Shown here: piece by piece, positions 1-40,004 of the stretch | Layout of the letters: each line of letters begins with the position of its first letter | Position numbering within the stretch: the first letter of the stretch is position 1 | Assembly: GCA_021324235.1 (NCBI GenBank) | Contig: JAJPJM010000143.1 | Coordinates: 1-40,004 of the forward strand | Length of the DNA: 40,004 bases | Origin: Verrucomicrobiota bacterium | Lineage (GTDB): Bacteria > Verrucomicrobiota > Verrucomicrobiia > Limisphaerales > UBA11358 | Reading direction: 5' to 3' | The notes under the pieces: generated by a model | What the model saw: only the letters and a program-made list of their open reading frames with translations | Told to the model about the DNA's origin: nothing | Databases searched by the model: none | Program-made: the position numbers and the translations under genes

Positions 1-1
1 C

Positions 2-598
2 ACCGACGCGGGCGCCTACGGTTTCAACGGTGACCGCCAATTCAACCGGCAATCGCATTTGTTTTGGGCCGAGGGCGCGCTGGCTTACACCCTGCCCAAG
101 AGCCAGCAGAATTTTTACGTGCGGCTGACCGCGGGCACGAGCCTGGACGCCGACCGTTTCAGCGCTTACCGGTTGGGCGGGTTTCTGCCCCTGATATCGG
201 AATTTCCACTCTCATTGCCGGGCTATTATTTTCAGGAAATCAGCGCCCGGAACTTTGCGCTGCTCAATGCGAATTACCTGTTGCCATTGGACCCCAACAA
301 ACGCTGGGATCTGGATCTGAATGCGTCCAGTGCCTTCGTGGATTATCTGCCCGGTGAAAGCCAGCCCGGCAACCGGCTCAGCGGTGTGGGCGGCGGCATC
401 TTATACCATTCGCCATCCGACCGGTTGAAAATCATGGCCAGTTACGGGTACGGCATCGACGCCATCCGCTCGCATGGCCGCGGGGCCAACAGTGTGGGGA
501 TTTTGTTCCAGTTGGATTTGGGCCATGCGCCCAGTCGGACGTTTAACGCGCCGCAACCGCAGCATTGGCGCGGCTGGCAGTGGTTTTTTGGCAGTTAA
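2..598 (+). CDS. C-terminal part of an outer-membrane beta-barrel protein (5' end outside window)
   Basis: The reading frame is open from the first bases of the window, so this is the 3' part of a longer gene; about 198 residues are visible. The visible part alternates polar and hydrophobic residues in short strands with many aromatic and glycine residues. It contains a segment 'DRFSAYRLGG' followed by 'LPGYYF', like the last barrel strands of Omp85/BamA or surface-antigen-type proteins. That family match is by eye only. No catalytic motif is visible. A tRNA-Leu gene follows 48 nt after the stop, so the gene is probably unrelated to the starch locus. It could be any other outer-membrane barrel. 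Confidence 0.5.
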   Translation, partial: TDAGAYGFNGDRQFNRQSHLFWAEGALAYTLPKSQQNFYVRLTAGTSLDADRFSAYRLGGFLPLISEFPLSLPGYYFQEISARNFALLNANYLLPLDPNKRWDLDLNASSAFVDYLPGESQPGNRLSGVGGGILYHSPSDRLKIMASYGYGIDAIRSHGRGANSVGILFQLDLGHAPSRTFNAPQPQHWRGWQWFFGS

Positions 599-646
599 AA
601 TCGCCTTGCCTGAACGGGTTGGGCCTGCTTCATTGTTTAACCGGTT

Positions 647-731
647 GCGCATATGGTGGAATTGGCAGACACGCTACTTTGAGGTGGTAGTGGGGCAACC
701 CGTGCAGGTTCAAGTCCTGCTATGCGCACCA
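647..731 (+). tRNA. tRNA-Leu (anticodon GAG)
   Basis: The acceptor stem GCGCATA (647-653) pairs perfectly with TATGCGC (721-727), followed by discriminator A and an encoded CCA (729-731). The anticodon arm is CTACT / TTGAGGT / GGTAG (674-690) with anticodon GAG at 681-683. The D-loop has the leucine-type GGTGGAATTGGCAGACAC. A short variable arm and a T-arm with GGTTCAAGTCC complete an 85-nt class II tRNA. A run of T residues (733-739) follows directly and probably terminates transcription. Confidence 0.96.
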
Positions 732-937
732 GTTTTTTTAAAGGGAAATTGAGGTTTTCAGTGTTCCTGATACCCTTCCGACGCTGGACAGGGCTAAAAT
801 CCAAAGACGCAATATGGCTCGACGGGACCTCAGACTGCCGAATTGCCTTGCTTGGAAGCCAGGTTCTGGCGGCCATGGCTCAGCGGCTATGAGATTGTTA
901 GGAAGTTGCCCGTCCTGATGGAAACCTCACTTACGTA

Positions 938-965
938 TTGCATCGTGCCCGCTCAATCGTATACT
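938..965 (+). promoter_or_regulatory. Predicted sigma70-type promoter for the first GH13 gene
   Basis: A -35-like TTGCAT (938-943) and a good -10-like TATACT (960-965) are separated by 16 nt. They lie 45 nt before the chosen ATG at 1010. The 18-bp dyad seen before other genes of this locus is not recognisable here, so this gene may be expressed differently. The rest of 732-937 shows no gene or clear RNA structure that I can support. Confidence 0.5.
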
Positions 966-980
966 CGGGAACATAACCCC

Positions 981-1001
981 GGAACATGCATCCCGATGTT
1001 C
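981..1001 (+). promoter_or_regulatory. Inverted repeat just upstream of the GH13 start codon
   Basis: GGAACAT (981-987) and ATGTTCC (995-1001) form a perfect 7-bp inverted repeat with a 7-nt loop, ending 8 nt before the ATG at 1010. It occupies the ribosome-binding position of the predicted mRNA, so it could be an RNA hairpin affecting translation or a protein-binding site. Function is unknown. Confidence 0.35.
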
Positions 1002-1009
1002 CAAACGCC

Positions 1010-2401
1010 ATGAACGGAATTAGACGAAAACATGGAAACCTGCTGGCCGCAGTGCTGGTTGGCTGGCTGGCGGTCAATTCGGCCGTTATTTCAGCGGCCG
1101 ATCCGTCTGATTTGAGCACCCGTAAATCGCCCGACTGGCTCCGGAGCGCGGTGGTTTATGAAATCTTTCCGCGAGACTTTTCTGAAGAGGGAAATCTCAA
1201 TGCCATTACCGCCCGGCTGGACGAATTGAAGGATCTGGGGGTGGACGTTCTCTGGCTGATGCCTGTCCACCCGATCGGTGAAAAGATGAAGAAAGGCTCC
1301 ATCGGAAGTCCGTTCGCGGTGCGCGATTTTTATGCCATCAACCCCGACTACGGCACCACCAACGACTTTAAGCGGCTCATTGAGGAAGCCCACAAGCGCG
1401 ACATGAAAGTCGTCATGGACATCGTGGCGGGCCAGACCGCCTGGGACAGCGTGCTCATGGCCCATCCGGAGTTTTATCTACACGACAAGAATGGAGCGAT
1501 TATTCCGCCCGACCCCGCCTGGACGGACGTGGCCGGATTGAATTACGCGAATCCGGAGGTGTGCCGCTACATGATCGAAATGATGAAATACTGGTTGAAA
1601 GACTTCGGGGTGGACGGGTTCCGTTGCGATGTGGCCCCTAATGTACCGCTTGATTTTTGGGAAGCATCCCGGGCGGAGCTGGAGAAGATCAATCCGCAAG
1701 TCATCATTCTCGCTGACGCCGGCGCCAAGCCGGAACTGCTGACCAATGCCTTCGACGTGGATTCCTCCTGGAACTTCATCTACGTGTTGGACCTGGTCAT
1801 GGGCGGCCAACTATCCGCCGATTTCATCAGGGAATCATGGGAACACACCCAGCAGCAGTTCCCCAAGGGCGCGTTGCACCTGCGCTTTACCGACAACCAC
1901 GAAAGAACCCGGGCGGTGGTGCGTTACGGAATGAATGGCGCGCTCGCGGCCCAGGTGCTGGTGTTGATGCTCGATGGCGTGCCGCTCTTTTACAATGGCA
2001 TGGAAGCGGGTGATGCCACCGAGTCCGCCGACCCGGCCTTGTTTGAAAAGATGCCGGTGTTTTGGCATGCCAGTGGACGTCCACCGCTGCGTGACATTTA
2101 CCGGGATCTGATCAAACTCCGCAAACAAAACGCCGCGTTCTACAATGGTGAGGTGGTCTGGCTGACCAATACGGCCCCGGCCCAGGTCGTCAGCATCCTG
2201 CGACGGGACGCGAAGGATGAGTTTGTGGTCTTGATCAACCTTTCGAGCAGCCGCGTGACCGGGTCGGTCGAACTGCCGGACACGGAAAGTTTTGAGCCGG
2301 TGAAAATCAGCGGCCGGCCGGTTTCCGCCGGCAACCTCCTTCCCAGCTTCAATCTCAGCGGTTACGATTGGTGTATCTATCATCGGACCGCCACACCGTA
2401 A
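1010..2401 (+). CDS. Secreted GH13 alpha-amylase-family protein with altered catalytic residues
   Basis: A 463-residue (beta/alpha)8-barrel protein of the GH13 family. The ATG at 1010 is chosen over 986 because it gives a compact signal peptide (basic start with RRK, hydrophobic core, cut near AADP). It is close in sequence along its whole length to the protein at 33544-34962, sharing segments such as 'PEFY', 'WTDVAGLNY', 'FPKGALH' and 'GDATES'. The nucleophile Asp is kept (about D207 in GFRCDVAP). However, the region I His is Gln (Q142, GQTAWD against DHTAWD), the acid/base Glu is Asp (D236, LADAG against LAEAS), and the region IV Asp is Glu (E298, DNHER against DDHDE). The frame is intact. 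It may be a non-catalytic sugar-binding protein or an enzyme with changed activity. Envelope location is predicted. Confidence 0.85.
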   Translation: MNGIRRKHGNLLAAVLVGWLAVNSAVISAADPSDLSTRKSPDWLRSAVVYEIFPRDFSEEGNLNAITARLDELKDLGVDVLWLMPVHPIGEKMKKGSIGSPFAVRDFYAINPDYGTTNDFKRLIEEAHKRDMKVVMDIVAGQTAWDSVLMAHPEFYLHDKNGAIIPPDPAWTDVAGLNYANPEVCRYMIEMMKYWLKDFGVDGFRCDVAPNVPLDFWEASRAELEKINPQVIILADAGAKPELLTNAFDVDSSWNFIYVLDLVMGGQLSADFIRESWEHTQQQFPKGALHLRFTDNHERTRAVVRYGMNGALAAQVLVLMLDGVPLFYNGMEAGDATESADPALFEKMPVFWHASGRPPLRDIYRDLIKLRKQNAAFYNGEVVWLTNTAPAQVVSILRRDAKDEFVVLINLSSSRVTGSVELPDTESFEPVKISGRPVSAGNLLPSFNLSGYDWCIYHRTATP

Positions 2402-2606
2402 GGCGGTCTGCTTTCCGGTTTCCGGGCCTGTTTTTCACGCATGGATCAACGCCTTTGTGCGGCCTGATTTTTTTCCGACGGACAGTTCCTGGAACCGGAT
2501 AACCGCTTGCCGGCCTCGAACGGGGAGGGGCTGACCTTCCGCAACGGTCCGGACTTGCCCCGCCGGCATTTGGGAACCGGTCGGAGCCGCTGCTGGTATT
2601 CAGGCA

Positions 2607-2624
2607 ATCGCATGAACATGCGCG
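2607..2624 (+). promoter_or_regulatory. 18-bp locus dyad (site upstream of glucanotransferase)
   Basis: ATCGCAT-GAAC-ATGCGCG matches the ACCGCAT-N4-ATGCGGT dyad found before other alpha-glucan genes of this window, with an exact GCAT/ATGC core. It ends 47 nt before the ATG at 2672. No convincing -10 box lies at the spacing seen for other copies, so it is a weaker member of the set. The 2402-2606 stretch otherwise shows no gene. Confidence 0.5.
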
Positions 2625-2671
2625 GGGTTTTTACTGACAGCTTGCGGCTGATCGGCAAAAGTAACCGGCTG

Positions 2672-5374
2672 ATGAAATTGACCTTTCGATTGCGATATCG
2701 CTCGCAGTTCAGGCAATCGCTCTGGTTGACCGGCGCCCATCCTTCGCTGGGCGGCGGTGAAATTGAAAAAGCCCTGCCGCTTGAGTATCTCAACGATGAA
2801 TTCTGGCAGGTCTCAATTGAGTTGCCGCCGGACACCATAAACACCCCGATCGGCTACGAATATATTTTGCGGAATGCCGACGGTTCGCAGGTGGCGGACT
2901 GGGGCTGTGACCGGGCGCTGGTCGCTTCCGAATTTGGTCACGACGAATTGCTGGTGATCGATTCATGGAACGACGCCGGCTCCGCTGAGAATGTTTTTTA
3001 CACCGAGCCGTTCAAGAAGGTTCTGCTGGTCGGGAGCAGTGCCGAAGTCCACGTTCCCGCACCGGCCAACCCGACCCATACGTTCCGGGTCAAAGCGCCT
3101 TTGCTTGCCAGGGGCCAGACACTCTGTCTGCTTGGCGACGGTCCGGCATTGGGAAATTGGAACACGGCAAAACCCATTTTGCTAAACCGGTCGGCGGCCC
3201 GGAGTGATTTGAGCGTAAAACTGGATTTGCGGGGCCAGTCTTTTCCCATTGCCTACAAATACGGGGTCTTCGACATCGTAAAAAATGTCTTTGCCCGCTA
3301 CGAGGACGGCGCCAACCGTGTCTTGAACGACTTCGCCGCGCCGGGCGGACACACACTCGTCAACGACGGGTTTGTCCGGCTGCCGGCCGACCGTTGGAAG
3401 GGGGCGGGCGTGGCGATTCCGGTGTTCAGTCTGCGGACCGAAAACGGTTTTGGTGTCGGTGAATTTCTGGACCTCAAACCGCTCGCGGAGTGGGCGCACA
3501 AGGCGGGTTTGAAATTGATCCAAATCCTGCCGGTTAATGACACCACCGCCACGCGCACCTGGGTGGATTCGTATCCGTACGCCGCGATTTCGGCATTTGC
3601 GCTGCACCCGATTTACCTGAATCTCCCGCGCGTTGTCACCGGACGAAACCAGGGTCGGTTGAAACCATTGGAACCGGAACGGAGGCGTTTAAACGCGCTT
3701 GATACGGTGGATTATGAAGCCGTTCTGAAGGCGAAGCTCGATTTCATCAAACGGATTTTCCCGTCACAAAAGGCAGGGACGCTGGCAGACGCGGGCTATC
3801 GTTCGTTTTTCTCGCAAAACCGCCACTGGCTGGTGCCCTATGCGGCCTTTTGCCATTTGCGCGACAAATACGGGACGTCCGACTTCAACCAATGGCCGGC
3901 TTTTCGCAGTTACCGGGCGGAAGAAATCGCCGAATTGTCGGCGGAAAATTCCCCGGCGCATGACGACGTCGCGCTGCACTATTTCATCCAATACCATCTG
4001 CATCTTCAATTAACGGAAGCCGCGCAGTACGCGCACGGCCTCGGAGTCGTGCTCAAGGGCGATATCGCCATCGGCGTTTACCGCCACGGTTCCGACGTAT
4101 GGCAACAACCCGAACTTTATTACGTGGAGGTTCAGGCCGGCTGCCCGCCGGACGCCTTTGCGGTGAAGGGACAGAATTGGGGATTCCCCACCTACAACTG
4201 GCCGCGCATGAGGGCGGATGGTTTTGCCTGGTGGAAACGGCGTTTCGAGCAGATGGGCGAGTACTTCGATGCGTTTCGTCTGGATCACATCCTCGGGTTC
4301 TTTCGCATCTGGAGCATTCCCGCGCACGCCGTGGAAGGGATCATGGGATGTTTTGTCCCCGCCATTCCGGTGGACATTCATGAATTTCACGGCCGCGGCA
4401 TCCCGTTTGATTACGATCGTTTTACCCGATCCTATATCACCGATCCGTTGCTCAAGGATATTTTTGGAACCGTTGGCGAATCGGTAAAACGCGAATTTCT
4501 GGTTCCGACGCAAACCGGCAGCTATTCGCTGAGGCCCGAATTCGCCACGCAACGCCAGGTGGAACGCCACTTTGCCGCACGGGAGGAAAACGAGCGCACT
4601 AAAACCATGCGGGAGGGTTTGTACGACTTGATCAGCAACGTGATTTTGTTCGAAGACGAAAATGCCCGGGGACAACGCTTTCATTTCCGCTTTGCGATGG
4701 AAGACACGTTTTCCTTCAAATCCCTGGAACCCCGGATCCAGGCCGGGTTGCGGGACCTCTATCTGGACTATTTTTTCCGGCGTCAGGATGATTTTTGGAG
4801 ACAGGAGGCGATGCAGAAGCTGCCGGCCCTGAAACGCGTCACCAACATGCTCGTGTGCGGCGAGGACCTGGGATTTGTGCCCGCCGGCGTACCGGAGGTG
4901 ATGAAGCAACTGGGTCTGTTGAGCCTGGAAATCCAGCGCATGCCCAAGGACCTCCACCGGGAATTTTCCCGCCCCCAGGACGCGCCGTATCTGAGCGTGG
5001 TCACGCCGTCTTCGCACGACATGAGCACGATTCGCGGTTGGTGGGAGGAAGACCCGCTGCGCACGCAGAGATTTTTCAATCAGGAATTGAACCAGCCGGG
5101 CGCCGCGCCGCCGCATTGCGACGTTTGGATCAATCAGGCCATCGTATGCCAGCATCTGGCCTCCCCGGCCATCTGGAGCATCTTCCAATTGCAGGACCTG
5201 CTGGGACTGAATGAAACCCTGCGGCGCAAGGATTTCGCCGCCGAGCGCATCAACGTGCCGGCCAATCCCAGGCATTACTGGCGCTACCGCATGCACCTGC
5301 CATTGGAGACACTACAGCAGGCGGACGCCTTGAATCAGGAGCTTCGGCGCCTGGTTGAGCAGAGTGGAAGATGA
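2672..5374 (+). CDS. malQ: 4-alpha-glucanotransferase, DPE2 type (CBM20-CBM20-GH77)
   Basis: A 900-residue cytoplasmic enzyme that transfers glucosyl or maltosyl units between maltodextrins and releases glucose from maltose. The start at ATG 2672 (MKLTFRLRY) is chosen because it opens directly on the first CBM20 module; the frame upstream has no domain and contains the regulatory dyad. Two N-terminal starch-binding CBM20 domains (about residues 1-110 and 125-230) precede the GH77 catalytic domain (about 240-890). GH77 signatures are visible: FRLDH (nucleophile D538), VCGEDLG (acid/base E731) and SSHDMS (D783). There is no signal peptide. The two CBM20 domains and the length fit the plant DPE2 / Bacteroidetes branch rather than short bacterial MalQ. 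It probably acts on maltose and maltodextrin brought in by the MFS carrier encoded at 35020-36441. Confidence 0.93.
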   Translation: MKLTFRLRYRSQFRQSLWLTGAHPSLGGGEIEKALPLEYLNDEFWQVSIELPPDTINTPIGYEYILRNADGSQVADWGCDRALVASEFGHDELLVIDSWNDAGSAENVFYTEPFKKVLLVGSSAEVHVPAPANPTHTFRVKAPLLARGQTLCLLGDGPALGNWNTAKPILLNRSAARSDLSVKLDLRGQSFPIAYKYGVFDIVKNVFARYEDGANRVLNDFAAPGGHTLVNDGFVRLPADRWKGAGVAIPVFSLRTENGFGVGEFLDLKPLAEWAHKAGLKLIQILPVNDTTATRTWVDSYPYAAISAFALHPIYLNLPRVVTGRNQGRLKPLEPERRRLNALDTVDYEAVLKAKLDFIKRIFPSQKAGTLADAGYRSFFSQNRHWLVPYAAFCHLRDKYGTSDFNQWPAFRSYRAEEIAELSAENSPAHDDVALHYFIQYHLHLQLTEAAQYAHGLGVVLKGDIAIGVYRHGSDVWQQPELYYVEVQAGCPPDAFAVKGQNWGFPTYNWPRMRADGFAWWKRRFEQMGEYFDAFRLDHILGFFRIWSIPAHAVEGIMGCFVPAIPVDIHEFHGRGIPFDYDRFTRSYITDPLLKDIFGTVGESVKREFLVPTQTGSYSLRPEFATQRQVERHFAAREENERTKTMREGLYDLISNVILFEDENARGQRFHFRFAMEDTFSFKSLEPRIQAGLRDLYLDYFFRRQDDFWRQEAMQKLPALKRVTNMLVCGEDLGFVPAGVPEVMKQLGLLSLEIQRMPKDLHREFSRPQDAPYLSVVTPSSHDMSTIRGWWEEDPLRTQRFFNQELNQPGAAPPHCDVWINQAIVCQHLASPAIWSIFQLQDLLGLNETLRRKDFAAERINVPANPRHYWRYRMHLPLETLQQADALNQELRRLVEQSGR

Positions 5375-5377
5375 GCA

Positions 5378-5406
5378 ATAAAAAAGCCCCGCGCGAGGCG
5401 GGGCTT
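5378..5406. terminator. Bidirectional Rho-independent terminator
   Basis: AAGCCCCGC (5384-5392) and GCGGGGCTT (5398-5406) form a 9-bp GC-rich stem with a 5-nt loop, preceded on the plus strand by a run of A. It sits between the convergent glucanotransferase (stop 5374) and PEP-CTERM (stop 5426) genes. The A-run gives a U-tract for transcripts arriving on the minus strand. Confidence 0.88.
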
Positions 5407-5425
5407 GATGGAAAAACGGATCTGA

Positions 5426-6352
5426 TTACTTCCGGCGGCGAATTGCCAACAGCGTCGTCAAACCGGCGAAACCGAGCATTGCCATGCTGGCCGGTTCGGG
5501 GACGGCGGATACGGTGAAGTATTCACCCGGAGTGCTGCCGAAGTTAAACTGGCCACCACTTGATCCAGTAAAGGGTCCGCCACCGCCCACATTGCCCGTT
5601 CCCACAGGCAAACCCGGAAGGAATTGGTTGGCGAGGTAGGAATCGCCGCCACCGTTGACGTCGGCAAGAACCATAATATTTCCACCGCCGTATCCGATTG
5701 AGGAGAGCGGGATAACCAGTTCATAACCGGTGGTCACGGCGGCGCCCCCAGCGTAAGCTGCACCGGCGGCACCCATGGTGCTGGCATTGTTGTTGTTGAC
5801 GTAAAGGCCTATGGTGCCAACGGTACTTTGGCCGGTGCCATCAATTCCGGCATAAATTCCCGTGCCGCTGTTGGCGAGAGACCCGACGTAACCGCCGGTG
5901 CCGCCAATCAGGTTGTATTCTTCGCTATACAGTGTGCCCGCGTAATCGTTCTCGTCGAAGGCGAAAGTTGCATTGAAGCCCGGGCTAAAAGTGGAACCGT
6001 TCATGGTTGCCAGCGTGCCGGTGGCAGGAGCATTCAAAACGTTTTGTCCGCCCGCCGCGCCGCCTGCAATAAATACGTTCAGGTGATTGCCGTTGTTTTC
6101 GACGTTACCCGCCAGGAACAGGTACAGATTCCCACCGGAAATCGTGCCATAAGCAGCATCCAACTCGGAACCGCCGGCTGAATCATTACCGCCGGCGGCA
6201 TTACCGAAGCCGGTATTGATGGTTTGACCGGCCAAGGGACTGCCGTAGAAACTCGGGCTCACGGTTCCGTTCAGGTTTTGAGCATGCACGCAAACAGTCG
6301 CGCTCAAAAACGCCGAAGCTGCTCCCGTCGCAAGGATTGTGTTGAATTTCAT
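5426..6352 (-). CDS. PEP-CTERM sorted exported protein
   Basis: A 308-residue exported protein with a signal peptide (residues 1-24, ending VHAQ). The middle is low in charge and rich in Gly, Asn, Ser and Thr, probably a beta-rich extracellular domain. The C-terminus is a textbook PEP-CTERM tag: VPEPASMAMLG, a hydrophobic segment, then RRRK at the very end. Such tags are processed by an exosortase and tie proteins to exopolysaccharide export in the families known. No enzymatic motif is visible and the substrate is unknown. A copy of the locus dyad with a -10-like box lies upstream (6425-6442), which suggests co-regulation with the starch genes. It is separated from the next gene by a strong terminator. 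Confidence 0.88.
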   Translation of the reverse strand: MKFNTILATGAASAFLSATVCVHAQNLNGTVSPSFYGSPLAGQTINTGFGNAAGGNDSAGGSELDAAYGTISGGNLYLFLAGNVENNGNHLNVFIAGGAAGGQNVLNAPATGTLATMNGSTFSPGFNATFAFDENDYAGTLYSEEYNLIGGTGGYVGSLANSGTGIYAGIDGTGQSTVGTIGLYVNNNNASTMGAAGAAYAGGAAVTTGYELVIPLSSIGYGGGNIMVLADVNGGGDSYLANQFLPGLPVGTGNVGGGGPFTGSSGGQFNFGSTPGEYFTVSAVPEPASMAMLGFAGLTTLLAIRRRK

Positions 6353-6396
6353 ATATGATGAGTCTGGTTACTGATTGTTGTTCAGGATCGTGCCCT

Positions 6397-6442
6397 AGAT
6401 TAGGGTTTTTCTAACCAATTTGCTACCGCATGTTTGTGTGGT
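6397..6442 (-). promoter_or_regulatory. Locus dyad and -10 box of the PEP-CTERM gene
   Basis: On the minus strand ACCACAC-AAAC-ATGCGGT (6442 down to 6425) is a good copy of the 18-bp dyad. A -10-like TAATCT (6402-6397) begins 23 nt after the dyad's proximal end. The predicted start of transcription is near 6390, about 38 nt before the ATG. The same spacing recurs at several other copies. Confidence 0.72.
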
Positions 6443-6444
6443 AA

Positions 6445-6466
6445 GCGCCATTTTGGCGCCATTTTT
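6445..6466. terminator. Short hairpin with T-run between two minus-strand genes
   Basis: GCGCC (6445-6449) and GGCGC (6455-6459) form a 5-bp stem over ATTTT and are followed on the plus strand by CATTTTT. It lies downstream of the large GH13 gene (stop at 6503) and just upstream of the PEP-CTERM dyad. The T-run is on the wrong side for minus-strand transcripts, so a terminator role is uncertain. Confidence 0.3.
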
Positions 6467-6502
6467 GTTCGTAAAAGCACAGGAGACGTTAACAATGGGG
6501 TT

Positions 6503-9500
6503 TCAGGGCACGATTTCAATTTCGTAAAACTTTTGCGGCGCGGCCGGCGATGGGTCGTAAAAAGAGGCGGAAAATCCATTCGTGGTGACGATGGAGCCGA
6601 TGGGTTCGAATGGCTGAGTCAGATTCGTGGTGGCCAGGACCTGATAATTAACCCCCGGCGTGCTCCCCCAGACGATCAACGGATTGGCGCTGGCGTTGGC
6701 CAGGCTGGTGATTTGGAGCGGCAGCGTGACAATGACAGTCTTGTTATCGCTCAGGACAATACCGTTGCTATAGGTCGCTTGAATGTTATACACGCCACCC
6801 GAAGTAATGTTCCAATTGTAAAACAGCGAGTTCATGCCGGGACAACCGGCCACCGTGCCCACCGGACGGATGAAATAGGAGGATTGCGGCTGGAGGACGC
6901 CATTGATGGTAATGTCAAAATTGGAAACGGCCGAGACCAGCGTGGTGCCAAAGCAGGCCTGGATCAGATAAACCAGATTACTACTGTAGGTAACAATGGT
7001 GTTATTGGTCGCCGGGCTGGAAAGGATAACCGTCTGCGGCGGCGCAAGGGTGTTGACCGTACGGGTCAATGTCGTGACCTCATTGGTATAGACGCTGGTC
7101 GCATAATCCGAAAGCCGCACGCTGAGGGTGGCCGTGCCGCTGGAAGCCACGTTGGTGTAGACCAAGTGGAACTCCTGCGGATCGTTCGGATATTGCAGAT
7201 TCAGGGTCTGATTGGGTGTGACCGGGGTGGCGCTGACAAAAATGGGATTGCCGTTGGTATCGTTTCCATTGCCGTTGGCCTGGTGGGTGATGATGTCGTC
7301 GTTGTTCGGGTCGCTGTCCTGAATGTTGAATTGAACGCCGGTCACCGTGCTGTCGGTGCGGACAACCACCGCAAGGGTGCTGTTGGAAACCGGGGTGCCG
7401 TCGCTGGCGGGGGAGACAATCAGGCCGGTGGGCGGCCCGGCTTCGTAATAAAAGGTTTGCGCGAAGGTGTTATATACCTGGGCCTGGTTGGCGTAGACGT
7501 AGTTTTGATTGGTGTAATTGATGACCGGCAGGAAAGTCCGGGCGCGGATGATGTGAAAGCCGGATTGCAATCCGGTGACGGTGTTGTTGGGGTTGAGATC
7601 GTTGTGGAGCCAGACCACGGCGGTGGCGGGGTTGAAATTCGTGATGGCCGCCTGCGTCAGGCCAAACAACTTGGAACCGGAAGGTTCGGCATAGGAAATC
7701 GGCGGGATGCTTTGGCCGGCATACGTGCTGCCGCCGGAAAACAATCCGACCTTGTAACGCACCTGCGCGCCGCTGGACTGGCCGGGAATCGTACCCTTCC
7801 ACCAGTCAATGTTGCCCTGGGCGCTGTCATAATTCACCCACTGCGCCTGCACGACCCGGGTCGTGCCCTTGCCGATGCCAAACGCGCCTTCGGGATTGGA
7901 GCCGTCGGTGGTGTAGTAGATGTAGCCGGTGTTGATTTCCAGCGAGTAGCCGACCCTCACCCAGATGTCCACCGACTGGCCGGCCGCCGGATTGGTCGGT
8001 GACATCTGATTGGCCGGATCCACGGGCACACTGGCGTTGGTCAAGACCGTCACGGGCGCGGCCGGATCATGATAAACCCAGATTGCCGTCTGGTTGGTGA
8101 TCCCCTCGCCAAGGCCGCTGCCGGGGACGACCGTGTTCGCGCCGCCGATGGTGTAATAATACGTCTCCGCGCCCAGCGAAACGATGTTGTTGCTCAAAAT
8201 ATTCCGCGCGGCGAATTTTTCCGGGCCGTTGCGAAACTGGAAGGCCGTTTGTTCGTAACCGAGGAACCGGTCGTCAGCGTAGCCGGGCTTGTTGTCGCGC
8301 AAGTCGAGGAAATTGGTGGGCGCGATGCCCGGCTGGAAAGTTGTCGGACCCAGCCCCATCTGGCTGTTGAGGTCGATGCCGCCATCCAGTTTGACCAGGG
8401 TGTTGGAAGTCGAGGCGTCGCTGCGGACAAGGATGTCGAACGACGCGTTGGTCACCACCGGAATATTAATGGCATAGGTGAGATTGGAGACATTGCCTTC
8501 GCCGGCCGCAACGACCGGTTGGCCGGTGTACGGGTCAACTCCACCACGCATTTTGAAGGGGAACATCGGATCATAATTGAGATCGCCATTGGTGCCATCC
8601 GTGCGATACACCGTGATGTTTGGCACCTGGGTGCCCCCCTGGCGGAAAACGATGGCGTTGGTGGCGGGGTTGGCGCGGCTCGGTTCGGGCCATTGTTCGC
8701 CGTACATCACCCAGCCGTCGCTCGGGATCGCCAGTTCGATGGCGCCGCTACCCGCCGGCGGAGTCGTGTTGACATAAATCAGGCGATTTACCGGGTTCGG
8801 GTCATTGGCCGTTGCCTGGGCGGCACTGAGATTGTTGGTGGCGCCATGTACCAGTAACCGGTGGAAGGCACGATTGCCGCCCGCGACATCGCCGGCACTG
8901 GACAATTGCGTCAGGAGCGTGCCCGGCGGAAAACCGACGATCAGGCCATAACCGCGCGAATTGGGAATGGAAATGTTTGCGGTGTTTGACCCATTGGCGG
9001 TGTTGGTGGCGACCAGATAATAACCGTCGCTCGTTCGGCTGACACCGTCGTCGAAGGCAATATCGCCCGAACTGCCGCCACCCTTGTCATTCATGGCGTA
9101 GACCACCACCGTGGCCACCGGATTGGTATAGGCATTTCCGTAGAGCGAAGGCGGATCCACGTCGCGGTAGTCGTAGCGCTCGAAGGCGACGATGTTCTGG
9201 TCGCTCCAGCGCGAACGGGTGCCGCCGCGGGACAGTTGGTTATGGGTGTACATGGTGTCCGGCATGGAGTTGTCGCCGAATTCGCCCAGGTAGTTGGCAT
9301 AGGAAACAATCGGCGTGCTGCCGTTGGTCAGGCTGGCCAGATTGTGATTGTAACCATCGGAATAAACCATCGGCAGTCCCTCGTGCACGAAGAAATAAGA
9401 ATTCTCCAGCGTTTCGTTCGCCGGGCAGCAGGTGCCATTGTCCTGCGTTTGCGGCATGTTCACGGCCTGCGCCGTGCTGAAGTTGCCGTTGGCGTCGCAA

Positions 9501-10777
9501 TTGCCGCCGGGCGGGATATAATCGCGGCCGTCCATGCCGTAAAGTCCCGGACTGCCCCCGTAATTGTTGATGGCGGAGTTGAACTGGCTGAACAGCGGAA
9601 AGTTGCACAGGCGCAAGCCGGACTGGAGATAATCATTAAAGTCCTCGCCCGCATCGAGCGCTGACGGTTCGTATTCGCCGAAAAGCATCGCGTCGTTGCG
9701 CGGCGATTCGGGATTGAACAGGCTGTTGCGGTTGCCGTCCGTTTCAACGTAGCCGTTGCCGACATCGTTGCTGCCATAGCCGTGGACATAATCGTACATG
9801 GCCTGAACGGCGCCGGCGTAACCGCCGAAGGACGGGTCATCCGTCTGACCGGTTTCGTTGCCGAAGAAGTTCACCGGCACGTGCTTCACGGCATCCAGCC
9901 GGAACCCGTCGCACTTGGTGGTGTAAAGCGTCCACGCCACCGCGCGGCAGAGATAGGTTGACACATCTTCCGGGACCGGCTGCCCATGGCCGTCAAAGGG
10001 CCGCCACCCGTTCAACGGCCCATATCCGTTCGCCGGCGACGGCCAACCGGTGCCCGATCCCGCACCCAACAAGGGACCATTGGTGTCCATGTACAAATCC
10101 GACCTGCCCGGGAACCGGATGAACACCGGTTTGGGAGCCGTATTGCCGACGCTGGCTCCAAAATTCAGGTTGTTCGTGCCCGGTTCCTGTGCCAGATCGG
10201 ACAGGCCCAACAACGGCTGGTCCTCCACCACCGAAGTGGTGCACCAGTAGGGATCACCAATGGACGGCCAGTTCTTATATCCACCCGAGACGACTTGCAG
10301 ATGAAAGTCCTGGGGAATCAGGCCCGGGTAATAATTCGTCGGCGTGCCGGAGCCAGGGTAGGCGGGCACCGTGCTGGACCGGTGGTTCATGATGTTGTCG
10401 AAATAAACGCGGATACCGAACCGATGGGCCGTTTGCACCATCTGAATCAACTGGTCCTCGGTGCCATACATGGTGGCAATCGTCCCCTGCTGGTTCGTGC
10501 TGCCCAGATCAAACGGATCAAACTGGTCGTAACCGACCGAAAACGAGCCGCTGTTGCCCTTGGCCGGGTTGGGCAGCCAAAGGCTGTCGTAACCCGCCTC
10601 CGCAATCTCCGGCATCTTTTGGGTAATCTCGGACCACGGTGTCTGGAACAACTCCAGCATCCCCTCGCCGCGAACGAGACCGGCATCCGGAAAACCCGCC
10701 GCCCACAGGACCGCAACGCACGCCAGGCGCGCGGTCCAAAACCGTGCCCCCATGGAAAAAAAGGAATTTGAATTCAC
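6503..10777 (-). CDS. Very large secreted GH13 alpha-amylase-family protein
   Basis: A 1424-residue exported protein. An N-terminal signal peptide (about residues 1-37, start at 10777 or possibly ATG 10753) leads into a GH13 barrel. Visible motifs are region I DNIMNH (127-132), region II DGFRLDAVKH (nucleophile D295) and region III LFGEYE (acid/base E368). Region IV does not show the usual NHD; the closest match is TQDNG (D446). From about residue 640 onward there are several beta-sandwich, Ig/CBM-like regions without recognised motifs. The last ~70 residues (ending FYEIEIVP) resemble the C-terminus of four other secreted proteins here. It probably acts on alpha-1,4-glucan outside the cell, but exact specificity cannot be read. 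The gene is divergent from the GH57 gene and shares a dyad with it. Confidence 0.85.
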   Translation of the reverse strand: MNSNSFFSMGARFWTARLACVAVLWAAGFPDAGLVRGEGMLELFQTPWSEITQKMPEIAEAGYDSLWLPNPAKGNSGSFSVGYDQFDPFDLGSTNQQGTIATMYGTEDQLIQMVQTAHRFGIRVYFDNIMNHRSSTVPAYPGSGTPTNYYPGLIPQDFHLQVVSGGYKNWPSIGDPYWCTTSVVEDQPLLGLSDLAQEPGTNNLNFGASVGNTAPKPVFIRFPGRSDLYMDTNGPLLGAGSGTGWPSPANGYGPLNGWRPFDGHGQPVPEDVSTYLCRAVAWTLYTTKCDGFRLDAVKHVPVNFFGNETGQTDDPSFGGYAGAVQAMYDYVHGYGSNDVGNGYVETDGNRNSLFNPESPRNDAMLFGEYEPSALDAGEDFNDYLQSGLRLCNFPLFSQFNSAINNYGGSPGLYGMDGRDYIPPGGNCDANGNFSTAQAVNMPQTQDNGTCCPANETLENSYFFVHEGLPMVYSDGYNHNLASLTNGSTPIVSYANYLGEFGDNSMPDTMYTHNQLSRGGTRSRWSDQNIVAFERYDYRDVDPPSLYGNAYTNPVATVVVYAMNDKGGGSSGDIAFDDGVSRTSDGYYLVATNTANGSNTANISIPNSRGYGLIVGFPPGTLLTQLSSAGDVAGGNRAFHRLLVHGATNNLSAAQATANDPNPVNRLIYVNTTPPAGSGAIELAIPSDGWVMYGEQWPEPSRANPATNAIVFRQGGTQVPNITVYRTDGTNGDLNYDPMFPFKMRGGVDPYTGQPVVAAGEGNVSNLTYAINIPVVTNASFDILVRSDASTSNTLVKLDGGIDLNSQMGLGPTTFQPGIAPTNFLDLRDNKPGYADDRFLGYEQTAFQFRNGPEKFAARNILSNNIVSLGAETYYYTIGGANTVVPGSGLGEGITNQTAIWVYHDPAAPVTVLTNASVPVDPANQMSPTNPAAGQSVDIWVRVGYSLEINTGYIYYTTDGSNPEGAFGIGKGTTRVVQAQWVNYDSAQGNIDWWKGTIPGQSSGAQVRYKVGLFSGGSTYAGQSIPPISYAEPSGSKLFGLTQAAITNFNPATAVVWLHNDLNPNNTVTGLQSGFHIIRARTFLPVINYTNQNYVYANQAQVYNTFAQTFYYEAGPPTGLIVSPASDGTPVSNSTLAVVVRTDSTVTGVQFNIQDSDPNNDDIITHQANGNGNDTNGNPIFVSATPVTPNQTLNLQYPNDPQEFHLVYTNVASSGTATLSVRLSDYATSVYTNEVTTLTRTVNTLAPPQTVILSSPATNNTIVTYSSNLVYLIQACFGTTLVSAVSNFDITINGVLQPQSSYFIRPVGTVAGCPGMNSLFYNWNITSGGVYNIQATYSNGIVLSDNKTVIVTLPLQITSLANASANPLIVWGSTPGVNYQVLATTNLTQPFEPIGSIVTTNGFSASFYDPSPAAPQKFYEIEIVP

Positions 10778-10916
10778 GTCTGACGAAGGGTTACATCATT
10801 TTGGTAAACGACCGCCTTGGAAGGTAATCGTGGTCATGGCCTTTTTCAACATTGGTTGAACCCGGCGCAGTTTCCCATTGCACGACATGAAGCCACGGAT
10901 TGTTGGATTTTTTATG

Positions 10917-10990
10917 AATATAATTAGCCGCCGACACATCCACCACCGCATGTTTGTGTGGTGGCTGCCACCAAACACGGGGTGTATCTT
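10917..10990. promoter_or_regulatory. Divergent promoter region around one locus dyad
   Basis: The dyad ACCGCAT-GTTT-GTGTGGT occupies 10945-10962. On the plus strand TATCTT (10985-10990) begins 23 nt after its end, toward the GH57 gene. On the minus strand TATATT (10922-10917) begins 23 nt after its other end, toward the large GH13 gene. One site thus has a -10-like box at identical spacing on both sides. Predicted leaders are about 20 nt for GH57 and about 130 nt for GH13. Confidence 0.72.
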
Positions 10991-11016
10991 GCCGTCCGCA
11001 AAGCCAAAGACCCATT

Positions 11017-14000
11017 ATGCCGTTCTCCCGCGCCGCCTTTCTGACCTGCTTTGTGTTCCTGTTCCTACCCCTTCCGCTCCCGGCGCAGACCAGCACCAAG
11101 GTTCACACCACCTGGCTCTGGCACCTGCATCAGCCGATCTACTGGCCCGACCGGCGCGTTGATGGCGTCGACCATTATGAGAATGCGTGGGACACCATTC
11201 AGCAACAAAACGCCGGGCGGCCGCATCCGACGCCGGAAGTGTTGAACACCATTTTTGGCGAGTCCGACCGGGTCAATATCTATCAAGGCGAAATCGAAAC
11301 CACGCTCGATGGCTTGCTGGGTTATTCCAATGCCGGCGCGCAGGTGAATTACTCCGGCGCGCTCATGGAAAACGTCCAGAGCCTCGCCGCCGCCGGCCAG
11401 CTCGGTTACGCCGGCGATTGGAGCCATGGCTTCCAGACGGCGCGTTCCTGGACGACCAGCGGTGGCAAACCGCGGCTGGACCTGGTGAACTTCACCTATC
11501 ATCACGCCATCGCGCCGCTCCTCAGCGACGAAACGCTCCAGATGGAACTGGAGATTCAACAACGACAGATGCAGATTTTTTGGGGTACCAACGTGCCGCT
11601 CTCGCGTGGTTATTTCCCCGCCGAAACCTGTTTCTCCGAGCACATCATTCCCATTCTCAACCGGGTTGGCATTGCCTGGACGGTGGTGGCCAATAATCAT
11701 CTCGCCCGTTCCTGTGCGGATTTCCCGCTGGTGCTCGGCAGCGGCGGTGAAAATTGCGACATCCCGAACCCCGCCGACCAGATCAATCCGGCCCAGGGCG
11801 CGACCAATTACCAGCGCGTTTCCATCGAGCGCGGCTGCGCCCCCACGCAGGTCATGCCCTTCGGGTTCCAGGTGCATTATGCGCGCTACGTGGACCCGAA
11901 CACCGGCGTGGCCAGCACGATTCTGATGGTGCCGGCGGACCAGGTTTTGAGCTGGCGCGACAGTTACGGCACGTGGGATCTCGGCCTGATCTCGCCCATT
12001 GCCGCGCGCAATAATCCCGCCCATCCATCCCTGGTGTTGTGCGCGCATGATGGCGACAACGCCTGGAGCGGTGGCTATTCCTACTACAACGAATGGGTGT
12101 CACAAATGGCCGGCACCGCCGTGGCCGACGGCTACGAACCCAGTACCGTCGAACAGTTTCTGGCCGAAAATCCGCCGGGCACCAACGACATCGCCCACGT
12201 TGAAGATGGCGGCTGGGTTTTTGCCGACAGTGATTTTGGTTCGCCGAGCTTCATCAACTGGAACTGGCCGCCGAGCTACGCCGACAACAACGGGAACAAC
12301 GTGGTGGACCCCAGCCTCGGCACCACGGACAAGGGTGACAACTGGCGGGTCATCGTCGCCACGGAAAATCGCGTCAAGACGGCCCAGCAAATCTCCGGCA
12401 CCACGCCGCGCGTGGATCAGGTGCGCGATCCCGGCAGTTTTTCCGGCTCACCGAACGCGGTCGAACTCGGCTGGCATTATTATCTGGCCGGCCTTGACAG
12501 CGGTTTCGTTTATTACGGTTGCAACGGTGACGAATGTCTTCGGGCCATCGTTGCCCAATCCAACGCCTGTCGGAACGTGGATGCCGTCATTGCCGCCAAC
12601 CCGTCCGCCGACACAACGCCGCCGACAGTGTTCCTGCCGCAACGATCCCCGTGGAACCCCGGTGGCACCAACTTTGGCGTGCAGTACGGTTACAAAGTGA
12701 CGGTTGCCACCAATACGGATTTTTGGATTTGGACTTATGCCTACGACGTTTCCGGCATTACCAATGTCAGCCTGCTGCTCCGAAACGACGGCACCAATCC
12801 GCCGGCGGGTGACCAGTTCAGAACCTACGCGGGCGGCCCGCTGACGGGCGCCTGGCAGACTTCGAACATGGTCCGACGCGTCACACCGCCAGTCAGTGGC
12901 GACACACCGGAGTATATCGCCGACTATTATTACGCGCCGGTCACCGGCATCTCGAATGCGTTCGTGGATTATTACGTCAGCGCGAGCGACAGCTATGGCA
13001 ATGTTTACAAGTCGCCGATTCAACATGTCTGGGTAGGCGCTGGTTCCGGTAGTGGCAGCAATGATGGCGGGAACGGGGGACCGGTTTCGGTTTTGCCCAA
13101 CCCGCCGGTCGCCGGCAATGCGGTGACAATTCAGTATGTGGCGGCCGGAAGAAATCTTTCATCCGCCAGCCAGATTTATATTCATCTCGGCTGGAACAAC
13201 TGGAATCCGGTCGTCTCGCCGGATGCGGCCATGATCCCGCAAGGCGGGACGTCGAACGGGTGGCAATATGCCGTCACCGTGCCGGCCAGTGCCACGAACT
13301 TGAATTGCGTTTTCAACAACGGTTCCGGAACCTGGGACAATAATGGCGGCGCGAACTGGAATTTCAATGTGAGCGCGAACAGCAATCCACAACCGCCGGC
13401 GCAACCGCAAAATCTTTCCGTAACCCCCACTCAGACCAATCAGATCAACTTGAGCTGGTCGGCGGCTTCGGGCGCCGCCGGTTACGTGGTGGATCGCGAT
13501 GATTCGCCGATCACGACGACTGTCAACACGAGTTACTCCGACATCGGGCTCGCGGCCAGCAGCTATCATTGTTATTCCATTGTGGCATCGAACAGTGCCG
13601 GTTTCTCAACGCCCGGCGCAACGGTTTGCACCAACACCCTGGCCGCCGCGCCGACAAACGTTCCCTCGTTTGTGCTGGACGGCGCGTTTGATTATCCCGG
13701 CTATTTGCTGGCTGCCAACAGTCTGGTGCTTTACGCCGCGGTGCGCGGCACGACTCTTTACGTGGCGACCGGTTCGCCGGGGACGGGCGGGCCGGACGAT
13801 TATTTCATTTTTGTTTCCGACCAATTATTGCCGGGTGCGAGCGCGCCCGCGCCGTGGGCCAAATCCGGCACCGTGGCGGTGGCCACCACCAAACCCTATC
13901 TCGCCGGCGAAAGTCAGAACAGCTATCTCAGTTGGTATGTAAACGGTGCGCAAACGAACTGGCCCTGCGCCAAGGTTTCAACGACTTCGGGCGCGATGGA

Positions 14001-14448
14001 AGGCGCGCTGGATTTGGTGCAGGCCTTCGGATACATGCCGACGAACCTTTACCTGTGCGCGGCGGCTTACGTTACGACCAATGGCGGCCCGCTTGTTGCC
14101 CAATGTCCCGCCGGTTCCGGGCCCAATATCGAGAGCAACGAATTTTTGGTCATTCCCGTTGCCGCGTTGCGCGATTCGTTGGGCAACGGCACGTTTGATC
14201 TGCTGGACCCGGGGCGCGGGTTCAAGCTGTTAAGCGCGCAAATCTTGCCGGCGGGTGTGGCCATGAACTGGGCTTCGATGCCGGGATACGCTTATCAAGT
14301 GGTCTATGCGAACGCATTGGGCAATGGATGGAATGACATGCCCGGCGCATCGAATTTTGCCGGGCCGCTGCAACTTTCTCTGGGTTATACCGACGCGCTG
14401 TCGCCGGGAATCACCCAACGATATTACCGGGTGAAGCGGCTGCCTTGA
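11017..14448 (+). CDS. Secreted GH57 glycoside hydrolase with starch-binding and Fn3 domains
   Basis: A 1143-residue exported enzyme of family GH57 (alpha-amylase, amylopullulanase or glucanotransferase type). ATG 11017 is chosen because it directly starts a signal peptide (about residues 1-24, ending PLPAQ); the frame upstream runs through the regulatory dyad. The GH57 signatures are HLHQP (36-40), PAETCFSE with nucleophile E203, and HDGDNAW with acid D345. A CBM25-like starch-binding domain with IHLGWNNW and WDNNGGANW lies at about 690-785, and a fibronectin type III domain at about 788-878. The final ~80 residues end YYRVKRLP and resemble the C-termini of other exported proteins here. The substrate is probably starch or a branched alpha-glucan. 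The 3' end overlaps the convergent GH31 gene by 25 nt. Confidence 0.9.
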   Translation: MPFSRAAFLTCFVFLFLPLPLPAQTSTKVHTTWLWHLHQPIYWPDRRVDGVDHYENAWDTIQQQNAGRPHPTPEVLNTIFGESDRVNIYQGEIETTLDGLLGYSNAGAQVNYSGALMENVQSLAAAGQLGYAGDWSHGFQTARSWTTSGGKPRLDLVNFTYHHAIAPLLSDETLQMELEIQQRQMQIFWGTNVPLSRGYFPAETCFSEHIIPILNRVGIAWTVVANNHLARSCADFPLVLGSGGENCDIPNPADQINPAQGATNYQRVSIERGCAPTQVMPFGFQVHYARYVDPNTGVASTILMVPADQVLSWRDSYGTWDLGLISPIAARNNPAHPSLVLCAHDGDNAWSGGYSYYNEWVSQMAGTAVADGYEPSTVEQFLAENPPGTNDIAHVEDGGWVFADSDFGSPSFINWNWPPSYADNNGNNVVDPSLGTTDKGDNWRVIVATENRVKTAQQISGTTPRVDQVRDPGSFSGSPNAVELGWHYYLAGLDSGFVYYGCNGDECLRAIVAQSNACRNVDAVIAANPSADTTPPTVFLPQRSPWNPGGTNFGVQYGYKVTVATNTDFWIWTYAYDVSGITNVSLLLRNDGTNPPAGDQFRTYAGGPLTGAWQTSNMVRRVTPPVSGDTPEYIADYYYAPVTGISNAFVDYYVSASDSYGNVYKSPIQHVWVGAGSGSGSNDGGNGGPVSVLPNPPVAGNAVTIQYVAAGRNLSSASQIYIHLGWNNWNPVVSPDAAMIPQGGTSNGWQYAVTVPASATNLNCVFNNGSGTWDNNGGANWNFNVSANSNPQPPAQPQNLSVTPTQTNQINLSWSAASGAAGYVVDRDDSPITTTVNTSYSDIGLAASSYHCYSIVASNSAGFSTPGATVCTNTLAAAPTNVPSFVLDGAFDYPGYLLAANSLVLYAAVRGTTLYVATGSPGTGGPDDYFIFVSDQLLPGASAPAPWAKSGTVAVATTKPYLAGESQNSYLSWYVNGAQTNWPCAKVSTTSGAMEGALDLVQAFGYMPTNLYLCAAAYVTTNGGPLVAQCPAGSGPNIESNEFLVIPVAALRDSLGNGTFDLLDPGRGFKLLSAQILPAGVAMNWASMPGYAYQVVYANALGNGWNDMPGASNFAGPLQLSLGYTDALSPGITQRYYRVKRLP

Positions 14449-16964
14449 ACCACAATCCGGTTGGTGCCGCCGGCGCTCTTGAATTTCACCAGCACGAATG
14501 GTGTGGCATACCGCCAGCCTTGTGCCGACCGGGCAAAGGCAGTGGCGCCGGTGAAGCGATGCAACCGCACCCCGTCGCATTCCACGCGCGCTGGCCGGGT
14601 GGAGAAGATTTTCATCATCACCGGGCGCGGCGGGGATGACAGCGTCAGGGTGATGGCGGCACCCGCAGTCTGGCATTGCAGGCGGGTTCCGTCATAGACC
14701 GTGAAGCTGGAATTCGTCGTTGGATAAACCAAAAACTGCAGCGAACCGTCCCACGTCGTGATGTTGGAATTGCCGACATACGCGGCGTCGCAGAGCGAAA
14801 GGACATTGGTTGAAATCATCGGAATAATCGCACCTTCACGCACCAGCAACGGTGTCCGGGTTTGATCCGCGTCCGACCAGGTGATCTTCCGGCCGCCGGC
14901 AAATTTCTGCTGCGTGAAAAAGTCGTACCAGTTGCCCGCCGGCAGATAAACCGTCCGCGTCGTCGCGAGGTTTGTCACCATTACGGCGATCAGCAGGTCA
15001 TCTCCCAAAAGACAGGTGTGCTGGATGCCGCAGGTGTTGGTATCAGACTGGTCCATCAGAACCAGCGGGCGGAGGAGCGGGAGGCCGCTGGTACTGCATT
15101 GTTGCGCGCAGGTGTAAAGATAGGGAAACAACGCAGTGTGCAATTGCGCGTAAAACCGGTAGTTGGCCGTGCCCTCGTCACCAAAGCTCCACGGGTATTG
15201 CCGGCCGGTGGTCACCTGCCGGTGCATTTGCATGATGGGCGATAACGCGCCGAATTGCGTCCAGCGTTCGAAGAGGTTCGCCGGCGTCGAACTCCAGATT
15301 TTCGGGCTGTCCTGATACCCGCCGATGTCGCTGCCCCAGATCGCAAAACCGCTCATGGCCGCCGATTGGCCGGCCACGACCACGCCCGCCAGTCCGTTGG
15401 GGCCGAAGTTCGGCTGGTTGTCACCCGCCCAGGAAGCCGGATAGGCCTGCGAGCCGGTAAACCCGCTGCGCGCCCACAGAATCCCGTTCGTACCGAGTAC
15501 GTTCCAGATTGTCCGTTCGTACATCGGTGCGTAACCATTTCGCATTTCGATGCCGGTGCGCCCGTCGTAATAAACCGCATTGGTTGGAATGTATGAATTG
15601 CCGTCCGCGCTGCCGCTTTCACCGTCATCCGTCTTGAAACCGCCGATGACGCCGCCGCTTTGCGCGACCAGATTGCTTAATTGTGCCGTCAACCACTGGC
15701 GCGCGTTCGGGTTCGTAAAATCCACCGGGCTGCCCCTGCCTTTCCACCAGTGTGCGATGAGCGGCGGGCCGCCGGCGGAGGCGCGCACAAAGTAGTTATT
15801 CGCCGCAGCCGCCGCATAATTTGACGATGGGCCGAGATTCTGTCCCGCCACTTCGCCGTGGCCAGTCGAATCGGTGTTGATCAGCGGCGTCAGCCAGCAG
15901 ACAACCTTGAAGCCGTTCGTGCGCAGAAACGTCATCATGTCGCCGGGAGAATTGAAGCCGGCATAATTTGTCCCTTCATAGGTCCCGCCTGCGCCGAATT
16001 GCGTCATGTTCCAGGTGAAATCGTTGTAGCCCACTTCCCAGGGCGAATCGAAGACGAACACGGAGCCGGGAATGCCCAGCGTGCGGTATTTGGTGACGGC
16101 ATAACGTACTTCGCCGCCGGTGCGCCAGATGTCGGATGACAGCCATGGTGCGAACGCCCATGCCGGCGGCGTCGGCGGGCGGCCGGTGTAGCCCGTGTAA
16201 CGCGACAAAACGTCGGTCAACTTCGGGCCGTAAACGACGTTGAATTTTAACGACGGGAACAAATTGGTGACGATCAACCGGTCGGGGTATCCGGCGCGCA
16301 GGTCGAACCAGCTTTCCGCCGATGAATCCAAATGAAATCCGTAACCGCGTGTGCTGATGAACCACGGCGTGACTTTGTAGGAACTGTCCTGTTTGTCGCC
16401 GGCTTTGTCAAAGGTCAGGATATGAACCAGTTTTCCGGCCTGATCGAACTGGTTGAATTTTTCTCCCAGGCCATAGAAATGTTCACTGGGGTCGGACGCG
16501 GCCTGCAGTGAAACACTGGTCACTGGCAACGAACCCCAGTCGATTACCTCGTAGTGCATCACGCCTTCGGTCGCGAAGGTGAGTTGCGTGACGACGCTCG
16601 TTGTCGCGACTTGCTGGATCAGTTGCCAGCCGTTGCTGATGGCGGTGGAGGACAGCACGCGACCGATCGGGTACGATGCGCCGCCGATCTGCACCTGCGG
16701 CGGCGCGAACGTGATCGTGTTAGCCAATGGATTTTCCGCCAGGTCGGGACCCGCCAGCGAGATGTGTCCGGAATCGGTGTAAATCCTCGCTTCGAGCAAA
16801 CCCGCGGTGACAAGATTGGTTACGGTCAGGTAAGGCCCTTCCGGCGAAAGTACCGCTTCGGAAGCCATCGCCGACAGAGTAGCAATTATTGAAACGATGA
16901 ATGCCATCGCGGCAAATGGGAACCACATGACATTTCGGCCGCCAAGGAATCTATTCATGTCCAA
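14424..16964 (-). CDS. Exported GH31 alpha-glucosidase/alpha-xylosidase family enzyme
   Basis: An 846-residue GH31 enzyme with an N-terminal hydrophobic export signal (about residues 12-35). ATG 16964 and 16958 are both possible starts. An N-terminal beta-sandwich includes FYGLGEKF (163-170). The catalytic barrel carries KTDDGES (nucleophile D446) and SWAGDN (acid/base D515). Two beta-sheet domains follow at the C-terminus. KTD(F/D)GE is frequent in alpha-xylosidases and relatives, so substrates could be alpha-glucosides or alpha-xylosides from the non-reducing end. It lies 54 nt after another GH31 gene on the same strand and probably shares its transcript. Its stop codon lies inside the end of the convergent GH57 gene. 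Confidence 0.88.
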   Translation of the reverse strand: MDMNRFLGGRNVMWFPFAAMAFIVSIIATLSAMASEAVLSPEGPYLTVTNLVTAGLLEARIYTDSGHISLAGPDLAENPLANTITFAPPQVQIGGASYPIGRVLSSTAISNGWQLIQQVATTSVVTQLTFATEGVMHYEVIDWGSLPVTSVSLQAASDPSEHFYGLGEKFNQFDQAGKLVHILTFDKAGDKQDSSYKVTPWFISTRGYGFHLDSSAESWFDLRAGYPDRLIVTNLFPSLKFNVVYGPKLTDVLSRYTGYTGRPPTPPAWAFAPWLSSDIWRTGGEVRYAVTKYRTLGIPGSVFVFDSPWEVGYNDFTWNMTQFGAGGTYEGTNYAGFNSPGDMMTFLRTNGFKVVCWLTPLINTDSTGHGEVAGQNLGPSSNYAAAAANNYFVRASAGGPPLIAHWWKGRGSPVDFTNPNARQWLTAQLSNLVAQSGGVIGGFKTDDGESGSADGNSYIPTNAVYYDGRTGIEMRNGYAPMYERTIWNVLGTNGILWARSGFTGSQAYPASWAGDNQPNFGPNGLAGVVVAGQSAAMSGFAIWGSDIGGYQDSPKIWSSTPANLFERWTQFGALSPIMQMHRQVTTGRQYPWSFGDEGTANYRFYAQLHTALFPYLYTCAQQCSTSGLPLLRPLVLMDQSDTNTCGIQHTCLLGDDLLIAVMVTNLATTRTVYLPAGNWYDFFTQQKFAGGRKITWSDADQTRTPLLVREGAIIPMISTNVLSLCDAAYVGNSNITTWDGSLQFLVYPTTNSSFTVYDGTRLQCQTAGAAITLTLSSPPRPVMMKIFSTRPARVECDGVRLHRFTGATAFARSAQGWRYATPFVLVKFKSAGGTNRIVVQGSRFTR

Positions 16965-17018
16965 CAGGTTGGCTGATGCGCCGGCACGAGCAATGAACGA
17001 ATGCCGTCATTCAATAAA

Positions 17019-19676
17019 TTATGGCCCGAAAGAAACCACCACCGACTGATTCCGGGAAACCGGTGTCGCGGGCAGGTCGATTTCGTAAACATCCCCGTCC
17101 GGTGCGCCAATGGAATCGCCCAACGGCATGGCACTCCCGGCGCGAACCAGCCGGTGAACCGGCGGGCTGGTTTTCCGGCCGTTGATTTCCACTTTTCCCG
17201 GCGTCCAATCTTTGGGCCAGGCCGCCGGGGGGTGAATCCGCAAAATCCAGGAGCGTTCATTCAGCGCTTTTTGAAAACCACCCGTTGCCGCGCCGATCGC
17301 CACCCTCACGGTTTTGGCCGCGTCGTCTGCGGTTGCCGTGATGGGCGTATTGCGGAATTCACCACGCTGGTAAGCCGTGGTCAACGTGTCGTCCTCGTAA
17401 AGGACGGCCGTGTTCGTTTCGCCGGCACAGGGATATAAATCCAGCGTGAGGGGATTCCACGGTTTTTCCCCGGTGAACTGCATTTCCGGCGCCAGCGGCA
17501 GAATCGCCCCCGATTTGATGTAAATCGGAATTTCGCCGAGCGGCACCTGGTATGTGACGGTCACGGGACCGGAAACGGTTACACCGTTCCAGGCGTCGAT
17601 CCAGGTACCGGGGGGAATCCAGGCTACACGGATGGCGGAGCTGTCGTTGGGAGATCGCCACTGTAGTTTCAAGAGCGCATCGAATTCCATTTGCAAATAC
17701 TCGATGCGCAGCCGGTGCGGCCGGCCGGCGGTCAACACGGCGCCGGCTTCCGATGTGGTCGCTGCATGCGGTCCCCAGGCGTCCACCACCAGTTTGTCGT
17801 CAATCCACACCCGCGCCCCGTCGTCCTCCACCGTGGCCAGTGTCACGTCACCCACTGCCGCCGGCACCTCGATCGTTCCTGTCCAGCGCGCCGAAAAATG
17901 CGTGCGCGGGAAACCTGGCGCGGGACTGTTCTTGCTCCAGTCAAAATCCACGTTGGCATCCGTCCGGGCCAGGGCCGGCACGCCGGAAAGGGTTTCGTTC
18001 GTATAAAATTCCCCCTTCAATCCGGGCTGGCCATCCGGGGTTTTCAGCCAGTCGGCCGGGACCACTTGCATCGAACCTTGCAGCACCGGCGCGACCAGGA
18101 TGTATTGGCCCAGCAGATATTCATCCTCGCGGCTGGCCTCGGCAAATTGCGGGTAATCCAGATCCAGTCGGCGCAGGAGCGGTTCGCCGGTTTCATAATT
18201 CTCGTGAGCCGCGGCATAAAAAACCGGCAGTAACCGGTAGCGCATGTCCACAAATCGCCGGGCAACCTGCTCGGCTTCCGGTCCAAAGGTCCACGGCATC
18301 CGCTCCAGATTGTGCGTACAATGGGGGCGATAAACCGGCGAGAGTGCGCCATATTCAATCCAGCGAATGTATTGTTCCGGCGTCGGGTTGGAAACATGTC
18401 CGCCCAGATCATCGCTCTCGTAGGGGAAAAGCGATTGCACCCCAGAATGGACCGCGTTTTCCACGGCCCGTCGCAGAAAATCGTAACCCGGCCCGATGTC
18501 GCCGGTCCACTGGAACGGAAACCGGTGTGCGGCCGCATCCATCGGGCGTTTGCGGATGCCATTATCAATGCCGTCCACGTTGGCCATGATGAGCGGGCGC
18601 TGTTCCGGCCGGACACGCGCCGTTGTATCGTGATAGAGGCGCATGCCCCAGACTTCCTTCTTCAGGCCGGGCTCCGGCGGGACGAGGGCGACCCACCAGT
18701 TGCGGTCATACCACCAGATGTCGAGGCCGTCGTTCAGCAGACCGGACAGGCCGTTGAAACGGTAATTCAATTCCCTGGCATCCAGCCCGGTCACGTTGGT
18801 GTTGAGTGGTTCGGGATGGTCGTTAAACAGAATCCGGGTGTTCTGGGCGTGTGCCTCGCGGAGAAACCTCGCCACATCGGGAAATAAATTCGTGTTCGGC
18901 TGGTAACCGGTGGACGCCCCCGCGCGCCAGCCGGTGTCCACGACCAGCACATCGAGCGGAATCCGGCGCGCTCGGTAATCGTCGATCTGTTTCAGCGCCG
19001 TCGCCTCGCTGTAATCATACCAGCGGCTGTCAAACGCGCCGAACATGAACAGCGGCGGCATCTCGGTCGGTCCGGTCAGCTTGAGAAAATCCTTTCGCAA
19101 GGTTGGATAATTCCCGCGGGGCGCGAAAACGTAAATGTCCGGCGCGTCATTGCCCAGATCCCAGCCGCCGTTTTGCATGGGGTGCGGCGGCGGCGTGAGT
19201 CCCCACGGCGGCGGGACCATTCGCGGGGTATCGGCAAACGACCAGACCACCGGTTGGTCGGCCGGGCCGGGCAACCATTGGCTGTTCTCCCGTTTGCCGT
19301 CGTATGCATAAAGCATGCGTCCGTCGGGGGATTCGACGCGGATGCCATCCAACGTGGTGGCGGATTGGGGAACGCGCACGACGTAGTTGGCTGTGTGAAT
19401 GACCACCTGGTCGGCGTTGGTATCGGTTGTGAACGCCGTTCCGGGCCAATCCCGGTTCAACACGTGAAAGGTGGTCCGATTCTCAAATCCTTGGGGGCCT
19501 TTCAACTCAAGCCGGACCAGCGAATCGGAGAGCACCTGGACGCGAACTTTCCCGATCACAATGTCCGACGGCAACGCATTGGCGAGGCCCGGCAGAAAAA
19601 GCAGCCCGGCTGCGGCGATTTTCAGACAAAACCTCTTCGAGGAAACCCGGTTACCGGCTGAATTAAGCATCCGCAT
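17019..19676 (-). CDS. Exported GH31 alpha-glucosidase-family enzyme with PA14 domain
   Basis: An 885-residue GH31 enzyme. The N-terminus has a signal peptide (about residues 14-34, cut near ANA-LPSD). The barrel shows LDIWWYDRNW (nucleophile D324) and FQWTGDIG (acid/base D393), then FPYESDDLGGH (418-427), typical of the family. A PA14 domain (about 550-690, with GEFYTNETL, TLATVEDDGARVWID) is inserted between the barrel and the final beta-sheet domain; PA14 is a known carbohydrate-binding insertion in glycosidases. It probably trims alpha-glucosides from the non-reducing end in the periplasm or outside. It is the first gene of a two-gene operon with the GH31 gene at 14424-16964, and a locus dyad lies 29 nt upstream of its ATG. 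Confidence 0.9.
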   Translation of the reverse strand: MRMLNSAGNRVSSKRFCLKIAAAGLLFLPGLANALPSDIVIGKVRVQVLSDSLVRLELKGPQGFENRTTFHVLNRDWPGTAFTTDTNADQVVIHTANYVVRVPQSATTLDGIRVESPDGRMLYAYDGKRENSQWLPGPADQPVVWSFADTPRMVPPPWGLTPPPHPMQNGGWDLGNDAPDIYVFAPRGNYPTLRKDFLKLTGPTEMPPLFMFGAFDSRWYDYSEATALKQIDDYRARRIPLDVLVVDTGWRAGASTGYQPNTNLFPDVARFLREAHAQNTRILFNDHPEPLNTNVTGLDARELNYRFNGLSGLLNDGLDIWWYDRNWWVALVPPEPGLKKEVWGMRLYHDTTARVRPEQRPLIMANVDGIDNGIRKRPMDAAAHRFPFQWTGDIGPGYDFLRRAVENAVHSGVQSLFPYESDDLGGHVSNPTPEQYIRWIEYGALSPVYRPHCTHNLERMPWTFGPEAEQVARRFVDMRYRLLPVFYAAAHENYETGEPLLRRLDLDYPQFAEASREDEYLLGQYILVAPVLQGSMQVVPADWLKTPDGQPGLKGEFYTNETLSGVPALARTDANVDFDWSKNSPAPGFPRTHFSARWTGTIEVPAAVGDVTLATVEDDGARVWIDDKLVVDAWGPHAATTSEAGAVLTAGRPHRLRIEYLQMEFDALLKLQWRSPNDSSAIRVAWIPPGTWIDAWNGVTVSGPVTVTYQVPLGEIPIYIKSGAILPLAPEMQFTGEKPWNPLTLDLYPCAGETNTAVLYEDDTLTTAYQRGEFRNTPITATADDAAKTVRVAIGAATGGFQKALNERSWILRIHPPAAWPKDWTPGKVEINGRKTSPPVHRLVRAGSAMPLGDSIGAPDGDVYEIDLPATPVSRNQSVVVSFGP

Positions 19677-19704
19677 TGATTGCCAGAGCGGTATGTCACC
19701 GGCA

Positions 19705-19722
19705 ACCGCATAAATGTGCGAT
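19705..19722 (-). promoter_or_regulatory. Locus dyad before the GH31 operon
   Basis: On the minus strand this reads ATCGCAC-ATTT-ATGCGGT, with the strong ATGCGGT half nearest the GH31 gene as at most other copies. It lies in the divergent gap between the GH31 operon and the sensor kinase. The ATG at 19676 is only 29 nt away, and no good -10 box sits at the usual spacing on either side, so promoter placement is unclear. Confidence 0.55.
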
Positions 19723-19787
19723 GACTGAAATCATCTTCCGTGCAAGGTCTGCTTGTGCCGGTTCGGTGGTGGCGGCATAATCGGTTC

Positions 19788-21266
19788 ATGTCCCGGCGTT
19801 CGACGTTAGCACACTTGACCGGCGGGCTCCTCTGGCTGGCGGTCCTGACGATCCCGGCACACGCCGCCATTTTATGGAGCGATCCCGGTTCACGCGTGAT
19901 TCATTCGACGCCGGACGGCACCGATATTCTCGGCGGCAAGGTCAAACGCGATGACAAGGCGAGCGACGCGCTTTATTTCAAATTCCGCGTGGACCCGCTT
20001 TCGGATCCGGCGGATGAGCCGTATTACGCGTTGTTTCAACTGGTCGAAAGCAACAAAGTGCGGCTGGGGGTGGGCAACGCGCTGGAAGCCTGGGGGTATT
20101 CGGCGGCTTATACGTCGGAAACCGGCCCGTCGAACAAAGTGGCCATCGACTCGGGCGAATTCAATTTGCGTTCGGCGCATCCCGAAGCTGCGCCGATGGG
20201 CGAGACGTTGCCTTATGAATTGCCAAGCCACAATCATCCGCGGACGATTGTTTTCAAAGTGCAATATGTCCCGGGCGGCGATGATTTGGTGACGGTGTGG
20301 CTGGATCCAAATCTGACGCACGGCGCGACGGCGGAAAATCAGCCGGATGATGTCACAACGAAATTCAAGGCGAAGGCAACGTTCGACGAAATCCGCCTGC
20401 GCCACGGCGGCAGCGGCGGCATTCGCAATGACGGCGGCAACGGCTGGATTTTCAGCGGCATGGCCATCGCCACTTCGTTTAATGATTTTGTCGTGGTGCA
20501 TTTCTGGCAGACGTGGTGGTTTTCCACGTCATTGGCGTTATTTGTTCTCGCGGCCGTCGGTGCCACGGTGCGCATGGTCGAACGGCGAAGGTATCAGTTT
20601 CAATTGCAACGCGCCGAACAGCAACACGCGCTGGAACAGGAACGCGCGCGCATTGCCCAGGATTTGCACGACGACCTGGGTTCAACCCTGACCCGGCTGT
20701 CGCTGTTGAGCGGTCTGGTCAAGGCGGACAAGGACAAACCCGAGCAGGTTGAAGCCCACGCCGGCAAACTGTCCCAGGCGGCCGACCAGACCGTACGCGC
20801 GCTGGAGGAAATCGTCTGGGCGGTCCGTCCGGGCAGTGACACCCTGCAAAGTCTGGCAGAGTACATCGCACATTTTGCGAACGAACTCTTCGACGGCAAT
20901 GTCACCCGCTGCCGGCTGGATCTGCCGCATGACCTGCCGGCACTGGCACTGCCGCCGGACCTGCGCCACAACATTTTCCTCATCGTCAAGGAGGCGCTGA
21001 CGAATGCGCTCAAGCACGCCGGCGCCTGCGAAGTTCTGGTGCAGGTGAAAATTTCCGGGTGTGCGCTGGAAATTCTCGTGCGGGACGACGGCCGGGGTTT
21101 TGACCCGGCGTCATTGGCCGAAGGCCGGCGCAACGGAGTGGGGAACATGCGGCGGCGCGCCGAGGCGATTGGGGGAAAACTGGAATGGCAAAGCACCCCC
21201 GGTCAGGGAACCGCGGTCAGACTTGCAGTGAATTTGAAGAAGACTGCAAACGCGGCCGGAACTTGA
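19788..21266 (+). CDS. Sensor histidine kinase (HisKA_3/HATPase_c) with large extracytoplasmic sensor domain
   Basis: A 492-residue membrane kinase. The start at ATG 19788 gives a signal peptide (about residues 1-24, LTIPAHAA). A roughly 210-residue periplasmic domain of concanavalin/LamG-like appearance follows, then one membrane segment (about 241-262). The kinase part has a HisKA_3 dimerisation helix with phosphate-accepting His in QDLHDDLG (H294), an N-box (KEALTNALKHAG), a G-box DDGRGFD and GVGNMRRRAEAIGG. This is the NarX/DesK-type arrangement that pairs with LuxR-type regulators, one of which is encoded 91 nt downstream. The sensor domain may recognise glycan, given the position in a starch locus; this is inference. 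It is divergent from the GH31 operon. Confidence 0.88.
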   Translation: MSRRSTLAHLTGGLLWLAVLTIPAHAAILWSDPGSRVIHSTPDGTDILGGKVKRDDKASDALYFKFRVDPLSDPADEPYYALFQLVESNKVRLGVGNALEAWGYSAAYTSETGPSNKVAIDSGEFNLRSAHPEAAPMGETLPYELPSHNHPRTIVFKVQYVPGGDDLVTVWLDPNLTHGATAENQPDDVTTKFKAKATFDEIRLRHGGSGGIRNDGGNGWIFSGMAIATSFNDFVVVHFWQTWWFSTSLALFVLAAVGATVRMVERRRYQFQLQRAEQQHALEQERARIAQDLHDDLGSTLTRLSLLSGLVKADKDKPEQVEAHAGKLSQAADQTVRALEEIVWAVRPGSDTLQSLAEYIAHFANELFDGNVTRCRLDLPHDLPALALPPDLRHNIFLIVKEALTNALKHAGACEVLVQVKISGCALEILVRDDGRGFDPASLAEGRRNGVGNMRRRAEAIGGKLEWQSTPGQGTAVRLAVNLKKTANAAGT

Positions 21267-21281
21267 GGGCGGACTTGTTTT

Positions 21282-21299
21282 GCCGCATGTTTATGCAGT
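21282..21299 (+). promoter_or_regulatory. Locus dyad upstream of the response regulator
   Basis: GCCGCAT-GTTT-ATGCAGT lies in the 91-nt gap between the sensor kinase and response regulator genes. A weak -10-like TAAGAG begins at 21322, 23 nt after the dyad end. This suggests that the regulator has its own promoter controlled by the same factor as the hydrolase genes, perhaps itself. Confidence 0.6.
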
Positions 21300-21357
21300 T
21301 GAGCGGTCACCGCCATTGGAGTAAGAGTAGGGTGTGGTTGCCAGTATTGCCCAGGAC

Positions 21358-21987
21358 ATGCAGATTAAAGTTGCCATCGTGGATGATGACGAGGGCATTC
21401 GTACCAGCCTCGCGGCGCTCATCCGTCGCGCTCCGAACCTCAAACTCGCCGGCGACTACGCGAATGCCGAAACGGCCTTGAAGGAAGTCCCCCGCCATCC
21501 GCCCGATGTTGTGCTGATGGACATCAATCTGCCGGGGATAAAGGGGGTCGAATGTGTCCGGCAATTGAAGGCCGCGCTGCCGGCCGTGCAATTTCTGATG
21601 CTGACGGTTTACGAGGACAGCGACTCGCTGTTTAATTCCCTCAAGGCGGGCGCGAGCGGTTATCTGCTCAAACGCACGGCTTCGGCGCGACTGCTGGAGG
21701 CCATCCGCGATGTTCATGCCGGCGGTTCGCCGATGACGCCGCAATTGGCCCGGCGGGTCGTTCAGTTCTTCACCCATTCCGTGGACGACACGCCCTCCTC
21801 GCTGGCGGGGTTGACCCCCGGCGAAAAGGAATTTCTCAACCAGCTCGCGAACGGTTATGCCTACAAAGAAATCGCCGACCGGATGAAAATCAGCATTGAT
21901 ACCGTGCGCAGTTACGTGCGGACCGTATACGAAAAACTGCACGTTCACTCGCGAACCGAAGCGGTGGTCAAATACTTGCGGGGTTGA
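21358..21987 (+). CDS. NarL/LuxR-family response regulator
   Basis: A 209-residue two-component regulator. The ATG at 21358 (MQIKVAIVDDDEG) starts exactly at the receiver domain; a GTG at 21334 is possible but adds no domain. The receiver spans about residues 1-120 with acidic pocket DDD and phospho-acceptor D55 in VLMDINLPG. A LuxR-type helix-turn-helix lies at about 145-205 (LTPGEKEFLNQLANG, YKEIADRM, VRSYVRTVYEKL). It should be phosphorylated by the upstream kinase. Its presence inside the alpha-glucan locus, and a copy of the locus dyad before its own gene, make it the best candidate for binding that dyad. A hairpin terminator follows. Confidence 0.92.
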   Translation: MQIKVAIVDDDEGIRTSLAALIRRAPNLKLAGDYANAETALKEVPRHPPDVVLMDINLPGIKGVECVRQLKAALPAVQFLMLTVYEDSDSLFNSLKAGASGYLLKRTASARLLEAIRDVHAGGSPMTPQLARRVVQFFTHSVDDTPSSLAGLTPGEKEFLNQLANGYAYKEIADRMKISIDTVRSYVRTVYEKLHVHSRTEAVVKYLRG

Positions 21988-22033
21988 AATACCCCGGGAA
22001 TTCCCGGCGTCAATCCCTGTGATGGAATGGAAC

Positions 22034-22089
22034 CGAACCCTCGCCGTGCCGGACGTGGATTCGGCGCGGCCGGGTTCGAGTCAATTTTT
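22034..22089 (+). terminator. Rho-independent terminator after the two-component genes
   Basis: CGAACCC (22034-22040) pairs with GGGTTCG (22072-22078), and CCGTGCCG (22044-22051) pairs with CGGCGCGG (22062-22069) with one G-T pair, giving a long stem. A T-run (TTTTT, 22085-22089) follows. It separates the two-component genes from the DUF5989 gene. A perfect 14-bp palindrome CCGGGAATTCCCGG lies just upstream at 21994-22007. Confidence 0.7.
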
Positions 22090-22104
22090 AGATTGTTAAC
22101 TCCC

Positions 22105-22257
22105 ATGTGGTCGCTGCTCAAAGAATTTTTGCAATTCTCCCGACAGGAGAAAAAATGGTGGCTTATTCCCTTGATCGTCATCCTGTTGTTGCTGGGAGTC
22201 GTTTTGATTTTTACCGCCAGTTCCGGTATTACCTGGGCGCTTTACCCGTTTCTTTGA
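22105..22257 (+). CDS. Small DUF5989-type membrane protein
   Basis: A 50-residue protein: an N-terminal amphipathic stretch (MWSLLKEFLQFSRQEKKWW) followed by one strong membrane helix (about residues 21-42) and a short tail. This matches the small proteins usually encoded directly before or after carbamoyltransferases of the NodU/HypF type, together with an SxtJ-type protein. The start at ATG 22105 is chosen because the upstream part of the frame lies in the terminator. The carbamoyltransferase starts 3 nt after its stop, so the three genes form one operon. Function is unknown. Confidence 0.8.
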   Translation: MWSLLKEFLQFSRQEKKWWLIPLIVILLLLGVVLIFTASSGITWALYPFL

Positions 22258-22260
22258 ATC

Positions 22261-24084
22261 GTGTCTGCGCCGCGCCATATCCTCGGCCTCTCGGCGTATT
22301 ATCACGACGCCGCCGCGGCGCTGTTGCGTGACGGGAAAATCATCTGCGCGGCGCAGGAGGAACGGTTCACCCGCAAAAAAAATGATTCCGATTTCCCGTC
22401 ACGGGCCGTTCAGTTTTGTTTCCACCATGCCGGCCTGTCCCCGTCGCAAATCGACGCCGTGATTTTTTACGACAAGCCGGTGCTCAAGTTTACCCGCCTG
22501 CTGGAAACCTACCTTGCCGTTGTGCCCGGCGGCTGGCGCACCTTTCCCACCGTGCTGTCGAACTGGCTCGGCGGGAAGCTGGACTTGCGCAAAACGATCC
22601 GCGCCGGTTTGCCCGGTCTGCGTGCGGACTGCCCAATCCTGTTCGCCGAACACCATCAGTCGCATGCCGCCAGCGCCTTTTACCCGTCACCCTTTGACGA
22701 GGCGGCCATCCTGACGATTGATGGCGTCGGCGAATGGGCGACGACCACCCTTGGCCACGGGCGCGGCAATGAAATCAGCCCCCTCAAAGAACTCCGCTTT
22801 CCCCATTCGCTCGGGCTGCTCTATTCCGCGTTTACGGATTACTGCGGGTTCCGCATCAACTCCGGTGAATACAAACTCATGGGGCTGGCCCCGTATGGGA
22901 AACCGGTCTTTGCCGATATGATCCGCGGCGAATTGATTGACGTCAGACCCGACGGCTCGTTTCGACTGAATTTGGACTACTTCAATTTTTTGCGGGGCAC
23001 CACCATGACCAATGGACGGTTCCATCGACTGTTCGGCGGGCCGCCGCGCCGGCCGGAGGAGGAAATCGAGCATCGGCACATGAACGTGGCCTGTTCCATC
23101 CAGGCGGTTACGGAAGAAATCATGCTCCGCCTGGCTCGCCACGCCCGCGAAGTCACTGGTTCCAGAAATCTCTGTCTGGCCGGTGGGGTGGCCCTGAACT
23201 GTGTTGCCAACGGACTGATTCTCAAGGAAAAAATCTTCGACCACGTCTGGGTTCAGCCTGCCGCCGGCGACGCGGGCGGCGCGCTCGGCGCGGCGCTGGC
23301 CGCGTGGTATCGACATCCGGACGCGCCGCCACGGCCGGCCGGCAACGGCGATGCCATGCAGTCTTCGCTGCTTGGACCGGAATTTTCCGATGCAGAAATT
23401 GAAGCCGCCCTCCGCCGGCACGGCGCGGTCTTTCAAAAACTGGAAGGACCGGCGTTGTTGGATTTCGCCGTGGAATTGTTGAAGACGGGAAAAATCGTCG
23501 GCTGGTTTCAGGGGCGGATGGAATTTGGCCCGCGCGCGCTCGGCAACCGCTCGATTCTGGGTGACGCCCGCTCGCCCCAAATGCAGTCGGTGATGAATTT
23601 GAAGGTGAAATTCCGCGAGTCATTCCGGCCGTTCGCCCCCGTCGTCCGCCGCGAGTGCGTGGCCGATTATTTTGAATTGGACACCGACTCGCCCTACATG
23701 CTGTTTACCGCGCCGCTCAGGAAGGAATTGCGAAAGCCGCTGCCGGCCGGGGTGACCGGGTTGGACCTGCTCAAAGCCGGTCGCTCCACCGTGCCTGCTG
23801 TCACCCACGTGGATTACTCGGCGCGCGTCCAGACCGTGACGCGCGATGGCAACCCTTTGCTTTACGAGCTGCTGTTGCGCTTCGAACGCGCGACCGGCTG
23901 CGGTGTGCTCGTCAACACTTCGTTCAACGTGCGCGGGGAACCGATTGTCTGTACGCCCGACGACGCTTATCGCTGTTTCATGAACACGGAAATGGATTAT
24001 CTCATCATGGGCGGTTTTGTCGCCGAACGAACCGCGCAACCCGGCAGGATTCTGCAGCGCCGCGTGGTTGCACCGGCTGATTGA
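22261..24084 (+). CDS. Carbamoyltransferase, NodU/CmcH family
   Basis: A 607-residue enzyme of the family that transfers a carbamoyl group from carbamoyl phosphate, via carbamoyl-adenylate, to hydroxyl groups of sugars or small molecules. The GTG start at 22261 opens on the family N-terminus (HILGLSAYYHDAAAALL). Visible signatures are EERFTRKKND, the histidine-rich EHHQSHAASAFYPSP, LAGGVALNCVANG in the ASKHA-fold part, and the C-terminal GRMEFGPRALGNRSILGD. It is cytoplasmic and of usual length. It is flanked by DUF5989 and SxtJ-type genes with almost no gap. Likely role: decoration of a surface glycan or secondary metabolite; the acceptor is not known. No locus dyad is found before this operon. 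Confidence 0.93.
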   Translation: MSAPRHILGLSAYYHDAAAALLRDGKIICAAQEERFTRKKNDSDFPSRAVQFCFHHAGLSPSQIDAVIFYDKPVLKFTRLLETYLAVVPGGWRTFPTVLSNWLGGKLDLRKTIRAGLPGLRADCPILFAEHHQSHAASAFYPSPFDEAAILTIDGVGEWATTTLGHGRGNEISPLKELRFPHSLGLLYSAFTDYCGFRINSGEYKLMGLAPYGKPVFADMIRGELIDVRPDGSFRLNLDYFNFLRGTTMTNGRFHRLFGGPPRRPEEEIEHRHMNVACSIQAVTEEIMLRLARHAREVTGSRNLCLAGGVALNCVANGLILKEKIFDHVWVQPAAGDAGGALGAALAAWYRHPDAPPRPAGNGDAMQSSLLGPEFSDAEIEAALRRHGAVFQKLEGPALLDFAVELLKTGKIVGWFQGRMEFGPRALGNRSILGDARSPQMQSVMNLKVKFRESFRPFAPVVRRECVADYFELDTDSPYMLFTAPLRKELRKPLPAGVTGLDLLKAGRSTVPAVTHVDYSARVQTVTRDGNPLLYELLLRFERATGCGVLVNTSFNVRGEPIVCTPDDAYRCFMNTEMDYLIMGGFVAERTAQPGRILQRRVVAPAD

Positions 24085-24085
24085 A

Positions 24086-24487
24086 ATGAAACTCAATTTG
24101 AAAGACGAGCCCAAGGAATGGCGGAAGTCCGCGCTGATGACCGCGCTGGGGCTTGTGATTTTGAGTTCCGTGTTGCGCTGGCGGCACATCCTGGCAAGCG
24201 ACCGCTGGCTTCTCGTGATCGCAATGTCTGGCGTCGCGGCTGTTTGTGCCTGGTGGCAGCCGCGCTGGTTCCGGGGATATTACCAGGTTTCAATGCGGCT
24301 TGGATTTGCCATCAGCCAGGTTGGGGGCCGGGTCGCGCTCCTGTTCTTTTTCCTTTTCATCCTTACACCGTTCGGCCTGATTTTACGGCTGGCGGGAAAG
24401 GACGCTTTGCAACTCCGGACGCCGCGCCGGGCGACAACCTATTGGCAAACGGCCAAACGTTATGGCCCGCTGGACCGGCTTTTCTAA
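24086..24487 (+). CDS. SxtJ-type small membrane protein
   Basis: A 133-residue protein with about three hydrophobic segments (residues 16-31, 42-57, 72-104) and a soluble C-terminus ending RRATTYWQTAKRYGPLDRLF, a sequence style typical of SxtJ proteins that accompany carbamoyltransferases. ATG 24086 is chosen, one nucleotide after the carbamoyltransferase stop. It completes the DUF5989-carbamoyltransferase-SxtJ operon. The biochemical role is not established; a membrane partner for carbamoylation or export is possible. Confidence 0.82.
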   Translation: MKLNLKDEPKEWRKSALMTALGLVILSSVLRWRHILASDRWLLVIAMSGVAAVCAWWQPRWFRGYYQVSMRLGFAISQVGGRVALLFFFLFILTPFGLILRLAGKDALQLRTPRRATTYWQTAKRYGPLDRLF

Positions 24488-24529
24488 CGGCCGGAATCAA
24501 CAAAACCTGCATTGATGGGAGTCCGGCCG
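24488..24529 (+). terminator. Inverted repeat downstream of the SxtJ-type gene
   Basis: CGGCCGGA (24488-24495) and TCCGGCCG (24522-24529) are perfect inverted repeats separated by 26 nt, starting right at the gene's stop. There is no T-run, so it may be a Rho-dependent end or an mRNA stabiliser. The remaining stretch to 24699 holds a CCCGGCGCCGGG palindrome (24541-24552) and no gene that I can support. Confidence 0.4.
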
Positions 24530-24699
24530 ATAAGGGAAAACCCGGCGCCGGGCGATGTCCGTATCACCGCCCAACACCGGTAGGGTTCCGCTTTCGAGCG
24601 TTGATGGGGCGGGCAAGGTTGCGGGAGGGGGGGGTGATTTTCACCACGGGTTTGGGTGCGCCCGGCACTCACCCGCATTCGTGATTTGCACGGGTCCAA

Positions 24700-24744
24700 C
24701 CTGCACAAACATGCGGTAGTATTTAACGGCGCCAATGCTATTTT
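24700..24744 (+). promoter_or_regulatory. Locus dyad and -10 box of the tandem-module protein gene
   Basis: CCTGCAC-AAAC-ATGCGGT (24700-24717) is followed by an extended-type -10 TGCTATTTT, whose TATTTT hexamer (24739-24744) begins 22 nt after the dyad. The ATG at 24775 is about 24 nt beyond the predicted start of transcription. Confidence 0.72.
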
Positions 24745-24774
24745 CATAAGGAACACCCTGTTTAAAAAAATATT

Positions 24775-26616
24775 ATGAAGACCCAAACAGCCGTTCCATC
24801 ATTTCTGTTCTGCGCCGGACTTTTGCTGGGTGCTACCCGTTTGGCCCAGGCCGATACGCTGATCACCTTTCAGGTGGACATGACGTTTCAAGTTCAAAGC
24901 GGCACTTTCACCAACGGCGTGAACACGGTTTACGCCAAGGCGTTTGATCCGTTTGCTTCCGGACACCCGCAGATATTTCAGGTTCAGTTGACCAACAATC
25001 CCGCCGCGGCCAATACCAATCTTTATACGGGCACCTATGATGATACCGTCGGGACCAACGGCACCCAACTCCAATATAAGTTTTATGTCCCAAACTTTCC
25101 CAATAGCGGCTACGAAACCACGGCGAATAACAATGACAACCGGACCACGCTGCTGCCGGCGGGTGGCGGCCAACAGAGTCTGGTGTTGCCTGTTCAGTGG
25201 TACAACGATGCCGGTCCCTCGGCGGGCGTTGTCGTAGCCGGCAACTGCACTTTTAAGGTGGATATGGCACAGCAAATTGGTCTTGGCACTTTCAAGCCCG
25301 GCGCCGGAGACCAGGTGGAAGTCATTGGCCAGGTCAACGGCTGGACGGATGGCTCCTATTTGACCAATGACCCCACGATCCTGAGGACCAATCAGTTTAG
25401 TTTGGTGACTTCGAATGTGTATGTTGGAACTCTCCCGAATGCCGGCGCAACGGGTTCGCCGGGCGAGGTTGACGAATTTAAATACAAAATCGTGCCGTCC
25501 GGCAAATACGAATCCGTCAGCGCCATCAACGGAATTGCCCAAAACAACGAGAATCGCTTCAATTTCGTCTCCAGCGATCCCCAAATCCTGCCGATTGTCT
25601 TTTTCAGCGATCAACCGTACGCCCCGATTGGCACCAACACGTTTACCTTCGCGGTGGACATGAGTATTCAAACCTGGAACGGGACCTTGGCCGCCAACCA
25701 GCAGGTTTTCTTGCAGGGTGATTTCAACAATTGGACCAGCCAGCTTTGCACGAACAACCCCAACGCCAGCAACACCAACATTTACTATGCGACGGCGACC
25801 ATCACCAATGGATACGGCTCCACGACGCAGTTCAAGTTTTTGAATGGCGCCGGCAATTATGAAAACAATCCTTCGTATACCTATCCGGGCAATCCCTCCG
25901 TTCTGGGCGGCAACCAGAACCGGCAGTTCACGATGCCCAACGCCACCGGCGGCAGTTTTGCACTGCCCGCCGTTTACTACAGCGACATCTCAGTCAATAC
26001 CGTGTTGCCGGCGCCGCCACTTACCAATTATGTGACGTTCAGTGTAAACATGACGAATGCCGTGGGAACGGATTTGCACGTCTTCAATCCCAACACGGAC
26101 AGTGTTTATCTTAACGGTGTGGATGTCACCAATTCGCCGGGGAACTACGCGTTTGATGCATGGACCAACAGTCCCGCGGGCAACCCATTGGGTAATTTCC
26201 TCATGCAAAACAATCCACTGGGCAGCGAGATTTATACGATAACGGTTCCCATTCCGGCGGGATATCCGGTGCAGGTTTCCTATCAGTACAGCATCAACGG
26301 CACCGCCAACGAGGCCACTAATTTTCAAAACCACGTCCGTTACATCCGGTCCACGGGCACTTACGTCATGCCCCAGGATACCTTTGGCAGCATGGTTCAG
26401 GAACCGTCATTCGGTAATCTGGCGATCGGATCAAAAAACTCGGACGGTAACGTTCCGATCAACTGGTTGGGCCGTCCGGGAGTCTTTTTGGAGGTCAATA
26501 CGAATCTGACCACGGGCACCTGGTTGGAGCTGACCAACACCGGCGGCCTAAGCACTAAAATCTACCCGGTGGCGGGCACCAGCGCGAACTATTTTCGGTT
26601 GATTAACCCGTTCTGA
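24775..26616 (+). CDS. Exported protein of four tandem starch-binding-like modules
   Basis: A 613-residue exported protein with a signal peptide (about residues 1-26) and no catalytic motif. Four repeated beta-sandwich modules are visible at about 30-145, 158-280, 289-404 and 419-555. Each opens with TF-V-M (TFQVDM, TFKVDM, TFAVDM, TFSVNM). The first three contain an N-NR-type motif and close on LP-V-(Y/F)-(S/N)D. Modules 2 and 3 carry VNGW and FNNW, the aromatic signature of CBM20/CBM48-type glucan binding. The last ~55 residues (ending YFRLINPF) belong to the C-terminal module shared with secreted hydrolases here. A dyad and -10 box precede it. I infer a surface glucan-binding protein comparable in role, not in sequence, to SusE/SusF. 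The family assignment is uncertain. Confidence 0.75.
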   Translation: MKTQTAVPSFLFCAGLLLGATRLAQADTLITFQVDMTFQVQSGTFTNGVNTVYAKAFDPFASGHPQIFQVQLTNNPAAANTNLYTGTYDDTVGTNGTQLQYKFYVPNFPNSGYETTANNNDNRTTLLPAGGGQQSLVLPVQWYNDAGPSAGVVVAGNCTFKVDMAQQIGLGTFKPGAGDQVEVIGQVNGWTDGSYLTNDPTILRTNQFSLVTSNVYVGTLPNAGATGSPGEVDEFKYKIVPSGKYESVSAINGIAQNNENRFNFVSSDPQILPIVFFSDQPYAPIGTNTFTFAVDMSIQTWNGTLAANQQVFLQGDFNNWTSQLCTNNPNASNTNIYYATATITNGYGSTTQFKFLNGAGNYENNPSYTYPGNPSVLGGNQNRQFTMPNATGGSFALPAVYYSDISVNTVLPAPPLTNYVTFSVNMTNAVGTDLHVFNPNTDSVYLNGVDVTNSPGNYAFDAWTNSPAGNPLGNFLMQNNPLGSEIYTITVPIPAGYPVQVSYQYSINGTANEATNFQNHVRYIRSTGTYVMPQDTFGSMVQEPSFGNLAIGSKNSDGNVPINWLGRPGVFLEVNTNLTTGTWLELTNTGGLSTKIYPVAGTSANYFRLINPF

Positions 26617-26638
26617 TTAATTAATGACTGTGCCAGCA

Positions 26639-26677
26639 CCCGCCCAACACCAGAAAGCTGGGTCTGGTTTGGGCGGG
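26639..26677 (+). terminator. Strong hairpin between the tandem-module and prepilin-like genes
   Basis: CCCGCCCA (26639-26646) pairs with TGGGCGGG (26670-26677), and ACCAGA (26649-26654) pairs with TCTGGT (26663-26668), giving a long stem-loop. No T-run follows and the next ATG is only 15 nt away, so it could be a terminator, an attenuator or a stabiliser that lowers expression of the next gene. Confidence 0.55.
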
Positions 26678-26691
26678 ATGTCTACTGAGAT

Positions 26692-27582
26692 ATGCATCCA
26701 CAACACAAAAATAAGGTCAAAGCCGGGAACGAAGGCTTTACGTTGATTGAGTTGTTGGTGGTCATTGCTATTATTGCGATCCTGGCGGCGATCCTGTTGC
26801 CCGCCCTGGCCAGCGCAAAGTTACGAGCCCAGGTGATCAATGACATGAGCAATAAGCGGCAGTTGACCCTGGCTTGGTTTATGTATGCCGAGGACAACAG
26901 TGACACATTGGTGCTCAATGCCGATCAGTCTGCGGCGGTCAACGGCGCCCAGTCGTGGGTTCCCCCGCTCTGCATCATGAATTGGAACGTTTCCCCCTAT
27001 AACACGAATACCGCGTTGGTGACGACCAATCTGCTGGGGTCGTACTGTGCCGGCCAATTTAAACTTTATACGTCACCGGGGGATAATTTTCTGGCCCCCG
27101 TCCAGCGGGCACTGGGTTATGGTGCACTTTCCAACCATCGCGCCCGGAGCGTTGCCATGGATGCGGCGATTGGCGGCGATGGATTAAGCCACACGTCCGA
27201 CAGTGGCAAGACGGGTTATAAACCGCCAAATTCGCTTGCCAGTCTCAATCCCTTTTTTATCGCAACGAGAATGAGCACGCTGCGCACTCCCAGTGAAAGT
27301 TGGGTGTTTATCAATGAGCACCCCGACAGCATCGACGATGGTATTTTTTACGTCGATCCCAAATCCGCAAACGGAAACGGGACGCTGATCGAATTACCTT
27401 CCAGTTATCTGGGTGGTGGCTGCGGAATTTCTTTTGCCGATGGACATGCGGAGGTTCATCAATGGAAGACCGGCGCGTTCATCGTTCCCGTCAAATACAC
27501 CAGGTACCCTCCCAATCCTGGAATATCCTATACGGGAAATATAGACCTGGCGTGGTTGGCGCAGCACACGCCGTCCCAATAA
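26692..27582 (+). CDS. Prepilin-like (type II secretion/pseudopilin) protein with FADGH C-terminus
   Basis: A 296-residue protein with a type IV prepilin N-terminus: a short charged leader, cleavage site G15/F16, then FTLIELLVVIAIIAILAAIL with the conserved Glu at +5. After the helix comes a soluble domain, and the C-terminal GCGISFADGHAEVHQW matches the H-X9-DG type of protein abundant in Verrucomicrobiota and Planctomycetota. These proteins occur in high copy number in such genomes and their roles are mostly unknown; pseudopilin-like structures are the usual guess. It follows the tandem-module gene by 75 nt, across a hairpin, and may be partly co-transcribed with it. No dyad of its own is seen. 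Confidence 0.88.
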   Translation: MHPQHKNKVKAGNEGFTLIELLVVIAIIAILAAILLPALASAKLRAQVINDMSNKRQLTLAWFMYAEDNSDTLVLNADQSAAVNGAQSWVPPLCIMNWNVSPYNTNTALVTTNLLGSYCAGQFKLYTSPGDNFLAPVQRALGYGALSNHRARSVAMDAAIGGDGLSHTSDSGKTGYKPPNSLASLNPFFIATRMSTLRTPSESWVFINEHPDSIDDGIFYVDPKSANGNGTLIELPSSYLGGGCGISFADGHAEVHQWKTGAFIVPVKYTRYPPNPGISYTGNIDLAWLAQHTPSQ

Positions 27583-27628
27583 TTTTCCCCTGCCGGAATC
27601 CCGGTGAAATGCTGGGGGCGGAGCCTTT

Positions 27629-29944
27629 TTAAGGGGAGTGTCTGTCCAGGGATTGTGCCTGGCTGAGGTATTGGACCGCTGTTTGGTTGCCGGGATCCAG
27701 ATGCAGGGTTTCCTGAAATTCGCGGGCCGCCGCGTCCGGTTGGTTTTGTTTCATGAAGGCCACGCCCAGGTTCAAGTGTGCCGGCGCATAGCCGGGTTGC
27801 AGTTGAATGACGGTTTCAAATTCGCCGGCGGCCCCGGAAATGCCGCCTTGCAGGGCCAGTTCGCCGCCGAGGTAATAATGAGCCTCCCAATAACCCGGCT
27901 GAAGTTGAATGGCGCGGCGGAAGGACTCAATCGATTGGTCCGGACGCTGCAACAGTGAAAGCGTCCGGCCCATTTGGAAATAGACACCGGGGTTGTTGGG
28001 CTGGAGTGGCCCGGCCCGTTCATACTGATCCAAAGCCGGCTGATATTTTCCCTGGGCAAAATACAAATCGCCCAATTCCAGCCAGGCTTCAAAGTATCGA
28101 GGATGCAGGGAGATGGCCTTTGACAGGGCGACCTGCGCGTCCGCGAATTGGCCCAATCGCGCCAGCATCCGGCCGGCCTGGCAAAAAGCAAACGGATTGC
28201 ACGGCGACAACCCGCAGGCTTGCTGCCATTCCGAGGCGGACTGTTGGGTGTCGCCGATGTATTGGAGGAACTCGGCATAATTCTCATGCAGCAGGTAGTC
28301 ATCGGGTGCCTCACCCAGGGCGTCGTGGTAAATGGCGCGGGCGTTGGCCTCGGCGTTGGTCGCCGCCATTTGCCGGTGCAATTCCACGAGCCGGTTATTC
28401 AGCGCTTGCAATCGTTCGTCATTGTTGAACTGGGTGCTGAGTGGCGGCTGCTGCATCCGGGGAATGACGGTTTCCTGAAGCACCAAACTGCGGTTCCAGT
28501 CCGTCAGCCCCAACCGGCGTTCGCAGGTTTCCTGTGAAGCCCAGCCGCCGGTGGCCTGGTTTATGACCGATGGCGGCAGGAAACGTTGGACCTGTCCGGC
28601 CCAGGCCCGCGCCAGACGATAGCTCCCGTCAAAGTTAAAATGGACATGCTCGTAAAACGTTTCCTGTCCCAAAATGTGCTCGTCCACGTTGGTTTCCAGG
28701 GCGCCGACGGCATTGAATAAATCAAGATTTGAACCCGAAAATTCCCGTCCGGCCCGTTGGATCAGGTCGTTGATTCGCGAATCGGCGCGAAAGGGCAGCG
28801 CGTCATCGTCACAGCCCAGTTGGAAATGTTCGCGCGCGGCGGCCAGGTGGTCTTGCCGCAGCAGACACTCGCCCCAGCGGTACTGCACTTCGGCAAACGT
28901 GCCGTCCAGCTTTGCCGCCGATTGGTAATGCGCCGCGGCGGCGATGAAATTGCCCTCGGTCTGTTGCTGGCGCGCCCGGGCCAGTTGCGCATCGAATTCG
29001 GCGCGTTCATCCGGCGCAAGGTTTGTGTTCTCCAGCGAAGCAAACGGAGGGCAATCCTTGAGGTTCACCGCAACCGTGTTCAGGATTATTTTGGCGCCCG
29101 AATTCAGACCGACCTGCAGGATGTCGTGCAGGTTCCGCTGGAAATTGCGATAGACCGTCGCCCGGCGCGGATCGTCCGGCGCCAGCTGGTTGCCCACAAA
29201 CATTCTCATGCCCCCCCAGGAAGCGTCCGCGGATTTGCCTCTGAATTCGCGCGTCAGGGACATGAGCAACTGGCCTACGCGTGTTTTTTGCTCCACCAGA
29301 CTCAGCCGGATCAGCCACCACGGCGGCGCTTGGGCACCGAAAACGGTGGCCGCGCCGAAGGGTCCGACCATTTCATTGTTACCCATGTAGATGATCCACA
29401 GATCTCCCTGCTGGCGGGCGCACTCGCGCGCGATGGGAAGAATGACATTTGAATTGATGGCCGTGATCCCCGTGTTGACAACCTCGAAATGTTCCCCCGG
29501 ATATCGTTCCCGCAACAACACCTCCAGGTAACGGCCGGCACCATACGCCGGTTCGGGGTCTCCCTGGGCGGCGGATTCCCCCAAAATAAAAATGCGACAG
29601 GTGTTGGCCGGTTTGGGTGCCGGCATGAAAATGGGATTGGGCCAGCGCATGAGCTGGGGCGGGAAGAACCTCAGACTGAAACTCTCGTTATCCACCAGAA
29701 ATTCCTGATGACCGATGCGAATGGTATTGAAAAAATTGGTGTGGTAACCATAGCCGGTCAGTCGCAGGACCATTTCCAGCCCGCCCAGCAGAACCAACGG
29801 GATGCCTATCAAGGCAATCAGGCGGAAGGCCCGCTTGCGACCTGGAGACAGAACGGGGACCGGCCCGGGGTTGCCGGTGGGAGCCTGGGGGTCATGGTGC
29901 CCGTTGCGCCGCCGGGATTTTCCGCTGCGGGGCTGTCGTTTCAC
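27629..29944 (-). CDS. Membrane-anchored SGNH-hydrolase-like protein with C-terminal TPR repeats
   Basis: A 771-residue protein. The N-terminus is rich in Arg/Lys, followed by one membrane helix (about 39-59). The SGNH-type domain shows GESAAQGDP with candidate nucleophile S124 (block I), GITAINSN (block II position), YMGNNE (about 187-191, block III) and YEHVHFNFDGSYRLA with candidate catalytic His near residue 450. A helical insert with TPR-like repeats lies at about 320-400. The C-terminus (about 550-765) is a series of TPR repeats. Proteins of this kind are often encoded near carbamoyltransferase/SxtJ genes and may modify glycans (O-acetyl removal or transfer). That function is inference. 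It is transcribed opposite to its neighbours and has no dyad with a usable -10. Confidence 0.8.
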   Translation of the reverse strand: MKRQPRSGKSRRRNGHHDPQAPTGNPGPVPVLSPGRKRAFRLIALIGIPLVLLGGLEMVLRLTGYGYHTNFFNTIRIGHQEFLVDNESFSLRFFPPQLMRWPNPIFMPAPKPANTCRIFILGESAAQGDPEPAYGAGRYLEVLLRERYPGEHFEVVNTGITAINSNVILPIARECARQQGDLWIIYMGNNEMVGPFGAATVFGAQAPPWWLIRLSLVEQKTRVGQLLMSLTREFRGKSADASWGGMRMFVGNQLAPDDPRRATVYRNFQRNLHDILQVGLNSGAKIILNTVAVNLKDCPPFASLENTNLAPDERAEFDAQLARARQQQTEGNFIAAAAHYQSAAKLDGTFAEVQYRWGECLLRQDHLAAAREHFQLGCDDDALPFRADSRINDLIQRAGREFSGSNLDLFNAVGALETNVDEHILGQETFYEHVHFNFDGSYRLARAWAGQVQRFLPPSVINQATGGWASQETCERRLGLTDWNRSLVLQETVIPRMQQPPLSTQFNNDERLQALNNRLVELHRQMAATNAEANARAIYHDALGEAPDDYLLHENYAEFLQYIGDTQQSASEWQQACGLSPCNPFAFCQAGRMLARLGQFADAQVALSKAISLHPRYFEAWLELGDLYFAQGKYQPALDQYERAGPLQPNNPGVYFQMGRTLSLLQRPDQSIESFRRAIQLQPGYWEAHYYLGGELALQGGISGAAGEFETVIQLQPGYAPAHLNLGVAFMKQNQPDAAAREFQETLHLDPGNQTAVQYLSQAQSLDRHSP

Positions 29945-30022
29945 GCTGAAAATTTAGACTTTACCGAAGGTTTCGCAATACCAATGCTTTTGTGGACGAA
30001 GCCTCGCGCGGGCGGTAACGGC

Positions 30023-30068
30023 CTCGCATATATGTGCGGTGGTGCTCAATTGAAAGTTGCCGTACATT
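30023..30068 (+). promoter_or_regulatory. Locus dyad and -10 box of the multidomain GH13 amylase
   Basis: CTCGCAT-ATAT-GTGCGGT (30023-30040) is followed by a -10-like TACATT (30063-30068) starting 23 nt after the dyad. The predicted start of transcription is near 30075, about 20 nt before ATG 30096. No -10-like box occurs at this spacing toward the divergent SGNH gene. Confidence 0.68.
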
Positions 30069-30095
30069 TCCCCCCTCTCGGGTGAAATTCAACCA

Positions 30096-33000
30096 ATGAT
30101 TATATTTGTAAATCGGATAATTGGATTTGCGCATCGCTGTCTTTCACCCTCGCACTTGAAACCCGGGGGTTGGTCTTCCCGTGCCCGGCATTGGTGGGTT
30201 ATCGTCTGGATTCCTGCCCTGTTTGGCCTTGGGGATGCCGGGCTGCACGCGCAGACCACCAATCTTTTCTGGCAGACGCAAAATATTTACCAGATCATCA
30301 CCGACCGCTTTTACGACGGCGATACCAGTAATGACAACGCGGAAGGTACGTATGCACCAGGCAATCCGACGGGTGTCCACGGCGGGGATTTCGAGGGCAT
30401 CGAGCAGAAACTGGACTACATCAAGGCGTTGGGGGCAACGGCCATCTGGATTTCCCCGATCGTGCTGAACACCGAGGGGCAATTTCACGGTTATTCGGCC
30501 TGGGATTTCTACCAGGTCGCGCCGCATTGGGGTTCCATCTCCAACTTGCAGCATCTGGTGCAGGCGGCGCACGCACGCGGTTTGTTGGTGATTGATGATA
30601 TCGTCGTCAACCACGCGGGCGACCTCGTCCAAAGCAGCGGTTCCACCTTTAATTACCCAACCGGCTACACCCTCAGTTATCGAAACAGCAATCAGACCTA
30701 TCCCACCCCTTTCAATCTCAGCACGGCCAATCCGTCGCTCACCAATCTGTTTCACAATTACGGCAACATTCAAAATTACAACGACACCAATCAGGTCTTG
30801 TTGGGCTGGCTCTCCGGGCTGAATGATTTTCGGACGGAAACGCCGTATGTGCGTACCAACATGGCGGCGATTTACGAGTATTGGATCAACCAGATTGGCT
30901 TTGACGGATTCCGTGTGGATACGGCTCTGGAGGTGGACATGGGTTGCTGGCAATACTTTTGCCCGGCGATTCATGCCTATGCCACGGCCAATGGCGACAC
31001 GAATTTTTTCATCTTTGGCGAAACGTTTAATGGTTCCGAAACCCTGGTCGGCGCTTACACTGGAACGGAGGGTGGTGGACCGTTCAAATTTGATTCCGTC
31101 CTGGACTATCCACTCTACGAAAACGCGATTCAAAGCGTGTTCGCCACGGCCAGCGGCCCGACATCCCAGATTCAAAATCACTATAACAACCTTGATGCCT
31201 ATTACGATCCCGCGTCGCGAATGCAACTGGTCACTTTTCTGGATAATCACGACAACCCGCGATTTCTGAGCACCAGCGAGGCGAGTGGCAACACCAACCG
31301 GCTGGAACTGGCGCTGGCCTTCCTTTATACATCGCGCGGCATTCCGAGTCTCTATTACGGCACTGAACAGGGGTTTGACGGAACCACCGACCCGAATGAC
31401 CGGGAAGACCTGTTTGCCGGGGAGTTCAAGGATGGCCCGGGCGGCACGGTCCAGCAACTGGGTTCGCCGGGCGTGGACAACTTCAATATGACCCATCCGC
31501 TGTTCCAATGGATCGCCCAGTTGAACAATTTCCGCCGGTTGTATCCGGCGCTCACCCTCGGCTCGTACACCAATCGTGCCCAGAATTCCACCGGTCCCGG
31601 GCTGTTGGCCTATTCCCGGGTGTTGAATACGCAGGAAGTGTTCGTGGTTTTGAACACTGCCGGTTCGACGCAGACATTGTCTTCCTGCACTCTGACCTAT
31701 CCCGGGGGCACGGTGCTGGTCAATTTGCTAAACCTCAATGAGACTTACACATTGAATGCCAGTTCGCAGACGCCGGCCATCGCCGTGCCAGGCACCTCGG
31801 CGAAAATTTTCATCTCTCAATCACTATTATTGCCGCTCGACCCGGTGGTCGTGAGCAATTCACCGGCGCACGACGCTGCCAACGTGCCCATCAATTCGCC
31901 GATCGTGCTCCAATTCAGCAAGCCGATGGACACAAACAGCGTCCAATCAGCGTTCAGCACAAACCCAACTGTCGGCGGCACGTTCGCGTGGTCGGCGGCG
32001 CATGACACGATGACTTTTACTCCCGGCGGCGCCGGGCTCCCCGCGCTGAGCACCGTCGTCGTCCGCCTCACCAATTCGGCAATGGACACGGTGTCCGGCA
32101 ATATGATGTTTGCGCCATACCAAATGCAGTTTCACACCGGCAGCACCACCGCCGACGTGACGCCGCCGACCCTTGCCCTGCTCACGCCCACCAACAGCGC
32201 GATGGTTTCGGGGAATTTGCTGATTTCGGGGACGGCGGCGGACAATATCGCGGTGCAGAAAGTTGAGATCGAATTGGACAACGGCATTTGGACAACCGCG
32301 GTCGGGACCAATTCATGGAGTTTAAATCTGAACAGTTCAAATTTTCTTAACGGTCCGCACCTGATTTCCGCCCGGGCGACGGATACCAGCGGCAATATTT
32401 CGGTCACGAACACCGCCAGCGTTTGGTTTTTCAACGTGCCCGGCAACTACGCCCAGCGCGTCAGTGGCGGCAATCCCGCAAACGTTACCGATTGCAGTGG
32501 CAACCTCTGGTTGATGGACACCGCTTACACTTTTGGCGCGTTCGGTTATTCCGGCGGCACCGCCGGCTACCTCAACAACGTTATCAGCGGCGTCTGTTCA
32601 TCGGCACAATCGCTCTACCAGCGTGAGCATTACAGCACGTCCAGCGGAGGATTCGATTATGAGTTTGATGGTCCCGAGGGCATCTATGAAACCACGCTGC
32701 TCGAGGCCGAAACCTATTGGAACGGTCCCGGCAAACGCGAGTTCAACGTCTTCATCCAGGGCCGGCAAGTGCTGACCAATTTCGACATCTACGCCGCCGC
32801 CGGCGGAATGAACCTTCCGATTTCACTCGTCTTCACCAACGCCGTGACGAACTCGCAACTGCAACTATTATTTACGCCCGGCGCCGCGGACAACGCGCGC
32901 GTCTCCGGCGTACAGGTCCGCAAAATTGCCGACGTGTTCAGCGACACGGACGGCATTCCCGACTGGTGGCGGCTGGCTTATTTCGGCCATGCCCTCGGCT

Positions 33001-33338
33001 CGGCGAGCGACCGGTCACGTGGCTCGGACGACGCGGATGGTGACGGCGTGTCCAATCTGACGGAATATCGGAGCGGAACGGACCCGCTCAATCCGGCGTC
33101 CTACCCGATATTGCCGCCTTTCAATCTTCAGCTCATCGATGTTGCGGGCAGCAGTGTCCAGTTAAGCTTTTCATCGGCAACCAATTGGACCTATCAGCTC
33201 CAGCGTTGCAGCAGCCTCGGCCCTGTCGTGTCCTGGTTGAACGTGGGGTTGGCCGTGTCCGGCACCGGCGGGACGATTTTGTCGAGCGATACCGGTGCGA
33301 CGGATGTCACGCGGTTTTATCGTGTGCTGGCCTATTGA
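30096..33338 (+). CDS. Secreted multidomain GH13 alpha-amylase with malectin-like and calcium-repeat domains
   Basis: A 1080-residue exported amylase. ATG 30096 is preferred to TTG 30057, since the latter lies close to the predicted -10 box. A long n-region leads to a signal peptide ending near residue 53 (AGLHAQ). The GH13 barrel begins IYQIITDRFYDGDTS, in the style of the CGTase/maltogenic group, and has complete motifs: DDIVVNH, DGFRVDTA (D275), FIFGETF (E309) and FLDNHDNPR (D386). It is followed by an Ig-like domain of Big_5 type (about 580-683), a second Ig-like domain (about 685-780), a malectin-like domain (about 783-945), and a calcium-binding repeat region with DTDGIPDWW and DDADGDGVSNLTEYRSGTDP (about 950-1005). 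The last ~70 residues, ending FYRVLAY, are the shared C-terminal module. It should cut starch outside the cell. Confidence 0.9.
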   Translation: MIIFVNRIIGFAHRCLSPSHLKPGGWSSRARHWWVIVWIPALFGLGDAGLHAQTTNLFWQTQNIYQIITDRFYDGDTSNDNAEGTYAPGNPTGVHGGDFEGIEQKLDYIKALGATAIWISPIVLNTEGQFHGYSAWDFYQVAPHWGSISNLQHLVQAAHARGLLVIDDIVVNHAGDLVQSSGSTFNYPTGYTLSYRNSNQTYPTPFNLSTANPSLTNLFHNYGNIQNYNDTNQVLLGWLSGLNDFRTETPYVRTNMAAIYEYWINQIGFDGFRVDTALEVDMGCWQYFCPAIHAYATANGDTNFFIFGETFNGSETLVGAYTGTEGGGPFKFDSVLDYPLYENAIQSVFATASGPTSQIQNHYNNLDAYYDPASRMQLVTFLDNHDNPRFLSTSEASGNTNRLELALAFLYTSRGIPSLYYGTEQGFDGTTDPNDREDLFAGEFKDGPGGTVQQLGSPGVDNFNMTHPLFQWIAQLNNFRRLYPALTLGSYTNRAQNSTGPGLLAYSRVLNTQEVFVVLNTAGSTQTLSSCTLTYPGGTVLVNLLNLNETYTLNASSQTPAIAVPGTSAKIFISQSLLLPLDPVVVSNSPAHDAANVPINSPIVLQFSKPMDTNSVQSAFSTNPTVGGTFAWSAAHDTMTFTPGGAGLPALSTVVVRLTNSAMDTVSGNMMFAPYQMQFHTGSTTADVTPPTLALLTPTNSAMVSGNLLISGTAADNIAVQKVEIELDNGIWTTAVGTNSWSLNLNSSNFLNGPHLISARATDTSGNISVTNTASVWFFNVPGNYAQRVSGGNPANVTDCSGNLWLMDTAYTFGAFGYSGGTAGYLNNVISGVCSSAQSLYQREHYSTSSGGFDYEFDGPEGIYETTLLEAETYWNGPGKREFNVFIQGRQVLTNFDIYAAAGGMNLPISLVFTNAVTNSQLQLLFTPGAADNARVSGVQVRKIADVFSDTDGIPDWWRLAYFGHALGSASDRSRGSDDADGDGVSNLTEYRSGTDPLNPASYPILPPFNLQLIDVAGSSVQLSFSSATNWTYQLQRCSSLGPVVSWLNVGLAVSGTGGTILSSDTGATDVTRFYRVLAY

Positions 33339-33492
33339 TCCGGAAGGCGAAGCAAGCGACCGACCCCGATCATTACGAAAATAAAAGCAAGTTGATCCTT
33401 TCCAAGGGCGGACAGGATTGTATCTTGCGCCCCCATCCATTGGCGCCGATATCTGTTCGGCCGGCATAAACGGTATGGAATGACTGTATGAC

Positions 33493-33537
33493 GCTGCATG
33501 TTTATGCGGTTGTGGCGATTAAGGGTACGTTGATAAT
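33493..33537 (+). promoter_or_regulatory. Locus dyad and -10 box of the second ~470-residue GH13 gene
   Basis: GCTGCAT-GTTT-ATGCGGT (33493-33510) is followed by TGATAAT, whose GATAAT hexamer (33532-33537) begins 22 nt after the dyad. The predicted transcription start falls almost on the ATG at 33544, which suggests a leaderless or very short-leader mRNA. The gap 33339-33492 shows no gene. Confidence 0.72.
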
Positions 33538-33543
33538 GAATCT

Positions 33544-34962
33544 ATGATTAGCAGATTTTTGAATAACTCACAATTCGTTCTGGTACGCCGAACGACGAAA
33601 TACTGTCTGTGGCTCCTTGTCTTGCTTGGTTCGGTCGGGTCGATGGCGCGGGCGGATGAGGATTTCTCCCGTGAAGCCGCGCAGCCGGGCCCGGCGTGGC
33701 TGCGGGACGGTGTCATTTACGAAATTTTCCCGCGTGACTTTTCCCCGGCGGGCAATCTCAGTGGCGTTACCGCGAAACTGGACCAATTGCACCAGTTGGG
33801 AGTCACCATCCTTTGGATCATGCCGATCCAACCCATCGGCGAAAAATTTCGCAAAGGAGAATATGGCAGCCCTTACTCCATCAAGGATTATTACGCGGTC
33901 AACCCCGATTACGGAACGCTGGAGGATTTCAAACAACTCGTGGTGCAGGCGCACCAGCGCGGGATGAAGGTGATCATGGATTGGGTGGCGGACCACACGG
34001 CCTGGGACAGTGTGATGATGGAACACCCCGAATTTTATAAACAGGACGCCACGGGCAAAATCCTGCCGCCCATTCCTGATTGGACCGATGTGGCCGGGCT
34101 GAATTACGGTAATCCGCAGCTCCGTGATTATATGATCACGATGATGACGTACTGGGTTCGCGAATGCGATATCGACGGTTGCCGATGTGACGTGGCCTCC
34201 ATGGTGCCGACCGATTTCTGGTTGAAGGCGCGGGCCGCCATCGCAAAGATTAAACCGGATTTCATGTGGCTGGCCGAGGCCAGCGAGCCGGGCTTGCTGG
34301 TGAAGGCCTTCGACGTCGACTATGACTGGCCGCTCATGGCCACGCTGAACAAGGTTTTAATGGCCGGCGCGCCGGCTTCAGATCTGGAGGCGACATGGGA
34401 GACCAGCCGGCGTGAATTTCCGAAGGGCGCGCTGCACATGCGCGTTTCGGACGACCATGATGAATCCCGCGCGGTGGCCCGCTTCGGCGTCAACGGGGCC
34501 CTGGCAGCCTCGGCACTGATGTTCACCCTCAATGGTGTCCCCTTGCTTTACAACGGCATGGAGGTCGGCGATGCGACGGAATCCGGTGACCCGGCATTGT
34601 TCGACAAGCTGACCATTTTCTGGCATCCCAAGGGGCGTCCGCCGCTGCGCGAGATTTATCGGAGCCTGATCCGCCTGCGAAAACAATACGCCGGTTGCTT
34701 TTGCAACGATCAGGTGGTCTGGCTGCGCAATTCCGACGCAGCCGATGTCGTTGCGTTCATGCGGGAGGATGAAAGCGACCAGTTCGTGGTCGTGATTAAT
34801 TTTTCCGACCGGCCGGTATCGGGCCAGTTGAAAATGAAATCAAGCGACGGTTTCCAGCCGGTGCGCATTTTGGGAATGCCGGACGGCGATGTCAGCAACC
34901 TGCCGGGTTTTCACCTCAATGGCTTCGAATGGCGGATTTACCACCGTGCAGTGCCCAAATAA
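33544..34962 (+). CDS. Exported GH13 alpha-amylase-family enzyme (catalytic residues intact)
   Basis: A 472-residue GH13 enzyme with a signal peptide (about residues 15-37, cut near SMARA-DEDF). It is the closest relative of the protein at 1010-2401 in this window, but it keeps every catalytic position: DWVADH (H151), DGCRCDVAS (nucleophile D216), WLAEAS (acid/base E245) and DDHDES (D306). Short length and lack of extra domains suggest an enzyme acting on oligosaccharides in the periplasm. Trehalose synthase or oligo-1,6-glucosidase-type activity cannot be excluded from sequence alone. A good dyad and -10 box lie directly upstream. The MFS sugar transporter gene converges on it from the other side. 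Confidence 0.9.
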   Translation: MISRFLNNSQFVLVRRTTKYCLWLLVLLGSVGSMARADEDFSREAAQPGPAWLRDGVIYEIFPRDFSPAGNLSGVTAKLDQLHQLGVTILWIMPIQPIGEKFRKGEYGSPYSIKDYYAVNPDYGTLEDFKQLVVQAHQRGMKVIMDWVADHTAWDSVMMEHPEFYKQDATGKILPPIPDWTDVAGLNYGNPQLRDYMITMMTYWVRECDIDGCRCDVASMVPTDFWLKARAAIAKIKPDFMWLAEASEPGLLVKAFDVDYDWPLMATLNKVLMAGAPASDLEATWETSRREFPKGALHMRVSDDHDESRAVARFGVNGALAASALMFTLNGVPLLYNGMEVGDATESGDPALFDKLTIFWHPKGRPPLREIYRSLIRLRKQYAGCFCNDQVVWLRNSDAADVVAFMREDESDQFVVVINFSDRPVSGQLKMKSSDGFQPVRILGMPDGDVSNLPGFHLNGFEWRIYHRAVPK

Positions 34963-35019
34963 AAGAACCTGGAACTCGCGGATGTTGCTCCGCTCCCGCA
35001 CCGGGGGGACCTAGCCGGT

Positions 35020-36441
35020 TTAGTGCGCGCCCGCCGGGCTGCGCGCCAGAGGTTCTCCGCCGGTTTGCTTGAAGGTCACCACCAGAAACGTCAGTAATGC
35101 CGCCAGCCCCATGCTGGCACCGCCGATGACGAGCGCGTTCGCGGGTTCGCTGTGCAAAAAATGTTTTAAGATGAAGCCCAACAGGCTGGAGGCGGTAATC
35201 TGGGGCAGCACGATGAACAGATTAAACAATCCCATCATGACCCCGACTTTTTCCTTCGGCAGCGAGGGTGCGAGCATGGCGTAAGGCATGGAGAGGATGC
35301 TCGCCCACGCGATGCCAATCGCCGTCATGGAGATCAACAGGTGATATTTATCTGAAGCCAGAGGGACAGACGCCAATCCCAGTGCGCCCACCGCCAGACA
35401 GAGAACGTGCATCAATTTGGGGCCGGTATGTTTCGTGCCCCACAACAGCACGAATGAGAAAAAGAAGCATACGACGTTGTACGCAGCGAAACAGAAGCCC
35501 GACCAGGAGCCGGCAGCCTCCATTTCCACCGAACCGGGTGCCGCATGAAAGATGTTTTTGGCCACGGCTGGAGAAAAATAAACCCACATCGCGAACATCC
35601 CGATCCACGTGAAGAATTGAACCAGTCCCAGTTCCCACATCCGCCGGGGCAAACGATGGGGCAGATGATAGGCCAACTTCGCAAACCTTACGAAGGATTG
35701 AACCAGTCCCAGTTCCCACATGCGCCGGGGCAGATGATAGACCAGCGCAAGGATGGTGCCCAAGCCGAGCGTCCAATCAAACTTCCGCGCACGGATGGCA
35801 GCCAGTTCGGAGTCAGAGGGCGGATATTCCCTGGTGGTAAAAACCGTCCAGAGTACTGCCCCCATGAATGCCGCGGCGCCGATGTAAAACGAGAGTCGGA
35901 CGGAAGCGGGTACATGCCCGTGCCCCGCGCCCTCGGAGGTGACGCCAAACCAGTTGGTCATCATCCAGGGCAAGGCTGACCCAATGGTGCCGCCCAGGCC
36001 AATGAACAGGGATTGAACGGCAAAGCCCTGGGCATTTTGTTCTTCGGGCAGATTGTCCGCCACCAGGGCCCGGAACGGCTGCATACTGGCATTGATGGTT
36101 CCGTCCAACACCCAGAGCAGCCCGGCCGCCATCCACACCGACGGGCAATTGGGCATCAAAATCAGCGCCAACGATGCGAGCATTGCGCCGCCCAGAATAA
36201 ATGGACGCCGCCGGCCCAACCGCGTCCAGATGCGGTCGCTGGATTGTCCGACCAGCGGCTGGATGATTACGCCGGTGACGGGCGCGGCCAGCCACAGGAT
36301 GGCCAGGGAATCGGCGTTCGCCCCGAGATAACTGTAGATGGCGCTCATGTTGGCCATCTGCAGACCCCACCCGAACTGAATGCCCAGAAAGCCGAAACTC
36401 ATGTTCCAGATTTGCCAGAAATTTAAGCGCGATTTTTGCAT
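35020..36441 (-). CDS. MFS sugar transporter of the sucrose/maltose (GPH/SLC45-like) type
   Basis: A 473-residue membrane carrier with about 12 predicted helices. The start at ATG 36441 (MQKSRLNFWQIWNMSFGFLGIQFGWGLQ) matches the usual N-terminus of this group; upstream codons from 36489 overlap a possible -10 box. Family features are QPLVGQSSDRIWTRLGRRRPFI after helix 2 and LGLVQFFTWIGMFAMWVYF at helix 7. Relatives such as Caulobacter MalY move maltose or sucrose with protons. In this locus maltose or maltodextrin is the likely cargo, feeding the cytoplasmic glucanotransferase. The central loop holds an in-frame 27-residue tandem duplication containing LPRRMWELGLVQ twice (DNA period 81 bp, around 35616-35750). 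Confidence 0.9.
   Translation of the reverse strand: MQKSRLNFWQIWNMSFGFLGIQFGWGLQMANMSAIYSYLGANADSLAILWLAAPVTGVIIQPLVGQSSDRIWTRLGRRRPFILGGAMLASLALILMPNCPSVWMAAGLLWVLDGTINASMQPFRALVADNLPEEQNAQGFAVQSLFIGLGGTIGSALPWMMTNWFGVTSEGAGHGHVPASVRLSFYIGAAAFMGAVLWTVFTTREYPPSDSELAAIRARKFDWTLGLGTILALVYHLPRRMWELGLVQSFVRFAKLAYHLPHRLPRRMWELGLVQFFTWIGMFAMWVYFSPAVAKNIFHAAPGSVEMEAAGSWSGFCFAAYNVVCFFFSFVLLWGTKHTGPKLMHVLCLAVGALGLASVPLASDKYHLLISMTAIGIAWASILSMPYAMLAPSLPKEKVGVMMGLFNLFIVLPQITASSLLGFILKHFLHSEPANALVIGGASMGLAALLTFLVVTFKQTGGEPLARSPAGAH
35616..35750 (-). repeat. 81-bp in-frame tandem duplication in the MFS transporter gene
   Basis: The stretch beginning ATTGAACCAGTCCCAGTTCC occurs at 35616 and again at 35697, with near identity over about 45-50 bp. 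The period of 81 bp equals 27 codons, so the reading frame is kept. It lies in the loop before the presumed seventh helix. High identity suggests a recent event. Confidence 0.85.
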
Positions 36442-36510
36442 GGAAAGATGATCAAAGGTTATCAGCCGGGTCGAATTTGCGGGCAGCATAACTCCTTGAG
36501 CGGGGAAGTT

Positions 36511-36528
36511 CAGGTTGGTTCATGCGGT
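36511..36528 (-). promoter_or_regulatory. Degenerate dyad near the MFS transporter promoter
   Basis: CAGGTTG-GTTC-ATGCGGT (plus-strand reading) has one perfect half. On the minus strand a -10-like TATGCT (36490-36485) begins 21 nt beyond it, toward the MFS gene, whose ATG at 36441 would then have a leader of about 37 nt. The gene-proximal half is poorly conserved, so this is tentative. Confidence 0.4.
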
Positions 36529-36567
36529 GTTCCTGATGACAGATACCGGGTAACCACACAAGGGTAA

Positions 36568-36613
36568 ATCACACGTTCATGCGGTGGCACCGGTCTTCGA
36601 AATGCATTATGCT
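36568..36613 (+). promoter_or_regulatory. Locus dyad before the branching-enzyme-like gene
   Basis: ATCACAC-GTTC-ATGCGGT (36568-36585) is followed by -10-like CATTAT (36605-36610, 20 nt after) or TATGCT (36608-36613, 23 nt after). The distal half is weak and the proximal half perfect, as in several other copies. The predicted start of transcription is close to ATG 36620. Confidence 0.6.
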
Positions 36614-36619
36614 TCAACG

Positions 36620-38761
36620 ATGTACCAACGAAGTCCGGGCCTGGCAAAGGCGTCACATTCCACAGGTCCGGTTTTGCGGATGGCCCTTCTGTTTCCGGTA
36701 TTGGCCGCGTTCGCGCTGGCGGCGACGGTATCGGCGCAATCCACCCGTCCGGGCTGGGGTTCCATGCCGTATCATGATGTGTCCGGTACGGGTGTCACGT
36801 TCCGGGTCTGGGCGCCCAATGCCACCAGCGTAACGGTTCCGGGCGGATTCAACGGATGGTCCACTTCGGCGGCGCCTTTAATCCAGGAAGTGTCGAACAG
36901 CCTTCCGACCGGCGTGTGGTCGGCGGATATGACCAGCGCATCGCCCGGCCAGCAATATAAATACTACATCGTTTACAACGGCAGCGGTAATTATAAACAC
37001 GATCCCCGGTCACGCTGGGTGGTCAATGCCGGCGGCGGCAGCGGTAATAACGACATTATTTACGACCCGACCGCCTTCAACTGGAACGGTGACAATTTCA
37101 CCACGCCAGCGCTGAAAGATTTGTTCATTTACGAAATCCACATGGGCACATTTCCGGCCAGTTCGACCCCCAGCCGGTTTGTGGCCGCCACCAACCAGCT
37201 GGATTACTTGAAAAACCTCGGCGTCAATGCGGTTGAGCTTATGCCGATCATGGAGTTCGGCAACGGCGGCAACAGTTGGGGCTACGATCCGGCCCAATTG
37301 TTCGCGGTGGACAATGCTCAATACGGCGGACCGGATGCGTTCAAAACCTTTGTCCAGGCCTGCCATGCCCGGGGCATCGCCGTGCTGCTGGACGTGGTGC
37401 ACAACCATTACGGACCGAATCTGCTCGACATGTGGAACTTCGACGGCTGGGCAGGCACCAACTCGGTCGGTGGCGGCGGCATTTACTTTTACCAAAGCAA
37501 CGTCAATCTCCAGATTACCGGTTATGGTGATACGCGGCCAAATTTCAGCAGCAATCAGGTTTGCAACTTTGTCCAGGATAACTTTGCCATGTGGCTGGGC
37601 GAAGGTCATGTGGACGGGTTCCGATGGGACACGCCTTACACTATGACGCACGGCAACGACGGTACTTACATCCCCGCCGCCGGCAATCTCGTTGCTGCCA
37701 TCAATGCCATGATCCATACCAACTACCCCGGCAAAATCAGCCTCGCCGAGGATGTTTATAATTATTGGGGTTTCGACAGTTCCTGGGACACCGGCTACCC
37801 TTACACGGTCACACCGGTATTAACCAATACGGTGGATGCGGGCCGTAACATGACCACCGTTGCCAACGCGGTACAGGACAACGTCAGTTACGGCGGTATA
37901 GCCAGCCTTTTGCGCGTGGTCTTTCTGGAATCACACGATGTGGTCGGCGACTTGAACGGTTCGACACATGTCCGGCTGGTCACGGCCATTGACCCGGTCA
38001 CCCCCAACAGTTACCGGGCGAGAAAACTTTCCACCCTCGGCGCCGCTGTGACGCTGACCGCGCCCGGTGTGCCGATGATTTTCCAGGGCCAGGAAATGCT
38101 CGAAAACCAGCAGTTTGATTCCGGCCGGAACGTGGATTGGAGCAAAACCAACACCTACAGTTACATCGTCCGTTTTTACCGGGATCTGATCAGCGCGCGG
38201 CGCAACTTGAATGGTTGCACTCCAGGGTTGGAAGGTGACCAGTGCAGTATGCTTAGGGTGGACAACGTCAACAAACTGGTCGCCTTTCAGCGCTGGTCAT
38301 CCGCCGCGCCGAATCAGAACGCGGTGGTCATCGCCAACTTTGCCAACACCACCAACAATAATTATTCCCTGAACTTTCCGTCAGCCGGCACCTGGTATGT
38401 CCAATTCAACAGTGACTCCACCAGCTATGGCCCGGACTATGGAAACAATGGCAGTTCCGTCGTGACCGCCAGCGGCAACCCGGCGACGGCCAGCGTGACC
38501 ATCGGACCTTACAGCGCGTTGATCCTGTCGCAAATTCCCCCGGCCCCGCCGCTCTCCATCACCCAGACCAATCAGGTCTTGACGGTTTCCTGGCCGACGA
38601 CGCCGACGGGCTGGTCGCTGTACACGAGCCTGTCATTGACTGATGGTCCATCCGCATGGAACCAGGTTCCAGTCACGCAATATCAGACCAACGGAACGAC
38701 GGTCTTCATCAATCTAAATTCACCCGCCGGCAACGTCTTTTACCGTCTGCAAAAGCCGTAG
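36620..38761 (+). CDS. Secreted GH13 branching-enzyme-like protein (CBM48 + GH13)
   Basis: A 713-residue exported protein. ATG 36620 gives a signal peptide with basic residues before the hydrophobic core (MALLFPVLAAF...), cut near VSAQ; ATG 36602 and ATG 36680 are alternatives. A CBM48-like N-terminal domain (about 25-135, with FRVWAPNATSV and GGFNGW) precedes the barrel, as in branching enzymes and trehalohydrolases. Catalytic motifs are complete: DVVHNH, DGFRWDTP (D337), ISLAEDV (E377) and LESHDVVGD (D440). A small all-beta domain follows, and the last ~65 residues (ending FYRLQKP) are the shared C-terminal module. Branching enzymes are normally cytoplasmic, so an exported form is unusual; a hydrolytic or debranching role outside the cell is possible. 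Confidence 0.87.
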   Translation: MYQRSPGLAKASHSTGPVLRMALLFPVLAAFALAATVSAQSTRPGWGSMPYHDVSGTGVTFRVWAPNATSVTVPGGFNGWSTSAAPLIQEVSNSLPTGVWSADMTSASPGQQYKYYIVYNGSGNYKHDPRSRWVVNAGGGSGNNDIIYDPTAFNWNGDNFTTPALKDLFIYEIHMGTFPASSTPSRFVAATNQLDYLKNLGVNAVELMPIMEFGNGGNSWGYDPAQLFAVDNAQYGGPDAFKTFVQACHARGIAVLLDVVHNHYGPNLLDMWNFDGWAGTNSVGGGGIYFYQSNVNLQITGYGDTRPNFSSNQVCNFVQDNFAMWLGEGHVDGFRWDTPYTMTHGNDGTYIPAAGNLVAAINAMIHTNYPGKISLAEDVYNYWGFDSSWDTGYPYTVTPVLTNTVDAGRNMTTVANAVQDNVSYGGIASLLRVVFLESHDVVGDLNGSTHVRLVTAIDPVTPNSYRARKLSTLGAAVTLTAPGVPMIFQGQEMLENQQFDSGRNVDWSKTNTYSYIVRFYRDLISARRNLNGCTPGLEGDQCSMLRVDNVNKLVAFQRWSSAAPNQNAVVIANFANTTNNNYSLNFPSAGTWYVQFNSDSTSYGPDYGNNGSSVVTASGNPATASVTIGPYSALILSQIPPAPPLSITQTNQVLTVSWPTTPTGWSLYTSLSLTDGPSAWNQVPVTQYQTNGTTVFINLNSPAGNVFYRLQKP

Positions 38762-38851
38762 CGCAGCCATGCGGAAATCAGGCCGGACAATCGTCGCCGC
38801 CGTTCAATGCCTGCCATGATGGGGGGTGGCGACGCAGGCTCACTGGCAGGT

Positions 38852-39631
38852 TCAAGTCCCGCCCGCCGCACCCGTTTTTTCCTTCAAACCCAGAATTTCC
38901 GCGCGTAGTTGCCGCGCCAGTTCCTTGCGGTCGCCGCGGTGTTCGGGAAATTGCCCGAAGCGGACGGTCGCCCGCACATGATCCTTGCTTAACAAATTCA
39001 GCATGTGCGGAAAAAAGGTGTGGTCGCCCCAATAACAAATCTCCTCGCCCGCGTCACCGTCGTCGATTTCGTAATGCAGCCAGCTGATGGCCAGCGGCCA
39101 CTCCGGCCGGGCGGCTGGTTCCAGCAGGGATGATTTGAACGGCAGCAGCGTCTGCCCGTTCGTGCTGGTCCCTTCCGGAAATAAAACCACCAGCGCGCCC
39201 CGGTTCAACGCGGTGGTGATTTCATCGTTCGTCTGTCCGACTTGAAATCGCCGCGCGCGATCCACGAACACGGTTCCGGCCAGGACGGCAAACTGGCCGA
39301 AGACCGGCCAGTATTTGACGTCGTGTTTGGAAACGAACACCGCCGGCGTGACGGACGAGAGCACCAGAACGTCGAGGTAGCTCAGGTGATTGCTGATGAG
39401 CAATCCGCGTGAAGGAATTGGGCCGGCCGCCTGCGTTTCGAATCGGAACAGGCGCAAGGTCCGCCGCGAAGCGCGTTGAAGCCACCACGCGCGAATCATC
39501 GGCCGGTCATCGGGCCGGCGAAACGCGCAACAGCACAGGTAATCCATCAGGGAAACGAGGATCGCAAATGCCAACCGGAACAACCGCGAGATGACGCGGA
39601 ACGGATGGCGGCGCAGGCCTTGCATGTGCAA
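38852..39631 (-). CDS. 1-acyl-sn-glycerol-3-phosphate acyltransferase family protein (PlsC-like)
   Basis: A 259-residue membrane-associated acyltransferase of phospholipid or lipid A-type pathways. An N-terminal hydrophobic helix (about 15-36) is followed by the HX4D motif in SNHLSYLD (H82, D87) and by FPEGTSTNG (block III, E153), both hallmarks of the family. Starts at 39631 and 39625 are equivalent. It lies 72 nt downstream of the riboflavin synthase gene on the same strand and may be co-transcribed. It has no dyad and is probably unrelated to the starch locus. Its last codons overlap a tRNA-T-arm-like sequence. Confidence 0.88.
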   Translation of the reverse strand: MHMQGLRRHPFRVISRLFRLAFAILVSLMDYLCCCAFRRPDDRPMIRAWWLQRASRRTLRLFRFETQAAGPIPSRGLLISNHLSYLDVLVLSSVTPAVFVSKHDVKYWPVFGQFAVLAGTVFVDRARRFQVGQTNDEITTALNRGALVVLFPEGTSTNGQTLLPFKSSLLEPAARPEWPLAISWLHYEIDDGDAGEEICYWGDHTFFPHMLNLLSKDHVRATVRFGQFPEHRGDRKELARQLRAEILGLKEKTGAAGGT

Positions 39632-39703
39632 ATTTCAAACGTGCCGGCGTGCCAGTCAACTGGGAAAATGGTCGTGGACGGAAAATGTTTGAATGCGACC
39701 CGG

Positions 39704-40003
39704 TCACTTTGGGCGGCGGGCGGAAATGAATTTTTCCGCATATTTTCCCAGCAGATCCGCTTCCAGATTCACCGCGTCGCCGGTCTTCTGCGCGCGCAAC
39801 GCCGTCACCTCAAACGTGTGCGGGATGATCCAGATGCGAAAACTCTTCTTCTGCACGCCGGCCACCGTCAGGCTGATGCCGTCCACGGCAATGGAACCTT
39901 TCCGGATGACGTAACGCATCACCTCCGGCGGTGCGGCGATATCGAGCACGTGGTCCGGCCCGGTGCGTTCCCAGCGGATGATTTTGCCGAGGCCGTCAAT
40001 GTG
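39704..40003 (-). CDS. ribE: Riboflavin synthase alpha chain, C-terminal part (5' end outside window)
   Basis: About 99 residues of the C-terminal half of riboflavin synthase, which converts two 6,7-dimethyl-8-ribityllumazine molecules to riboflavin. The visible part begins HIDGLGKI, the start of the second lumazine-binding domain, and contains KGSIAVDGISLTV, IPHTFEVTAL and NLEADLLGKYAEK, all characteristic. The frame is open to the end of the window, so the N-terminal domain lies outside. A housekeeping gene at the edge of the locus. Confidence 0.94.
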   Translation of the reverse strand, partial: HIDGLGKIIRWERTGPDHVLDIAAPPEVMRYVIRKGSIAVDGISLTVAGVQKKSFRIWIIPHTFEVTALRAQKTGDAVNLEADLLGKYAEKFISARRPK

Positions 40004-40004
40004 A

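Follow-up and report, generated by a model that had tools for sequence, protein, structure and literature searches.

The window, that is, the whole 40,004-nucleotide stretch of Verrucomicrobiota DNA analysed here, carried the genes listed below. Target denotes a gene assigned to one of the dyads described further on.

986..2401, plus strand: GH13, without a dyad of its own
2507..5374, plus: GH77 4-alpha-glucanotransferase with CBM20
5426..6352, minus: PEP-CTERM protein, target
6503..10777, minus: large GH13, target
10954..14448, plus: GH57 with a CBM25/CBM53-like module (under both cut-offs), ATG start at 11017, target
14424..16964, minus: GH31
17019..19676, minus: GH31 with PA14, target
19740..21266, plus: sensor histidine kinase (HisKA_3 and HATPase_c), called from GTG, with an ATG at 19788
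21334..21987, plus: NarL/FixJ-type response regulator (Response_reg and GerE HTH), recognition helix ISIDTVRSYVRT, proposed dyad binder
24775..26616, plus: tandem-module protein with weak CBM53/AMPK1_CBM similarity under cut-offs, target
26692..27582, plus: prepilin-like protein, downstream of the tandem-module target
30057..33338, plus: GH13 with Big and malectin domains, target
33544..34962, plus: GH13, target
35020..36489, minus: MFS transporter, possible target
36584..38761, plus: GH13 with CBM48, target

The two GH31 genes are probably cotranscribed, judging from the 54-base gap between them. The kinase matched PF07730 and PF02518, and its sensor domain (19869-20507) was predicted to be lectin-like; searched by sequence, the domain had a single PDB match, to a streptavidin-like protein (E 0.42). 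The regulator carried PF00072 and PF00196, both above cut-offs, in one protein (receiver plus GerE/LuxR-type HTH). Kinase and GerE-type regulator were separate genes and not the single chain of an HTCS. Among the 20 window proteins scanned we found no other DNA-binding regulator, and no LacI-type domain either. The kinase-regulator pair lies mid-window and has dyads of its own. The preliminary description had named no regulator.

That description had reported a recurring dyad, ACCGCAT-N4-ATGCGGT, at ten intergenic places in the window. The dyad is real. Allowing up to three mismatches, it had 13 matches in the window, far above the 2.85 expected from shuffles, and 13 was reached in 0/100 shuffles. 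Its consensus was ACCGCAY-RWWY-RTGCGGT. A position weight matrix (PWM), of the sort proposed earlier but trained on 21 sites all from relatives, with the window sites held out, ranked eight of the ten named sites first in the window: 33493, 21282, 19705, 24700, 10945, 6425, 30023 and 36568 (scores 22.8 to 12.3). In 60 Markov shuffles the best score per shuffle averaged 9.9, with a maximum of 20.1, and sites 30023 and 36568 scored inside this shuffle range. The sites were:

6425..6442, minus: dyad ACCACACAAACATGCGGT, ahead of the PEP-CTERM gene; TAATCT after 22 bases
10945..10962, no strand assigned: dyad between the divergent GH13 (6503-10777, minus) and GH57 (10954-14448, plus); TAnnnT after 22 bases on each side
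19705..19722, no strand assigned: dyad separating the GH31 pair (minus) from the kinase gene (plus); without a clear -10 at the usual spacing
21282..21299, plus: dyad between the kinase and response-regulator genes, proposed autoregulatory site; weak -10 TAAGAG
24700..24717, plus: dyad ahead of the tandem-module gene; TATTTT after 21 bases
30023..30040, plus: dyad before the secreted GH13; TACATT after 22 bases
33493..33510, plus: dyad before GH13; GATAAT after 21 bases
36568..36585, plus: dyad, weakest of the eight, between MFS (minus) and GH13/CBM48 (plus); TATGCT after 22 bases
2607..2624, plus: earlier site before GH77, unsupported
36511..36528, plus: earlier degenerate site, unsupported

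The last two were not upheld by the PWM. Site 2607 scored 10.4, about the shuffle mean, lay inside the called ORF 2507-5374 and had no -10; GH77 genes were preceded by only 2/151 of the scored sites in window and relatives. Site 36511 had a held-out score of -11.4, with 195 places ranking above it. A further place, 36219, matched the originally reported string best of all (one mismatch), yet lay inside the MFS coding sequence and looks like chance. A pattern of purines and pyrimidines only was too loose (40 matches vs 32 in the control).

The dyads stood at a set distance from a predicted promoter. In window and relatives together, TAnnnT began 21-22 bases past the dyad in 45/139 gene-facing flanks, compared with ~1.5 per other offset and with 20/162 flanks not facing a gene; the exact form was thus confined to a minority of flanks. 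Of the sites for which a -10 had been described before, 6425 (minus side), 10945 (both sides), 24700 and 30023 had an exact TAnnnT at 21 or 22 bases, and 33493 had two of the three key bases (GATAAT). Two more had been called weak, of which 21282 was so (TAAGAG, also two of three), and 36568 proved exact (TATGCT). At 19705 TAnnnT was not found at 21-22 bases. Class II activators bind ahead of the -10 element, at sites with centres around -41.5 to -43.5. The spacing peak centres the dyad near -42.5, over the -35 and within this range, in the window as in the relatives; the position near -43 proposed before is thereby borne out. The half nearest the gene was usually the perfect one, also as described (37/45, vs 14/45 for the other half, window and relatives pooled). 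This position points to activation by a dyad-bound regulator.

The 3.09-Mb genome matched a degenerate form of the dyad at nine places and no more, of which the window contains eight. Random placement would put at least eight of nine there with a chance of 7e-15; the pattern was derived from these very sites, which the count partly re-finds, so the contrast matters and not the number. Genome-wide counts were pattern searches, and PWM scoring was applied to the window and to fetched stretches of relatives. With up to two mismatches the whole genome had 15 places, as many as for the reversed control pattern (15); six of them fell in the window, which is 1.3% of the genome. The nine off the window comprised eight in open frames and one (L002, intergenic) resembling a terminator hairpin; for all other dyads a terminator or repeat reading was rejected. 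A perfect CCGCAYNWWNRTGCGG dyad was absent from the window's own genome, where all sites are imperfect, and likewise from G007.

In the loci of 29 relatives, CCGCA-N6-TGCGG was the most frequent palindromic 5-mer dyad in intergenic DNA, with 19 occurrences in 42.8 kb intergenic vs 9 in 447 kb coding sequence, genes being called by a simple ORF rule. By these counts and the genome pattern counts, the motif was not equally dense ahead of unrelated genes or inside coding sequence, in agreement with the earlier expectation. A score of at least 16 was reached by 151 sites: 103 cluster sites, from the window or a kinase/regulator locus, and 48 from other stretches that were fetched. A window-gene homologue (a list that includes pilin-like and TPR genes, which are not alpha-glucan genes) started no more than 450 nt away for 92/103 cluster sites and for 31/48 of the others; the remaining 17/48 had no such homologue within that distance. 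These other stretches were chosen from listed sites and omitted dyads whose spacer ends in G and which have T in second or third place (e.g., CTGCACGTTGATGCGGT), as well as several single sites in genomes without a regulator orthologue. The omitted CTGCACGTTGATGCGGT-type sites are recurrent, whether or not a genome has the orthologue. Further scored sites preceded GH97 and glycogen phosphorylase genes. The alpha-glucan regulon proposed earlier thus held in its targets, dyad position and confinement to the locus, in the window and in relatives.

The motif tended to co-occur with the regulator across genomes. A first search of relatives, counting perfect palindromes on both strands, found it in 27/28 genomes with an orthologue at least 77% identical (119 matches, control 6) and in 31/89 without (44 matches, control 17). 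Order-wide, 43 genomes with the orthologue had 142 perfect dyads (control 14) and 277 without it had 136 (control 69); two or more perfect dyads were present in 36/43 vs 20/277. Scoring here covered the best nine regulator candidates of each genome, and an orthologue could in principle have escaped it. Twelve same-genus genomes without the orthologue had one perfect dyad each, nine in open frames and three intergenic; the intergenic one of G040 precedes a kinase orthologue. In G044 and G040 the kinase orthologue was present and no regulator orthologue was found, in G040 none within 2 kb after the kinase. Of the 27 kinase loci L070-L096, 23 had the regulator next to the kinase; in L086 the two lay ~5 kb apart, in L089 the regulator was on another contig, and in L072 and L074 none was found. 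Sites 19705 and 21282 had counterparts at the same positions in L070, L071, L073 and L096. In L087 the 19 kb around the pair had no above-threshold dyad, and three lay on other stretches of the same genome. Three of these genomes also have a divergent paralogue pair (L097, L098, L099; 20 kb each), around which there was no strong dyad.

The strongest link between regulator and dyad is the covariation of recognition helix and half-site, read from sequence in 45 loci, one per regulator. Next to regulators with a VRSYV helix (42 loci), half-site position 3, left free, was C (CCGCA) in 98/110; with a VRYYV helix (3 loci) it was T (CTGCA) in 19/20. All VRYYV regulators fall into a single clade nested within the others; it carries S193Y/I188T in the recognition helix and has CTGCA half-sites. 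The switch is therefore a single event, and the Fisher p = 8e-14 overstates independence. Order-wide, all three CTGCA dyads of G185 and all four of G186 lay on the contig of the VRYYV regulator. G001 and G185 carried both regulator types, each beside its own motif type, with exceptions in G001: 2/4 CTGCA dyads lay elsewhere, 1/3 cluster sites had a CCGCA half, and one site near the VRSYV regulator had a CTGCA half.

From this covariation we infer that the regulator binds the dyad, which is very probably the docking site of the window-encoded pair. With high confidence, we read the dyad as the operator of the pair at 19740-21987 and the regulator as a class II activator of the alpha-glucan genes. 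The membrane kinase would sense an extracytoplasmic signal, probably an alpha-glucan or its breakdown product, through its predicted lectin-like domain and phosphorylate the NarL/FixJ-type regulator. A regulator dimer would then bind ACCGCAY-RWWY-RTGCGGT centred at ~-42.5, overlapping the -35, and recruit RNA polymerase. Genes turned on would be the amylases, the alpha-glucosidases, the tandem-module (probably starch-binding) protein, the PEP-CTERM protein, perhaps the transporter, and the pair's own genes.

Another transcription factor encoded elsewhere might instead bind the dyad, the pair being merely a target. LacI-family proteins are usual sugar regulators, and three genomes of the same genus (G004, G027, G039) kept dyads before alpha-glucan, PEP-CTERM or tandem-module genes with no regulator orthologue found, their best regulators being 55, 53 and 60% identical. 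This absence may be assembly loss (completeness 91, 93 and 74%). We consider such a factor improbable: the window proteins scanned offered no second candidate, helix and half-site change together, also within the two genomes carrying both helix types, and the RWWY centre with its 4-nt spacer is unlike the CpG-centred LacI dyad. Equally improbable is that the same regulator is a repressor covering the -35, a position from which repressors act as well; the narrow spacing to the -10 and the better promoter-proximal half are as expected for contact with RNA polymerase, and the analogous ComA and DevR are activators (PMC4797271 and PMC3029386). That the dyads are repeat elements, hairpins or chance matches of no regulatory role has next to no probability. 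The terminator-like L002, the chance-like 36219, 2607 and 36511, and the equal genome-wide counts at two mismatches would fit it, but the local enrichment, the shuffle, coding and reversed-pattern controls, the set -10 spacing and the conservation across the order speak against it.

Among known systems, MalT and SusR/HTCS are activators that govern the use of alpha-glucans or glycans; MalT is a one-component ATPase whose sites are direct repeats, SusR is likewise one-component, and HTCS are single-chain hybrids (kinase, receiver, AraC-type HTH). The window instead has a separate membrane kinase and a NarL-type regulator with an inverted repeat. ComA and DosR are both among the solved HTH matches of the window regulator. 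ComA also has a HisKA_3 kinase partner (ComP), its signal being a quorum peptide. The ComA box of Bacillus subtilis has the consensus TTGCGG with a 4-nt spacer and is bound by a homodimer that activates (PMC4797271). The window dyad shares the layout of two hexamers, the 4-nt spacer and the NarL/FixJ-type regulator (dimer binding here is proposed), but its hexamer ATGCGG has the opposite orientation relative to the dyad centre and the targets differ. The promoter-proximal DevR box overlaps the -35 (PMC3029386); the DevR/DosR dormancy regulon is alike in its NarL-type regulator and site position, and differs in motif, signal and genes. In a record-level literature search, neither an alpha-glucan regulon nor a regulator-site pair was found described for this Verrucomicrobiota group. 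The regulon is new, belongs to a known kind and includes a natural switch of specificity, and the pair offers a regulator, a motif and a set of targets that can be tested, for bacteria represented here solely by metagenome assemblies.

With the paralogue pair, nature has run an experiment on how DNA specificity changes in a NarL-type regulator and how its promoters are rewired. We give an even chance to a more specific history, in which the lectin-sensor kinase reads extracellular alpha-glucan directly and the regulator was duplicated into two insulated, coexisting copies, split by S193Y with I188T, which changed a single base in each half-site from C:G to T:A throughout a whole promoter set. 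The changed serine aligns with DosR Asn183 (numbering by residue spacing), a residue reported in PMC4082495 to contact bases.

The draft genome has 3.09 Mb in 185 contigs, and the window is one entire contig of 40,004 bases. Its glycosidase genes were five of GH13, one of GH57, two of GH31 and a GH77 with a CBM20. It also encoded an MFS transporter, a PEP-CTERM protein and a tandem-module protein whose similarity to starch-binding modules was weak, and carried mid-contig a kinase and response regulator pair. The genes referred to here are:

19740-21266 (+), HisKA_3 kinase, predicted lectin-like sensor
21334-21987 (+), NarL/FixJ-type response regulator
22261-24084, carbamoyltransferase, within the cluster
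24775-26616 (+), tandem-module protein
26692-27582, prepilin-like protein

The carbamoyltransferase gene was also present in several relatives' clusters. The prepilin-like gene followed the tandem-module gene, as in other loci (e.g., L078, L081, L090 and L093), and in relatives the two formed a conserved run, often continued by GH13 and MFS genes. Named records carrying a related kinase were almost all metagenome assemblies labeled Verrucomicrobia under varying forms; 27 of the 58 loci with such a kinase were labeled subdivision 3, Limisphaerales or Pedosphaera. At L096 (7474-11070) and L205 (7175-10807) a Reg_prop beta-propeller and a Y_Y_Y domain separated the kinase's lectin-like sensor from its core.

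The dyad string of the preliminary description, with up to three mismatches, matched the window 13 times (2.85 expected). Across the genome, up to two mismatches allowed, the string and its reversed control gave 15 matches each; six of the string's 15 lay in the window. The scan with a refined pattern, NYYRCAYRWWYRTGCRGT, gave exactly nine genome matches. Eight were the gaps in the window, two of these overlapping the first bases of ORFs called from the most upstream start. The ninth fell in a frame that by eye looked ExbB/MotA-like. Allowing up to one mismatch gave 12 matches on each strand, vs 3 and 5 for the reversed control. Because NYYRCAYRWWYRTGCRGT was derived from the window's own sites, the motif was tested from outside, in relatives. 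Without any matrix, CCGCA-N6-TGCGG was the commonest palindromic 5-mer dyad in the intergenic DNA of 29 relatives' loci. A matrix built from 21 relatives' sites ranked eight of the ten sites listed earlier as the window's top eight, but not those at 2607 and 36511. Beyond the features selected for, it showed, in 42/42 half-site readings, a spacer preceded by a pyrimidine and with two A/T bases at its middle.

The proposed association with alpha-glucan genes held in relatives. Counting sites with a window-matrix score of at least 16 and a homologue start within 450 nt, 92 of 103 sites in the window and the loci with kinase or regulator adjoined a window-gene homologue: the regulator (16), the kinase (13), the tandem-module gene (13), GH57 (11), and further GH13 types, GH31 and others, including pilin-like and TPR genes. 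On other fetched stretches, 31 of 48 sites did so. Among the remaining 17, six preceded small proteins with a PEP-CTERM-like tail (read off the sequence, one Pfam-confirmed), one a GH97 and one a glycogen phosphorylase; the rest included sites within frames and genes without visible link. From these counts and the sites before PEP-CTERM-like, GH97 and glycogen phosphorylase genes, the predicted core set is alpha-glucan use, PEP-CTERM proteins and the system's own regulator genes. Small proteins with such tails recurred 3' of the dyad (L102, L111, L112, L114, L125, L131, L135), which suggests that alpha-glucan use involves a surface or matrix protein.

Promoter spacing agreed with the -10-like hexamer noted 22-23 nt past the dyad. 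TAnnnT was strongly enriched 21-22 bases past it (121 sites, 242 flanks), exact matches being a minority of flanks. A second pass (151 sites, window and relatives, flanks of related genomes being non-independent, so that the exact p-value carries no weight) found it at 21 or 22 in 45/139 gene-facing flanks, vs ~1.5 per other offset. It also stood there in 20/162 other flanks, as expected where the target has no window homologue or the promoter is divergent. Setting the hexamer's first T as -12 puts the dyad at -51 to -34, centered at -42.5 (one base further for spacing 22), close to the -43 proposed. The half-site was perfect promoter-proximally in 37/45 and distally in 14/45, so the gene-facing half is indeed usually the perfect one. 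The spacing, the center and the better proximal half are marks of a predicted class II activator. At site 19705, adjoining the kinase gene, no -10 was found at this spacing.

The dyad is very probably the operator of the regulator at 21334-21987, to which four lines point. The kinase adjoined the regulator in 23 of 27 kinase loci, many with sites before the kinase or between the two genes. When the best 9 candidates of each genome were scored, 43 of 320 genomes of the order had the regulator at E ≤ 1e-88. These held 142 perfect dyads (control 14), with at least one in 40; the exceptions were G007, G186 and the genome of the window, in which every site is imperfect. The 277 genomes without it held 136 in 112 genomes (control 69), and in 12 genomes of the genus lacking the orthologue nine of 12 dyads inspected lay in open frames. 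Across all 320 genomes, perfect dyads were most numerous in G135 (8) and G268 (7). As a third line, G098, G107 and G042 carry paralogous kinase-regulator pairs that have diverged, and no strong dyad was found near these (loci L097, L098 and L099, 20 kb each).

The strongest of the four lines is the covariation of recognition helix and half-site. The helix ISIDTVRSYVR was identical in all listed orthologues save one clade. G001 (contig C17) and L207 (genome G186) had ISTDTVRYYVR, with CTGCA-N6-TGCAG dyads. A third VRYYV case, with three CTGCA dyads, was the second regulator of G185, 91% identical to that of G186; the other G185 regulator had a VRSYV helix and CCGCA-type sites. With position 3 left free, it was C in 98 and T in 3 of 110 half-sites at 42 VRSYV loci, and T in 19/20 at the three VRYYV loci. 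The three VRYYV genomes had 4, 3 and 4 CTGCA dyads, on the regulator's contig in all cases in G185 and G186 and in 2/4 in G001; the other 317 genomes had at most 3, and 263 had none. G186, whose single regulator match is of VRYYV type, had zero perfect CCGCA dyads. Since the tree groups the VRYYV regulators in a single clade (100/100) inside that of the orthologues (100/97), the predicted specificity change is one switch, not three. The changed serine aligned with DosR Asn183 (numbered from the Lys179-Lys182-Asn183 spacing), a base contact according to an excerpt of a review (PMC4082495).

Some results speak against this assignment, among them the missing -10 at site 19705 and the small share of flanks with an exact TAnnnT. 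G004, G027 and G039 lacked the orthologue, yet alpha-glucan, PEP-CTERM or tandem-module genes there were preceded by sites, and L087 had no strong dyad within its 19 kb. G001 had two CTGCA dyads outside the cluster, and a CTGCA half in one site near its VRSYV regulator. G040 and G044, with the kinase and no regulator orthologue, and the lack of perfect dyads in the window's own genome lowered our confidence in the operator reading. Binding and activation by the regulator are predictions.

As in ComA and DevR/DosR, a NarL-type dimer would sit on an inverted repeat (excerpts of PMC4797271 and PMC3029386), here known from sequence. The DevR site likewise overlaps the -35 (PMC3029386, in part). 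With its 4-nt spacer, the ComA hexamer TTGCGG is similar to the half-site of this dyad but oppositely oriented about the center (PMC4797271, in part). Judged by titles and abstracts, library searches found no description of this regulon, which is apparently undescribed; its predicted mechanism is of a kind known from ComA and DevR/DosR-type regulators, and the natural specificity switch gives it added interest. The system is presumably unlike MalT, SusR, LacI or HTCS systems.

The paralogous pairs at L097, L098 and L099 had the same short kinase layout, were ~40% identical and lacked the dyad; a GH31 gene was near two of the three, and these pairs may have their own distinct motif.
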